DNA of 64,000 bases from Stentor roeselii (lineage: Eukaryota > Ciliophora > Heterotrichea > Heterotrichida > Stentoridae). Below, in pieces: positions 1 through 64,000 of the stretch. The number at the start of each line of letters is the position of its first letter. The stretch's first letter is position 1. The translations under genes were made by a program, and so were the position numbers. The stretch lies in the NCBI GenBank assembly GCA_006503475.1, contig RSEH01000055.1, positions 62,001 to 126,000 of the forward strand, in the 5' to 3' direction. The notes below the pieces were generated by a model. That model made no database searches. It was given only the letters and a program-made list of their open reading frames with translations, and was not told the DNA's origin.

Positions 1-3000
1 AATATGCCTGATCATATCGAGTGTCCCTTGGGAGAAGCTCAAAATCGCACTGGTCAGGAAAATTGTGAAAAATGCTTGAAAGGAACTTATCAGAATGAGT
101 TAGGGCAAAGTGAATGTAAGGTTAGTATTGAAGGGTATTATTGTCCTGATGTTGGAATGTCTTCGATGAAGATATGCCCTGAACGTTATTATTGTTCTTT
201 GACTGGGATTAACGAGTATGAAAGACCTGTTGATAAAAGTCTGCCTGAAGTCTTTCCTGAGGATTTGAGTGAGGACTTGATGGTCAAGTTTCCTCAACAG
301 TGCCCTGCTGGGTATTATTGTCCGAGTAAAACTTCATTTCCGATACCCTGTCCTATTGGAAGCTTTCAAGGCAGTCAGGGCGAAGCCGCTTGTATCAGAT
401 GTCCTCCTGGAAGACTTTGTTTAAATATTTCGACTGTCACGCCGAGTAAATGTCCTTCTGGGAACTTTTGTGTTAATAACAAGATGAATCCTTGCCCTGC
501 TGGGTACTTTTGCTTGGAAAATACACAAACTCAGGACCCTCTTGATTCAAGTGAGTTTAAACCTTTGCCTTGTTTGAAAGGAACTTTTTGCACAGGGGGA
601 AATACGGATTCGAAACCGAACTTGGGTGTTGCTACTAGTGCTCAAAACTGCTCTGAAGGGTTTTTTAATGATAAAGAGGCACAGATTCAGTGTCGAGAAT
701 GTCCTGCTGGGTTTGAATGCTTGGATGTTGGAATGGTTAGTCCTACCTTGTGTAAACCTGGAAGGTATAGGAATTTTGATATTACTATTAAGGAATGTGT
801 TGAGTGTCCTGAAGGAACTTTTTTGCCTGATTATGGAGGAAAATCTATTTCTGATTGTTTGAACTGTTCAGCTGGGATTGTTTGCAATGTTTCAGGCTCC
901 AACACCGAAAACAACTCATACCCTTGCCCGGCAGGTTACTTCTGTATACCAGGAACAAGTCGAGACACTCGAAACAACAACCCTTGTCCAGCAGGTTTCT
1001 ATTGTCTTCCAGGCACAAAAAGTGAAGAAGAGTCTCTGCTTCATAAATGTCCTCCAGGCCGATACTGCGCATCAGCGACAGCAGTAGAAAAAGACGAAGA
1101 ATGCTTGAGTCCCAATAATTGCTCAATAGGGTCGATATGTGAAACTAACAACTACTGCCCTTCGCATACACCTGAAATGATTGCTTGTCCTTCAGGATAC
1201 ACATCAATTGCAGGGTCGTTTTCTATTGATAACTGCACCAGAACATCTCCTACTTTCTATAAAAGTCAAGTTATTCGAACTGTTAAGGCTACTGATTGGA
1301 TGGAACTCACACCACTTGCTTATCACTTGTTTGATTTGAACTTCTTGAAGGAAATTCAAAATGCATCGATTCCTCATGACTACCAACTTCTAATAACTTT
1401 TGACTTTGGAAACAAAAGAAGTCTTCTCTCAAAAAAAGTAGAAAACTTGCTAGTTTCCAACTCATCATATGGCACAAAATTGAGTGTTCCTATGTTATAT
1501 TCATCTAAAAGTATCCTTCTCGACAGTCCTGATGTGAAACTATCAGTGCAAGTTTTTCATGAAGCAAAAGTTTTATTCGAGTTTCAGCTTCTCAACTCAA
1601 GTTACGAAAATTTATTCGGATGGAAAGATTTCCAGGTTCCTTTAGTAAGTGTAAAAGAATTAAAAATTTCTGAAGTAAATTCAGGACTTTATTGCGTATT
1701 AACTGAGAAAATTGGAGAAATCGTTGAAGATCCTGTGAATTTATATAAAACGATTTTTATTGACGAGGAAAATTCTCCTTTAGATCAAAATCCCAGCTTT
1801 GAGTACAGATATTCAATGAGTTTAGTGCTGAAGGAAACAAATATCACTGAAACTCTTCCAACTCCAAAACAAAATACATCTTCTATATGGGAATCTACGA
1901 ATTCCACATCATTAGTGCTTGACTACCTGCCTTACATTACCAACTGTTACCCTGATTTCGGAGCCAATCTTCCAATAAACCAGCTGATAAATAATGACAA
2001 GTGTGTAAAGGTAAAAAGTCCAAATTATGTGAATGTTTTAAACATGTTTCAAAAGGTTAGAGGAGACTCTTGCTCTTATAAACTAACTTGCGACTACTCT
2101 TTAGATATCAACAATTATAAAAGACTTCTTAGATGGTATGAAGCTTATACAGAAGAACATAATTCAAGAGATTCTTCAAAGCTTCAAGTCCCAGTATTTT
2201 ATCTTAGTCGGAATTTTCAGTCTAGTGAAAAAATTAGTGAAATTATTGGATTTCAAAATAAAGTGCCTAGTCAGTTGATACCTGTTCAAAGTGAAATTGT
2301 GATGGATAAACGATCCTGGAAAATTGGAGATGTTCCGAAATCAGTTAGTTTAAGCATTCAGTATTTTGAGAAAAAAGGTAAAACGAAAGAAATTATCAAA
2401 GCTAAAATGGTCTTTTCAGATGTTAAGAATTCTGAAAGTTTTGATAACACTTTCTACTCATTTTCATTCGAATATAAATCTTTGGATTGGTTTTCAAGTT
2501 TCAACTTAAACGCTTTTTCATTTGAGGATTATTGCTTTGTTCTTTTTATTTATTCGAGTTTTTTAATTGCATTTGTGTTCAGTCTAGCTCTGGCTAATTT
2601 TTTGATTTGCCCTGTCAGAGTCAAGTTGAATTTTGTCACTTTTCTCTTGAAACAGTTCTTGAATAGTATTTTTGGTTTCTTGTTAGCATTCTTACCAGTT
2701 TTTACAGCTATTACTTCTGTTTGGCTTGTAATTTATTACTCTGCCTGTCTGGATTATGAAGTGGGAAATTATAATGACACCGTTCCGATTAATGATAGTT
2801 CATCTGAAAGGGCTCTACTCTATCGGACTGGAAGGTTTGGAACCAGTCTTTTTGTTATTGGAATTGCTTGTATATCTTGGAGTGTTGATCTCGCTGTTCC
2901 TATTCCATTTGTAAAAGGTTTCGGATTCGAGAATGAAAAAAATCAGCAAAATGCACAAGGGGAAAATCCTGTTAATCAAGGGCCTTTACTATTGTGGATA

Positions 3001-4380
3001 TTGATATGTTTGGGCTTGAATATAATGCTGGACACAATCGGACAGTTGCCATTATTTTCAGATAATTTTTATATAATTGTCCCTGCATTATTCAGTTTAG
3101 ATCTAATTTTCAACCAACTCTGCCTTATTTTCATCAAAGATTTTTTCTACTCAGTATTTTTCAAAATCGGTCTGAAGATAGGTTTCTGTTGGATGGTCTT
3201 GAATTCCAGAAACTTGTTAAGTGCAATAGGAAGTTTTGTGCTTCTTTATCTATTTCGAGTTTTCTATTCTGGCTTTCTCGAAGAACTTTACCAAAGATAT
3301 GTTTTAAACTGGGTGTTAAAATTATTTCGAAAAATGGAGTTTTTATATGAAAACCTTACACCTCATCAAATTCAAATGGCTAATTCAATATCTGAGATAA
3401 ACGAGCAGTCAGTCTCCCTAATAATATCTTACTTCTACCCAATAGCAACTCTAGGGATTTATTTTTACTATGAAAATGCGAGTTTTCGGCTGATTCAAAG
3501 TCACTTTTTAGTTCTATTTATTTTTACGATTTATTTTCTAGCCTTCGAGCCATTAACCTTAATTTCAATAAACCTGATAAGATCCTCAAGGTTTAACTCA
3601 TACAGTATTCCAAGTGTGTACTCGAGTATCATGTCGATTTACAGAAAAAAACACACAATCTGGGCACTTTGTATAATAAAATACGATTCAGAGGCGAAAA
3701 TAACAAAACAAATTGAAAATCAATGCAAAGTTGCTTGGAGCAGTCAATATTTTCTGATGATTTCTTTATTTTCACTCGGAGTTTTTTGTATTATTTTCGG
3801 GATCAAGCTTTGGCAATACGCTTCTTATGCTCCTTATCTTGATCTGTGGATGTCAGTCATTGCAATACTTACTTATGCTGGATGTTTTGTAATAATGTCT
3901 GTTTGTAAAGTGATTGGGTCTAAAGTCATTTACAAAGTTAACTCGTTGAATCAGTTGTTTCAAAGAGGATTAGACGGAAAAGTTATTTCAAATATCGATG
4001 ATCATATCAGAAATTCTGCTTTAAAGAAAGAAGTTGATAGATTAATGAACAATAATGAAGATTTCTCGTTTTCTGCAGGAGAAATCACTGATAATATCAT
4101 TCGTTTGATAAAGAATGGCTCGAATAGAAAGATTATTATTATGAAGCTTTGCAAAGTTTTTTATGATATTCAATTAAATCGATTTGTTGACTTTGAACAG
4201 TTTTTTGAAGGGATTAAGAATATTAATGACTTATTGTCTGTTGGAAGAATAGAAGAAAAGATTGGAATGGCGATTGACCCTGTTATTAAGGTTGGCTTGG
4301 TCAATGATAAAAGGATTAAAGAAAGAAGGACTTTTCCGAAATATCCCAATGAACTTTTGTATGATTGGGAAAAATCTTAG
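1..4380 (+). CDS. Cysteine-rich repeat, multipass membrane protein (5' end outside window)
   Basis: The frame is open from base 1 with no stop upstream of the first ATG at 4, so the true start probably lies outside the window. About residues 1-410 are tandem cysteine motifs of the CPAGYYC / CPAGFYCLPGT type, as in GCC2/GCC3 (TNFR/ephrin-receptor-like) repeats that ciliates carry in large surface proteins. A roughly 430-residue region with many N-x-S/T sites follows. From about residue 840 there are many hydrophobic segments (first one DYCFVLFIYSSFLIAFVFSL), and a charged cytoplasmic-looking tail of about 140 residues ends the protein. I infer a plasma-membrane or ciliary-membrane protein with a large extracellular cysteine-rich region. 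The layout recalls meckelin (TMEM67), but I cannot confirm that. The gene ends on TAG. Confidence 0.8.
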   Translation, partial: NMPDHIECPLGEAQNRTGQENCEKCLKGTYQNELGQSECKVSIEGYYCPDVGMSSMKICPERYYCSLTGINEYERPVDKSLPEVFPEDLSEDLMVKFPQQCPAGYYCPSKTSFPIPCPIGSFQGSQGEAACIRCPPGRLCLNISTVTPSKCPSGNFCVNNKMNPCPAGYFCLENTQTQDPLDSSEFKPLPCLKGTFCTGGNTDSKPNLGVATSAQNCSEGFFNDKEAQIQCRECPAGFECLDVGMVSPTLCKPGRYRNFDITIKECVECPEGTFLPDYGGKSISDCLNCSAGIVCNVSGSNTENNSYPCPAGYFCIPGTSRDTRNNNPCPAGFYCLPGTKSEEESLLHKCPPGRYCASATAVEKDEECLSPNNCSIGSICETNNYCPSHTPEMIACPSGYTSIAGSFSIDNCTRTSPTFYKSQVIRTVKATDWMELTPLAYHLFDLNFLKEIQNASIPHDYQLLITFDFGNKRSLLSKKVENLLVSNSSYGTKLSVPMLYSSKSILLDSPDVKLSVQVFHEAKVLFEFQLLNSSYENLFGWKDFQVPLVSVKELKISEVNSGLYCVLTEKIGEIVEDPVNLYKTIFIDEENSPLDQNPSFEYRYSMSLVLKETNITETLPTPKQNTSSIWESTNSTSLVLDYLPYITNCYPDFGANLPINQLINNDKCVKVKSPNYVNVLNMFQKVRGDSCSYKLTCDYSLDINNYKRLLRWYEAYTEEHNSRDSSKLQVPVFYLSRNFQSSEKISEIIGFQNKVPSQLIPVQSEIVMDKRSWKIGDVPKSVSLSIQYFEKKGKTKEIIKAKMVFSDVKNSESFDNTFYSFSFEYKSLDWFSSFNLNAFSFEDYCFVLFIYSSFLIAFVFSLALANFLICPVRVKLNFVTFLLKQFLNSIFGFLLAFLPVFTAITSVWLVIYYSACLDYEVGNYNDTVPINDSSSERALLYRTGRFGTSLFVIGIACISWSVDLAVPIPFVKGFGFENEKNQQNAQGENPVNQGPLLLWILICLGLNIMLDTIGQLPLFSDNFYIIVPALFSLDLIFNQLCLIFIKDFFYSVFFKIGLKIGFCWMVLNSRNLLSAIGSFVLLYLFRVFYSGFLEELYQRYVLNWVLKLFRKMEFLYENLTPHQIQMANSISEINEQSVSLIISYFYPIATLGIYFYYENASFRLIQSHFLVLFIFTIYFLAFEPLTLISINLIRSSRFNSYSIPSVYSSIMSIYRKKHTIWALCIIKYDSEAKITKQIENQCKVAWSSQYFLMISLFSLGVFCIIFGIKLWQYASYAPYLDLWMSVIAILTYAGCFVIMSVCKVIGSKVIYKVNSLNQLFQRGLDGKVISNIDDHIRNSALKKEVDRLMNNNEDFSFSAGEITDNIIRLIKNGSNRKIIIMKLCKVFYDIQLNRFVDFEQFFEGIKNINDLLSVGRIEEKIGMAIDPVIKVGLVNDKRIKERRTFPKYPNELLYDWEKS

Positions 4381-4966
4381 ATTAATTATTAGAAAGTTTA
4401 ATAAAGATGAAGATAAATTTTAGCGATTTTATAGATTTTGTAGATAATTAAATCATTTAACATGAAATGATTATAGGCACAAGTTGAGTGTTGTATAAAT
4501 TTTCATTTGATTGTGAGAGCTTATATGAATACTAAACTTAAGGCGAGCAAAAGTGTGCCGCTCTACCAAATAATTATTCACTTTGATATTAACTACCTGA
4601 TAAAAGTAGATCTTTGTTTCAGTAAGCAGTTATGACTGCATGAATGAGTGTTGTGTAGTAAAGATAGATATTCGATAGTAAATCCTAATATCAATAGAAA
4701 AGCTAACTCTATTCCAACACCAAGTTAAAATCAATTTTATGATACTAACCTTATTCGATAATAAATAATACTAACCTAAACATCCTTAATAATCATTCAC
4801 CAATCCCAATAACAAATAAAAACCAACCTCTCTAAAAAAAATCCCCATCCAAAAAAAAACAAAAAAATCTCAAACCCTCTCAATCCCCAGAACTTTCCGA
4901 CCCCTATTCTCCTAAACCCACAATCCTATTAAATCCATTCAATAATCCATTGATCACCTAAGTCAA
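4381..4966. other. Intergenic spacer with A+C-rich, G-free tract
   Basis: There is no credible gene here. Bases 4758-4889 contain no G at all (132 nt of A, C and T), followed by a very G-poor leader up to the kelch gene. The first part (4381-4740) is ordinary AT-rich spacer. Confidence 0.7.
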
Positions 4967-6457
4967 ATGCTTCCAAGCCTAAAACAAAAGAAACCAAAAA
5001 AATCCAAACACGTTCATTTCCGAGACATATCAATCCGTCCATCACAAAAAGAAACTCCTCAAGCAACAATTCACAAAAAGTCCAACTCTGCATCATCCTT
5101 ACACAACTTCTTCATAAAAAGCAAGTTAGTGACTCACTTAAAATCTTCAATTTCTCCATCAGTTCAAATAATTCGTTCTCAAGACCGAAAGCCATCAGCG
5201 AAGGAGTCTTTATCAAGTGCGATTCGAAGTTACATTGACAAGAACTTCAAATACCCGTCATCAAGTTTGATCCCTAACAAGATTTCTTACCCAGGTGACT
5301 GGGACTACAACTCGAAGCAGATAATAAAAAGAAACATGTTGGCAGAGCTTCCCGCTGAGAGCTTCGAAGAAGCTCTTCTTTCCTTCGACCACCTGAGTAA
5401 ATTATCAGACCCTGACGTCCTCCTGCCAGAAGAAGCCTTAGAAGTCTTTAACTGGCGCGAAGTCAAGTCGAAAGGAATCGAGACAAGAGAAGGTGCGACT
5501 TTAGTGAAACACGCTTCAGGTCTTATTCTATTCGGAGGTCTAAACCGTCAAAAGCACAACGAAGTGCATCAGTTCAGTTTAACTAATTTGGAGTGGAAAA
5601 GCTTATCAACTCTTTACACTCCTAAAGAAAGGTCAGGTCATTCAGCTGTTTCTTACAAGCATAAAATGATAGTCTACGGCGGATGTGGCGACTACAGCTC
5701 AAGGTCAGCCCAGAGAAGATGTGATAAAAAAGTGAATATTCTTTCTTTGAAAAATTTCAAATGGCAGGTCTTCGACGGTAAAGGCCATCAACCCAGAGGT
5801 CGAAGGAATCACGCGGCTTGTCGACTTGGAAAGTTTTTAGTAGTCGTTGGAGGAATTGACAAGTTTTCAAGGTCTCTATCGTCTTGCTATTCTTTTAACC
5901 TGAAGTCTCATGAATGGATGCCTTTACCTGATGTTCCTTTCGAAGTGTCTCACAGTAGTCTCACTCCTGTCTACCCGGGGAGTATTGTTGATCTTTTTAC
6001 TTTTGATATTCTTGCAGTGCCTACTAGTCCCTCGAGCATTGCGAAAAGAGGACTTTATTTGTATGGAGGACTTGGATCTGATGGGAAAGTCAATCAAGAT
6101 GTGTGGGTTTTTAATACTGCTGCTGAAAATATGTGGAAAAAATTGGAAACTTCTGGAAAACCACCTACTGCTCGACACTCGCATACTGCCGACCTTTTGA
6201 AAAAGTATCTTATTGTCTTTGGAGGAAGGAATGACTCGGTTTTTGCTAGTTCGAAGGACTTGGTCAGGGATTTTGGAGTTTTGGATGTTTGGACTTTGAC
6301 TTGGCAAACTATCAACTTTCAAGGTGATGTTCCTAAAGCAAGGTGGGGACATTGTTCTAGTGTTTTTGAGAATAAACTTATTGTTTTTGGAGGAATTGAT
6401 TATAAACACTTTATGGAAAGCAGCTTGTTTTATATGAACATTGAAAAATCTTTGTAG
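4967..6457 (+). CDS. Kelch-repeat beta-propeller protein
   Basis: A 496-residue protein. About 180 N-terminal residues are basic and Ser/Lys-rich. A run of kelch repeats then fills residues ~185-490, with the diagnostic double glycines (LILFGGLN, MIVYGGCG, LVVVGGID, LYLYGGLG, LIVFGGRN, LIVFGGID) followed by aromatic W positions, giving about six blades. Such propellers are protein-protein interaction platforms; the partner cannot be read from sequence. The first half of the gene is A+C-rich and the second half G+T-rich. The stop TAG lies 12 nt from the stop of the convergent gene at 6470. The ATG at 4967 is the first in frame after the G-free tract. Confidence 0.85.
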   Translation: MLPSLKQKKPKKSKHVHFRDISIRPSQKETPQATIHKKSNSASSLHNFFIKSKLVTHLKSSISPSVQIIRSQDRKPSAKESLSSAIRSYIDKNFKYPSSSLIPNKISYPGDWDYNSKQIIKRNMLAELPAESFEEALLSFDHLSKLSDPDVLLPEEALEVFNWREVKSKGIETREGATLVKHASGLILFGGLNRQKHNEVHQFSLTNLEWKSLSTLYTPKERSGHSAVSYKHKMIVYGGCGDYSSRSAQRRCDKKVNILSLKNFKWQVFDGKGHQPRGRRNHAACRLGKFLVVVGGIDKFSRSLSSCYSFNLKSHEWMPLPDVPFEVSHSSLTPVYPGSIVDLFTFDILAVPTSPSSIAKRGLYLYGGLGSDGKVNQDVWVFNTAAENMWKKLETSGKPPTARHSHTADLLKKYLIVFGGRNDSVFASSKDLVRDFGVLDVWTLTWQTINFQGDVPKARWGHCSSVFENKLIVFGGIDYKHFMESSLFYMNIEKSL

Positions 6458-6469
6458 TTTTAAGATTAG

Positions 6470-6883
6470 TTAAAGTTCGTTAAGGGCCTCTTTTAATGAA
6501 GTCCATAAAATGTCTTGAGCGTCGTTTATTAGATCGTCTGGGGTCTGAAAGTCCTCCTCTATTAAAACTCCCTCTTCCCTATCAAAAAACTCTTGAAAAA
6601 CCTTAAAATCTTCACTTTTTCCCTGTCCTTCATCATAAAAACTTTTAAATTTTCCAAAGAATTCTAAACTTTCTCTTGAAAATCCCTGTATTTCTCCTTT
6701 AAACTCTAAACTTTCCTTATTTTCTAATTCTCTCTGTACTTTAACCTGTTTTTTTCCTTCAAATCTTTGAAATTTTCTTTTCTGTGCAGTGAAAATTTCA
6801 TTTCGAAAGTTAAAAGGTGCTCGATGAGATTGGGGAGTAGAAAATCGAAAAATATCAAATGAGTAACATTTTCCCTTTTGCAT
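6470..6883 (-). CDS. Small hypothetical charged protein
   Basis: A 137-residue frame with an N-terminal basic part (IFTAQKRKFQRFEGKKQ) and an acidic C-terminus (TPDDLINDAQDILWTSLKEALNEL). It is rich in Phe, Glu and Lys, and has no domain I recognise. It is convergent with the kelch gene (12 nt between stops), and its start lies 17 nt from the stop of the ubiquitin-like gene upstream on the same strand. Its position exactly fills the space between two better-supported genes, and its charge pattern is protein-like, so I take it as real. Ends on TAA. Confidence 0.55.
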   Translation of the reverse strand: MQKGKCYSFDIFRFSTPQSHRAPFNFRNEIFTAQKRKFQRFEGKKQVKVQRELENKESLEFKGEIQGFSRESLEFFGKFKSFYDEGQGKSEDFKVFQEFFDREEGVLIEEDFQTPDDLINDAQDILWTSLKEALNEL

Positions 6884-6900
6884 TTCTATTATTCTATCTA

Positions 6901-7242
6901 TTATCCTCGTTCAACAACCCTCAAAACAGTCCCATTGGTAATATTTGGATAATCAGTCAATGACAAAGGTCTTAAAAGTGGCGAATTTTCAAGAAAAAGT
7001 TCCTAATTTTTTTTTACAATCCTCTCGAAAGTCAGCTCTGCTTTATTAGCCACCTGGAATAAGACCCACTCGACATTTACTCCACTTTTAAACTATGTGC
7101 CTTTTACATTGTCTTCGATACTTCTTCCGTCTGGCAATTGAATGATCAGGTGCAATGTCTGCCCTGAGATTTCTTCACTTTCTTCGTGAGCTGACTTGCT
7201 TTCGTCACGAGCTCCGATTCTCAGATTGAGAGGAGAAGCCAT
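6901..7242 (-). CDS. Small ubiquitin-like (beta-grasp) protein, two 15-nt introns
   Basis: Read on the minus strand from ATG at 7242, the frame hits TAG and then TAG again, each being the end of a GTAA...TAG segment of exactly 15 nt (7093-7107 and 7003-7017). Removing both gives a continuous 103-residue protein ending on TAA at 6901. Residues ~28-103 look like a ubiquitin-like fold: strand LHLIIQLPDG, a turn, helix GVNVEWVLFQVANKAE, then the closing strand NGTVLRVVERG. There is no C-terminal GG, so conjugation is not suggested; a scaffold or adaptor Ubl is more likely. It is divergent from the coiled-coil gene at 7254, with 11 nt between the two start codons. The fold call is inference from pattern. 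Confidence 0.65.
7003..7017 (-). other. 15-nt intron 2 of the ubiquitin-like gene
   Basis: GTAAAAAAAAATTAG on the minus strand, A at position 10. It removes an in-frame TAG and keeps the frame. Confidence 0.8.
7093..7107 (-). other. 15-nt intron 1 of the ubiquitin-like gene
   Basis: GTAAAAGGCACATAG on the minus strand. It starts GTAA, ends TAG, and has A at position 10. It removes an in-frame stop and keeps the frame. Confidence 0.85.
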
Positions 7243-7253
7243 TTATAAAGAAA
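7243..7253. promoter_or_regulatory. 11-nt head-to-head spacer with palindromic TATA element
   Basis: The whole space between two divergent ATGs is ttataaagaaa. Together with the last base of the left-hand start codon it contains TTTATAAA (7242-7249), a perfect palindrome. It therefore reads as TATAAA just before the start on both strands. It is probably a shared bidirectional core promoter or start-site element. Confidence 0.6.
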
Positions 7254-8825
7254 ATGGAAGATATTAGAAGCCCGCAAGAAATCATTGCTGATCTGCAGAA
7301 AAAGATTAGGAATGTCTCGGCTGATAGGAAAAGGTATACTGATTCAGCCATGGTCGAGCGCAAAGAGCAGACAGAAAAAATAAAAAAGCTTCAAAAAGCG
7401 ATCCAAACTTTAAAAGGCGACCTTCAAAACATGCAAAAATCAAAAGAGCCTCGTCCAATGACCCGTTCTTCGACATTTATTGAGACCCCAGAGTCCCTTC
7501 TCGAGAAAATCTCTAAAGAATCAAGTGGACTGAAGAAGGTAGACGACGAAATCAAGTCTCTTCAAGGAAAACTGTTCGTCCAAAGAGAAAAAAGCGGAGG
7601 AATAAACGCAAGTCGCGACAATGCAAACGCTTTAAACAAGCAAATGCGTATTCTCGAGAACCGTCTAGACAAAGCAAACCAGAAATTCAACGAAGCAATC
7701 GCTCAAAACAAAGTACTTCGTGAAGAAATCGACAACCTTCGTCGAGAACGTCAAATATTCGACAAAATTTACCAGAAACTCGAAAAAGAACTTCAAAACA
7801 AACGAAAAGAAATGGCAAAAAAAATCGAAGAAGCGAATACAGCTTATGAACAACGTGACAAGGCTCAGGAAGAACTACAAAAAATCAAAGGCCAGTCAAA
7901 AAAAGAACAAGAAGAATTTGAACAAGAATGGAAAAACTTAAACAAACTTATAGAGCAAGATAAGAAAATGAAAGACTTTTTAAAGTTCAAAATGCAGGAA
8001 AAGGAACAAGCGGAAAATACTGACATGCCCAGACATGAAGAAGAAACTTTTAAGAAAAAGAATAAACTTGACCCTCAGGTCATCAATGCAGAAAGGGTTA
8101 AATCTTATGAAGAGGCTTTTAATAAGATACAATCGGCAACTGGAATTCAAGATATTGATGAACTTGTTGAAACTTTCATTAAGGCTGAAGATAAAAATTT
8201 TACTTTGTTTAAGTTTGTCAATGAACTTAGCAATGATATTGAAACTCTTGAAAAGCAGATTCAAGATTTACAGACTGAAATTGAAAAATGTAAACTTCAG
8301 GAAGAACCTGGGTTTATTGCCACAACCAAACTTGCTATTGATGAGAAAATTGAAAAGTATATGAAGAAGACGGAGAGATGTGATAAGGAATATGAGGAAA
8401 AATTGCAGTATTTGAATAGTATCAAAGATGAAGTTAGCAAGTTCTTTTATAGTATTGATTGTCATAAGCATATGGCTAGTGAATTTTTAGGAGAAACTTT
8501 AACGGAAAATAATATTGGACACTTTTTGACACTTGTCGAGCAAAGATGTGAAGAAATCCACCGAACATACCTATTAATGCAAATCCAATCAGGCAAGAGC
8601 GAGTTTTCCTTGCCAGGAACCCAAGGTCCAGGAGGTCGAACCTTACAAAAAATCGACTGTTCAATGATCCTCGACGAAAACGCTAAAGAAGGCGAAGAAG
8701 AAGTAGGTGAATCTCGTCCACTAACTCGAGAAGAGTTCTTAAAGCGAGCTGAAGAACTATGCGAAAAAAACATCGGAATCCCCAAACCCAAACTTCAGCC
8801 TAATAAGAATAAGCCTAAGAAATAG
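7254..8825 (+). CDS. Outer-dynein-arm docking-complex type coiled-coil protein (CCDC63/CCDC114-like)
   Basis: A 523-residue protein, coiled coil over most of residues 1-420. The N-terminus (IIADLQKKIRNVSADRKRYT, then a stretch of K/E/Q heptads) and the C-terminal block (RPLTREEFLKRAEELCEK, ~485-505) match the pattern of CCDC63/CCDC114 (ODAD1), the DC2-type subunit that anchors outer dynein arms to axonemal doublets. Length fits the family (about 530-670). A middle segment around residues 280-330 (RVKSYEEAFNKIQSATG) is also typical. The family call is from pattern, not a search. Its neighbour across an overlap and a small gene is a dynein heavy chain, a suggestive pairing. Composition flips inside the gene: A+C-rich to about 8000, G+T-rich to about 8540, then A+C-rich. 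Confidence 0.72.
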   Translation: MEDIRSPQEIIADLQKKIRNVSADRKRYTDSAMVERKEQTEKIKKLQKAIQTLKGDLQNMQKSKEPRPMTRSSTFIETPESLLEKISKESSGLKKVDDEIKSLQGKLFVQREKSGGINASRDNANALNKQMRILENRLDKANQKFNEAIAQNKVLREEIDNLRRERQIFDKIYQKLEKELQNKRKEMAKKIEEANTAYEQRDKAQEELQKIKGQSKKEQEEFEQEWKNLNKLIEQDKKMKDFLKFKMQEKEQAENTDMPRHEEETFKKKNKLDPQVINAERVKSYEEAFNKIQSATGIQDIDELVETFIKAEDKNFTLFKFVNELSNDIETLEKQIQDLQTEIEKCKLQEEPGFIATTKLAIDEKIEKYMKKTERCDKEYEEKLQYLNSIKDEVSKFFYSIDCHKHMASEFLGETLTENNIGHFLTLVEQRCEEIHRTYLLMQIQSGKSEFSLPGTQGPGGRTLQKIDCSMILDENAKEGEEEVGESRPLTREEFLKRAEELCEKNIGIPKPKLQPNKNKPKK

Positions 8826-9006
8826 GAGTCTTGAACTGATCAGGAATTTCAGTTTTCCTTCTTTCAAAATCCCGCGACCTCGTCTTGCTCATATTCTTTC
8901 GTTCGAGAAAATTAGCTTTAGAATAACCCACATGATACTTTGAATACATCCACCTTGAATAAACACTCATCCAAGTTCGAGCCATCGCGTCCAATATGCC
9001 AGCCAT
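8815..9006 (-). CDS. Small basic protein between docking-complex and dynein genes
   Basis: A 63-residue frame starting MAGILDAMARTWMSVYSRWM, with W/Y/M-rich first third and a basic second half (ERKNMSKTRSRDFERRK). I chose this start over an upstream in-frame ATG (9048) because TTATAAAAGT immediately precedes it, the same start signature as many genes here, and because the longer version would run into the dynein gene. Its stop (TAG) overlaps the 3' end of the coiled-coil gene by 11 nt, and its start is 16 nt from the dynein start. No family recognised. Size makes it uncertain. Confidence 0.5.
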   Translation of the reverse strand: MAGILDAMARTWMSVYSRWMYSKYHVGYSKANFLERKNMSKTRSRDFERRKTEIPDQFKTPIS

Positions 9007-9022
9007 ACTTTTATAAGAATAA
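9007..9022. promoter_or_regulatory. 16-nt divergent spacer with TATA-like elements on both strands
   Basis: Reads acttttataagaataa. TATAAG on + lies before the dynein ATG, and TTATAAAAGT on - lies directly before the small gene's ATG. It is a second very short head-to-head promoter candidate. Confidence 0.5.
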
Positions 9023-12000
9023 ATGGAGCATCGGGAACTTGATATCAAAAATGCTTACAACAAACTACTTGAATTTGAACTTGAACTGCAAAAACAAGAA
9101 GGACTTAGAGAAAATTTAGGAAGTCCCTTTGGACGTGCTCCACCTTTCAAATTCAATTTTTCGGCTTCTGCAAGTAAATTGACAAGCCCGAACTACGCGA
9201 GTGGCATGGCTCGACATCCTTTTTTAAGTACTTTTTCGACTGAGGACTTTTCGAGAACTGTTAAAAAGACCAGCTCGGTTCGGAGAATGCGACTTCCGAA
9301 ATTAGTGAAAGTTGTGAATCATGCTTTTCAGCCTAGTCAAGCCTTGTTAGCTCAGATCAGTGAAAGAAACGCGTTGAAAGAGTCTCTTCTTCATAAGTTT
9401 CCATCTAGAGCTCAGGATTTGATAGAAGAGGTTCTAGCGAAAGAAGAAAGTTATGAAACTTTGTATGAAGTTCCTTCGAATAAAATGGGATTCAACCCTT
9501 TTTTAAGACCTAATGGAAAGAATTATTTTTTTCCTTTAGAGATGTTTTATGATGATGAAGTTGATCTTTTGGCTTTGAACTATCCTCAAAAGGCTGTTGG
9601 ACTTTATAATTTAGGAGAAACTTATGAATGGAAACCTTGCAAGGTACTTAAATTCATTCAGGAAACTGGGAAGTTTTTTATTCAATGGGATGTGAATCAG
9701 ACTGAAAAGAAACCGGGTCTTCAAGGAAAAGGGGAAAAAGGGATTAAAGGGAATAAAGGAGAGATTAAAGAAACTTCTAGACATACTGTCAGGTTTTTAT
9801 TTGAGGATGAAGATGCTTTTAATAAGAAAATTGAACAGGCTAAACAGTTTAGAGTCAATTATGAAGCTGGGATTAGATATCTCGCTAGGCTTGAAATGGA
9901 AACTTTCAAAAATCTGTCACAGGTCTTTATTCCTAAGATTCAACTGGAAAGAATTATCAGGAAAATAAAAAGTGATATTAATGAATTGACTCATGAAGAT
10001 ATTTATGATGAGATCAGGAATAATTATGTTAGAGGAGTTGTTGAGTTTACTTTTAAGATACAGCATTTTATTGGTGAAGCGAAAAGATTAGAGAAACCTT
10101 GGCAGGATGAACTACTTACTGCGGAAAATATGCAAGAAAAGACGAGAAATTTTAGACATTCTGATTTGAGTCGGGTTTGTAAGAATTTAGAAAAGGAATT
10201 GTTGTTGACCACAGAAGATTTTGCCTTAGTCCGCCAAGCAATACACAACCTAAGCGAAATATCTGGAGTTCGTATCTACAAGATCCTGATCGACCTATCA
10301 CACAAAAAGACCGTTCACGAAGACAAAAAACTAAAATGGGTATTAAAAGACTGGTACAGCGACGTGAAGTTAAAAGTAGACAAATACGTGAAAGGTTCAA
10401 TAAAAATTCTAAAGCAAAGCGAATCATCACTAGACAAGCAGTTTTACATGTCTCAAGTAATGTTCGAGAGTAACCTTCAAGTATGCATCAAGAAGTCCAC
10501 TGACGATTTGATCGATCATCTAAAGACTTACTACGCAGTTCTCCCTTTCAACGGTTTCGACCTAGAAATATTTGATCATCTTTCAGTTTCAGTCATGCAG
10601 ACCCGTCAAAAAATGAGAACAAAGCTGAATCTTTACAAAGACCACGAAGTCGACTTTCTGATCGAAAAAAGACTGAAAGAAAAATCTTGCAAAGGGAATC
10701 AATTCGAAGCCGCTCTTGAATGTTTATCGAAAATACTTCAAAGACAAATATTTTCTAAGAATTATTCAAATTATGATAGTCCTGCGCCACTTATGATCTT
10801 GTCAATTATTTCTAGATTTTCATTGGCGAGAGAAGTTAAAGGAAGGAAGTTCAAATTGTTTACTATTGCGAAAGCTTTAGAAATGAAAAAAGACTCGCTT
10901 TTTGCTACTTCTTTGAAGAAAGTTGCTGGAAGTATTTTTAGGGAAAATGAAATTTCTAGGATTATGGATAATACGGCAAGAACGGGGAGAAGCTCTAGGA
11001 AAATACCTTTACTTGCTGAGTCGAATATTAAGTGGCTTGATCCTAATTATGAGGAAGGAGGACTGTTTATTTACCCGAATTTAAGATTTATTGAAGAATC
11101 TTTGAGGGATATTTTGAAATCTCCGATTAAGTCGTTTGAAAAAATTAAGAGTATTAGTAAGCAAAAAATGCTTGATGATAAACTTTTTATTGCAAACTCA
11201 GGAGAATGCTACTCGCAAGCATTATCAGAAATTCTAGACATTCTTCAATTCAGTCTTCTAGGTCCCCATGCAATTCTACGAGTCCTATCAAAATTCGAAT
11301 ACCTGGTAAAAGACTCTCCCGAAAAGATCCTAGAAGAAATAATGATATCCACCTCCAACAACTACAAAGAGCTTCACCTAGCAATGAAAAGAATAAAAAG
11401 AGACTCCGAAGAAATCGAGAACCTTCTTCCAACAACAATGAACTTCGGTTTATTCCAACTGGAACTAGGTAAAATAAAGCTTGAAATATTAAACAACTCA
11501 AAAGAACTACTTCTCGCAATATTAAATGAAATCGAGAAAGAAAAATGCAAACTTCTAGACGAAGCTCACTGCAACTTCAAGCTTCTAATAAAAAAACTCG
11601 TCAGTCCTCCGACAGACGTTGAAGAATTCGTCGACATTCGAGACTACCTCGACAAAAAAGGAGACATCGAAGACTTCCGCCCAATAAAAAACTCTTTGCA
11701 CGTAATTGAAATCATCACTGGCATCATGCACGAGTTTCACTTCGCGAAAACAGGAAACATCGAAGAAAGATACTGGCAGACCTTATCTTGGCCTAGAGAA
11801 CTCGCTGAAGGTCAGAAGAAAGCAAAGAAAACAATAGAAAAACTTTACCCTCATTTTAAAATGAAGATCAGGGAAAACATTGAAGAACTTAACTTGAACA
11901 TTGATGGAATTGTCAAGGAAATCACAGCTTTTAGCGGATATAGTAAACTCGAAGAAGCCAGGGACTATGCAGGCAGGGCAAAGGACATCGCAGAGAAATT

Positions 12001-15000
12001 AAAGAAATTTCAACAAGAAAGTAACAAAATCAACACAAGAGAACATATTTTAAAATTCGATATTTCAGATTTTTCAAGAATAGATAAATTGATTGAAAGT
12101 TTCGAGAAATATGAAAAACTTTGGCAGTTTATTTATGATTGGAACTCAAAGTCGAATGAATGGACTAATCTGGCATTTAGGATGATTGACTCTAAGCAAG
12201 TTGAAGAAACTTTACGTTATGGGTTTAATTTGTTGAATATGATTGAAATGAACTGTGGCTCGGATACTGTCTTGATGTCTATTTCGCTTGTTATGCATAC
12301 AAAGTTAAATCTTTTTGAAAAATTCTTGCCGGTTATTTTTTGTCTTCGAGATGAATCTATTGAACTTAGACATTGGAAGGAAATATGGAATTTGATTAAA
12401 GATCCTATTCCTTCTAATTTGGAAAGGGAAAAAATGGATAGACAGACACTGCAGAATCTTTTGGATAAGGATGTACTTAATAAACTTATGCAGATTTCTC
12501 AAATTGCTTCACGGGCACGACATGAGTCGGAAATTGAGAAGACTTTGAAAAAGATTAAAAGTGATCTTTCTATGCAAGTGCCTACTTATACTTTAGAAGA
12601 TTTTGATAGAATTGAATTGGTAACTGATATTAATGGCCTGGCAGATATAGTAAGAGAGCATATCCTAACTCTAACCTTCTTACAAAAAAACGTTCGCTAT
12701 ATAAGCCATTGTAAATCCGCAATAGAGCAAGAAAAAAGAAAAGCAATAGAAATAGAAAGTTTCCTCGAAGACTTCGGCAAACTTCAACAAAACTTCAAAG
12801 AACTTTTCCCTCTTTTCCTCCTTCCAGTAATCCCCACATAGGAAATATTTGACGATTTAAAATCAGAGTCAAACCGAATAAAAGAAGTCCAAAACTTCAT
12901 CGAAAAAAAAATCGAAATGATAAAAGTCGACATAAGCAACTACTACTTACCAGATGACTACAAACAAGTACTTGATGTGAATGAAAGTCTCGACGAAATC
13001 CGGAAAATCATGAAACAAAACCTTGAAAAAAAGCAAAACAACTGCTCAAGACTCTGTTTTTTCGGATACGAATCTCTCATCATTTTTTTAACTGAGTTCG
13101 CAAAGAGAAAATCACTGAAAATTTCTTCACTTTTTCCTGGAATAGAATCGATTGATATTTCTGAAAGTAAAATTCAAGCTGTTACCCGCCCTGGATACAT
13201 AATGACCCTTGCCAGGCCAGTCACTTTATTTCTGGTTAATAAACCTTTAACACTTGATACTTGGGTTATTGATTTGGAAAGTGCTTTAATTCAAACTTTT
13301 AAGGAAAATTTGATTCAAACTTTAGAATGTCAGGAGGATTCTTGGATGAAACAAAAAGATTTGCAGGTTTTGATTGTTGCTCAAATGCTGAATTTTTCTC
13401 AGAAGGCTTTTGAAGTAGGTTTTAGGGAAAGTCATTTGAAAAATTTGCAGAGACTTGTGAGTTTTGTTAGAGAAGGGAACTTTCACTTGGAAAAACTTGC
13501 TGTTGTTATGATTTCTCAGGTGAAAATAATGGAGAAACTTGAAGAGGATGGATTAAATTGGGACTTTACTTTGAAGTATGTGATGGGTGAGGAACTTCGA
13601 GTGGAGGTTCTTCATTATTCGCTTGAGTATTGTTATGAGTTTCATAGAATGGATGATGTTTCTTATATTCCGACACCTATTAGTGAAAAATTGATGCTTC
13701 ATATTGTTAACTCGTTTGCGGCTTACCAGCCCGTAATGCTAACAGGTTGCGGTACTTCAGGCAAAACAAGTGCAATAAAAGAAATCGCCTTAATATGCGG
13801 CAAAGGACTCTGCTTCTGGACAGCAGTTCCAGGCACATCTCTCGACACTTTATTCAGCGCAGTCTCCGGGTGTGCATCAGGAGGTTTTTGGGCCGTGATA
13901 GAAGAAATTCACAACACAGAAGCCCTAGTCTTCAGTTCTCTTCTCTATTACATGAAAGAAATAGTAAAAGGTTTAAAATCAAAGCAAAACCGAATTCATT
14001 TATTCGAAAAGTTCTACAAAATAAAAGAAGGTTTCAGTGTTTTTTTCACATCTTCAGGAAAAAATGAGATTCCTGAATTTTTAACTCAAAATCTAAGAAC
14101 TCTTGAAGTAACTCGCCCTGATTTCTTAGTTTTAGTGCAGGCGAAACTTCAAGCTTTAGGTTTTGACCTGACTTTCGCTGATCAAATCGTTTTGGCATTC
14201 AAGTTGATATCAGAGAACTTCGAAAGCCTTGTCGGTGAGAACCAAAGAACGAGTCTTACCAAGTCTTTGAGTTACTTGAATAAACTGATCAGTCTTTTGC
14301 CTCAAGAACTGACTGAAACTAACATAGTAGAGTCGTTTAACAAGCTTTTCATTTCAGAAGTTGCAGGACATGAAAAAAAGATTTTAAATGAAATTCTTAC
14401 TTCTGTGTTTTCAATGTCTAGATATGAAAATCAATATGATGATAAAGATTCAGTCATTTTTGGTCCTGGACTTGCACAGTCACCTGAAATGAAACAGCAA
14501 GTTCGAGTGATTCTTGATATGATTAAAAGTACCCATAAATGGGTCTTCATTGTAGGACCTCCTTGCAGTGGAAAGTCGACTTTGCTTAGTCTTGCAGGTA
14601 AAGAACATGGAATTCAAAGCAAGTCTTCTTTTTTACTTCACAAGCTTCAAAATGTGAGTCCAGAAGTCATCATGAGGCTAGTCGGCCTTTGTGAAAGATA
14701 TGAAGACCTCGGGAATTCTTACTGTTCTTACCCTATCAACAAAGGTGAAAAACCTTCTCCTTTAGACTGGGTCGTGATTGACTCTCCCTTGCCTTTAGAC
14801 TGGGACACTTTAAACTACATCACTCGCGGCGAGCTTTACCTAAACATGGCAAGAAGAGTAACAGTCCCAAAAGACATGAAATTTTTCGTGGAATGTGAAA
14901 ATTTGCAAGATTTCACCCCATCCGACCTAAGAAAATACGGAATCGTGTCACTATCAGAATCTGGAATCACGGCGCAAGACATTTTTATCAGCAAGCTTTC

Positions 15001-18000
15001 AAAACTACAAGATTCAGAAATCTCTAAAATTTTTTTAAACTTATTCAACACTTTAGTCCAGGCAGTGTTTTTCAGTCTTTCCAATCCTTACTTTAACTAT
15101 TCACTGAAAGTCTGGACTCTTCAACTTTGGAGAATTCTTGATAAACTAGTAAAAGAAGCTAAAAGTCTCATGTCAAAAAAATACGACTCTCTTTACACCC
15201 AGATAAACAAGACGAAATCAGGTGCAGTGCTTAAGAAACCTCTTGGGTCAAGTACTTTAGCTGACTCTATCGTTATTCGTGACTCGTATTCGCCTTTAGA
15301 AGTGGATAAAAAGACGGAAATTATTGTGAATACTATTGAGTTCTTGAACCTTTCACGTAATCCTCCACCGATAAACATGAAGTCGATGTTTGAGTCGATT
15401 TTTTTATTTGCGGTGGTCAGTACTTTTGGCTTCTGTGAGAAGGATAAACAAAAGTTCCATAAAGTGATTTTGGACTTTTTGAGTAGACAGTCGGAAGGCT
15501 TCGCGAATGGAGTGAGAGATAAGATTAAGGTGAAGAGTATTTTGGATATTTGTTATATTATCGAAACTCAACAGTGGGTGGAGTGGGGTGAAGATGTGTT
15601 TAATACACAGAAGAATAAGGTGAAGAGACAGTTGACGCTTAGGAAGTCTACACAAGCGATGATTGAAGCGACGACGAGATTGATTGATTCGGTTTATATA
15701 CAGACTCCTGATACTATTAGGCAGGTCTATTGGCTCACTTATTATCTTAACTCCTCCGTCTCTGCATTAGTTCTTGGAATGCATCAGTCGGGAAAGTCGA
15801 TGCTTACGTCTCTTCTACTTCGTAAGTTCCTGGCGAAAGGGTACCTTTCTTACTTACCGATTTCTCTTACGAGTAACACCTCAGTTTCAAGTATCCAGAA
15901 CCTGATCTGTTTATCCCTAGAGCAAGTAAAGCGTTTTTACTTCGCCCACGTAGGAGGAATCAAGCAATACGTCTACATCGATGACTTAAACCTGGACACT
16001 TCCAACAGCTTTTACGAACTTTTCAGGTTCTGGAAAGAAAACCACGGTTGGTACCAAAAAGACTTCTACTTCATCGGCCAGACAGAAGTTGTCGGAGTTC
16101 ACGGCTTTACCGCAAACAGGCCTCTTTACACCCGAGCCTTGAGACACTTCAACGTAATCTACAAAGAACCCTATTCAAATCACGACATTTCTAAAATTTT
16201 TCGAAGTATCATCGACAGTGACTCGATCAGCATGAGCCAATCAAGAGGTCAGCTTCTTTCAAATAGTGAGATGGTTGTCGAGTTTTACAAGAAACTTTTC
16301 TTGAAACTCTCAAAAATCAACACTGAAAGAGTTCCTTACAACTTTTCTTTGACTACTTTCGTCCTTGCTCTGAGAAAAACAACTGACTTGGAGTCCTTGG
16401 ATAACATGGAAAATGAAGAAATGCTTCGACAATTCACAAGTGTCTTTAAAATGTACATCGCAGGGCAGATTTCAAGGGAAAGTCAAGAAATTCATGAAAT
16501 TGTCTTCACTTCTTATTCAGGGTTCTTCAGTGAAATCATGGAGGACTCTGGAGATGATAAAAAAAATTATGCTGAAAGTTGCCTTGTTGACCAGTCTTTG
16601 TTCATTTCAGCTTCTCCTGAATATGTGACGTTAAATCCTGCAATTTTACTGAAAATCATTGAAAAGTTTGATAAGGATGTAGAGTCCACGAGGATTAAGC
16701 AGTTTGAAGAACTTCGTAATTTGAAGTTTTTGTTTAATAATCCTGAAGAGACTCTTGGAAAATATATCTTGTTTTACCTTAGGCTGCTCTTTGAAATGCA
16801 AGATAAGAAGTCAGCGAGTCTTTGTATCTCTAAACAACAAACAGGTCTTGTAAGATCTTTCGCTTTTGTCGCAGCGAAAACCTTAGAAGTCCCAATTTTC
16901 AACTTTTCGCCGAAGGACTCAAGATTTAAAGATTTTTCTTCTGTTTCTGAAGCCTATCTGCCTATTGAAGCGAAGTTCATGTTGAGAGAAGTTGTTTTGA
17001 AGGCTGGAATTGAGAATAAAGCTGGAATTGTTCTCATTGAACTTCTGGAAACAGTTAAAGATAGCTATTCGATGACTGTTTTAGAGATTTTTAATGATTT
17101 ATTCGTTGGTGGCGCTTTGAAAAATGGAGCGAGTTTCAAGTATTACAAGGACATCATCGCGAAAATCAAAAAAGAAGGCACTGAGTTGAAAAGTGTGGAA
17201 AATGATCAAGTGATGGTCACAACCATCGAGCGAATCAAGGCAAATGTAAAGGTTCTAATCGTTGTTCAAGGCTCAGTGCAGGTTTTTTCTAGGTTTTCTC
17301 TAGAGTCTTCTTTAGAAACACTAAAAACTCGTTTTCGAAGTCTTTTCAACTACAGCAAAATTCTAAACTTCGACGATATTTCAATTCCTTCATTCATGAT
17401 TGAATCAGTCATCATTCAAGAGACAGTTCTAGAAAAATGGCTAAGTCCTAAAAATCGTGCTTTTTTCACTGACTACCTGAAAAAGTTCTCAGAAATCACA
17501 GGAAAGTCCTTCGACGACACAACCATCGAAAAAATTTCATTCGTTGCCGAAGAAGTTCGAGTAAAAAACGATGAAAGAATTTCAGAAAACATCAGAAGTT
17601 TAGAAGTCGCCTGTCAAAGAGTTCATGAAATCGAGGCAGAAATTTCGAATTTCTCTAAAAAAGAACAGTCTCTCGAAGCAGAACTAAAAAAACTCAAAGA
17701 AGAAATCATTGACCTTGAAAGTCAAAAGGCGAAAATCGTTGGAAAACTCAATAATTTAAACAGCAGCTCTTATCTTCCTCCTTTCGTTCAGGATTTCCTT
17801 GAAGAAAAAAACGCTTTTTTAAGTAAACTCGCTGCGGCTAAACTGGAATTTGAAGAATCGCGTGAAGGGATCTTGAACAGTCGGAATGAATTTTCAGAGC
17901 TGGCTTCTTTGCAAGCTCCTCAGCCTGGACTAGTGATTTCTGCGGCTTTTCTGCATTTTTTGACGATGCCTAAGTCGAAGTGGCCGAGTGTTTTAACTTT

Positions 18001-21000
18001 AGAAGCTTTGGAACCGATGGCGAAGCCTTTTATTAATAATTTGACTTTCAACTTCGGAGTGATTTCGAAGAAAATTAAGAAGATTCAAGTGGAAACTTTG
18101 CAGGTCTTGGAAGAAGTTTTAAATTGTCCTTTTTTTTCGGTTCATAGTAACTCGAAAGGACTGAAACAATATAAAATGCTTGCCAGGTTCATTGAATCGA
18201 TGCAAAAATATAAGAAAAATTTGGAAGAACACTCGAAAATTAAATATGATTGGGCGAAAACTGAAGAAATTCTGCCTGAACAAACGAAACAAGCAATTTT
18301 AGATGCTTCAAATTTACTTTGCTCTCAGAAAGTTTCGATTGAACAAGAAATAGTGAAAACTGATAGTCAGGTTCAACTTTTGACGAAGATTAAGGATAAT
18401 ATTGAGAAAAAATGGAAAAGAATTTTAAAAATGTCTCAAGATCTTAATCAAAAGAATTTGAAATGGGTTGAAGAAGTGAAAATTTTAAAGGAGCTGAGAA
18501 AACAACTGGCACATGACTCGTTGTTTGTTGCTGTTGAAGTTGTTTCAGCGTACCGATACCCAAACCCAATTCGTACAAACCTTCTCGAAGCATCTTCAGA
18601 AGTCCTAACAAGACGTTACCCAAGTTTCCAAGGAAACCCTAAATTCCCAAGTAATTCATTTTCTCATCTAGTATCAGTAAAAACAAACGGAAGACAATAC
18701 AAAGGAGTTCATTTACTAGACAAGTTAGGTTTTTTCTCATCAACAGTATCAGGAGTGATGTCAGTTTTCCAATACTCTCTGCCCTACCCCTGGATAATCG
18801 ACACATACAAAGTTTTCATGGAATTCGTGAATTCCATAGAAGAAGAAGTTTACGACTTCACCCTTGAGACAGGTTTCGAGAGCCGATTAGAAATTTTAAT
18901 GAACGAAGGACGAGCAGCAATGATAATCAACCCTTCGCCCGCCCATTTGTTGGCCTTGCACAGTCTGATCCAATGTCGAGTAAATTACTATCTTTTCACA
19001 TCACGAGGACTCAACACAGAAAACTTAGAGTTCCGAATCGCGAATTTGAATATAAAATTTAACCCGAAATTCAGATTTTACTTCTGTTCTGAAGGCGTTT
19101 TTGCAGAAACTCAACATCTTTTTTCAGTCTTTTCTATGGAATTCGAAGGAAATGACTGGAAAAATATGATGTTTTTGAAGATCTTGAAACATATTGATAC
19201 TGAATTTACGTTGAATAAAGAAGATAATTATAAAAATTTGTATTCACATAAGGATCAGACGTTGTTTGAAGAGAAGGAAGTGGTGAATAAGTTGCAGGTG
19301 AGTTATGAGAAAGATAACCCTTTGGGTTTTTTTGATTTTTTAGATGAGGTTTGGAATTCTTTGTTTATTAATGACAGTGAGGTCCCCAAGCACCAGAAGA
19401 ACTTTTTAAAGGAAGAAGGAGAACTTTTTAATATGGACTGTCCACAGCTGCTTGACGCTCTTTACAAGGTACATGAAATTCTTTTGTCAATTAAACCACT
19501 TCTCGGCCCTTTCTTTATTTCCTCTCGAATGTATTTAGACATGGTGCTTGATACAATAAAAGACTTCTACCACACAACAACAGACATCAACTTTTCCCAG
19601 ATGACTGCGAGTGTCGATGCAATAATTTACAGTCTTTTTTCTTTTATCTGTAACTCGATGCCTTCCAAAGAAGCGACGATTTTTTCTTATGCTTTCGTGA
19701 TTCACAAGTTCTCAGACTTAAACCCTCATCTCGCAAAAGACTCTTTTTTATTACTTGAAGAGACCTGCAAGTCTGAGGCTCTTTCCGCAGACCAGGTCTT
19801 CGAAAGGCTAAAATCAAATTTTCCATCATTATTAACAGAGGACTTTTCCTTAGAATCAATTCAAAAACTTGAAACTTCTGACCTGTACCGAACAGTCAAA
19901 CTTCCGAAGACCTTCCGTCTTCCAGTAAAACTTTTCATTTACAGCAAGTTGCGAGTTGACCTTCTTCCAATAATAACAAGTGAGCTTTTAAATGATGTCC
20001 TCGGAACACGTTATTCTTTTCTTCCAAGTCCTTCTTTCATGAGGTTCGATTTGCATTGCGAGGCGAAGAGACCGATTTTTATTCTTTACGAGTCAGGTCT
20101 TCCTTTTAGGAATATCGAGGAAGAGTCAAGTCGATTTGAAGTAAAAGAACCAAACTTGAAGTACTCAGGAAGCGAAAAAAAAGACGTCGCCCAGACAAAC
20201 TTCAGAGAGTTGGAAAGGTCTTTGAACTACGAGCATCGCGCTAGCAACTGGATCGTCCTCGACAAGGCAAACGTGATGAGTCCCACTGAAGTTGAGTTTC
20301 TTTCAAAAGCCATCATAAACTCCATTCAAAATCCGAGATTTCGCATCTTTTTGATTGTTCATGGAAATATTCAGGATTTTCCTCATTTGTTACCACTTTT
20401 AAATATCAGTTATCGAATTTGCTTCAAAGCTGCTGAAACTGTTAAGGAAAGGTTTCAGGACTGGATGAAGTGGATGTCGAAAGATCATCGATTGAAAGAG
20501 ACTTTGAAGAAAACGGATCTTTTTAGAGATCATCTTTCGAATAATCAGAATTTGTTCAAGGCTCAGAGATCTAAGTTTAAAAATAGGGGAAAGGGGGTTT
20601 TGAGAAAGGATAAAAACGTGAGAATGTTCACTAATTTGATTTTTAATCGTATGGCTCTCATACAAACAGAGGAGTTTGTAGTTGACATGCCCAGTGCTTT
20701 GACTTATAGCATGGCTTTATTTGTTGGACTCACTTTTCTTCGATGTAAGTTTTCTCAATCTAGGACTTTGACTTATTTGGACACTTTTAATATTGTTGAT
20801 GGTCTTCAGGGTTTTATTAGTAAGAAGAAGAAAACAGAGCAAATTCCAGTGATGCTTAAAATTGTGGAACACTTTTGGCCTAGTGAATTTGTCAAGTTCT
20901 TTGAAATGATTACGAGGGGCAGGACTCAGAATATTGAAGTTGATGTTGGACTGGATAAACTTAAGTACCCGCTTTATTTGCCTAATAAAAGAGAAGATGT

Positions 21001-21892
21001 GGATGAACTGGAAGATTTGGTAGAGTGTATGGCTAGTGAGGACCATTTGAAACTTGTTGGACTTGATCACTCGGCTTTTAAGGAAAGACGCCTCAGGCAG
21101 GGAAAGGCTTATTTAGATTGCTTTCCATGTATTTTAGGACTGACAGAAAAAAAGCCCTTAAGCGAAAATCTCGAAGAAAAAATAATATCCCTAAAGCGTC
21201 TATTGCCCGATAAATGCGAAATGGTGATTATCAATAAAGACCCGATTTTACAGGCATTCTGGAGACACGAAATAAAGGACTACGAGAACCTTCTTCATGA
21301 TATTCATACAACTTTGCATTCAATCATAAACTACATGACTTACAGCAACTCACTTTTAGTTGAACATGAAAAAATCGTTTTTGAAGCCTTGAAGTTGAAC
21401 CAAGTTCCAATAATCTGGGTAAAGAAACAACCTTACTGTTTAAAAGACGTGAAAAACTTACAAGAATGGCTGTTAAAACTAGGAAAAATCCTAGTCTTAA
21501 AGGTAGACCGCAACCTGAACATCAGTTTCAAGCCTCAAAGATACTTCCATTTATTTATCCGTAACTATAAAATCAAGAAAATCAAGCTAAAAGCAGTTTT
21601 TGACCCATCAGGTATTGAAGGTCTAGTGATAAAAAACGCAAAAATCTCAGAAGGACTACTAATAGAAGACGAAAATGACCAAGAGCTGCCTTCTTTCAAC
21701 ATAGAACTCGATGACCAAGAACGTCTCAGTCAAAGTTACATATTTTTCGGTGAATCAGTGTCAACCACCTACATTTCTTTAAAAATTCTTCAAAACGAAA
21801 ACTTTTCCGCAGTCTTCTGCAGCACCCTGGACTCTAAGACCTGCGACCTTCGCCTTATCAACGTGGATCTATCGCCAATCACCTTAAACTAA
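9023..21892 (+). CDS. Divergent dynein heavy chain, one 15-nt intron
   Basis: Two long frames join across the 15-nt intron 12827-12841, giving about 4284 residues. An N-terminal segment (~195-275; YEWKPCKVLKFIQETGKFFI) resembles the Tudor-like stretch of some axonemal heavy chains; stem and linker follow. P-loops: AAA1 GCGTSGKT (~1569), AAA2 GPPCSGKS (~1839), AAA3 GMHQSGKS (~2247). AAA4 (~2594) has no P-loop. The AAA1 Walker B region reads FWAVIEEIHN where canonical dyneins have WGCFDEFNR. A stalk with two coiled-coil arms lies at ~2854-3161. AAA6 is recognisable (NWIVLDKANV, ~3736), and the C-terminus carries the usual VPIIWVKKQPY block. The architecture and length are dynein. Low motif conservation suggests an atypical axonemal heavy chain (DNAH14- or DNHD1-like are guesses). 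Ends on TAA. Confidence 0.9.
12827..12841 (+). other. 15-nt intron in the dynein heavy chain gene
   Basis: GTAATCCCCACATAG, A at position 10. It contains the only in-frame stop of a 12.9-kb reading frame. The frame continues directly from base 12842 (EIFDDLKSES). Confidence 0.95.
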
Positions 21893-21917
21893 CCAGATTT
21901 TATCATCTTCATAAATA

Positions 21918-22679
21918 ATGACGACTTTTGATAAAAATCTTAGATTGTCCTTCCTCAACCTCGACCCTTCCTTAAGTCTCTTAAAAAATCATCAAATTTT
22001 CAACAAGTTCCTTCCGAAGTCCACTTCAGGTCAAAAAAAGCTGAAAATTGACCGTCAAATTTTCACGACTTTGTCAAGAAAAATGAGAAGATCACGACTT
22101 TTAGACAATCAAAGTCAAAACAAATTTAATGATGAGCCGCCTTTGTCACCTGCAGTTCGATCTTCTCAGATTTTCCTTCGAAACTTTTCACTTGCTTCAT
22201 TAAGGATAAACGGAACCAGTATTTTAGCTGAACCAGTTGAGAAGTCTTTTGCGAAGATAGAGAAAAAAGAGAGGCTTTGTTTGAAATTTCAAGAAACTGA
22301 AAAATCTGGAAAGACTGAAAAAAATTTTAGGGAAGAAAAAGTTGAAAGGACTGAGAAATCTGTTTTTTTGAAAAAAAATAAAAAGTCGAGTTCGATTCAA
22401 AGTTTTGGACAACAAAAAAGACCTAAGTTGACGACTAAGACTCTTTTTCAAGATAGAGCTTATGTTAAGGATATTAACTCTCCTCAAACAGCCCGCGTTG
22501 AGAAGAGAGAAAAGCCTGAAGTCTGTTTCAAGACAAATTCAGTGAAAAGTTTAGTTTCTCCACTTTTAAACTTCAAGAAAATCACGATAAAGAGCAAATT
22601 AAATAAAGAACTTGTGACTCATACTGATAGGATTGAGTTGAAAGTGAATTTTGATGACCTGGATATCTCAGGATGGTAG
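21918..22679 (+). CDS. Hypothetical basic Lys/Ser-rich protein
   Basis: A 253-residue protein with high Lys, Ser, Phe and Arg, low complexity in the middle (KIEKKERLCLKFQETEKS, EKNFREEKVERTEKSVFLKK) and no domain I recognise. It begins 25 nt after the dynein stop, preceded by ATAAATA. Composition suggests an intrinsically disordered cytoskeletal or nucleic-acid-associated protein; function unknown. Ends on TAG, 22 nt from the convergent stop of the next gene. Confidence 0.7.
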   Translation: MTTFDKNLRLSFLNLDPSLSLLKNHQIFNKFLPKSTSGQKKLKIDRQIFTTLSRKMRRSRLLDNQSQNKFNDEPPLSPAVRSSQIFLRNFSLASLRINGTSILAEPVEKSFAKIEKKERLCLKFQETEKSGKTEKNFREEKVERTEKSVFLKKNKKSSSIQSFGQQKRPKLTTKTLFQDRAYVKDINSPQTARVEKREKPEVCFKTNSVKSLVSPLLNFKKITIKSKLNKELVTHTDRIELKVNFDDLDISGW

Positions 22680-22701
22680 ACTAATGATCTAATTAGCTAA
22701 C

Positions 22702-23364
22702 TTAGCCCATAACGGACTCGTTTCCTATTCCTCTCCAGTGATGATCGTAGAATTCATTATGTCGGTTTAAGGATATTGTCATTGACTGGTACCGGGAGTC
22801 AGGTGGGAAGTTCATAAATCGATCTTCTCTGAATCGGTGGTATTCGTGTGGCGCAAGAATAAATTTCCAGTAGTTCCACCAGAAAGTCACTGACTGCTCA
22901 TATGAAGCTGTTGCTAAACCGTCAACATAGGCTAATCTTTCCTTGTTGTTCTCTGATAAAAAGTCGTATGAGTTTATAAATCTTCTTGGCCAGAAGTATC
23001 TTACTGTCTCCCATATTGCTGCGAAACCCACACAAAAATAAGTCAACCAATTCGCATAACCATCTGAGTTGGGAGTATCATCAGAGAACTGAGCATATCT
23101 CGATTGAGTTTCTTTCCAGGGGAATCCATGAGAAGAGTCCGGTTTAGGAATCAAAGCAAAGAAGTTCGCCCAGTCACTTTTATTGATATAAAGCCAATGA
23201 AAGAAAGTCTGTTTAGCATACCACCACTCAGCATAGCAAGTTCTTTTATAAACTCTGATATTATCATACCGCTGTTCTCCAATAAGTGCACAGGCAGTTC
23301 TTCCAATGAAAGTAGTTCCGTTCCTCCAGTGTTTCGGGCCATGTCCCAAGAGTCTGAGGGTCAT
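22702..23364 (-). CDS. W/Y-rich protein with one membrane segment, unrecognised
   Basis: About 220 residues from the chosen start (MTLRLLGHGPKHWRN). An in-frame ATG 30 nt upstream (23394) is possible, but TTATAAT sits directly before the ATG at 23364, the start signature used across the window. It is very rich in Trp, Tyr, Phe, Arg and His, with one hydrophobic segment (NWLTYFCVGFAAIWETVRYF, ~120-140). Basic N-terminus, aromatic richness and a single helix resemble accessory subunits of ciliate mitochondrial respiratory complexes; that is only a composition-based guess. The gene is divergent from the YEATS gene, 70 nt between starts. Confidence 0.7.
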   Translation of the reverse strand: MTLRLLGHGPKHWRNGTTFIGRTACALIGEQRYDNIRVYKRTCYAEWWYAKQTFFHWLYINKSDWANFFALIPKPDSSHGFPWKETQSRYAQFSDDTPNSDGYANWLTYFCVGFAAIWETVRYFWPRRFINSYDFLSENNKERLAYVDGLATASYEQSVTFWWNYWKFILAPHEYHRFREDRFMNFPPDSRYQSMTISLNRHNEFYDHHWRGIGNESVMG

Positions 23365-23434
23365 ATTATAACAATGGCTGGGAAAAATGGTCAATTTGGT
23401 TTAAAAGGCCAAACCCTCCAAAACTCTTATAAAA

Positions 23435-24100
23435 ATGGAAAGAATGAAAGGAGTCGTCGTCACGAAAGGCATCGTCTATGGATCAATGAGCTTCTATCAA
23501 GGTAAAAAGGTAGACGAACAGTACAGCCATAAATGGGCTTGTTATCTTCGAGGAATAGGAGATGAAGACATTAGTGTTTATATCAAAAAAGTTGTATTTC
23601 AGCTGCATTCTAGCTTTACTAACCCTTTGAGAACATTTGAACGTCCTCCTTATGAAGTTCATGAGACAGGCTGGGGCGAATTCGAGATTTTGATACAGAT
23701 TTTCTTTCATGACCCAAGGGAAAAAAAACTTGATATCTACCATTTTCTGCAGTTATACCCAAAAACACCAGGAACTTCTTTGTCTACAAAAAAACCTGTT
23801 ATCAGTGAAAGTTACGATGAAATCATCTTCAATGAACCCTACCCTGACTTCTACACGAAACTACAAACTGGAGTAGGAATACCCCCAGATGTTGAAAAGC
23901 TAGAAAATGCTTTTCATCAGGAAGTCGTCGCAAACTTTCCCACTTACAACGACGCTTCAGTTGCCAGGAGTATCGAAGAAGCCTTGAACTACATAAAACA
24001 CGAAACAGAAGAAATCAGGGAAAAAATCAAGAAACAAGATGCAGAAATCGCGAGTTTAAGACAAGAACTAAGAGACGAGGAAAAAAGACCAAAAGACTAA
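23435..24100 (+). CDS. YEATS4: YEATS-domain protein, GAS41/YAF9 type
   Basis: A 221-residue protein. Residues ~5-125 form a YEATS domain: HKWACYLRG, VVFQLHSSFTNPLR, PPYEVHETGWGEFEI and IFFHDP are the landmark strands, with the aromatic TGWGEF loop of the acyl-lysine pocket. The C-terminal ~60 residues are a coiled coil (EETEEIREKIKKQDAEI-like heptads), as in GAS41/Yaf9, which is about 225 residues. Known members read acylated histone H3 and belong to NuA4/TIP60 acetyltransferase and SWR1/SRCAP H2A.Z-exchange complexes. CTTATAAAA immediately precedes the start. Symbol given by family; orthology not tested. Confidence 0.88.
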   Translation: MERMKGVVVTKGIVYGSMSFYQGKKVDEQYSHKWACYLRGIGDEDISVYIKKVVFQLHSSFTNPLRTFERPPYEVHETGWGEFEILIQIFFHDPREKKLDIYHFLQLYPKTPGTSLSTKKPVISESYDEIIFNEPYPDFYTKLQTGVGIPPDVEKLENAFHQEVVANFPTYNDASVARSIEEALNYIKHETEEIREKIKKQDAEIASLRQELRDEEKRPKD

Positions 24101-24183
24101 ATTTCCAGAATTTCAATAAATTATTATGTTTTAGTTTTAGACATGAATATTTTTCATTTTCGTAACCTGCGAATATAAATTTA

Positions 24184-24471
24184 ATGAAGCTTACTGCCCA
24201 GCGCTTGTCTCACACATCTTCTGATTCTTGGCTTCTCGAAATGAAAAGCGAGTTGAAAGAATCAGCGAATGGCAAGTCCTTGCAGTACAATTTTGACTTT
24301 GAATCAGCGACTCCCAACCCAGGACTCAATTCTAGGTTTTTTTGGATGGCTTCTGATATAAAACCTTCGAGCGCGAATCCCTCATTTTCGGACACAGAGG
24401 ATTCTTCTGAGAAGGGCAAACTGAGGTTTAAGTTTTATTCACTTCGGGTGTTTCCGGAAGAAAAAAAATAG
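24184..24471 (+). CDS. Small hypothetical protein
   Basis: A 95-residue frame (MKLTAQRLSHTSSDSWLLEM...), Ser-rich, with no domain recognised. AATATAAATTTA lies directly before the ATG, in line with other genes here. An overlapping 69-residue frame on the other strand has no such signature. Ends on TAG. Confidence 0.55.
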   Translation: MKLTAQRLSHTSSDSWLLEMKSELKESANGKSLQYNFDFESATPNPGLNSRFFWMASDIKPSSANPSFSDTEDSSEKGKLRFKFYSLRVFPEEKK

Positions 24472-24651
24472 TGTATTTAATTAGACTTTTAGATGAATTG
24501 TTTTATTAAAACGGTTAATTGGAAAAGGGTTTGTTGAAAGACTTCAGGAAATGAAAAAATTTAGATTGGGTTGAATCTGGTTTCAGGAATATTTTGGATT
24601 GGATGAAATAGAAAAATAATGTGATTTGATAAACCGCGAATTAAAAACAAT

Positions 24652-25917
24652 TTAAGGATTATGGAGGGAGGTTTTTAGGAATAGTAAAGAGTCGGGAAGT
24701 GACAGAGAGTTGGTCAATAGGCTGCAGATGAAGGCTCTTGTTGGATTTGATAAATAATTTAGCTGGCTTTCCAGTGTCAGAGGCTTGGGTAAGTTACGGC
24801 TTTTCATATATAAAAATAAGAGACCAACTGAATATCCTAAACGCTGAGCCGGGTCTTCATGACAAAATGACTGTATCTCTATTTCTCCCATCAAATTATT
24901 GTAATATTTTGCGAAGTAAACTTTCGGTAAGATACTGACTCGATTTTTGTGAAGAAAAACATTGCAAGGATGTAAAAATTCAATAAAAATATTATTTCGT
25001 TGCAAGTTTAAAGTTTCTACAATGATTTGCTTTAAAATAAATAAGATTTTTTCCTCCTCAAGAAATGGACCCAATTTTTCAATATATCGATAAAGTGGTT
25101 TACCGAAATAATTCAAAAAAAGTGAAAAAAATTGTTTTTGACCTGAAATGTTGTATTTCAATCCTTTCAATTTTATCAAACTTTTAGTCTGGTTCAGAGC
25201 CAACAGTACATTAAAATCAAAGCAAAAAATTTCAGATTTTGCTTCTTTGCTGTAATAGTCAGCTCGAATTATCGACTCTTGGTCAGATATCGCAGCTTGT
25301 TCTAACTTTAGGACTTTTCCTTTGAAATTCTCTTGATTGACTAGCATTCCTGAGTATTTCTTGAAAATTGAGTGTAAAAAAGCACTTTCTAGTTGTCCTT
25401 TTATCTTCAGAGCTTCAAAATCAGGGTCAAGAATTGTTTTTAGGTAAAGTTTTAAGCAATCTTCACTAGATTCAAAGTGCTTTTTAAGGGTGTTCAAAAT
25501 TGATGAGGAAAATATTGAATTTTGATGAGCTTGGAGCATGAATTCCGCGTATTTTTTTAAGGATGTAAAGATTTCTATTGTGTTATTGTTTTGGATAATT
25601 TTTAAAAGCTCTGTTTCTAGTTTACCTTCAAGGCCTTTTGTTTCAAGGTAGAAATTCTGTAAGGTGTGTTGTTCTAATTTCTTTAAAATGCTTAAGGTAA
25701 ATAAAATTACAGTTAGGACATGGTCGAATGAGTTGTATTTCAGATTTAATACAAATTTGATCATTTCAGTGATTTTTTTCTGTCTAAAAATCTTTGTATT
25801 GATTTTTGTATCATGGTATGGAAAGTGGTTCATAATCTTGATCAAAGTTTCTGAGTTATCCTGCCCAATAATCAACCTGCCACAACTATTTTGAAGAATA
25901 TCTAGAAATTCTTGCAT
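24652..25917 (-). CDS. Pseudokinase-like protein with helical N-terminal region
   Basis: A 421-residue protein. Residues 1-~215 are predicted helical and unrecognised. Residues ~230-400 line up with a protein-kinase fold: an NQTKSLIKLKGL segment like the beta4 region, hinge-like FSLFLNYFGKPLYRYIEKLG, an alpha-E-like helix (EEEKILFILKQIIVETLN), then a catalytic-loop position reading FIEFLHPCNVFL where active kinases have IHRDLKPxNILL. The Asn and hydrophobic frame are kept, but His-Arg-Asp is gone. No DFG is visible. A C-lobe-like part (AQRLGYSVGLLFLYM) follows. I infer a catalytically dead kinase-fold scaffold. CTATAAATG marks the start. Ends on TAA. Confidence 0.7.
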   Translation of the reverse strand: MQEFLDILQNSCGRLIIGQDNSETLIKIMNHFPYHDTKINTKIFRQKKITEMIKFVLNLKYNSFDHVLTVILFTLSILKKLEQHTLQNFYLETKGLEGKLETELLKIIQNNNTIEIFTSLKKYAEFMLQAHQNSIFSSSILNTLKKHFESSEDCLKLYLKTILDPDFEALKIKGQLESAFLHSIFKKYSGMLVNQENFKGKVLKLEQAAISDQESIIRADYYSKEAKSEIFCFDFNVLLALNQTKSLIKLKGLKYNISGQKQFFSLFLNYFGKPLYRYIEKLGPFLEEEKILFILKQIIVETLNLQRNNIFIEFLHPCNVFLHKNRVSILPKVYFAKYYNNLMGEIEIQSFCHEDPAQRLGYSVGLLFLYMKSRNLPKPLTLESQLNYLSNPTRAFICSLLTNSLSLPDSLLFLKTSLHNP

Positions 25918-26053
25918 TTATAGATACAATAATTTCCTAATTTATCTTCTAATAACAAATAAACTATCATTAATAAATAAACTCAAATTGTACCTTTATT
26001 TAAATTAACTAAATTGAAGGACCTTCACCTTGCCAAATCCTTTACAAAATCAT

Positions 26054-26764
26054 TTATATAACTAAACATTCACAACAACTTTGTTTAAACTCTCTTTGAA
26101 TGTCGATACCCTGAGAGTCCACTTTCAATTTTTTAATCATTTTCTGAGTCTCTCTATTCTTCAGTCTGATGATTGCAAATTTATCTTTTTCACTCAACTC
26201 AAGCTTAAGGCATAAAGAAAAATCAACATCTGAGTTCTTTTCATTGACAAAGACCAAAAATTCATTGCAAAAAACGATTTGACCATGCGGGAAATGACTG
26301 AGTTTCTCAAGAATAGGAATACTAAAAGTAAAAATATCATCAGTGAAAGTCAAACATTCTATTGTTAACATTTCGAGAAAATTCCCAGAGTAGATAAATG
26401 AATCGTTTTTGCTATCTAGGCAGAAATCACTGTCTAATGTGAAGATTTTGATGCGTCCGCCGCCATTTCTAAGGTTGCATTTAAGTAAATGAAATGAAAT
26501 TCGGGTTTCTGGTGAAAAATTTTCAACAGTTTTGACGTTTTTTATTTCTTTTAGCCTTGATCTATGCATTTTCACTAGTTTTGGAAGTTTTTTGAAGTAT
26601 TCAACATATGCTTCTTCCACATGGTGTCTCGCTTGAGAGTTGCTTGTTTCATAGATCTTTTGTAAGGTTTGAATTCCTGTTAAAATATTTTCATGATGGT
26701 TGGTATGTTCAAACTCACCACGAATATTCTCGCTCTCTTCTGAAGACAGCACAGAACTTTGCAT
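26054..26764 (-). CDS. Hypothetical protein ending in a CaaX box
   Basis: A 236-residue protein with an N-terminal acidic Ser/Glu/His-rich part and no domain recognised. It ends CCECLVI; the last four residues, CLVI, form a CaaX prenylation motif (Cys, two aliphatics, X = Ile, often geranylgeranylated), with two Cys just upstream that could be palmitoylated. I infer a membrane-tethered peripheral protein. A second protein with the same kind of tail lies at 43843-44307. Ends on TAA. Confidence 0.72.
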   Translation of the reverse strand: MQSSVLSSEESENIRGEFEHTNHHENILTGIQTLQKIYETSNSQARHHVEEAYVEYFKKLPKLVKMHRSRLKEIKNVKTVENFSPETRISFHLLKCNLRNGGGRIKIFTLDSDFCLDSKNDSFIYSGNFLEMLTIECLTFTDDIFTFSIPILEKLSHFPHGQIVFCNEFLVFVNEKNSDVDFSLCLKLELSEKDKFAIIRLKNRETQKMIKKLKVDSQGIDIQREFKQSCCECLVI

Positions 26765-26882
26765 AAAAAATTATCCATTTTCCTAATCGTTACTTTTCAT
26801 CCTTTCACTTTTAAACTGCTCGAAATACCCAATCTGACAAGTTCAGTGCAAAATTAATCATTCTATCATCTCTAAAATATAA

Positions 26883-27572
26883 ATGGCAACCTCAGATCTT
26901 AAGTGGCTCGATGAAGACTTTTCCAATTACGGAGTAGTCCAACTGGACTCTCAAGAAAGTCACGAAGAGCCTCTAACCTTAAAGCCAGCTCCAGAAATTC
27001 CTCCTCCCGTTCAAATCTCAAAGCCAACACTAGAGAGTTCTTTTCAAGTTGACACAGATTTGGTTTTATCACGTTTAAAGAGAAGCCTATGGCCTTTTAA
27101 ATACGAAAACTTCTTCGAAGGTGAGACTCCAGACCTCTACAGTCCGTTTTGGATAACAACGACGTTAGTATTGGTTCTTTTAGCTGCGAGTAACTCTCAC
27201 ACTCACACGATATACGGAGTAGTTTCCATTCCTTCGCTATTTTATTCACTTTCTTTGGCGGTACCTGGAGTGCTTTATTGTCTTTTGTCGAATAGAGGAA
27301 GTGGACACAGTTATTATTTCTTGCTCTCGATATTTGGCTACTCTTGGGTTTATTTCGTAGTGGCTGCAGTGGTCTCGTTTCTGCCGTACTTTTGGCTTCG
27401 GGTTACCACTTGGCTCGTCTCTGCTGCATTGTCTGTTTTTTTCTTGAAGCATAATCTGTGGGCTGAGGTGGAAAGAGTGATACCGACAGAGAAGTACATT
27501 GTGTTAGGGATAGTCATTGCTGAACAGCTTATCATTATTTTATTCACGAATATTTCCTTTCTAGGTAATTAA
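26883..27572 (+). CDS. YIPF1/YIPF2-type Yip1-domain Golgi membrane protein
   Basis: A 229-residue protein. A Pro/Glu-rich cytosolic N-terminus (~70 residues) leads into the Yip1 signature: VLSRLKRSLWPFKYENFFEGETPDLYSPFWI. Five hydrophobic segments follow (from ~95 to 229). Yip1-family proteins sit in Golgi/ER membranes and bind Rab GTPases; the WPF..FF....PDLYGPFW pattern is that of YIPF1/YIPF2. Length is slightly short for that subfamily (about 300). AATATAAATGG marks the start. Ends on TAA. Confidence 0.88.
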   Translation: MATSDLKWLDEDFSNYGVVQLDSQESHEEPLTLKPAPEIPPPVQISKPTLESSFQVDTDLVLSRLKRSLWPFKYENFFEGETPDLYSPFWITTTLVLVLLAASNSHTHTIYGVVSIPSLFYSLSLAVPGVLYCLLSNRGSGHSYYFLLSIFGYSWVYFVVAAVVSFLPYFWLRVTTWLVSAALSVFFLKHNLWAEVERVIPTEKYIVLGIVIAEQLIIILFTNISFLGN

Positions 27573-27633
27573 AACCAATTCTTTCCAAATACAAATCCTT
27601 AAATCACTCATTATTCAATAAACATCATATAAA

Positions 27634-28443
27634 ATGAATATAGATCAAGTAAAACTCTCATCAGATGTTTTCAGAGGTCTTCTTGCTCACAGTTTTTTAA
27701 CAGAGCACGAAGAAGTGCTAGGTCTTCTTTACGGTAGTCTATCCGACACCGAAATCCTGATATGGGGAAGTGTGAACCTAATCCGTAACTGCAAAGAGAA
27801 AGACCGTGTGGAAGTCGACGAACTTCAATTATCAGACGCGATTCACAAGGCAGAAGAATTTTCAAGATCATTGAAACAAGCGACTTTTCTAGTAGGATGG
27901 TTCCATTCTCACCCAAACATAACAATTTTTCCTTCAAGGGTCGACCTGAACACTCAAAGATCCCTTCAAAGTCTCGGAGAACACTTCGTAGGACTGATCA
28001 TCAGTTGTTTTTCCCGAGATGCAAGCAACGTAAAGGCTAAATAGCTAGAAAAAATCAACCTTATCGCCTTTCAAACAAGTTTTGACGGGAAAGGAGTAAG
28101 CATTCCAGTAGTCCTGGTATCAAATGAAACCATTTTAAATGACTCTCGATATCTCTGCCAATTCGACAGTTTTGACTACTTACTTCAGGTCCACCAAAAT
28201 TTAATTCACGAAGAAAAAGAAAAATTTTTCAGAAGTTTAAACAATTGCAACCATTTCGGCCTGGTTTTTAATTCAAGTCTTTTTAACCTGGCAATAACAA
28301 AAGTTTTACAAAAGAGTCTTCAACCAACGATAGACTTCATGAAAGTAAAAATCCAGAACGATTCACAAAGACTAGAAAAAATCCTAAACGAAAACAACGA
28401 ACTTCAAGAGAAGTTAAAAAAAAAGCAACTTATTAGTAAATGA
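27634..28443 (+). CDS. BRCC3: BRCC36-type JAMM deubiquitinase, one 15-nt intron
   Basis: The first frame stops at TAG inside a 15-nt intron (28030-28044); after removal it continues to TGA at 28441, giving 264 residues. The MPN+ domain is intact: Glu26/27 in HEEVLGLLYG, then HSHPNITIFPSRVD with His91, His93, Ser101 and Asp104, the zinc and catalytic residues. RVEVDELQLSDA, NTQRSLQ and FVGLIISCF match BRCC36, the K63-specific deubiquitinase of the BRCA1-A and BRISC complexes. The C-terminal ~60 residues are helical, as in BRCC36. It is a little shorter than human BRCC36 (316). CATATAAAATG marks the start. It is one of only three genes here ending on TGA. Confidence 0.88.
28030..28044 (+). other. 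15-nt intron in the BRCC36-type gene
   Basis: GTAAAGGCTAAATAG, A at position 10, phase 0. It joins SRDASN to LEKINLIAFQ, which matches the BRCC36 order of blocks. Confidence 0.92.
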
Positions 28444-28512
28444 ACTAGAAATTAAATCTAACCATTCACTTATTAAAAAGTCCTGTTTAACAGCTGATAA
28501 ACCTCAGAGAAT

Positions 28513-29013
28513 ATGAATAATTTAAATAGCCAAGAAATGTCCGACCCTTACCGAATAGGAAGAGCTTTAAACACTCCAATGCACCAAATCACAGACTACA
28601 TCTACATCGGCAACCGGACCGCGTTGGAGAACCCAGGCTTGCTAAAATCCGAAAAAATAAAAAAAATCGTTCAATTGCTCGATTTTCGTATCGAACCCGA
28701 CTCTTTCTTCGACTTCCTCTTCATCCCACTTTCAGACTCAGAGCAAGAAAATCTTGACATTGCCCTGCACCGCTCGTTGCGATTTATCCACTCAGCCGTG
28801 CTTTCAAAGCAAAGAGTTTTGGTCCACTGCAATGCAGGAGTCTCCAGAAGTGGCTCAATAGTGACGGCTTACTTGATGGGCGCCTATCAACTCGACTTCC
28901 CCCGGGCCTTGTCTTTAGTTCAAGAGAAACGCGCTTGTGTTGACCCGAACCCTGGCTTTACCCGGTACTTAATGAATATAAATTTGAACAGTTTGCGAAA
29001 TATGATCGATTAG
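28513..29013 (+). CDS. Dual-specificity protein phosphatase
   Basis: A 166-residue, single-domain phosphatase. The signature VHCNAGVSRSGS gives catalytic Cys106 and Arg112. The general acid is probably Asp75 in IPLSDSE. The N-terminal DYIYIGNRTAL block and the C-terminal NPGFTRYLMNIN block are those of atypical small DUSPs (DUSP1-type catalytic core without a CH2 domain). It should dephosphorylate phospho-Tyr/Thr/Ser; substrate unknown. Ends on TAG. Confidence 0.9.
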   Translation: MNNLNSQEMSDPYRIGRALNTPMHQITDYIYIGNRTALENPGLLKSEKIKKIVQLLDFRIEPDSFFDFLFIPLSDSEQENLDIALHRSLRFIHSAVLSKQRVLVHCNAGVSRSGSIVTAYLMGAYQLDFPRALSLVQEKRACVDPNPGFTRYLMNINLNSLRNMID

Positions 29014-29044
29014 TAGGTAATTATTTAGAACCTCATTATTATTC

Positions 29045-29470
29045 ATGATTTGTGAAATTGATGAAGAAAGCTGGAGATTTTTTTGCTCGAATAGCCCGAA
29101 ACTTGTGAAAAGATTTGAAAAAGTGAAGAGTTTTGCAAGGGTTTCTAGTAAATCGAAAGTTGATGTACCTACATTGCTTGTTGCAAGGAGTCAGAAGGCG
29201 AAAAATTCTGTTCGGTATTTAGAGGCTGTTACGAGTAGGGCGAAAAGTAAGAAGGTTGATGTGTCGCTTCAGTCTGTTTATCGTGATCAAAGCGTAAAAC
29301 TTAGTGTTTGCAGAACGAATTTCAGGAATTATGAGAAAAGTTTCATGGGTGGTAGGGAAAGCAAGGGCTCAGGATTTAAAAGAAGTTTGTCTCCTATCAC
29401 GTTGGGGAAAAAGAGTTTTCTATCGAAAAGATTCAATGTTTTGAGTAAGCTTAAACCGTGTGGTAAATAG
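29045..29470 (+). CDS. Hypothetical basic protein
   Basis: A 141-residue frame, strongly basic and Ser-rich (ARSQKAKNSVRYLEAVTSRA, LGKKSFLSKRFNVLSKLK), with no domain recognised. It sits 31 nt after the phosphatase and 14 nt before the next gene, all on the same strand. Consistent G+T-type codon choice and exact packing support it being real. Ends on TAG. Confidence 0.6.
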   Translation: MICEIDEESWRFFCSNSPKLVKRFEKVKSFARVSSKSKVDVPTLLVARSQKAKNSVRYLEAVTSRAKSKKVDVSLQSVYRDQSVKLSVCRTNFRNYEKSFMGGRESKGSGFKRSLSPITLGKKSFLSKRFNVLSKLKPCGK

Positions 29471-29484
29471 TTGTAATTAGTTTA

Positions 29485-30336
29485 ATGTCGGTCAAACCCA
29501 GGCCCAGGTCTACTGCAAAAAAACCTGTCAGAGAGATTTCGAATAGGTTGTTTGAATCTCCTGATTCGGTACTGCGGCCAAGAATAATCTCAGCAGTCCG
29601 CATCGAGCAAAGACTCTTCAACCATTTAGCTAACTCCAAAAGGAAGCTCGAGCTCTTAAAAAAAACCTTAGAACAAGAAGAACTCAAAGAAGTTCAATCA
29701 AAGCCAAAAATCCTAAGCAAATCACGAATATTAGCCGAAAAAGCTGAACAACGTCTTCTAATCAACAACCATTTATCCTCAAGCCCATCAAGTCAAAACC
29801 TAGAAAAGCCTCAACCAAAGGGGACCCAATCTTCATGCATTCAAAACCCGAAGCCTTCTGATGCCCCCCGAGGCTTATCAAACCCAATAACTTCACCAGC
29901 ACAAGTTCAGCCTGAAATCTCCTCACGAAGTACATCAAGAGTTAAAAACCAATCAACTCCCATTAAATTCATGTCAAGAAATAAAAAACGTACAAAAAGT
30001 CTTCTAAATCTGACAGTTCTTCAAAGAAACGAGGCCTGGTTAGAAGAAAGAAAAAATAAACTAACAAGAAAAAAACTGGAAATTGAACAAAAAGACATGG
30101 CCGAATGCACTTTTTCACCCAAGACTCAAAACAAGCTGAAGCAGTCAAGAAGTTTCAGAGACCCTTACTCAAACACGAGTTTCATTTCTTCTCCTAATTC
30201 ACTTGATATCTCTGAATGCGAAGTCAACCCAAAGGCCAGCAAAGTCCGGCTTTACAGACAAATCGCGCCTTATAGAGTCAATATTTCTTTTAAATGTGGA
30301 ATCGATTTGAATAGTTTTCTCAAACGTGCTAAGTAA
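29485..30336 (+). CDS. ECTF-motif protein
   Basis: A 283-residue basic, largely disordered protein. A helical stretch at ~40-70 is rich in Lys/Glu/Leu. Near residue 205 it carries MAECTFSPKTQ, the ECTFxP motif found in many ciliate and kinetoplastid proteins thought to be cytoskeletal or ciliary. A preceding helix (RNEAWLEERKNKLTRKKLEI) is the usual companion. A second ECTF protein lies at 33849-35138. Function is inferred only from motif company. Its stop (TAA) is 10 nt from the convergent carboxypeptidase stop. Confidence 0.75.
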   Translation: MSVKPRPRSTAKKPVREISNRLFESPDSVLRPRIISAVRIEQRLFNHLANSKRKLELLKKTLEQEELKEVQSKPKILSKSRILAEKAEQRLLINNHLSSSPSSQNLEKPQPKGTQSSCIQNPKPSDAPRGLSNPITSPAQVQPEISSRSTSRVKNQSTPIKFMSRNKKRTKSLLNLTVLQRNEAWLEERKNKLTRKKLEIEQKDMAECTFSPKTQNKLKQSRSFRDPYSNTSFISSPNSLDISECEVNPKASKVRLYRQIAPYRVNISFKCGIDLNSFLKRAK

Positions 30337-30346
30337 TTATTTAAAG

Positions 30347-32847
30347 CTAAAGTTTTAGACTTTCTGTTTTTTTTTTTAACTTCTGGATCGAGTCTTTTAT
30401 GTGTAGACTTGAATTGTAAATTCCGATTTCACGGAGAAAGTCGTTTAGCTTTTTTATTGGCTTTGAAGATGGACCTTCTCGAAATATGCTGCGACTGCTG
30501 GTCTGGTAAGCTGCTAAAGAACTACCACTTCGAGATTCGCTGTTTTCTTCTATGAAAGGTGACCGAAGCATGATCTTTGCAGGGATTATTTGCTTGTTGG
30601 TCACTTCTGAGCGTTTTCTTAAAGAATTTCGAGATTTTGCTCGGTTTTTTATGATGATGTCAGGTGTAACTGAGCCACTTTTTACTTGAGAACAACTTGA
30701 AATTTGAGTGATTTGAGTGGTTTTAACAGGACTTTCACTGGACCGTTTTTTTTTCCTTTTTAACTTTTTTTTCTTTTTCATTAAAAATTTGATTTTTTTG
30801 TCGTCGTTGAAGGAAGCTTGAGAATCCGAGCCTCCACTGTCGTCTTCTTCTTTTTCAATAAACAAATTTTCTATTTCGCCATCAGGGATTTTTTCAAGTT
30901 CATCATTTAAACAAAAGGTTTTATTTTCTGAGTCCTCTTCGAAGTCCTTTCCAAATAAAGGCGATTCTCGATAATCTTCGAAGTTTTCAGAAGATTTTTC
31001 CTTTTCTAAAGGTTTGATTTGGTTTAGTACCTTTGAAGACTTGGAGTCTTTTAAAAGGGTTAATTTTGATGGAGACCTTTCTGCGTGAGGGACTTTTAAG
31101 AAACTTGTCAAGTCCTGAATTTTCACTCGAAAGAGACGCTGAGAGACGAAGACTGAACAGTTGCTGCAAAGGTCTTTTCCTATTAATTCCAAGTCTTTTG
31201 TTGAGTAGTGAATGTTGGAAGATTTGCTTCCGAAGAAGGAAGCTTCCAGGGTGTAACTTGTTAGGATGTGATGGTCTTTGAAGTTCACTACTCGACCTGT
31301 TGATTGTTTTGATTTTTCTACTCGGAAATGAGAGGATTCAAAGGAAAAGTTAGGGTTTGACTTGCTTAGGAGGTAAGGGACTAAACGGATTAAAAGGTTT
31401 TGCTTGTTTTTTAAAGAGTTTTGGTTTTTGTAGCAACATGCGTAGGTGAAGATGTTCTTTTTTATTGAGTGACCGTGGAAATCGCAGTATAGGGCTACTT
31501 CTCTTTCTTCGGAGAAGATTTTTATTAGCTTTTTCGTGTAGTAGATTGTTGGATGCATTAGTGGATTTGGATGCTTCCATCTACGGTTCAGGTCCACACC
31601 AAGTAAGGAGCATCTATAATTTCCATAAATTACTCCGTCAGGGTTCAACATAGGAACAATCTTAAAAATACATTTTTTCCTTAAAAACCTAGCTTCTTTC
31701 GAATCCCCAAGTAAAAACTCAATAGCACCCTGAATCATAAAAGACGAGTTCGATTCCCCAGGATGTACTCTAGCAGTAAGAAAAATCCCTTTCTTCTGCG
31801 CATGTTCCAGGTCTCTACATATCTCTTACCACCCTCCTCCTCTTTATTCCCTCGAAAAGCATCTAAAAGTCTAGCTCTGGCTTCAATTTTCAGTTCTTTT
31901 AATTTCATATACCTTCTTCCAGCAGCACTTTTTTTAAGTTTTTCATTATCCTGAAGAGCTCCAGAATAACTGTCAATATTATGAGTGATCGTCAGGAGAT
32001 AACACGGATTTCCAGCAATAGTTTTACAGAAGTTGTTGATTCTAAGAATATTCTGATGTTTCGGGTAAAGACCTCCGAGATAGTTATTCAAGTCTGTATA
32101 AGTGTAAGGGTAAGAATACGCGAAAAAGACAAGATCGTCTTCATATTCAAAGGTGTAGCTGAAGGACAGGGTGTAGAAATAATTCAGCTTTGAAGAACTG
32201 TTTGGCATTGAAAACTCTCGACTGTAGGTGTTTTGGAAGTACCCTAAGTTGAAACCTCCTCGATGCCAGTCGATTCCTTCGCTTTTGTGGAATTGTTTTG
32301 AATATATCAAGGGCTTCATCCCTTCACTGTATAAAGACTCGTATTTCATGAAGTTTATGATGTTGAAACGAACCGTGTGATTACTTTTGAAGGGCTTTAC
32401 GGAAAAGTAGTACCATTGAGTGTGGCCTAGAGTCTCGGTGTCATAGTCGATTAAAAGGTTGTATTCATTATCTGTTAATTTTATTGCTTTGTGAAGGTTT
32501 CCACTTTCAAATCTTGAATCGAATATTAGTGTATTTTCCAAGGGAATCACTAGGGTGTATTTTGGAATGAATTGTCGAGATGGAGGATAATTTTTCATTT
32601 GCTCGTATTGCAGACGATCTGATTAAATATCACCATATTCGGGATACCCTCTCGGGCATTTTTTATTCCCAGGTTCACTTTCAAGAAACGATATGTTTTC
32701 CACAAAGCCATTCGATTCCGACAGTCTCGAATAACAATCATAAACAAGAACCCCTTCAAATTCATACCTAAACAGCAAAGACCGTCCTCTAAGTACAGAC
32801 TTTTCCTCCTTAGGACTATCACAGAACTCAGGAAACTGCAGAGACAT
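30347..32847 (-). CDS. Cytosolic carboxypeptidase (M14, AGBL/CCP family), two introns
   Basis: Three minus-strand pieces make one gene of about 822 residues. Exon 1 starts at 32847 (GAATATAAATG), then a 15-nt intron 32619-32633. A second junction near 31813-31829 is needed to reach the frame with TARVHPGES. The N-terminal CCP domain is visible (FESGNLHKAIKL, YYFSVKPFK, YPYTYTDLN). The M14 core has zinc ligands His and Glu in HPGE, MLNPDGVIYGNYRCSLLG, NRRW, the third zinc His in DFHGH, and catalytic Glu in TLEASFFG. The C-terminal ~350 residues are Ser/Lys/Glu-rich. Family members remove glutamate side chains from tubulin. Ends on TAG. Confidence 0.85.
31813..31829 (-). other. Second splice junction or frame break of the carboxypeptidase gene
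   Basis: On the minus strand GTAAGAGATATGTAG (31815-31829) is a perfect 15-nt intron with A at position 10. However, removing 15 nt leaves the frame wrong for the HPGE exon. Using the next AG, two bases on (17 nt, 31813-31829), restores it: total coding length becomes 2469 nt, divisible by 3. The alternative is a 1- or 2-base indel nearby. Confidence 0.55.
32619..32633 (-). other. 15-nt intron 1 of the carboxypeptidase gene
   Basis: GTGATATTTAATCAG on the minus strand, A at position 10. It is the only one of the set starting GTGA. It joins CPRGYPEY to DRLQYEQMKN in frame and removes a TAA. Confidence 0.85.
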
Positions 32848-32881
32848 TTATATTCAAATTTCTTTCTAATAATTCAAACAA

Positions 32882-33841
32882 ATGGAACCTCGTAAAAAAG
32901 TCTTGGCTGAAAATGAAAAAAACTTTATAAAGACCATTGAAAACTCTTTGAAACTGATCAAAAAAGATGAAGTGAACGAAGCATACATTAACCTGAACAT
33001 CCTCGAGCGAGAACTAGAAAAGCTTGCAGACCAAGGAACAATATTAGAGCCCGAATTGATCATCACAGCTCTTCACAACATCGCCTTTTGTCATCAGAAG
33101 ACTGGTGAACTTGAAGAATCAGCTTCTTACGTCGAGGCCTGCATTTTTAACGCGGAAAACAAGTACAAACAAGGAAAGTCGAAGACAAAGTCAGACGCTT
33201 ATTACAGCAACAGGATAAAACAAGCCAGTTACTTATCAACAATGTACAGCTACCTCTGTGTTCTTATGTCTTGCATTGAAAATCACTACATCGCTGTACT
33301 GCACTCACAGAAAGCTCTGGAATACGCTAGAATTGCAGTGAAACATACGATAAAAGCAGCGAATAAAGGCATCACACATTCAATAAGTGCACAGAAATTA
33401 AGAAAAAAGATCTATCTTGGAGAAATTTCCAGAAAAACAACGAAAGAAAAACCTCCGAATAACCTTTCAATCTTGATGCTTTGTTTGAAAATGTTGAATA
33501 CTAAAGAAATTTCAAGTGGGTTGATTAAAATGAATACAATTGAAGGTGTTAAGCAAGAGTTGAAAGAAAATATGAATCTGAACTCAGCGATGAAAATAAG
33601 TACTTTGACTTATTATAAGTTAAAGACTCTTACTAATCTTGATTTCGAACTTGAAGGCGACGAGGTTTTTAAAAAGATTTATAATATCGTCATTGCACTT
33701 TACCTCATTTCTAGTGAAAAAGCCATGATGGATGAGAAACAAACAGCAATCAACATTCGCAATAAAGCTGTTTCTATTGCAAGGACCTTCTTACCTAATG
33801 ACTCTTCTATTTTGTCTCAAATAAAATACTTAGACGAGTAA
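32882..33841 (+). CDS. Helical-repeat (possible TPR) protein
   Basis: A 319-residue all-helical protein. ELIITALHNIAFCHQKTGELEESASYVEACIF is typical of a tetratricopeptide helix pair, with another around IAVLHSQKALEYARIAVKH. I infer a TPR-like adaptor; no partner can be named. It is divergent from the carboxypeptidase, 34 nt between starts, and its TAA stop is only 7 nt before the next start codon. Lys- and Ala-rich; no catalytic motif. Confidence 0.72.
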   Translation: MEPRKKVLAENEKNFIKTIENSLKLIKKDEVNEAYINLNILERELEKLADQGTILEPELIITALHNIAFCHQKTGELEESASYVEACIFNAENKYKQGKSKTKSDAYYSNRIKQASYLSTMYSYLCVLMSCIENHYIAVLHSQKALEYARIAVKHTIKAANKGITHSISAQKLRKKIYLGEISRKTTKEKPPNNLSILMLCLKMLNTKEISSGLIKMNTIEGVKQELKENMNLNSAMKISTLTYYKLKTLTNLDFELEGDEVFKKIYNIVIALYLISSEKAMMDEKQTAINIRNKAVSIARTFLPNDSSILSQIKYLDE

Positions 33842-33848
33842 CTAAATA

Positions 33849-35138
33849 ATGCTTAACTTATCTAATGGAGATCTGTTCACTAATTCTTCAGAAGCTGAGA
33901 AAGAACTACTTGTACTTTACATTGAAATCACTGAAGGTAACACCCAGGTACTCACTGTTCATCATCATGATAACGTCCAAGAACTCGTCGATAAATTCTG
34001 CAGTGAAAAAGAACTGACAGTTCATGCAAAGTCCTACATCGTCGAAGAGATTGAAAAAAATCTGCAGTATTTTTATCCTTCTCCTCCTTTACCTGAAAGT
34101 ATCGACCAAGACTCAGCTGATCTCAAATTTGGAATAACCAACAAAGGAGTCGAACTTTACTTAAGAGGACAGAAGATGAAGGAAAAAATTGAACAAAAAC
34201 GGGAAAAAATCAGAAAGGAAAGGAAAAGTTTAGAGGATAAAATGATTACTTTGAAGCCAACTATCAATAAAAGTCCGAAAAGAAGTCAAAAAACTGAACA
34301 ATTACTTCTGGAAAAAGGGAGAAAAACTGCTGAAAGTCTCAAGAAGAAAAGAACGGTAATTGAGGAAAAATCGAGAAATGAATGCACTTTTTCACCTGAA
34401 ATCAACAAGGCGAAAGAAGGAAGATCTCCTGAAAGATACAAAAGACTTTACGAAAACGCCCGGGATATTCATGCGAAGATCTTGAAAAAATCAGAACAAC
34501 TGTAAACCTTAAACAGAATAAATCTCAGCTGTCCTTTCGAGCCGAACTTCAGTCTAACCAAGAAAAGAAACGAAAAACTCATGAAAAACTTTTCTAGAAC
34601 CGACGGCTTCGAAAAATCAAGGCCTTCAAGTCCTTCAAAGACCCATTCAAACTCGCCAGTCATTAAAAAAAATCGATTCGAGTCTCCAAAAAAGACCTCA
34701 AAAGAACATTCTGAGCTTCTTTTAACCAAATTAAAAAAAAATCGCTTTGATCAGATTTTTTCTGAACTTTTACCAAACACCAAAGGACTGATCACGAAAG
34801 AAACGATTTACAAGTCCAAGTTAGAAACAAAGGTAAAGTCGATTTTAAGACCAATTTTACAGAAAATCGATCAAGATGATGAAAGTTTAAATCAACCTGA
34901 ATTCTGCTCTCAAATGGAAGGTCTTTTGAAGTCAATCACTGTCGCGGAAAAGGCAGAACTGCTGAAAACTCATAAGAAAATAGAAAATTCTCAGGGTAAG
35001 TCAAGCCGCTGTGTATCGAGCGGTTCTTTGGTAAAGTCGCTGCAAAAAACAATGAATGGATGCAACTCGAAACAGGGATTCAAGAGTTTAGACCCTTTGA
35101 GAAGTAGCATCAGCAGGCTTAAGTCTTCAGTTAATTAA
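33849..35138 (+). CDS. Ubiquitin-like N-terminus plus ECTF-motif protein, one 15-nt intron
   Basis: Two frames join through the intron 34502-34516 into a 424-residue protein. Residues ~20-80 look beta-grasp-like (LLVLYIEITEGNTQVLTVHH, then DNVQELVDKFCSEKEL and a helix). A basic helix leads to the motif NECTFSPEINKA (~180) and RYKRLYENARDI. Just past the intron comes a second variant, SCPFEPNFS, repeating the ECTFxP pattern, which itself supports the splice. Near the C-terminus, ILQKIDQDDESLNQPEF is EF-hand-like. This layout recurs in large ciliate and trypanosome proteins presumed cytoskeletal. Ends on TAA, 2 nt before the next ATG. Confidence 0.8.
34502..34516 (+). other. 15-nt intron in the Ubl/ECTF gene
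   Basis: GTAAACCTTAAACAG, A at position 10. It joins KKSEQL to INLSCPFEPN and removes an in-frame TAA. Confidence 0.9.
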
Positions 35139-35140
35139 TA

Positions 35141-36139
35141 ATGGGAGCAAAAAAAAGAGCTGATGGGGGAAAACAAGTCACTGATGATTCTGCTGAACAA
35201 CTTTATAGAGCTTATAGAAGGTATTTGAATGATATGTCGATTTTAATGCCGAAACAACTTGAGGAGAAGTTTTTGGAAATAAGGGATGAAAAAAATCCTG
35301 GGTTTTTAACTGAGCTGGTTTTTTGGGATGTGCTCGAGCCAGAAGGTCTGCGAGCTTTAGCCGACGCTTTAAGAGACACGACCTACACACACCTAAAATC
35401 AATCCGTTTATGGGGTTCAAAAACAAGAGACGAAGGTACTCGAAGCCTCTGCCAATACATGCGAGTAAGTCCATCAATCTTAATTCTCGAAATGATCCAA
35501 TGCGAGTTGACCTCATTAAGCTGCGAGTTCCTCGGAAGACTTCTCAGTCCATCGAACAGCAGTCCTCTACTAACTCTAAGACTCGACCACAACGACCTGG
35601 GGAATCAAGGAATAATTCAACTCTCTGAAGGCCTTTCAATGAACTCAGTATTAAAGACCTTAACTTTAAGTTACTGCAACTTTGACAGTCATGCTTGCAG
35701 GGCGATTATGCAAATTCTCATTTTTCATGAAACAGCTCTGCAAGAGTTGGATGTTCAAGGAAATAAAATTGCTGTTGAAGGCTGTTCTGATATTTTTAGA
35801 GCACTTAAGATCAACCAGGTGCTTAATAAACTTAATATTGCTGATACTGCTTTGGAAGGGGATGAGAATTTTGTTGATAGGTTTATTGAAATGCTTACTG
35901 TTAATACCTCTCTTTATTCGGTTGACTTAAGACTTAATTTGATTTTAGATGATTGTGCTAAAGATGTACTTGATCGCATGAAACATGCCTCGACTGGAAG
36001 GATTAATTCAGTTTTGTATGAAATTATTTTTCCTGAAGGCAAAGTGCAGGAGGAGACTTTGGAGGAAATTCAGAAGTTTCTGTTACCTAATAAGAAAGGG
36101 AAAAAAGGGAAAAAGAAGTCGAAGAAGTCGAAGAAGTAG
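35141..36139 (+). CDS. Leucine-rich-repeat (ribonuclease-inhibitor type) protein
   Basis: A 332-residue protein. RI-type LRRs fill residues ~80-290: HLKSIRLWGSK, LLTLRLDHNDLGNQGIIQLSEGL, VLKTLTLSYCNFDSHA, ALQELDVQGNKIAVEG, VLNKLNIADTALEGDE and LYSVDLRLNLILDD. The C-terminus is a run of Lys/Gly/Ser (KKGKKGKKKSKKSKK). Similar proteins include axonemal LRRs; LRRC71-like is a weak guess from the leader and the basic tail. The ATG follows the previous stop by 2 nt, so any promoter must lie in the upstream gene. Codon choice flips near 35335 and back near 35690. Ends on TAG. Confidence 0.85.
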   Translation: MGAKKRADGGKQVTDDSAEQLYRAYRRYLNDMSILMPKQLEEKFLEIRDEKNPGFLTELVFWDVLEPEGLRALADALRDTTYTHLKSIRLWGSKTRDEGTRSLCQYMRVSPSILILEMIQCELTSLSCEFLGRLLSPSNSSPLLTLRLDHNDLGNQGIIQLSEGLSMNSVLKTLTLSYCNFDSHACRAIMQILIFHETALQELDVQGNKIAVEGCSDIFRALKINQVLNKLNIADTALEGDENFVDRFIEMLTVNTSLYSVDLRLNLILDDCAKDVLDRMKHASTGRINSVLYEIIFPEGKVQEETLEEIQKFLLPNKKGKKGKKKSKKSKK

Positions 36140-37385
36140 ATGAAGTAGAAGAGGTTAATTAATGCTGGTTATTTGATTTATTGGATAATTTATAGATTAG
36201 TGTTTGATAAGAATAGATGCTTTTATTTACTGGTATAGCATTAAGATTGCTAAAAAATACTTTAGATTATTTAAAATCATCTCCAGAACTTCTGAAACTT
36301 TATAGTAGGAGGATCGGGATGTAGTAAATATGAAGCTATGAGATTATTGCTTTGGTGATTATGTTGTAATCACAAAAAGAGATTCACCTTAAAACAAAAA
36401 ATGAAAATATTTATAATTAATGATTATCATGGATGTGAAAGTATAGATTTCATTACTAGTATCTGAAGTTTATAAAGAAATTAAAACTAAAAATTAGATC
36501 ATTAAACTTATCGGCTGGTACTAAGATTTATTATATCGAATATAACTCTAGAAGTTATATACAATCTATGAGATAATTGATGTAAACCAGTAAAAAATGA
36601 TGTAAACGTATAAAAATTCTTACCTAAAGGACTTTTCTAATTACATCATATGTGAATCTTGTGATTTCAATTCTAAGATCAATATACACAAATTCAAACC
36701 ATGTTACAAATAAGTATCATGAACTGATTGTCTCTCAAATTACTTATAAAGATTAAAATACGATCTATCGACAGAAACAATTAAAAAGTTTTGTGTTTAA
36801 CTTCCTAGCATTGATAAACTCAGTATTCAATCAAAACCTTCATATTTGACCTGAGGAGATACTTCAAAGGTTCGAATTACTGTAAGACACTAAGTATCTG
36901 CTAAAATTCGTTTTATAAAGTCGTAAACTATATAGTGTATTTTTTCTTCACTGCAAGAACTTCAATGAAGATAAGCATTTTCAGTCACAAATTGTTAAAG
37001 ATCTTCCATAATCTCCCCTTTAGAAAACCGAAATGTTTTAAACTGAATTGAAAAGTCTATCATTCACTTATTAACGGTTTTACCTAATTTTCATTAATTC
37101 TGAACAATCTAATATTTTTGTAAGCCTTAATTATTTCTTTTGATTAATTACTTTACTAAGAATGATTTTGTTCTCTTTTTTGCAGATTCCCTTCATCAAT
37201 CTTTTAAAGTTTTTCATAGTAGATCAAAACAAGTTCATGATTATTTTCCAAATGTATTTTTTATTTGAATCCCCTATTGATCTTTAAACGGATTTGATTT
37301 TTCAAGGGTCTCTATCTCTAAATAAATTAGCGAACTTACCAACTTACTCCTTTTTGATTCTAGATCTATTAATTATTCATATACC

Positions 37386-37518
37386 TCTATGATCATCATT
37401 TTTCATTTGGTCTAAATAGAAGAGTTTTTTATCAACTTCTTTTTGAGTATAAGACTTTTTTAATTCATCTTGAAGTTGTTTTATTTGCTTTTCTGAATTA
37501 GAATAAGATCGAGTTTCC
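37386..37518 (-). pseudogene. Possible coding relic (coiled-coil-like patch)
   Basis: On the minus strand, about 45 codons without a stop read KETRSYSNSEKQIKQLQDEL and on to KKLFYLDQMKNDDHRGI. The frame is closed on both sides and no 15-nt intron extends it. It could be chance, since A-rich DNA readily gives Lys/Glu-rich frames. Confidence 0.2.
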
Positions 37519-37771
37519 TTTCTTTAAAAGTTATCTTGATCTTGCTTTCAATGTAATATTTTAAAGATCTGTATTGTATCGTTAAGAAATCTTATGAAAT
37601 GGCAGAATTGAAATCCAGGTAGTTTGGATAATTAATGAACTCTACTATAAGGAATAAAAATTGCTTGTATAGTAAGTATCAGTTTTAACGTAAACCTGAA
37701 ATAAAAAAAAACACTACGATATTTGAAAGTATCCTTCAAAGTATTAATTGAATAACAAACACTTTAACTTA

Positions 37772-38009
37772 TCGCCAAGGACGTCGATTATAAGCTTAGT
37801 ATCACCGAAAAACTCATAAAATCACTTCATTTCATCACTAATACTTAAATCAATTTTTACAAACACAGCGAAGAATAGTAAATCTTGCTATCATAAAGAG
37901 TTAAAGAAGATAAAATTTTCCTAATTTACTGAAGCTGCAAAGGCAGTCAGAAAGTTATTTCTGCTCTTAAAAACAAACTCACTGAAGAATTCGATTCTAT
38001 TAATTGATT
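37772..38009 (+). pseudogene. Possible coding relic upstream of the desaturase
   Basis: Two protein-like patches, AKDVDYKLSITEKLIKSLHF and KVISALKNKLTEEFDSIN, lie in short frames with stops between them and no intron that joins them. They could be remains of a lost host gene, or chance. Confidence 0.22.
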
Positions 38010-38139
38010 ATTTAAATTAAAAAACTTGTGATATTTGATGTAATAAATTTAAAATACAAAATCACTTCTAAAACAAAATAAGCCATCCCTAATTCTAAAC
38101 TTTCTCTTACATAAAGTCATTGTAATACCTTACATATAA

Positions 38140-39546
38140 ATGGCGACAGTTCGAGCGACATTGGATAACTCAAGCGAGTGCTGGTCGGACTACTTACGTC
38201 GATGGGTGGGTATAAACGACATGCGCATGCGTCGTCATCTTGGAACTTACAAGTTATATACTTGGGACGAAGTGGTGAAACATGACAAGGTTGAAGACTG
38301 CTGGCTCGTCATTCATGGGAAAGTTTATGATGTCACTGACTGGGTTCCTCATCACCCTGGCGGAAAATTAATCTATGATGGAGCGGGAGGTGATTGCACA
38401 GCAGTCTGGGAAAGCTACCATCCTTTACCCCTGCTAGAAAAAGGTGTACCCCAAAAGTACCTAATCGGCGAGATCCGTGACTACCGGGACTTCTACTCCT
38501 GGGAAGGTGAATTCTACAAGACAATAAAAAAGCGTGTAGAAGAAGCCATTCCCCGTTCAAAATCACGAGACGATTCACAAATGATAACCAAAGGAATCCT
38601 TCTATTAGTATTTTACATCATTTCGCTATTCCTCTACATTTACTACTGTACATGGTGGTCAGCAATAATCTACGGTTTCTTTTGCAGTCAGATAGGAGTG
38701 AACATAATGCACGACGGCAACCACATGGCCTTCACCAGTTCAAAGCAACTCAGTTGGATCGCAGGTCACACTTTAGAAATCGTCGGCTCCTCAAGCGTCG
38801 TCTATCGCAGGTCGCATGTGTTCGGACATCACGCTTGTGTGAATCACTATGAACTCGATAGGTCTTTTGATACAACCTTTCCTTTGATGAGACTTCATGT
38901 TTCACAACCTTTGCACTGGTATCATCGATTTCAACATATTTATACTTGGCTCTTGTATCTTAGTGTCAACTTTGGAGACCTTTTTGGAACTTTTGATGAG
39001 TTTTTCTGGATTTCTAACTTTCCTAATCGCAGAGGGTCGACTTCTTTTTCTGCTTTTATGGTCCAGGTTCTGGTGAAACTTTGTTGGCTTTTTTATGCTG
39101 TATTGATACCGAGCTATCTTCATGGGTATGTCAGTATGTTTCCCGTCTGGTTCTTATATATGCTAACTTTCGGCATAGGCTATGCTTTATTCTTTGCAGT
39201 GAATCATTGGACCTTAGATGCTGGTTTCGTAGACAATCAAACCATAAATGAAACCAACTGGGGAGTCTTACAAGTCGAAAATTCTGTGAATTTCGCTTTA
39301 GATTCTTGGTTTTGGACCACCTTAACAGGAGGACTGAACCATCAAATCGAGCATCATTTATTTCCTTCAATGGTTCATACAAGACTACCCGAGATAAAAG
39401 GAATAGTAAAAAAGACTTGCCAAGAATTCGGTGTTCGTTATTTCGAATACCCATCCTTTTGGTCAGCTTTATACGGCCACTACAAACTTCTCAAAGCTTT
39501 AGGTCAATACGAAGTCCCTCCAGAAGGTCACTTAAAATTAGAATAG
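38140..39546 (+). CDS. Front-end fatty acid desaturase with N-terminal cytochrome b5
   Basis: A 468-residue protein. The cytochrome b5 domain spans ~36-115, with HPGG at 72-75 and a second haem His in ESYHP. The three histidine boxes are intact: HDGNH (191-195), HVFGHH (226-231), and QIEHH (~402), where Gln replaces the first His as in delta-5/6/8/4 front-end desaturases. Hydrophobic segments lie at ~150-185 and ~290-350. It should insert a double bond between the carboxyl end and an existing one in a polyunsaturated acyl chain in the ER; regiospecificity cannot be read. CATATAAATGG marks the start. Ends on TAG. Confidence 0.93.
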   Translation: MATVRATLDNSSECWSDYLRRWVGINDMRMRRHLGTYKLYTWDEVVKHDKVEDCWLVIHGKVYDVTDWVPHHPGGKLIYDGAGGDCTAVWESYHPLPLLEKGVPQKYLIGEIRDYRDFYSWEGEFYKTIKKRVEEAIPRSKSRDDSQMITKGILLLVFYIISLFLYIYYCTWWSAIIYGFFCSQIGVNIMHDGNHMAFTSSKQLSWIAGHTLEIVGSSSVVYRRSHVFGHHACVNHYELDRSFDTTFPLMRLHVSQPLHWYHRFQHIYTWLLYLSVNFGDLFGTFDEFFWISNFPNRRGSTSFSAFMVQVLVKLCWLFYAVLIPSYLHGYVSMFPVWFLYMLTFGIGYALFFAVNHWTLDAGFVDNQTINETNWGVLQVENSVNFALDSWFWTTLTGGLNHQIEHHLFPSMVHTRLPEIKGIVKKTCQEFGVRYFEYPSFWSALYGHYKLLKALGQYEVPPEGHLKLE

Positions 39547-39558
39547 TTTTCAGTTATA

Positions 39559-42468
39559 ATGGCTCTAACAATCCAACAACTCAAACAAGCAGCAAAGACA
39601 GAAGACTTGAAGTCAGTTCAGTTCATCAAGCTTGAAGGACTAGAACTTTCCGATTGTTTTCATCTTCTTCTCTCAGAAGTAGGAGTGTCCATCTTTATCC
39701 TATCCTTAAGAAACAACATTCTTGATACCATCGGGATTCCTTTAGGTTTTACAAATTTAAGAAAACTTGATCTGAGCACGAATTTATTAACAAGCATTGG
39801 AAGTGTAAAACTTTGGAGCACGATGCCGAGGCTGCAAGTTCTTTACCTTCACGACAACCTTCTCGAGACCTGGGAAACTTTTACTTCTTTGTCCTCGCTT
39901 GACCGAATCCTTCACCTGACTCTATTCAACAACCCTTGCATTCACCTTCCTCAATACCGCAAGTTCATGTTAAGTTCCCTTCCAAGTCTTCTAGCACTTG
40001 ACTTTCACATCGCGACTCAAGAAGAAAGACTAGGAATCGCAATGCCTGATCCAGAAAAGTCTAAAATCTGGATTCAAGACTGTAGTGACCTTCGCTCTTT
40101 AAAGCAACATCTTTACAAACTTCGAAGAAAGTTTGAAAAATGTTCTCCGTCCATCAAGATTCAAAGCGTTTGGAGAAGTTTTTACGTCAGGCGACACATG
40201 GGAGGCCATTTAAGTGAAAGAGACCAGCAGGCCATTTTGATTCAAAAACACGTCAGAGGCTGGCTGCTTAGACTCAAACTCAGAAGAGACCTGGAAAAGT
40301 TACTAAAAGAGACAAATAATGAATATCTTCTTTTCACTCCTCAAGAATACGTTCACTTCAAAGCGGTCAGGACTATTGAGAACTTTTACTCGCGGTATAA
40401 GGTGAAGAGGGATTATAAGAGAAAGATTTTTAAAGCTGCAACGAAAATCAGTTCCATGTTTCGAGGGTGGCAACAGTCTAGATATGATCTTCCTATTCTA
40501 AGATCGAGAAAAATTTATGTGTTGAAAAGTCAACAAAGGACTTTAATCTGCATGTTAAGGGCACTCGCTATGTATAATAAAGACTTGTACCACCCGGCTA
40601 ACTCGATTTTTGATCGCATGGCTCCTGAGTTCTTTGAACTACAAGAAAAAAAATCGAAAGGTTATAGTTTTCCTGAACTTTTCAATAGAATTTCGGAATG
40701 TAAAAGCATTAAAATGGTCAGATTCCCGGATATTGAAAACCTGCCGTATACATGGGTTCCTCTGCTGCAGGTCATGAAATGGGTCGGAATGGCGAAGATC
40801 TTGAATAGTGGACATGGAAAAGGACTTGCAGGACTTTCGATACCGAAAAAATATTGCCAGCCTGAAGAACTTGCTAAACTGAAAAAGTTTAGAATTAGAG
40901 GAAGTATTATTACTCATGAAGAAAGGAAAAAGTTTAAAGGGCTTGACCTGAAATTGGACGAGTACTTCGATTTGGTTGAGTTTGAATGCCCGACTTTGGA
41001 GTTTCTTCAGGAACTTTTTTTAATGGTATTGGCTTATAATCGGTGTGTTATCAAAAAGGACCTGCCGATCTTTTTACCTCTTTTCAATGAACTCATCAAC
41101 CGAGTCAAGTCTGCCTGTACAATCCAAGCCTGTTACAGAGGCTACCTCGTCAGAAAAAAAAACCTAATCGCAAGTATGGCCATTCGCAGAAGAGCAGTCT
41201 TTTGCATCCAAAGATGGTGGCGTTCTCTTCGCTTTCTACATCGTATAAAATACCTAATCAAGCTAAAAGTCCTTCTAAAAACCTACTCCTCTCCAATAGT
41301 CTACATTCAAGAGCACTTATTTCAATATCTTCGTCCTTCTTCTTCAACTTTCACATTTATTGACCAGAACTTCAATTTTTTCTGTTCCGGTGACACGATC
41401 TTCATAAATCAAGTGACTCGAAAGACTTTTTTACCATCCTGGGTGGGCTGTTCATGTAAAATCGACCACGGAGGTGGTTTTTCGGTAAGCGAAGAAGAAA
41501 AAACCCTTCAAGCCGTGGTATTAAGTGGAGCAAAAGTAGAAATAATAAAACTTCAAAGCGAAATCGAAGACGTTCCTCGAGTGTCTGACTCTCACATGAG
41601 GTTCATCAAACTTGAGTACCGTTCAGTCGATGAGGTAAAACGAAGAGCTTCAGTTTTATATCTAAAGACTCTCGACTACCGAACTGGCAGTTTTGTGCCT
41701 TTGTTCAACAAAGAGGACTTAAGCCACGAGTTCCTCATGTCGCATCTTCGGAAGATCTGGACCACTCGCAACATCAACCCACTCGACCCCTGCCCTGCTT
41801 TGGACATCTTGTCGAAAGCTTTGAACCCTCCTGAAATCATCATCAAGGCTCAGCCAGTCTTGATGCACAACTCGGGTGATTCGCCCACAGCTCCTTCGAA
41901 AGTAATTCTTAGTCAAAGTCAACCTGCTGAACCTATTCAAAGTGTCTCTCCTGTTATTAAAAGTGAAATTCAAATGGAAGTTCACTCTGATCACAGTGAA
42001 TTCGGGCAGGAAAAAAATAATGAATCTGAAATTCTTAAACAAAGGGTCAAGTTCGCAAGGGAAGATATGCAGAGAAGACATGCGGAACTGAAAATTGCAA
42101 AACAAATGGAATTGGAAATGAAAATGGATATTTTTAAAGAGGCTAGAGAACATACTAATGAAATTTTAACTTTTAGGAAGAAAATTGAGGAAAAGGAATT
42201 GGAACTTAAAAGGAGCTTTATTCAGGCGCAGATTAGGAAGAAACAGGAAGTTAATAATGAGAAGTTGTTTGTTATGCAGTTTTCCCAGGCGAAGAATATG
42301 ATTGGAAAACTTATGAAAAGTAGCGAACTTGAAAGAGTTAAAGTTAGGGAAAAACAAGATGTTAAGGAAAAAGTTGAGAGTTTTAAGGAAAAGTGCAAGG
42401 AAAGAAGAGAACTTGTTCAGGCTATTTTATATGAAAAATATAAAACAATTAAGAGAAATACTTTGTAA
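39559..42468 (+). CDS. Leucine-rich-repeat and IQ-motif protein
   Basis: A 969-residue protein. Residues ~20-150 hold SDS22-type LRRs (ISILSLRNNIL-like, LRKLDLSTNLLTSIG, LQVLYLHDNLLETWE) with a cap. Several IQ or IQ-like calmodulin-binding helices follow: IKIQSVWRSFYVRRHMGG, ILIQKHVRGWLLRLKLRRD, AATKISSMFRGWQQSR, and later CTIQACYRGYLVRKK and FCIQRWWRSLRFLHR. The C-terminal ~170 residues are coiled coil. The layout is that of LRRIQ3/LRRIQ1 and similar ciliary or centrosomal calmodulin scaffolds. It starts 12 nt after the desaturase stop, with AGTTATAATGG. Ends on TAA. Confidence 0.87.
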   Translation: MALTIQQLKQAAKTEDLKSVQFIKLEGLELSDCFHLLLSEVGVSIFILSLRNNILDTIGIPLGFTNLRKLDLSTNLLTSIGSVKLWSTMPRLQVLYLHDNLLETWETFTSLSSLDRILHLTLFNNPCIHLPQYRKFMLSSLPSLLALDFHIATQEERLGIAMPDPEKSKIWIQDCSDLRSLKQHLYKLRRKFEKCSPSIKIQSVWRSFYVRRHMGGHLSERDQQAILIQKHVRGWLLRLKLRRDLEKLLKETNNEYLLFTPQEYVHFKAVRTIENFYSRYKVKRDYKRKIFKAATKISSMFRGWQQSRYDLPILRSRKIYVLKSQQRTLICMLRALAMYNKDLYHPANSIFDRMAPEFFELQEKKSKGYSFPELFNRISECKSIKMVRFPDIENLPYTWVPLLQVMKWVGMAKILNSGHGKGLAGLSIPKKYCQPEELAKLKKFRIRGSIITHEERKKFKGLDLKLDEYFDLVEFECPTLEFLQELFLMVLAYNRCVIKKDLPIFLPLFNELINRVKSACTIQACYRGYLVRKKNLIASMAIRRRAVFCIQRWWRSLRFLHRIKYLIKLKVLLKTYSSPIVYIQEHLFQYLRPSSSTFTFIDQNFNFFCSGDTIFINQVTRKTFLPSWVGCSCKIDHGGGFSVSEEEKTLQAVVLSGAKVEIIKLQSEIEDVPRVSDSHMRFIKLEYRSVDEVKRRASVLYLKTLDYRTGSFVPLFNKEDLSHEFLMSHLRKIWTTRNINPLDPCPALDILSKALNPPEIIIKAQPVLMHNSGDSPTAPSKVILSQSQPAEPIQSVSPVIKSEIQMEVHSDHSEFGQEKNNESEILKQRVKFAREDMQRRHAELKIAKQMELEMKMDIFKEAREHTNEILTFRKKIEEKELELKRSFIQAQIRKKQEVNNEKLFVMQFSQAKNMIGKLMKSSELERVKVREKQDVKEKVESFKEKCKERRELVQAILYEKYKTIKRNTL

Positions 42469-42750
42469 TTTAATTTTTTTTTGAAGGTTTTAGGTATGGG
42501 AAGGAATGATTTCAGAGATTGTTTAATTTAGAATAAAGTTTTATTGTATTCAGATATTTATTCAAAATCCAAAATATTCATCAAACATGAAAACTTCTAA
42601 TTAAATTAACTTTGAATTTCCCTAAAAAATAATAAAAACTCTTAGATACTATATTCTTTTTGGCACAACATCATTTTTCCTGATATTAAACCCCTTAATA
42701 GTAACTACTCACCAGCCATTAAACCAAAATACTTCGATTATATTGCCTTA

Positions 42751-43707
42751 ATGCAAAATTCTTATAAGTCCACTGTAGTCCAGCAAATATCCATCAATAG
42801 TGGCGAGGTTTTCTCAGTGCGATGGAATTATTCAGGCTCAGGCCTCGCCATAGGCAGCACCAACAGTCAAGCCGTGATTTACAGCTCTGACTTCGGACTT
42901 GATAAATCGTTCTCCCTTCAAACAGGAGCTGAAAGAATGCCTGTTTCGTCTATAAGGTTTTGTCCGGAACACCCTGAACTTATATCAAAGCCTCTTTGTC
43001 TATTTACTACTTCAGATGGGGGAATGATTCATTGGAACTTACTCAGGAATAAGTTTGCGAGTTTCAAGCGATTAAGCAATGAACAGATTTATTCTGCAGA
43101 TTATTCACCTGATGGATATAATTACATTCTTGGTTGCAAAGAAGGAGTAATAAAACTTTTTGATCATCTCACTTTTTTAGAATTATCCACTTTTTGCGAT
43201 AATCCTTACAGTCAAGGCGCTCGAAAAGTTTTCTGTCTGAAATGGTTCCAAGAAAATTTATTCCTAAGTGGTGGGTGGAACGACAAAGTCACTATTTGGG
43301 ACACCAGAACCCCTTTACCAGTTCGTCAAATGATAGGCCCTCATATATGTGGAGACTCAATTGATATTAAAGATAACTTATTAGTAGCTGCAAGTTATTC
43401 AATAAAAGACCAGCTAACAATTTGGGACTGGACAACAGCATCAAACCTGCACACAGAAACTTTAAAAACTCAAGAAAAAAAATGCATGCCTTATTGTGCT
43501 CAGTTTTTAAGAACTGAAAAAAACATAATAGCGATTGGAGGTTCTGGATCTGATGAAGTTCTTTTATATGATGTCAATTCTCATGAAAACATTGGAAGTT
43601 TCAGTGTTTCAGGTAATTCTGTATATTCTCTTCATGTTTCCAGTCAGAATCAAGTCGCTGTTGTGACTGGGAATAAGGTGGAAATTCATGAAATAACCAA
43701 TCAGTAA
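42751..43707 (+). CDS. WD40 beta-propeller protein
   Basis: A 318-residue protein with about six or seven WD repeats: GEVFSVRWNYSGSGLAIGS, SSIRFCPEHPEL, IYSADYSPDGYNYILGCKEG, VFCLKWFQENLFLSGGWNDK, VTIWDTRTP and LTIWDWTTASN. It is a compact single propeller without extensions; role not readable. A 282-nt spacer with no other feature precedes it. Ends on TAA. Confidence 0.85.
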   Translation: MQNSYKSTVVQQISINSGEVFSVRWNYSGSGLAIGSTNSQAVIYSSDFGLDKSFSLQTGAERMPVSSIRFCPEHPELISKPLCLFTTSDGGMIHWNLLRNKFASFKRLSNEQIYSADYSPDGYNYILGCKEGVIKLFDHLTFLELSTFCDNPYSQGARKVFCLKWFQENLFLSGGWNDKVTIWDTRTPLPVRQMIGPHICGDSIDIKDNLLVAASYSIKDQLTIWDWTTASNLHTETLKTQEKKCMPYCAQFLRTEKNIIAIGGSGSDEVLLYDVNSHENIGSFSVSGNSVYSLHVSSQNQVAVVTGNKVEIHEITNQ

Positions 43708-43842
43708 ATATTAGCATCGTTTAGGTTGATAAGTAGTGAAATTAATATAAAAGAATTATTAGATAAGATTAGTTTAATTAGAAGTGCCTAGTCTACATGA
43801 AAGATTTAAATGAGGTTAAATTATTGAAGATCGAAAAGTGAA

Positions 43843-44307
43843 TCAAAAAATATTGCATTTTTTACAGCAGTTTTTCTTGTTTTCCTTAACTGAATGCCTC
43901 ATTTGTAAGACAGAACCATTTTCTTCTGCTTTAGGAATAGTATTACTTGGTGAAATAATCAAATTGGAATTTATTTTAGGTTCTTTATCGACAGGGTCAA
44001 AATTCATAATTTTGAGTTCTGTTTTTTCTTCTAATTCATCAAGAAACTTGACAGGCTCACCCAAACTGACAGATTCAGACTTTTCTTCACAAAATGCTTG
44101 ATTTAGTCCTTTACTATCATTAAGTTCCTCAACACTTTTAAGATTTTCATTAAATTCTTCAGAGACTTTTTCAGATTCCTTTAAAAGTTCATCAGATCTA
44201 AGAGACTTTTGATTGAAATCACTGAAACTAAAGGATGAGTCTTGTTCTGATTTTTCGAAGCCGATTCTTGGTTGGAATTCTTTGTCATCTAGATCATTAT
44301 TTGACAT
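43843..44307 (-). CDS. Acidic Ser/Glu-rich protein with polybasic CaaX tail
   Basis: A 154-residue, mostly disordered, acidic protein. The last eleven residues KKNCCKKCNIF combine a polybasic patch, two possible palmitoylation Cys and the CaaX box CNIF. Ras- and Rho-type proteins use the same kind of tail for farnesylation or geranylgeranylation. No GTPase domain is present, so it may be a membrane anchor or regulator. It ends on TGA. Read-through of that TGA would add nine residues and bury the CaaX box, so TGA is very likely a true stop. Confidence 0.72.
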   Translation of the reverse strand: MSNNDLDDKEFQPRIGFEKSEQDSSFSFSDFNQKSLRSDELLKESEKVSEEFNENLKSVEELNDSKGLNQAFCEEKSESVSLGEPVKFLDELEEKTELKIMNFDPVDKEPKINSNLIISPSNTIPKAEENGSVLQMRHSVKENKKNCCKKCNIF

Positions 44308-44498
44308 AATTTATGATGCAAAGTTGAAGCATTTGTAAATGAATCATTGATGATTTTCAAATAGGATGAATATTATTTTAGAAGATTTAAAGGTTAATGA
44401 TGATGAAATTGTTTAATTGTGCTTACAAAATAATGAAGAATAATGATAATTATTCGAAAATAGTTAATTTTAAAGGAATATTTATAGAATTCAAGAAT

Positions 44499-47400
44499 TT
44501 ACATCTTATCATGCGATGTTTGATCTATTTCAACGTCAGACTTTTCTTTTCTATGGCTAGCAGGATTTGAACTTGCACCATCATTAAGTTGAGCAATACT
44601 AATATTCTGGTAGTAAGCTGCTATTTTATCTTCAATAGTTCCAACAACATATAAAATTTTTCCTTTATTAAAAGGCACCACGCAGGTATTATCATTATTC
44701 GTGATAATTTTTCTAAATGTCAATTACGGAGAGTCTTCAATTCCTTTCTTAACATCGTCTCTTAATTTCGAAATCTCATCAGAATTAATTTTTGCATAAA
44801 TCAAAATCTCTTCATGTCGATATTCATCCCTTCCACAAATATTTAACTTGCTGGGCGAATTAGCAACAATGATGATAAGTTCTCCTCTATCAATCTCAAA
44901 AGAAAAAACAATATCTTTTTCTCTCATACCAACTGGAATCAAAGGTTCTCTATCAAAATAGTGTTTTCTCATCAGTTCATTTAAATTCCTTTTCATGAAA
45001 CCTCGAAGAGAGCTGTTCATTTCACCTTTAAGACTTTCATACAAACTGATACTCATGTCTTTTTTCATGGTATAGTCTCTGATTTTATTTAAATAAATGC
45101 TGAACATGACAGAATCAGAGAATGCTTCTAAGTCTCGATTGCATCCTCCATACTCAACATTAAACAATAGTTCTTTTTGAACACTCAAATTGAAAAAGTT
45201 CTCTTTTTTAAAGTGAGTAAGCATATCCAGTAATTTATTGAAAATTCTTGTAAGTCTCTCTTGAATTTTCCGATGAGATCTCCTCCGGATATACTCTTTT
45301 TTACACTCTTCTTCAAGTTTCCTCAAAACGATTTCTCTTTGTTTTTCAATGAAATTAAGCTGATTACTATCCGTAGTTTCAATAGGAATTTCATTTTCAG
45401 CAGCAATATTAGTATCAACCAAATTCAATAAATACCTAACATTTTCCACTGCTTGATAATCTTTAATATACCTTTCACATCTCACTTCATATTTTTTCAA
45501 AAAGTTATCAATTCGTTCTTTAGTCAACTTCTTGCAAGACGTTGCTAAAATTTTAGTAAACAAAAATTGAGGACTATTGGGAGGCATTGGGTCATAAATT
45601 TCGATGACTGTTTTAAAGTCACTCGGCGCCATGTCCCTTGAAATTAACATTTGACATTGAGGACAACGCACTATTGACTGGTCTTGTCGAAGGGCCCTGG
45701 TGAAAAGAGTAAGGTTCACATTCTCTGAAGGGTTAAAGACTTTAAAACTTGGAGCTGGACCTAATTCCTTGCATATGAAAATTAATGCATCGTAACTTGG
45801 GTTGTTTACTCTTAAAGCTTCTAAGTTTTTTTCAGTGATTTTCTGGAGTTTTATTAAATTTCGACCGTTCACTGAAACTATTCGGTCGAATTGAGCGAGC
45901 GAGTCGTTGAAAAGTGAGACTAGGAATAGTTCTTCTAGTTCTTGCTTTTCATTGTAGAGATACTCGATTATCTCGACTTTTAATCTTATGTTCTCGCCCT
46001 TTATAGTGTTGAATTCGTTTATCTCGTTTAGCCAACGGTCTCCTGATGAGTCTTCGATTGGTTTTCCTGAAAAGAAACTTTGAATGGCTTTGCAGAGGGA
46101 ACTTAAGTTCCTTGGTGAGCAAGCTGCTTTGTTTTCGATTACTATAAAATACTCGTAGGGACTGTTGATTGCTTTGCAGACTGGAGCGAAAATCATATCA
46201 AGTATAGTATGAGCTATTTTTTTGATATGTTCCAACTGATAATCAAATTTTGCTAGTTTAAACGAAAACTTTTTAGCACATGTCGAAAGAAAATCTCGAA
46301 TGATTAGATTAACAAATGGTGAAAAATGTTTAAATCTTGTAGTATCTGTCTCGCTATTAGGTTTAAGTTTTTGAAAACTTTTAGCGAAATGCCCTAAAAT
46401 AGTGGCTAACTTATTCATCCTACGGTCGACAGTATTTCTATTGTTCTGATAAGCTGTTATTTTGTTGGTCACGCTCGAGTTTTTGCTGGCTGAGCATGGG
46501 TCGATATCGATTCCAAGATCATCTTGATTGACCTGGTTGCTAAGATTCAAAAGCATTTCAATCACGAGTTCTCTCATAATAAGCATGTCCTGAGAACTGG
46601 CCAAGATCATTTTAACAACCAACTCTTTATAAATCTGCCCAACAGGATTATCGAAAATTTGCTCAAAAGTGATTTCATCAACTTCTAAAGTCTTTTTTAA
46701 TATCATCTGACTAAGGTAAATACAAGTATAAACAAGTTTTTCGTTGTTTTCCATGTCAGAATAAACTAAATTCAACATTTCAAGTCTTTGTTCTTGTTTC
46801 AGCTTGGCTTTGAAGAGTAACTTAAAAGCATAGCAAGGATGTATCTGAAAAGTAGTAATAAGTGACCCATATAAAGTGAGTTTATCTTCAACTTCATGAG
46901 CAATGACGCCACGATTTTCAATTAAAGAGCATTCAATAGGTTTCTGTTGTAGTCTCATCAGCATTTTATACTGAATCTTTTCCATAAACTTAGCAACTTT
47001 TTCATCATCCTCAGTGAGTTTGATGAACTCTTCAATACATTCAGTGAATTTCATCATGATTTGCTTGTCAACTTCTCGAATATTGCTTTCAGTCAACTCT
47101 TCAGGTTCATTTTGCAGCATAAGTTGAAGGTCAGTAATAACATCTTCTACCTCTTCTGAGTCCTTATCAACAACTCCAAAGTACTTAATCATATTCAAAG
47201 CTAACCCATTATGAATCTTGTCCTCTCCATCAAAGTCCGGGTCTCCAAGTCGACCATTTGCGGAGTATCCCCAATTAAACACTGAATTTTGATCAGTGAC
47301 TATGCAGCAATGAAGGTCAGCACATGAAAAACTATGTATTTTTTCATTTGTAATTGAAAACATTGTGTGCTTTGTTTTATCCCCAGGTTTAACATCAGGT

Positions 47401-49964
47401 TTCGCTCCAGCGATTCTGTGATGAGCCTGTTTTCCCCAAGAATAAATACTAGCCTCATTCAGCACCAAGCCGACTGAAAATCCATCAGCAGCATAAGCAG
47501 CTTTAAAATAAATTTCCTCCAAGCCTTTGACAATAGTTGGCTGAAGCAGTTCATCATCTTCATTAGCCATGTTAATCCTTCCCCAATGATAAATCTTGTG
47601 TTCAGAACTGATGCCAAGTGAATGATTGACTCCACAAGCGGCCTGTTCCCAGCTGATTAGCCCAAGCAATTCTTCAGGTTCGTATTCATTTTCTTTATGT
47701 CCATTTCCCAGTTGTCCTTTCCAGTTCTCTCCCCAAGTGAACATTCTTTTATCTTGATTGATGGCGATGGAGTGTCCGACACTACAAGAAATTTTAATAA
47801 CTTTACTGATTCCTTTTATAATTTTAGGTGAACTGATGCAAACTGAATTGGCAAGTCTTCCAAGTCCTAACTTTCCACTTTCAGCACTTCCAAAAGCGTA
47901 AAGATTTCCTTCTTTAGTAAGGACTAAGGAGTGAGTCAAGCCTGTAGCAGCTTGAATGATGTGCTCGCGTTCTAAGTCTTGAATGATTATCGGGTACTTC
48001 TCACAAGTTGAAAAAAATCCTAGACCGAGCTGGCCTGAATTGTTGGAACCCCAGGCGAAGACCTTGCCGGAGGACAAGGCGAGGACATGATGAAATCCAG
48101 TGGCCAAGCTATCGACAGTCATTTTAAAAGCTTTGCTGAGTCGAGGCACTAAGATAAACTCTTGAAAAACATCAGGCATTGACTTTTCATACATTTCAAG
48201 GTCACCAACAGCGATGCCCATCTGTCCATATTCATTACTTCCAGCGATGAGGACTTCACCTTTGTCAGTGATGAGGTAAGTGTTTTCATCAGAACAACAG
48301 CAAGAAACGACTTTTGTTGACTTTACTTTTGTGATTTCTCTTGATTGTTCAGTATCGACTTCTAGGACTGGAAACTGCTGAGCACATGAACTGATCTCTG
48401 TTGAAATGCTTGTCTCGATTAAATGGCCCAAGGCTGGGTGCTCTGAAGACAAGCTCCAAGAAAAAATAGACCCTTTTGTAGAAATCGCGAGATAAGTGTC
48501 GTCGTAGCAAGTCACTTGGTAAAACTCGGAACCTTCTAAAGACTTGTGACGTTTACTTATCGGAGTTTCGCCTATGTCTTGAACTTGGTTCAAGAAACCG
48601 CCCTTGTCAATGTAGACCACTGAGGTCTTCCCTATTGCGATGTCTGTCAAACCTGAGGATTTAAAAGTGATCTGCATGCATTTGTCGTAATAAGGACGGT
48701 CAAAATCGGGACCGAATTTTTTGTTGTTGTTTTCTCCCCAGATGTAACATGAGTCATCTTTCATCAAACAAAATGAACTGTTGCCATAGGCTTTTATCAT
48801 CAATGGCTCTTTTGAGTTTAGATTTATTGGCTCAGGTCTTGATGTTGGGTCAAATCTGCCGTTTCCGAGCTTGCCGTATGCACCGTCACCCCAGGTCATT
48901 ACTATGCCTGAATCGTTCAAGGCTATGCAATGAGAATAACCAGAGACTACATCGATTATTTTTGTTTTTTCTGTGACCAAACCACTCACTGCTCTGATTT
49001 GATCGTATGTTGAGGCTCTGTTTTTACCTAATGCATATGAAAATTTTTCTCCCCAGCTGTAAACCATTCCGTTGTTCCCTAGAATAAGGACGTAGTTTTC
49101 ACCGCAGGCTACTTTCTTTACTGCTAATTGTGTTGGAAGATTAACAATATGAAAACTCAAGTTATTTTCCCTAACAGTATGCGCCATGGGATGTCTAAGT
49201 GTATCTTTAGGTAAAATATCAGGAGTTCCAATCAAATACAAAATCCCTTCTCCCTGATGAGTCTTCATAATAAGTTCATACAAAGGTTTAAGTTTAATAT
49301 CATTTCCAGGAAGTCTCATTTTCTTATGCGTAATAACTCTTTTAATATCTTCATCTTGAAAGCAAGACTTAATCTGATTCTTCATCAGGTCCATAAAAGT
49401 GTATTCCTTAATAATCCTCGACTTGAAAAAACTCATAAAGTCAACATTATGTTTCGCCAAATATTCAGTAATCTCCGTCCTCATCTTATTGGACAAAATC
49501 GCGCATTCAAACTGATCGCGGGTCAGTTCACGATAACTAGCAGCGACGAAGTCAACAGCCCTGTCATCAGTTTCCAAAGCAAAAAGAGTATCCTCGTCTT
49601 CAGGCTCTTGCAAAACATTTGGCTTTTCAACAGCGACAACTGCTGTGAAATTGACTCCACAAGCGACTTGTGCCGCGTTTACTTTGTATAACATGTGGGT
49701 AAGTGAAAAATAAGTAGGCTCTAAAATTACTTCATGTTCATTGTTTACGAAGCCAAGTTTTCCGATTACGCCTTTTGTTTGTTTTGATTCTTCTTCTGAT
49801 TCGTTTTCGTCTGAATGAAATGATTTGGATTTTTGGGAATCGGAGTCCTCGACTCTGCCGTGGTAGAAGTCGTTTCGGCCCCATACGTAAAGTTGGCCGT
49901 AGGCACCTACTGCTGCTGAATGTTGAGCTGATAGGGCCATTAAGGATATTTTGGCAGTTTCCAT
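44499..49964 (-). CDS. Giant RCC1-repeat protein with IQGAP/RasGAP-like C-terminal half, one 15-nt intron
   Basis: The main frame (start 49964) ends within the intron 44713-44727 and continues to 44499, giving about 1816 residues. RCC1-type blades cover roughly residues 1-960 (LYVWGRNDF, MVYSWGEKFSYALGKNR, IVMTWGDGAYGKLGNG, KVFAWGSNNSGQLGLG, RMFTWGENWKGQLGNG), enough for more than one propeller. From ~1050 the protein is helical: YGSLITTFQIHPCYAFKLLF and SPRNLSSLCKAIQSFFSG resemble the RasGAP-related and C-terminal parts of IQGAP. A CPQC pair sits between. RCC1 propellers act as GEFs or scaffolds, so this may couple GTPase regulation to the cortex. RCC1 is certain; the IQGAP part is inference. 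Confidence 0.85.
44713..44727 (-). other. 15-nt intron near the 3' end of the RCC1 gene
   Basis: GTAATTGACATTTAG on the minus strand, A at position 10. It joins GIEDSP to KIITNNDNTC and adds 71 residues to the protein. Confidence 0.85.
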
Positions 49965-50028
49965 TTATTAAAATTCTGATTAGAAAAAGGTTGAAATTGT
50001 GGGAAGGTTTTGGATAACAGTCTATTTA

Positions 50029-50967
50029 TTATTCTCGGATTTCATCGTTTAGAAGAGCCAGACTTTTACGGAGTTCAGGACTTGAGTCGTAGTCACTTAG
50101 GGGAAAGACTTCTACGATTAGGAAACTCATGATGATCATTTCGGAGACTACTAACAATGAATTTGTATAAAGTGTAATCTCCTCAGGTGAAAATTTATCA
50201 GTATTCGCAATTAACCCCGAATAAGTAAAAATCGCAATCACCAAAGGCTGGAACTCTGTAAAAAGCAGTCCAAGTTTAATAATCATAAACTTATGCAAAA
50301 CTTTCAAAGTACTTAAAACCGGTAAAGAATTCGCATAGACTCCAAAATTAAACATAGCCGAGAGTGCAACAAGTGAAGAAAACGATGTGCATCCAGAAAG
50401 TATCAAGAAAAGTTTAGTCCCTCTGCCCTTATGCACTTTCGGATCATCAGCTGCGATGATATAAATGAATCCAATGAAAGTGCAAGTAGTAAGCACGGCA
50501 CAGAGTTGATAAACAAAAGAGCGAATCCTTTCAATATACCATCTGGCAGTTTCTTCTGAATCGATTACTCTAATTTTAATGCAAGGCAAGATGCACTTGG
50601 GTGCCCTTTGAGTGACAAGATTAAGATAAAGCCTTTCTTTTGAGTACAAGTTTTGACCATCGACCACTGTCCACCCGATCATCCTTTCCACATAAGCTAG
50701 AAAAGAAGCCAAACAAACAGCCTTCAGCACTGTGAGTGTAAACTGAATTGATCGTAATTCTGAAGTGTTCATCAATTGAACCCAGGAAATCCACCCGATA
50801 GTGATTGGCATTAAATATATGCTTGATAATAAGAATTGCGCTTCTTTATACTTCAGGTTACGAAAAGATTTCATCATTTTCGAAATGTTCATGATCGATA
50901 CCAGGATTAAAATCACTGCAGACACCCTGATTCCAGCACTAGCTTGAAGATTGTTAGAATCGACCAT
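50029..50967 (-). CDS. TMEM184 / organic-solute-transporter-alpha family membrane protein
   Basis: A 312-residue protein with about seven hydrophobic segments. Spacing and landmarks fit the OST-alpha/TMEM184 (DUF300) family: an extracellular N-terminus, SSIYLMPITIGWISW in TM2, a middle loop with APKCILPCIKI, and a late KLGLLFTEFQPLVIAIF segment. Members transport bile-acid-like organic solutes or serve in membrane trafficking; substrate unknown here. Slightly shorter than animal homologues. Ends on TAA. Confidence 0.8.
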   Translation of the reverse strand: MVDSNNLQASAGIRVSAVILILVSIMNISKMMKSFRNLKYKEAQFLLSSIYLMPITIGWISWVQLMNTSELRSIQFTLTVLKAVCLASFLAYVERMIGWTVVDGQNLYSKERLYLNLVTQRAPKCILPCIKIRVIDSEETARWYIERIRSFVYQLCAVLTTCTFIGFIYIIAADDPKVHKGRGTKLFLILSGCTSFSSLVALSAMFNFGVYANSLPVLSTLKVLHKFMIIKLGLLFTEFQPLVIAIFTYSGLIANTDKFSPEEITLYTNSLLVVSEMIIMSFLIVEVFPLSDYDSSPELRKSLALLNDEIRE

Positions 50968-51169
50968 TTATCTCAACCGGTCTTATTTTTTCGTCAATTT
51001 ATTCCAGTTCCTACCAAACCACCGACAGTCACCTAAACCCATCCACATCAAAATCTAAAAAATTAACCCGAATAATAAATCCTGCAAATTTTTCCAAAAC
51101 ATCAGAAACCGCAGGTCCTTCATTAAATCTTCTAATTCTTAAATCATTTGATTATGAATTTATTATAAA

Positions 51170-52840
51170 ATGGGTCAAGACCAATCTCAGCCTTCTCTTC
51201 GTCTAATCCGAGAGCAAAGGACGAGGAAGGTGAAGCAAAGATCAGTTGAAAAGCCGAAAGAAATCTCAACTTTAAAGACACTAAAAATCTTAGTCAATGG
51301 GCAGAACATCGAAGTTACAGTCACTGATGATACCTTGACTTGTGGATGGTTGTTATCTGAAACGATTCGATCGTATTCGGGTCCTGGCAACTTAGTTGTG
51401 CTTAGGACTTTCAAAAACCTTGAAATACTTGACACTTGGCTCACCATTTTTGATAGGTCTCTTCAGCCTTTCAAAGATAATGAAAAAATAGTAGGAGTAC
51501 TTGAGGCACCTGTTGTGGGACCCACACAGGTTAGACACTTCAGTCCTTTGAAAGTCATCGGGAAGGGAGGGTTTTCAACTGTTGTCATGTGTAGGAAGAA
51601 GGATTCGGGGTATTTGTATGCTGTCAAGATTATGTCGAAAGAGTTTGTTATTAAGGAAGAAAAAATACCGCAGATATTGACTGAAAGGAATATTTTGATT
51701 AAATGCTCAAATCCCTACATAGTAAAACTTCACTGGGCATTCCAAACCGTAACATTCATCTAGGACAAAAACCTTTACCTTGTGATGGATTTCTGTCCAG
51801 GAGGTGAGCTTTTTTACCATCTTCACAACATAGGAAGACTAAGTGAAGACCAAGCAAAGTTCTACATAGCAGAAATCCTATCAGGTATCGAGTACCTTCA
51901 CGGTAAAGACATCGTATACCGAGACCTAAAGCCTGAAAACATCCTTCTCGACATCGACGGCCACGTTCGCATAACCGACTTCGGCCTTTCCAAAGAAGAA
52001 ATCGGGCCAAAAGACCAAAGCTACAGTTTCTGCGGGTCTCCAGAGTACATGTCTCCAGAAATGCTCAAAGCTTCAGGCCACGGGCGAGAAGTCGACTTCT
52101 ACTCAATCGGAGCTCTTTTATATGAGATGTTGACAGGACTTCCACCTTTTTACGACGCGAATAGGTCTCAGATGTACCTGCGAATCTTAAACGAGGACCT
52201 GGAATTTCCGAACTACCTCAGCCAAAATGCGAAAAATTTGATTTCTGGACTACTTTCGAAGGACCCAACGAAAAGACTAGGAAGTGAAAATGGAATTGAA
52301 GAAATCAAGACTCATCCTTGGTTAAAGTCAATCAATTGGAAGAAAATCCAGGCGAAAAAAGTTCATCCACCCTTCAGGCCGAGTCTTCATCATAGTAACT
52401 TTGACCCGGAGTACTTTAAGATTCAGGTCAGTTTAGATGAATTTGATGTTCCGCCTGCTTCGAATTGTGGACCTTTTGAAGGATTTAACTTTTCTATTTT
52501 ACATGAAAACTCGCCGAAAGAAGCCAAGTTGATGAATGTTGTTGATATGGCTTCTATTTCTACAACTGTCAGTCGCACTGGCTTTTTCAGTCGTAATAGC
52601 TCTCAGGCTAAACTTAGTCTTATGGCTGATGATGAAGATGAGAAAAGGGTTGAAGAGGAAAAAGGATCGAAAATTGCTATTGTCAATAGTTTGAGTAAAA
52701 GACTTAGTGTTCCTGATACTTGTAATACTCATTCTACTGATGAGTCTCAGGCTTTTGATACTGGAATCTTTAAAAAGTTGACTGCTCCGAAACAGAAAGT
52801 TCATTTGGTTAAGAGAAATAGCAAAAAAAACGAAACCTAG
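51170..52840 (+). CDS. AGC-family Ser/Thr kinase, probably N-myristoylated, one 15-nt intron
   Basis: Two frames join across 51749-51763 into 551 residues. The N-terminus MGQDQSQPS fits an N-myristoylation site (Gly2, Ser6). Residues ~40-115 precede the kinase domain. Kinase motifs: glycine loop GKGGFSTVVM (~128), AVKIM Lys (~150), YRDLKPEN (~244), DFGLSKEE (~264), then CGSPEYMSPEM. The intron falls just before the hinge (DKNLYLVMDFCPGGELF). The C-tail carries the AGC hydrophobic motif FEGFNFS (~430) and continues ~120 residues. Closest in pattern to PKC/S6K/cGMP-kinase-like AGC enzymes; no cyclic-nucleotide domain is present. ATTATAAAATG marks the start. Ends on TAG. Confidence 0.92.
51749..51763 (+). 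other. 15-nt intron in the AGC kinase gene
   Basis: GTAACATTCATCTAG, A at position 10, phase 0. It joins HWAFQT to DKNLYLVMDF, the exact kinase hinge order. Confidence 0.96.
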
Positions 52841-53576
52841 ATAAGGTTGATTAGTTATGCAGTAATACTAAATAATTAGAAGAAATTCGTTAATTATTAT
52901 TATTAGTGAACCTCTGGCAATATTTTCACTTTTATTATCTGCTTGTTTACTCTATATACCAATATTTTCTCGTTAGCTGTTACCACTACTGAATCCCTGG
53001 ATTTTAATGAACTTGAAGTTTTTCGTCCTGCATGCTTCCCAAGTACGCATCCCATATTTATAACGATTGTATCTGATTGATTAATTATAAGTATGAATAG
53101 GATTTAAGGGATAATTGATAATGGATTCAAGCCTATTATTTTGGATCAATTGAAGTAAATTCTCAAATTCAATATTACTAAATAGACTATCTCTTGATAA
53201 ATATAAGCATCCATAAAACTATTATTATTTCGATGATTTTCTTCCTAAAAGATTTAACATTAGAAAGTCGATGTTTAAAATTTATATTTTTGAAATGGAT
53301 TAAAATTCAAAGTGCACTTAGATTTACTATAAAAAAAGATTAAATTGACCCACGTTTTGGATATCCCATTTTGCATATTTAATACATTCCTAAGTTTTAC
53401 TATGTCTTATGAAAAAATTGAAAAAATTACTCATATTTAACTTTTATAGTGAGTATCTTTAAAAAGTACTTTTCAGCAGTTTTTATTTTGAAGAAATTCA
53501 ATCCAAATTTTCAACTTCAATAGTCCTATAATATCTAAAACATTTTATTATTAGAAAAGTAAGCAAATTAAATCTA
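52841..53576. other. Intergenic, AT-rich, no gene seen
   Basis: No frame, RNA or repeat that I can support. Base composition is strongly AT-rich throughout. Confidence 0.6.
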
Positions 53577-54131
53577 TTATACCCTATTACATAGATCCCA
53601 GTCTTTTACGATCTTCAGGAAATAATTGGTAATGAAAACCTTTAAAATTATACCTATATTCAGAGCTAAGGGTATCACACATGCAAGGATAATCGAAATT
53701 GAATAGGCATAGTTGTTCTTAAAATCTACATTAAATTTGAAAACTATCGCCGTAATACAAGTCATGATTATTAGCAATAGTATCAACACAAAAAATTTGC
53801 AATAAACACAAATTTGTTGATCCTCGCTATTAGGCTTTTGATACTTAATTGAATAAATAATTCTAAGTTTGTAAGCCTTTTTGCATATTTCACAATGAGC
53901 GTCTTCGAGTTTGGGAAATTTTTCAGATAACCATGACTTTAGACAGGGTTTATGAGCGAAAGCATGAGATCCATTGCAATCACAATAAAAATTGAGATCA
54001 TTCCCGATACAATCATAGCAAATTCTACAAACATCTGAAGTATTTTGCAACATAATACTTTGATTTGATTTATCTTCAACTTCTTGAGTGGTTGAAGTAG
54101 AACGATAGAACCTTTTGAAAATTCTTTGCAT
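53577..54131 (-). CDS. MARCH-type membrane RING-CH E3 ubiquitin ligase
   Basis: A 184-residue protein. The RING-CH finger has the C4HC3 order: Cys35, Cys38, Cys50, Cys52, His60, Cys63, Cys80, Cys83 (CRICYD, CDCNGSHAFAH, CLKSWL, CEICKKAY). Two hydrophobic helices follow (~108-132 and ~142-168). This is the compact layout of MARCH ligases, which sit in endosomal, ER or plasma membranes and ubiquitinate membrane proteins. ATATAAATG marks the start on the minus strand. Ends on TAA. Confidence 0.9.
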   Translation of the reverse strand: MQRIFKRFYRSTSTTQEVEDKSNQSIMLQNTSDVCRICYDCIGNDLNFYCDCNGSHAFAHKPCLKSWLSEKFPKLEDAHCEICKKAYKLRIIYSIKYQKPNSEDQQICVYCKFFVLILLLIIMTCITAIVFKFNVDFKNNYAYSISIILACVIPLALNIGIILKVFITNYFLKIVKDWDLCNRV

Positions 54132-54400
54132 TTATATTAAAGGTATGAAATCAAATAAAGACGCTAAAAAATGATCAGATTTTATAATATTTCGAAATAA
54201 TACATATTATCATTCCATCTAAATTTCCCAAACAACTAACCCTTCAAAAATAAAATCCAATTTACCATAAATCCAAAAATCTCCTCCACTTAAAGCCAAC
54301 CAAAAATAAATCTCATTCTTGCCAATTCCAAATTATCCATCAAAACCTACTCTTAAATCCATGAATTTCATGAAAAAATCCACCCAAATAGGAATAAACA

Positions 54401-56323
54401 ATGGACTGTCCGGAATGCAAACAAGAGTTCGACGAATCAAGCCACATTCCACGTATCCTGACGTCTTGCGGACACACGATCTGCGAGTTATGCATGAAAC
54501 TGCGATTTAAAAAAAACTCAATTATTTGCCCTCAATGCGCAGTGTCGACAAACACATCCTCTTTTTCAACTCTTCCAACAAACCTAGCACTGATTCAGTT
54601 AAAGCAAAAGAAAAGATCAGTCGACGTCTGTGAAAAGCACAAGAAACCAATAGAAGCCTTCTGTTGCAACGACAGGACGTTGGTTTGTGTACTTTGTCTT
54701 GTGGAAGACGGTCACAAGAGCCATGAACTGAGCACAGTGCAGAAAGCTTCACGAAAATACAGAGACAACCTTAACAACTACTTGGTTTTAGCTCAGAATC
54801 ACCAGGCAGGCGCTTCGAATGAAATAAAAGAACTGAAGGAAAAACAGACGAATATGATGGTCACTTATACAAAGACTGTCAAGAATTTTTCAGTCATTTT
54901 TGACATCATCAAGAAAATCGTGATTGAAAAAGAAATTTTTATCAAAGAAAGACTAAAAAAAACACTACAAGATGAAATCGATTCAATCAATTCAAAAACT
55001 CAGTTTTTCATGAATTTGATTCAAAATATCGAAAACTTTAAAAAAGAAGTCAGCACTTCTCAAGGCGAAAACGACGTCGAATTCATTTCAAAGTACCTGA
55101 AAAGAGAAGAACTCGGGAAAAATGTGACGAATCGTGGGCAGGTTTTAGTTAAAATCGACCCTTTTTCGCAGTTTTCAGCTGAAGTTGAAGTCTCAGGAGT
55201 AGTGAAGCAGATCCAAGACAGATTCTTCGTGAAAACAGAAACCAAGCAAACTCCTCAAGCATTAAAAAAAAAGCCAATCCCTTCAAAAGACCTTCCAAAA
55301 TCAAAAGTTTCTTCAAGACCTTCAAACAAGACAATTCCAAAACCTTTACCATCATTAGACTGGGACAACATCTCAGCGATTTCTCGAGCACACAGCGATG
55401 AAGACACTCTTTCAACGAAATCCTTCGATTTTAACTTATTAAGTCGAGCATCGAATTCAAAAATCATCACAATTTCAGGATTTTCCGAAAAAGCGATTTC
55501 ATCAGTTGAGGTTTATGACGCGAATTCTGACTGCTGGAGTCAAACTGCTGACTGTTTAACTTCAAGAACACAGTTCGCAGGAATTCCTTATGCTGGAAAC
55601 GTTCTTATCATGGGAGGCAAACAGGCTGGCAAACGAGTTGCCAGCTGTGAAGAACTCCTTCTTTCTTCAATGACTTGGAAAGAAAGTGAAATTTCTTTAC
55701 CTTCGCCTCGAAGTGGCTTTGCCTCGATTAGCTTATCGAGTAAGTGTTATTTAGATGATATTTATATCGTTGGAGGGTCTGATGGATCTGTCTTGAATAG
55801 TTTTCAAATGTTCAACTTAAATGATTGGATCTCTTTGCCTAACTTGATTTATCGAAGAGATGAACTTGCTTCTGTTGTTGGACCTGATTTTAATATTTAT
55901 GCCATTGGCGGCTTTGGAGGTGACTCTCAGGTCTTGAATACTTGTGAGATGTATTTACTTGAAACTGAAACTTGGGAAAAAGTGCCAAATTTAAATTGTC
56001 CTCGACGAGCTTTGTCTGCTGTTACAATGTCTGACGGGATTTATGTCATCGGAGGGTACAACGGAAGCACTTACTTAAAAGAAGTTGAAAAATACGACTA
56101 TCGGATGAAGAAATGGGTAAGCCTTGCACCACTCAATCATCCTCGATGCACATTAACAGCTTGCCCTGACGGTCAATATATCTACGCTATCGGAGGCTTC
56201 AACGGGGTCCCTCTAAACATCGTCGAAAGATACTCAGTCTTTGAAAACAAATGGGAAGAAGTTGCATGTTTAAGAACAGAAAGGTTCATGCATAGTTCAG
56301 TTATTACTAATGATTTTGCATAA
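54401..56323 (+). CDS. RING / B-box / coiled-coil / kelch protein (TRIM-like)
   Basis: A 640-residue protein. The RING finger is at ~3-48 (CPECKQEF, CGHTICELCM, CPQCA). A B-box-type zinc finger lies at ~76-115 (CEKHKKPIEAFCCNDRTLVC, CLVEDGHKSHE). A coiled coil spans ~118-230, a Ser/Lys/Pro-rich linker ~265-360, and six kelch repeats fill ~365-640 (VLIMGGKQAGK, IYIVGGSDGSV, IYAIGGFGGDS, IYVIGGYNGST, IYAIGGFNGVP). The order matches tripartite-motif E3 ligases but with a kelch propeller instead of SPRY or NHL as substrate reader. Inferred ubiquitin ligase. It starts after a G-free spacer. Ends on TAA, 16 nt before the next gene. Confidence 0.9.
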   Translation: MDCPECKQEFDESSHIPRILTSCGHTICELCMKLRFKKNSIICPQCAVSTNTSSFSTLPTNLALIQLKQKKRSVDVCEKHKKPIEAFCCNDRTLVCVLCLVEDGHKSHELSTVQKASRKYRDNLNNYLVLAQNHQAGASNEIKELKEKQTNMMVTYTKTVKNFSVIFDIIKKIVIEKEIFIKERLKKTLQDEIDSINSKTQFFMNLIQNIENFKKEVSTSQGENDVEFISKYLKREELGKNVTNRGQVLVKIDPFSQFSAEVEVSGVVKQIQDRFFVKTETKQTPQALKKKPIPSKDLPKSKVSSRPSNKTIPKPLPSLDWDNISAISRAHSDEDTLSTKSFDFNLLSRASNSKIITISGFSEKAISSVEVYDANSDCWSQTADCLTSRTQFAGIPYAGNVLIMGGKQAGKRVASCEELLLSSMTWKESEISLPSPRSGFASISLSSKCYLDDIYIVGGSDGSVLNSFQMFNLNDWISLPNLIYRRDELASVVGPDFNIYAIGGFGGDSQVLNTCEMYLLETETWEKVPNLNCPRRALSAVTMSDGIYVIGGYNGSTYLKEVEKYDYRMKKWVSLAPLNHPRCTLTACPDGQYIYAIGGFNGVPLNIVERYSVFENKWEEVACLRTERFMHSSVITNDFA

Positions 56324-56339
56324 TATCTAACAATAATCC

Positions 56340-57065
56340 ATGTTTGTCTTAAACGTCATTCTTTGTTCTTGTGTCTTCTGGGCTTTGCTGTTCACTTTAG
56401 GAAGTCTCATTGTTGAACAGCCGATTCCAAGAAGATCTTTATGGGACTTGAGGAATCGACTTGTTTCTGCTGTGCATGGATTATTTTGCATCTGGTTCTC
56501 AACTAGCGAACTTTTGAATGGGTTGAAACTTGGAGCGGAAAATAGTGAATTTCAAGAAATTGTTCTATGTTGGACTTTGGGGTACTTCTTATATGACTTG
56601 ATCTGCATGATTATTTTCGGGATTTATGATACAGGAATTATTTTGCATCATGCTTTGGTGATCACTGCTGATCTTTCTTGTATTTTAAGTGGAAAAGGAG
56701 GCACTGAAGCAATGATGGGATATTTTGTAAGTGAGTTCACGAATCCTCTCCTGCATTTAAAGGAAATGCTGAAGCTGTTGAATCAAAAAGACACACAGTT
56801 TTTCTTTGTGGCTGAAATTAGTTTTTTTTTTGCTTACTTTTTTAGCAGATTTTTGATTGGAATTCCTGCAATTTATCTGATTGTTACATCTCATGAAGTT
56901 ATCCTTTTTGAAAGAGTTGCTGGACTTGGATTGGAACTGATGTTTATTTACTGGGGATGGAAAATGTGGTTCATTCTTATTAAGAGGTTTGAGGAGAGAA
57001 AAGAAAGAAGCAAAAAGGGGATCGCCTTGCCTTGGACTCTTCCAGTATCGGGAAAAGAGGAGTAG
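56340..57065 (+). CDS. TLC-domain membrane protein (TLCD5/TMEM136-like)
   Basis: A 241-residue protein with about six hydrophobic segments. RNRLVSAVHGLF, GYFLYDLICMII, ILHHALVITADLS and SEFTNPLLHLKEML are the TLC-domain landmarks (His-His in TM4; S/NExxxP/LLH in the next). The family includes ceramide synthases and TLCD proteins. The ceramide-synthase Hox-like region is absent, so TLCD5 (TMEM136) is the closer fit. Role in lipid homeostasis is inferred. Basic C-terminal tail. Ends on TAG. Confidence 0.82.
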   Translation: MFVLNVILCSCVFWALLFTLGSLIVEQPIPRRSLWDLRNRLVSAVHGLFCIWFSTSELLNGLKLGAENSEFQEIVLCWTLGYFLYDLICMIIFGIYDTGIILHHALVITADLSCILSGKGGTEAMMGYFVSEFTNPLLHLKEMLKLLNQKDTQFFFVAEISFFFAYFFSRFLIGIPAIYLIVTSHEVILFERVAGLGLELMFIYWGWKMWFILIKRFEERKERSKKGIALPWTLPVSGKEE

Positions 57066-57141
57066 TTAGATGATTAGTCACTATTAGATTATTTAATTAG
57101 GGATTACTTAAGATTTAGAAATATAGGAAATTTGAGTTATA

Positions 57142-58488
57142 ATGGAAGAAGAAAGGGTAAAAATCTACTTGATTAGCATCAAATATCGACTTTTAGTCAT
57201 TTTGATTGCTCTTGCTGGGGTTTCTCTTGTGATTTGCCTTATCGTTGCTGGTAGTGCTTTGCCTGAGTTTTTTATGAATAAAGAAGCTACTATTGTGAAA
57301 TGTGAAAATGAGTATAGTGAATGCTCTTATATGGATAAACGTTTTACTATCAATGTATTCATGGATAAAATGCATTCAAAAAATCATTTTATTTTTTATG
57401 AAATCGTCCCGAATATGAGAAACTCTGAAATTGATGCAAAAATTTCTGTTGTGGAGTATGCAGATGCTGATAATGACCGAAAAAAAGTAAAGGAATCTGA
57501 AAAAAGCATCACTTTTCAGGATGGAAAAAGTGAAAAAATAGCTTATATTCCTTATATCAATTACGATAGTTATGAAATCAAAACTGTGATTAAAATGGAA
57601 TTCAAAGAATTGAAAAGTTTTAAAATCAAGGTTTCCTTTATGAATGCAGATTTTTTCACATTTTTGATTGCAGTAAAATATTTTTTTTTTAGTCTAAGTA
57701 TCATCTCAATAGTCATTTTCTCAGTAAGGTCTCGGAAAATAAGCATAAAAAACTGGCCATTTGAATCAAAATCATCATTAGCAATAAGCATCTCTCTGAT
57801 TTTCTATAACGAGCCGTTGATCGGAGCCTATACTCTTTTTTTCAATAAATCCTATACAGGGCTGTCCATTTTCTGCAACATTCAATTTTTAAGTGCACTT
57901 CTTTTATTCTGGATGATTTCGCTCCAACGGCCTTTAATGAAAAACAATTCAATTCTTCAAGTGATTTTTTTTTCTTTAGAAATTTTTTTTACACTTGGAC
58001 TTTCAGCTTTATACTTTATTTGCTACTTGCATGTCGAGATGAAACTACTCAACGAAGATGGGTTTGAATGGAATAAACATCTTGATACTCAATCAAAAGC
58101 AGCCTTTATTGCATTTATTGTTGTTATTTGCATTATTGCGTCTTGGGTAATTTTTTTATTGATCTATTCAATTTTTAGTCTTGTAAAGAGATGGAAGACT
58201 TTTCAGGCTGAAGAGGAAATCTTATGTTTGGCTCATGTTTGGAGTATTATTGTTGGTTTTGTTTTTATTGGACTTGGGTACTTTAGACTCATGCCTGGCG
58301 GACAGATATTGCTTAGTGCTGTTGCATTTTTTAATATTTACTTTTATGTGTTGCTTTGGATTTGCACTCCTGTGAAGCTGTTTTATTATCATGTTACAAG
58401 CAGATCTTCTAACATTCCAGAAATAATTTTACAAAGTGAAGATATTGATGAAAAAATTGTGCATAGCATGGCAGATAATCAGGCTTAG
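57142..58488 (+). CDS. TMEM181 / Wntless-like seven-helix membrane protein
   Basis: A 448-residue protein. One N-terminal hydrophobic segment (~18-42) is followed by a ~130-residue beta-rich luminal domain with paired Cys (CENEYSEC), then about seven hydrophobic segments (~175-435). FYNEPLIGAYTLF in the membrane part and CTPVKLFYYHV near the end recall TMEM181/GPR178 and the Wntless (GOLD-domain seven-helix) group. No Wnt is expected in ciliates, so a cargo-receptor role is more likely. GAGTTATAATGG marks the start. Ends on TAG. Confidence 0.68.
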   Translation: MEEERVKIYLISIKYRLLVILIALAGVSLVICLIVAGSALPEFFMNKEATIVKCENEYSECSYMDKRFTINVFMDKMHSKNHFIFYEIVPNMRNSEIDAKISVVEYADADNDRKKVKESEKSITFQDGKSEKIAYIPYINYDSYEIKTVIKMEFKELKSFKIKVSFMNADFFTFLIAVKYFFFSLSIISIVIFSVRSRKISIKNWPFESKSSLAISISLIFYNEPLIGAYTLFFNKSYTGLSIFCNIQFLSALLLFWMISLQRPLMKNNSILQVIFFSLEIFFTLGLSALYFICYLHVEMKLLNEDGFEWNKHLDTQSKAAFIAFIVVICIIASWVIFLLIYSIFSLVKRWKTFQAEEEILCLAHVWSIIVGFVFIGLGYFRLMPGGQILLSAVAFFNIYFYVLLWICTPVKLFYYHVTSRSSNIPEIILQSEDIDEKIVHSMADNQA

Positions 58489-58849
58489 AAGTTGAGAATA
58501 ATGGTAACGAACGGAAGATAAGATTGTAGTAAATCATCATCGTAAACATTTTTAATTATAATTTTTGTTTAGATGATAGATTAACTTGAGTTATAGATGA
58601 ATATTTAATAATATCTTCAGACCTTTAATAAAGCACTCAAATTGAAACGAAAATTACAAAATTACATACTCAAATCATTTGATTATCCAAACCAACTAAA
58701 ACTCCTCTAATACTAAAAATTTCCAAATCCCAACCCAAAACACAAATTCCCTTCCATAATCCAAAAAAACCACCCATCCAAATCAAATAAAAAAAAACCC
58801 CAAAAAAAATCCCAAATTCCAAAATTTTCATTCAAAACATCTAACTTAA
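58489..58849. other. Intergenic spacer ending in a 176-nt G-free tract
   Basis: No gene. Bases 58682-58857 contain no G (176 nt of A, C and T), reaching into the 3' end of the convergent calcyphosine-like gene. Several A6-A9 and C3-C4 runs occur. On the minus strand this is a C-free 3' flank. Confidence 0.75.
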
Positions 58850-59434
58850 CTAATCCAGCTTCCAGGCTGTTTTCATGAGTTCAACAAAGTGGTCATCATT
58901 ATCAACACTAGAGCTAACAGCAGCATAATACTCATCCCACTCATCCTTCGAGATCCTTCCATCGCGGTTCCTATCATTAAAGCTGCTTAAAAACTCCGCA
59001 AAAGCCTGTGCTTCAGTCATCTGTCCACTCTGCACCTTCGGGTGAAACCTGCAATTATAAACCCCTCTCAAATCAGAAGCATCGACCCATCCATTGCCAT
59101 CTTTATCAAACTTGAGAAAAGCCTTATCAACAAGAGCCTGCCTTCTAGAATTCGGTTTTCCCCTGATGCCGACAAGAAATTCATCAAAGCAGACAGTCCC
59201 GTCTCGATCCTTATCAAAGTAATCAAACAAGACGCTGTACTCCTGAGGACTGAGGTTAACTCCATTTTCTCGAAGCCCAACAGCGAACTCTTGACGGTCG
59301 ACCTTCTTGTTCCCGTCATACGAGTCAAGAGCCCTGAAAGTTCGGCCCAGTTCCCGGATAGTCCGGGAACCTCGTTTTTCCAGTTGTTGTCTGAGACTGG
59401 CGAGAACTTCTACTACTCCACGTTGTGCTTGCAT
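58850..59434 (-). CDS. Calcyphosine-like EF-hand calcium-binding protein
   Basis: A 194-residue protein, the usual length of calcyphosine/CAPSL (189-208). Four EF-hand loops: DSYDGNKKVDRQEF (~37), DKDRDGTVCFDEF (~73), DKDGNGWVDASDL (~109) and DRNRDGRISKDEW (~153). The first loop is less regular; the others keep the acidic ligands. The spacing and the leader LRQQLEKRGSRTIRELGRTF are typical of calcyphosine. Family members are cytosolic Ca2+ sensors, enriched in ciliated cells of animals. Codon use is notably more GC-rich than its neighbours. Ends on TAG. Confidence 0.9.
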   Translation of the reverse strand: MQAQRGVVEVLASLRQQLEKRGSRTIRELGRTFRALDSYDGNKKVDRQEFAVGLRENGVNLSPQEYSVLFDYFDKDRDGTVCFDEFLVGIRGKPNSRRQALVDKAFLKFDKDGNGWVDASDLRGVYNCRFHPKVQSGQMTEAQAFAEFLSSFNDRNRDGRISKDEWDEYYAAVSSSVDNDDHFVELMKTAWKLD

Positions 59435-59553
59435 TTTGACTTTATTAATATGGAAGTTATGGACTATTTTAGCTGAAATTTGACTGAGGATTGAAAGAAT
59501 GCATTGAGGAATATGGGTTAATGATAGAATGGTTACTCGGGATTAGGATGGTC

Positions 59554-60771
59554 TTATGGTGGTTGGTTGCTTGGAACTGCCTGGGATGAGTTTAAAGTCG
59601 CTATCAGGGAACTTGAGTGAAGAAGAGAAGGCTTCCAACCTTCGAACCATCGATGATCGAGAAGCTGGATTGATGATGGACGAAGCTCTTGAAGAGGCTC
59701 GGTCATTAAGGATATGACCTCGATGGCTTCACGGCTTAGTTTTTTGTTTGGTTTTATTTTGCATTCTAGGTTTTTGTTTAGCATCTTTGTTAGGTTTCTT
59801 GCTTCGAATGGGTGTCTACCGTGAAGGAGAATGTAAAGGATTATACCTGCTGCGAATATGTCGATTTTACAGTCGTAGTCCTCGTCTCTTAACATCTCAG
59901 GAGCTACGTAGCCTGGTGACCCGCATTTCTTGTTTTGCAAAAAGTGACTTTCATAAGCAAGTCCTAAATCAATAAGTTTAAATTCACAGTTTTCCGGTCC
60001 AGTCATTAAGATATTTTCAAGTTTTAAATCACGATGAACAATATTCCGACAATGCATAAATTCAAGAGTTTCCAATAGTTTTTTAGTAAAAATCCTAGAT
60101 TCTTTTTCAGTAAAGCGATTTTTTTCAGAGATTCTCTGCAACAAGCTTCCAAATGGTAAATACTCTAAAACCAGATAAACTGATAAAGAGTCTTCATAAA
60201 CAAAGAACAACTTGCAAATATTAGGATGTTCAATATTCCTATATATCTGAATTTCACTTGCAAGGTTCAAAAGGCTTTGTTGTTTAATCAATGTTTTTTT
60301 TTCTACCTTTTTAACTGCGTATTGTTTAGACCTTTCAACACATTCACAAAGGTAGACAATTGCTGTGCTTCCTTTTCCGATTTGCTTTAAAATCACGAAG
60401 TCCTCTTCGAAATTAGTCAAAATACAAGAAGATTTTAATAAAATGATGCATTTTTCTAAATCTGCTTCAGATGAAGTGTAAAAAATGTCAGAGTTTAAAT
60501 GAAAGCCATATAATGGGCCTGATGGTTTTTCTTCTAGGAAGGGCTCAAAGGTTGATAATGACAAATTTAAAGCTCTTGTAGGTGATTTGTTCTTGTCAAG
60601 TTCCACGATCTGCGTTTTAGAAATACGGAAAATTGAAAATTTTAAGCTAGATCCACTTTGATATGATAACTGCAGATCGGTATACTCGTTTAACTCTTGG
60701 ATTTGATTTTTGTTTTTAATCGTTTCCCATACAGTTCGGCTTTCAGAATCGTTGAATATTGACTGAAACAT
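59554..60771 (-). CDS. Ser/Thr protein kinase with N-terminal PH-like region
   Basis: A 405-residue protein. Residues 1-~115 look like a PH-type beta fold ending in a helix (SEADLEKCIILLKSS). Kinase domain ~125-380: GKGSTAIVYL (~132), AVKKV Lys (~153), VHRDLKLEN, then DLG in place of DFG (LIDLGLAYES), CGSPGYVAPEML and RPSSIQLLDHRWF. Catalytic residues are all present, so it should be active; DLG is tolerated in several kinase families. Pattern is CaMK/AGC-like, as in many ciliate PH-kinase expansions. Substrate unknown. Ends on TAA. Confidence 0.88.
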   Translation of the reverse strand: MFQSIFNDSESRTVWETIKNKNQIQELNEYTDLQLSYQSGSSLKFSIFRISKTQIVELDKNKSPTRALNLSLSTFEPFLEEKPSGPLYGFHLNSDIFYTSSEADLEKCIILLKSSCILTNFEEDFVILKQIGKGSTAIVYLCECVERSKQYAVKKVEKKTLIKQQSLLNLASEIQIYRNIEHPNICKLFFVYEDSLSVYLVLEYLPFGSLLQRISEKNRFTEKESRIFTKKLLETLEFMHCRNIVHRDLKLENILMTGPENCEFKLIDLGLAYESHFLQNKKCGSPGYVAPEMLRDEDYDCKIDIFAAGIILYILLHGRHPFEARNLTKMLNKNLECKIKPNKKLSREAIEVISLMTEPLQELRPSSIQLLDHRWFEGWKPSLLHSSSLIATLNSSQAVPSNQPP

Positions 60772-61765
60772 CTATTAAATTATTAAAAGGTTTTAAATTA
60801 TGGTTCACTTATCATGGTTTCAGTTTAAAAAATTGCAGAAGCCTGATTGAATTAGGTATGCGACGAGATTTGATATGTTAAATTTCGTTTTTTCTTAGTT
60901 TTTTCATTTAAAATACGGTGATTTGGATTATTTTAACTCGGTAACTTGCAGGAAGATTTACCAGTAGTTTTGAAAAATCCAAATTTTATTGTTCAAATAT
61001 AACAAAATTTTATCCTAGAACAATTATTGAAAAAATTGAAATTTATCATTCTTCTAAGTCAATAAATTTGTTTAGTTACCAAAATCATCTTCAAACAATG
61101 CTGTCCCATAATAAAATACTAAAAAAATGACTTATATAAAGCGAAAAATTTTTATCTTATTTGGAGCGCCTTCCGATTCTATGCAATTGAAAGAAAACCT
61201 GTTTATGGTATTTACTTACCAGAGATTTGGTTGGAAGTCATTCATAGATTTGGTTATCGGCTGCTTCTTTTCATTTAAAAAAATCAATACAATTACCTAC
61301 AAGATACTTTTCTAAAGTCTTGAATTCAAGTTTATGTTAAATTATATTTTGATCAAGTTAGAAAATAATACTATTGAGTTTTAAGTCATGTGATATGAGG
61401 ACCATAATCTTTTGAATGATAATGAAAGAAAAATCTTTATTTAAAAAAGATCTCCAGAAATAAAAGAAAGATCTTCAGTATTCAATCATTTTTGCTATGG
61501 CTTTATTTTATCTAAATTAATATAGAACCAAATTCTAATAAATGCTATTCCTTGAAAAATCAGTCCCTTCCAACATTTGAATTATAAAATTAAATAATAA
61601 ACAAATAACATCATATCCAATGTGAAGCCTCTGTTAATATCTCATTAAAATAAATAAAAACCCATTCAAGTCAATTAGATTATCTTTCTTGCCACCTTTT
61701 CCATTTTCAAACAAAACACATATCAAGACATAATTTTTCATTAATTTGAATAACATGGGAACTAA
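60772..61765. other. Intergenic, AT-rich, no supported gene
   Basis: No convincing gene. A 62-codon frame at 61127-61315 is rejected below. The rest is AT-rich with stops in all frames and no repeat I can see. Confidence 0.55.
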
Positions 61766-62206
61766 CTACCCTACAGAAACCACATTAATCGAACATCCTC
61801 TCGCTTCCAAAGGCGAAAGACTAGCATAATTCTGCTTCTGTGTAGTAAAATCAATAGTTTTTCTCATTTGACTCCTCGTTCCGATTCTTGACTCAGTGTA
61901 GTTAGTTTGACTGAACTCGATATTATGAAGAGTGAGTCTAACATTCAACTTTTTATAAACAGAGCTATTTGGCAAGTAACTGATTCTCTTTCGTTTAGGC
62001 TTAGAACTGGAATCCACTGTCCTAACAGGAGAAACGTTGATTGAAGGAGGGATGCTTGGACGGTAAAAAGTTGGAGTGTTCACTTGGATTCGGAATAACT
62101 TTGAAGACTGGTCTTTTATCGGCAGAGGCGAAGTCGTTCTTAAGTTTCTTCGACGGAGGAGTTGTTTGGGTGACCTTCTTTGATAAACGATCTTGACACC
62201 TTCCAT
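61766..62206 (-). CDS. Hypothetical basic protein
   Basis: A 146-residue basic protein rich in Arg, Ser, Pro and Thr (YQRRSPKQLLRRRNLRTTSP), largely disordered, with no domain recognised. It starts 14 nt after the stop of the membrane-protein gene upstream on the same strand. Possibly a cytoskeletal or DNA-associated protein, by charge only. Ends on TAG. Confidence 0.62.
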   Translation of the reverse strand: MEGVKIVYQRRSPKQLLRRRNLRTTSPLPIKDQSSKLFRIQVNTPTFYRPSIPPSINVSPVRTVDSSSKPKRKRISYLPNSSVYKKLNVRLTLHNIEFSQTNYTESRIGTRSQMRKTIDFTTQKQNYASLSPLEARGCSINVVSVG

Positions 62207-62220
62207 TGATTAAGAAATAA

Positions 62221-63477
62221 CTAATGATTTTTATCCTTTTTTTTATCTCCTTCTGACTTTTCTGTACTTTTTTCCACCTTTTTCTCCTTTTCAGGTTTTT
62301 CCACTTTTTCAGTAATTTTCATGCTTTCATCTTTCGGTCCTTTTTCAGGTTTTTCTTGTTTCGGTTGTTCTTTATCTAAAAGTTTTTCATTTTTCTCATC
62401 ACTTTGCCCAGCAGCCTTTCTTTTTTCATTCATTTCCCTGACCCACCTGACGATCCAAGCGATAGATCGATACCCGATTTCAACTTTTCTCTCAAAAACA
62501 ATAAGAGTTGCGAAAGAAGCAGATTTTTTGCAGTTGGGTGCCTTAAGTTCTTTGACAACTTCATGTAAAGTGCTGATTGCAAATACAAGGTAAAAATAAG
62601 TCACAGCAGCAGCGAATCCACATTCAATAAGATTAGTGTTCAAGACATTGAAAAGCACGAAGACCATATTGACCACCATGATGATCGCCATTCTTATTCC
62701 ATTCGTGTCGCTGTACTTTTCTTTCAGGTTGTCTGCCAAGATCGAGGCGCAGACGAGTGAAACGAGTAAAATCGCGTAAGCTGCAATGAAGGCGTCTTCT
62801 CCTACTATGGAAAAATTGACAATTATGATACCTTCTGTTAAACTCATCACGATTTCTAAGACTATCGCTGATGTCGACCCCTGAAGTGATTCTTTGTATT
62901 TCTTGATGATCAGGTAACAGACTATTATCACTGCCACTGCTATTAGGATGAAAAAAGATAGCACTATTGATAGGATTAGGAAAATCCGGTTTATCACTAG
63001 GAAGAGAAGAGGAGGTGTCGCTTCTAAGGCAAGGAATAATAGAGCAAGAGCGTCGGTTGAAAAGGCATCGACGTCAACACTATCTTTTATTAGATCTTTG
63101 GCTTGGATAGCTACATTTTTAGCGTCTTCGCCAAACTCTAATGCTTTTTTCTTGAGTTTTTCCTGGGTTTCTTTACTTGGGATTACTTTTTGAGCTGCTT
63201 GAAGAGCTTCTTCTGCTGCTTTCGAGTCAAGAGCTGGGTACTTCTGGTGGTCTTTTGAGTTTTCACCTTCGTTTGATGGCTTTGATTGATTATCAGTACC
63301 TTTGGTTAGGTTTCCAAGGACATTGAACAAGGCACCAGTGGTTTTTTTCGCCCGTTCAAGGTCTTCTGAAAGATCAGGATGATTTTTAGCTTTTGATGAA
63401 TCATCTCTTTTAGCTAAGGAATCAGTTTGTTCTTTACTCAGAATAGGCTCCTCTAGGTTGATATCCTTATAATTCAT
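62221..63477 (-). CDS. Multipass membrane protein with charged tails, unrecognised
   Basis: About 418 residues from the chosen start (MNYKDINLEEP), preceded directly by GAATATA. An in-frame ATG 30 nt further up (63507) lacks this. The N-terminal ~140 residues are charged, with an Ala/Lys helix (EEALQAAQKVIPSKETQEKL). About five or six hydrophobic segments span ~145-310. The C-terminal ~80 residues are a Lys/Glu/Pro low-complexity tail (EKPEKGPKDE, EKVEKPEKEKKVEKSTEKSE). No family recognised. Ends on TAG. Confidence 0.78.
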   Translation of the reverse strand: MNYKDINLEEPILSKEQTDSLAKRDDSSKAKNHPDLSEDLERAKKTTGALFNVLGNLTKGTDNQSKPSNEGENSKDHQKYPALDSKAAEEALQAAQKVIPSKETQEKLKKKALEFGEDAKNVAIQAKDLIKDSVDVDAFSTDALALLFLALEATPPLLFLVINRIFLILSIVLSFFILIAVAVIIVCYLIIKKYKESLQGSTSAIVLEIVMSLTEGIIIVNFSIVGEDAFIAAYAILLVSLVCASILADNLKEKYSDTNGIRMAIIMVVNMVFVLFNVLNTNLIECGFAAAVTYFYLVFAISTLHEVVKELKAPNCKKSASFATLIVFERKVEIGYRSIAWIVRWVREMNEKRKAAGQSDEKNEKLLDKEQPKQEKPEKGPKDESMKITEKVEKPEKEKKVEKSTEKSEGDKKKDKNH

Positions 63478-63655
63478 TATATTCGCCTTTTTTGATAAGC
63501 CATTCACAAGGCATCTACAAAGACAACATAAATATCAGAGCCATTCATTCATCTCTTTCAATCTCTTTGATCTCATTCAACTCAATTTCTTTATACTTAA
63601 AAATAAGTCATTCAAAGAATTTTCCTTCATAAACATTAATTAATCCTATTTTTGA

Positions 63656-63991
63656 TCACTTCTTTCCAAAAACCTTGAAAAAGTCAGAAGGAAACCCAGC
63701 CCGATATGCCATCAAAGGCTTTTCCTGCTTTTTCTGGGAAAACCCGATGGAACTTGTGGAAAACTTCTCTTGGCCTGAGTAGTGGTTATAAGAATTCCGA
63801 TATTTCTGGTTTTCTTTTCTTTCGAAGTCAACTAAAAACTTGTCGATTTCATCAGCAAAGTTTCCTTGAGAATCTGGGTAAATGAAGCAGCTTTTTCCAG
63901 CGGTGTCAAGATTATGTCTGGACTGTTCAACATCTTTGACCATTCGAACTGACTCCAACTCAGTTTCAGGAGTTTTCGGCTGAGAAGACAT
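63656..63991 (-). CDS. Hypothetical small protein at window end
   Basis: A 111-residue frame from ATG at 63991 (9 nt from the window edge, so an upstream exon or start cannot be excluded). Polar; no domain recognised (IDKFLVDFERKENQKYRNSY, RAGFPSDFFKVFGKK). Ends on TGA, one of three genes here that do. Codon choice is gene-like, unlike the flanking spacer. Confidence 0.55.
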   Translation of the reverse strand: MSSQPKTPETELESVRMVKDVEQSRHNLDTAGKSCFIYPDSQGNFADEIDKFLVDFERKENQKYRNSYNHYSGQEKFSTSSIGFSQKKQEKPLMAYRAGFPSDFFKVFGKK

Positions 63992-64000
63992 CTCATTGCA

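Follow-up and report, generated by a model that had tools for sequence, protein, structure and literature searches.

Strand composition alternates beyond synonymous expectation

The stretch of DNA analysed here (64,000 nucleotides, hereafter the window) raises the question of what process could switch one strand back and forth between G+T-rich and A+C-rich composition, often inside a single gene. The initial annotation, which described these switches, had set beforehand that the claim should be dropped if synonymously shuffled sequence did as well. At synonymous third positions, the + strand alternates between G+T-rich (K) and A+C-rich (M) tracts, forming a sawtooth across positions 1–64,000 that was recovered by correlations, HMM and kernel fits, and this goes beyond what is seen in synonymous shuffles: a two-state HMM improved on a one-state model by 555 nats in the window, against 42–54 nats in four synonymous shuffles, and by 2242 nats over all 314 kb, against 324–325 nats in two shuffles. 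In a model-free analysis, the T/C choice and the G/A choice at synonymous third positions were autocorrelated, and correlated with one another, over ~60–100 codons, with YY and YR correlations falling below zero at about 150–275 codons, a structure absent from within-gene synonymous shuffles. This correlation pattern held in the window and in two further samples of 100 kb each, one from the rest of the same contig and the other from 10 other contigs. Across 264 kb, decoded blocks had a median length of 610 bp for all sequence (n = 313 blocks) and 522 bp for coding sequence (n = 144 blocks). For 13 of the 14 switch positions listed originally (the 14 being 8 K-to-M and 6 M-to-K), the coding-only HMM placed a boundary no more than 30 bp away, against 7.8% for random positions; the remaining one, position 5560, was 152 bp from the nearest boundary. 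In the literature consulted, which was mostly open-licence, we recognised no report of sub-kb strand alternation.

Could codon usage, translation speed or mRNA structure set the third positions? The signal is indeed strongest there, but this explanation is refuted, and we give it practically no chance. Noncoding DNA follows the state: with the state learned from coding sequence only, strand-symmetrised noncoding T/(T+C) was 0.759 vs 0.616 (7025 and 7324 sites), and the sign of the effect was identical in 16 of 16 contexts. Strand-tied contexts were used here, a free-parameter noncoding HMM having tracked GC content instead, and genes were called with a home-made gene finder that rests on the first two codon positions only. 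Leucine first positions also track the state, and the signals of + and - strand genes are positively correlated at short range in + coordinates, so that genes on both strands share a common state on the DNA strand, in agreement with the original statement that gene strand does not set it. Finally, tandem Piwi paralogs were mostly opposite in state over their aligned protein, and their sites differ; in this comparison a single set of sites supplies both states and substitution counts, which leaves the discordance as the usable result, and C114, one of four Piwi genes, had no long ORF and was left out. The proposal of a strand-asymmetric process that acts at the level of DNA and is not codon usage is thus supported.

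Point sites with oppositely biased flanks

The two types of boundary differ in shape, which the initial annotation had not noticed, nor had it noticed the participation of noncoding DNA. At K-to-M boundaries the switch is abrupt, on a scale of about 30 bp, and modelling them as a ramp of 160–200 bp cost 78–121 nats, whereas M-to-K boundaries are diffuse over about 120–160 bp. In some subsets the K-to-M optimum departed from an exact step, a width of 30 bp scoring +0.4 nats in the remainder of the same contig, +1.2 nats in a held-out 50 kb and +0.6 nats for + strand genes. The asymmetry persists inside single ORFs and on both gene strands. Because only one boundary type is sharp, the picture of domains turned on and off gives way to one of points: the genome carries point sites, each with two-sided, oppositely biased flanks.

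Over ~450–550 bp to either side of a site, T is favoured over C and G over A on whichever strand points its 3' end towards the site. This bias arises by transitions, with C-to-T stronger than A-to-G and the latter clearly present, while GC and GC3 are constant and the purine fraction has no trend around sites. Across a site, fourfold GC skew passes from +0.398 to -0.428 and TA skew also inverts; the inversion takes place within about 30 bp and the bias fades gradually between sites. A fixed-range kernel outperformed a linear interval-scaled profile in each of three sets of intervals, the margins being 126, 52 and 40 nats, and an erf-width profile scaled to the interval lay only 17 nats below a Gaussian kernel (intervals <2 kb).

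Sites occur roughly once per 0.7–1.6 kb in the sampled DNA, and HMM decoding, which overlooks short intervals as well as sites outside coding sequence, extrapolates to ~30,000 genome-wide. Near-random placement gave the best fit to the autocorrelation, in fits that used diagonal errors and simulated each parameter set once, and decoded spacing in ORFs of at least 3 kb appears regular (24 intervals, CV 0.39). Coding sequence is mildly avoided (0.56 vs 0.74 sites per kb), and sites are phased with gene ends, the coding strand being in state M at the 5' end of genes (93 ends) and in state K at the 3' end (83 ends). Both flanks fell within one ORF for 84 of 174 K-to-M boundaries and 132 of 171 M-to-K boundaries.

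K-to-M sites in the window were mapped by HMM, without strand, and are given as the last K and first M informative positions, with a median location error of ~15 bp in simulation. The dynein heavy chain gene (9023–21889, + strand; Pfam and HMM) holds 10 of them, at 10207–10210, 11191–11194, 12646–12652, 13723–13726, 14659–14662 (14634 in the combined model), 15874–15877, 17143–17146, 18550–18553, 19372–19375 and 21142–21145. Upstream, sites lie at 891–894, 1377–1380, 6557–6563 and 7343–7346, and within an ODAD1-like gene (Pfam) at 8528–8531 (8518 in the combined model). Downstream, they lie at 23752–23755, 25828–25834, 29577–29580, 31613–31616, 33685–33688, 35332–35335 and 41049–41052, in - strand genes at 46188–46191 and 49134–49137, and at 50152–50155, 59935–59938 and 63346–63349.

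Sequence at the sites was examined for shared words, and no fixed motif was found at K-to-M sites. ATA/TAT reached 8.78, against an expectation of 7.35 ± 0.43 with no site at TA; plain TA, at 16.11, was intermediate between the values for none at TA (15.30 ± 0.45) and all at TA (17.23 ± 0.35). Once boundary-choice bias was simulated, ATA and ATAT stayed at z 3.0–3.3, uncorrected for the number of words tested, and enrichment of GTAA and TA was no longer outstanding. Contig ends carry the telomere repeat CCCTAACA (547 exact 24-mer matches, 0 in the control), which is of the heterotrich type, as in Blepharisma, and indicates the somatic genome of a heterotrich ciliate. A search with an 18S primer pattern gave no match.

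Resection, replication and transcription as possible sources of the bias

The flank polarity is that of 5'-to-3' resection from a break, which suggests reading the sites as breaks. In the strand-coordinated, single-switch mutation clusters left by bidirectional resection, as described in PMC6786661, the top strand has C altered to the left of the break and G altered to its right, the switch falling at the break itself; the polarity here is equal, the K-to-M point corresponding to the break. Those clusters are single events of up to dozens of kb, with mostly C changes and an ssDNA mutagen, whereas the present sites are fixed points in long-term compositional equilibrium, with a range of ~0.5 kb and A-to-G changes as well. 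Meiotic resection tracts, for which PMC12453631 gives means of ~800–900 nt, are similar in length to the halo here. Among the causes suggested at the outset, the polarity and range are best matched by tracts of single-strand damage. Macronuclear origins at close spacing are a poorer match, because a fixed-range kernel is preferred (by 126 nats over the linear interval-scaled profile) and because mutations in the ciliate macronucleus are normally not inherited.

The main rival to a link with germline-limited DNA (IES) is that efficient origins of germline replication, which may themselves lie within IESs, occupy the sharp sites, with an A+C-rich leading strand as in yeasts and forks meeting in the diffuse M-to-K zones. 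Origins are usually sharp and termini diffuse, skew at yeast and human origins likewise jumps sharply and returns gradually between sites, the sign is the same as in yeast, where the leading strand is A+C (PMC3459929), and the erf profile is close to the Gaussian kernel. We nevertheless consider origins rather unlikely, since an efficient one would be needed about every 1–1.5 kb, compared with a spacing of ~40 kb in yeast, and since the fourfold skew change of ~0.83 per site contrasts with a 9% jump at yeast origins (0.09 over 10-kb windows, and so not strictly comparable; PMC3459929). In addition, the range is fixed rather than following the whole interval. The portion of the same paper on C. 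albicans centromeres describes a large and local jump of 74% that returns to the mean in ~3 kb and is argued to be non-replicative; there is one such centromere per chromosome, whereas jumps occur in all contigs sampled here. It is less probable still that the sites are meiotic (Spo11) break hotspots with no relation to IESs, with a halo from resection and ssDNA damage. Polarity and tract length would be the same as for breaks generally, the genome has one Spo11-like gene and sites mildly prefer gene ends, but a mean hotspot width of 189 bp (PMC12453631) is at odds with the cost of a ramp of similar width, and one hotspot per 1–1.5 kb, often within genes, would be unusual.

Comparably improbable, in our view, is that transcription or chromatin gives rise to the bias, as at the ends of fungal genes, and does so repeatedly at cryptic units in long genes. 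The M state at 5' and K state at 3' ends of coding strands has the GC polarity of unicellular fungi, in which gene ends are C-biased 5' and G-biased 3'; however, fungal AT skew is described as largely constant along genes (PMC3315797), whereas here TA skew inverts, sharply and at intragenic sites. Nor are sites confined to gene ends, given those in the dynein gene alone, and the boundary asymmetry is present in single ORFs and on both gene strands. If the non-template strand gains G and T, transcription running outward from a site would yield the opposite sign. A scrambled, inverted locus with one long-range skew, in which the blocks are germline pieces (MDSs) from opposite strands, would account for sharp switches that leave the coding sense intact and that occur in noncoding as well as coding DNA, but M-to-K boundaries should then be as sharp as K-to-M ones; odd-even scrambled germline pieces were dropped because M-to-K boundaries are diffuse, and we hold this explanation to be very unlikely. 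The subtelomeric strand bias of nanochromosomes (Nyctotherus, Halteria; reportedly also described by Prescott and Dizick 2000) resembles the present one in being defined relative to a DNA end and symmetric for both strands. In Nyctotherus, the skew described in PMC2633312 is one of purines over ~130 nt at chromosome ends, whereas here a keto skew surrounds internal points.

Candidate positions of germline-limited DNA

Our best guess, which we put forward tentatively and as falling somewhat short of probable, is that the sites are positions of IESs at which cutting recurs in the germline lineage, and the points may mark places where germline-only DNA was removed. A double-strand break at the site would be followed by 5'-to-3' resection on both sides, leaving single-stranded DNA of the observed polarity; the exposed 3' overhangs would undergo C-to-T and, to a lesser extent, A-to-G change, and templated repair would restore the locus. 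The least certain steps are that the recurrent break sites would be micronuclear IES positions and that cutting would occur now and then in nuclei feeding the germline. Over evolutionary time, a mutational halo would be written around each IES, and part of the sharpness of the inversion in somatic DNA may stem from removal of the sequence between its flanks.

In favour of IES positions we count the sharp K-to-M and diffuse M-to-K boundaries, the two-sided fixed range, near-random placement, one-strand transitions, the resection-like polarity and tract length, the heterotrich telomere, ATA/TAT at sites and the differing sites of tandem Piwi paralogs, together with the presence of at least 12 Piwi genes in the genome, which would be expected were DNA elimination guided by small RNAs. 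The 39,799 IESs on 41 Mb reported for Blepharisma, ~70% of them intragenic, resemble the sites in density, intragenic location and mild gene depletion, a similarity that is no proof; the sections of that report describing them mention no compositional halo (PMC9942856), and IESs in the present species are putative. Counting against are the intermediate frequency of plain TA, the lack of a fixed motif, gene-end phasing, the lower share of K-to-M than of M-to-K boundaries within one ORF and the regular decoded spacing in long ORFs. A-to-G change also counts against, since cytosine deamination alone does not predict it, and inheritance requires an additional, putative step because known IES excision occurs in the developing soma.

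Strand-bias sawtooths are known at replication origins, though of low amplitude and at spacings of tens of kb; those described here lie ~1–1.5 kb apart, are roughly tenfold stronger and are anchored at points within genes. It is possible, and in our estimate a shade less likely than the IES assignment itself, that the somatic genome is a near-base-resolution fossil map of germline-limited DNA, written by strand-polar mutation at recurrently cut sites, in which case somatic sequence by itself could reveal IES positions and past germline cutting. Should the points be IES sites, the germlines of uncultured ciliates could be mapped from their somatic genomes, and programmed DNA elimination would prove to be mutagenic to the germline, leaving heritable mutational scars; should they be origins, the origin map would be extraordinarily dense.

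Introns, paralogs and telomeric ends

Introns were considered as occupants of the sites and rejected: none of 27 GTAA..TAG 15-mers lay within 30 bp of a K-to-M boundary (3.5% expected), a comparison with little power. The 27 occurrences at length 15 compare with 14–29 at other lengths from 11 to 25. Introns of 15–16 nt had two in-frame cases; a 15-nt candidate identified from the sequence and an ORF break lies in the dynein gene (12827–12841, + strand), away from any site. The 5' part of the dynein gene is single copy in the assembly, and no dynein relatives were found on viral contigs. A paralog with 76% DNA identity was too short to be informative. The PiggyBac family search returned no matches, and neither did its controls. 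When telomeric ends were treated as sites, 11 of 14 agreed over 0–500 bp, with the signal mostly in the first 200 bp and partly due to leftover telomere-like sequence.

An alternating strand bias that belongs to the DNA strand

At each codon whose third position allows a synonymous transition, that position was scored as keto (T/G) or amino (C/A). When T/C and G/A choices were scored separately, the two were found to cross-correlate at short range and to anticorrelate at ~150–275 codons, a pattern that recurred in the window, in the remainder of contig 390 (RSEH01000055.1) and in ten other contigs, and that was absent from within-gene synonymous shuffles. A two-state model (HMM) of G+T-rich (K) and A+C-rich (M) stretches of the + strand gained 555 nats in the window, versus 42–54 in four shuffles, and 2242 nats over 314 kb, versus 324–325 in two shuffles. 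The alternation described in the initial annotation is therefore real. The comparison with shuffled sequence that it had proposed left the real signal far above the shuffles, and 13 of its 14 switch positions lie within 30 bp of an HMM boundary; the confirmed alternation is sharper than had been described.

The claim that gene strand does not set the state was borne out by the signals of + and - genes, which are positively correlated when read in + coordinates. In addition, the state trained on coding sites only separated noncoding T/(T+C) (0.759 versus 0.616), with a consistent sign in 16 of 16 contexts. The strand bias is thus a property of the DNA strand. First positions of leucine codons track the strand state, and some amino-acid ratios, I/(I+V) among them (0.52 versus 0.63), move in the expected direction, while K/(K+R) is nearly unmoved and N/(N+S) shifts opposite to expectation. 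Over 264 kb, GAA/GAG, GGA/GGG, GGC/GGT and CGC/CGT respond little or not at all, unlike other pairs.

Sharp boundaries and their flanks

The two kinds of boundary differ in sharpness. For K-to-M boundaries (n = 174) a step was most likely, with losses of 1.6, 8.2 and 41 nats at widths of 30, 60 and 120 bp, whereas M-to-K boundaries (n = 171) had a best width of 120–160 bp, 24 nats better than a step. None of 20,000 permutations gave a difference as extreme. The window and the remainder of contig 390 both show it, as do ten other contigs and 50 kb of sequence obtained after the emission model was fixed, and it persists within single ORFs and for + and - genes separately; in some subsets the K-to-M optimum was 30 bp instead of a step, by a margin of 0.4–1.2 nats. 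Since the model handles both directions alike, the asymmetry lies in the data. Centred on K-to-M boundaries, the signal forms an antisymmetric sawtooth, from about +1.5 to about −1.5, returning to zero by ~600–650 bp. By our own estimate, the geometry is very probably one of point sites with two-sided flanks.

Fourfold T/(T+C) on the strand that points its 3' end at the site is ~0.85 close by and ~0.70 far away, and G/(G+A) is ~0.45 and ~0.33, respectively. As GC3 stays at 0.32–0.34 throughout and the purine fraction has no trend, the bias amounts to transitions, with C-to-T and A-to-G both falling on one strand and C-to-T the stronger of the two (~0.9 versus ~0.5 logits, calculated by hand). 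Across the site, fourfold GC skew passes from +0.398 to −0.428 and TA skew from +0.229 to −0.254.

No fixed motif was left at the sites once the bias of boundary choice had been simulated. TA frequency lay between the expectations for none and for all of the sites at TA, and ATA/TAT frequency was at the level expected if all were. CG dinucleotides were fewer than simulated at K-to-M points (2.1 versus 3.05; 172 boundaries), as was TA at M-to-K points (5.8 versus 7.9; 166 boundaries).

Range, spacing and candidate causes

With an additive kernel of fixed range (a 567-bp Gaussian or a 528-bp plateau), the fit to 155 intervals was 126 nats better than with an interval-linear profile; the advantage was 52 nats for the 126 intervals <2 kb and 40 nats for the 70 intervals ≥1.5 kb. 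An interval-scaled erf profile came nearer, at 17 nats worse than the kernel for intervals <2 kb. The best fit to the 314-kb autocorrelation combined near-random site placement and a 400–500-bp plateau kernel (chi-square 27.5, 49 bins), and mean spacings among the best fits were 700–1600 bp. A second set of fits agreed, with chi-squares of 41–49 for gamma shapes of 0.7–2. Moderate regularity is possible, with shape 6 and an exponential kernel fitting at 45.6; strong regularity (shape 20) is ruled out by a chi-square of 254. In the 51.7 kb of ORFs ≥3 kb, 35 sites were decoded, or one per 1.48 kb; extrapolated genome-wide, this density would give ~30,000 sites. The 24 decoded intervals in these ORFs appear regular (CV 0.39), an argument against placement being entirely random, unless short intervals go undetected.

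The interpretation in the initial annotation, which had closely spaced macronuclear origins among its candidate causes, is partly supported. The sites could be replication origins, and the sign is yeast-like, with an A+C leading strand (PMC3459929), but the amplitude, the fixed range and the spacing all count against this. The polarity is that of bidirectional 5'-to-3' resection, which is described as leaving strand-polar mutations (PMC6786661). Tract length is of the same order as in meiotic resection, where reported means are ~800–900 nt, and the sites are sharper than the 189-bp meiotic hotspot width given there (PMC12453631). Blepharisma is reported to carry 39,799 internal eliminated sequences (IESs) on 41 Mb, of which ~70% lie within genes, where they are slightly depleted (PMC9942856). 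Precise germline cut sites as dense as the sites here would suggest IESs, removal of which would also conceal any gradual transition within them. IES excision occurs in the developing soma, and inheritance is thus the weak link: it would require either some cutting in nuclei that contribute to the germline or a different germline process acting at the same sites. That breaks at IESs explain the sawtooth is accordingly a tentative reading, to which we give somewhat less than even chances.

Relation to genes

The sites mildly avoid coding sequence (127 of 191 coding; 0.56 versus 0.74 per kb), and their placement is phased with genes. Across the 314 kb, which include the window, the coding strand is in the M state where genes begin (93 5' ends) and in the K state where they finish (83 3' ends), resembling the GC polarity described in unicellular fungi (PMC3315797). 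Both flanks lie deep within one ORF for 84 of 174 K-to-M and 132 of 171 M-to-K boundaries. Of 510 codons called with confidence in tandem Piwi paralogs (52% amino-acid identity), 29% agree in state, implying that sites move with time and that the protein does not fix where they lie; in two further Piwi pairs, with 30% and 32% identity, agreement was 82% and 46%.

The gene at 58851–59437 has a paralog on contig C441 (locus L044; 76% DNA identity) that shares its block order, with the M-to-K boundary displaced by ~150–200 bp.

Genome setting

The assembly, in which the window spans positions 62001–126000 of contig 390, totals 44.39 Mb in 522 contigs and is taken as a heterotrich somatic genome. 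Exact 24-mer matches to repeats of CCCTAACA number 547, overlaps included, versus 0 for the reversed control, and among the matches listed, all those on contigs of known length were at contig ends. The same repeat is given for Blepharisma telomeres, and there UGA is read as tryptophan (PMC9942806), whereas here long genes remain open with standard stops. A candidate 15-nt in-frame intron (12827–12841, +) breaks the dynein heavy chain ORF, and another, a five-codon insert with a stop, lies at the ORF break at 51761–51763 in a gene assigned as kinase-like by eye; in a scan of GTAA..TAG words over lengths, 15 nt gave no clear peak.

The assembly encodes one Spo11-like gene. Its Piwi-domain genes number at least 12, including a tandem pair on contig C50 with mostly opposite strand states. 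At 14 telomeric ends (loci L030–L043), the first 200 bp tend to the polarity of site flanks, as do 11 of the 14 over 0–500 bp.
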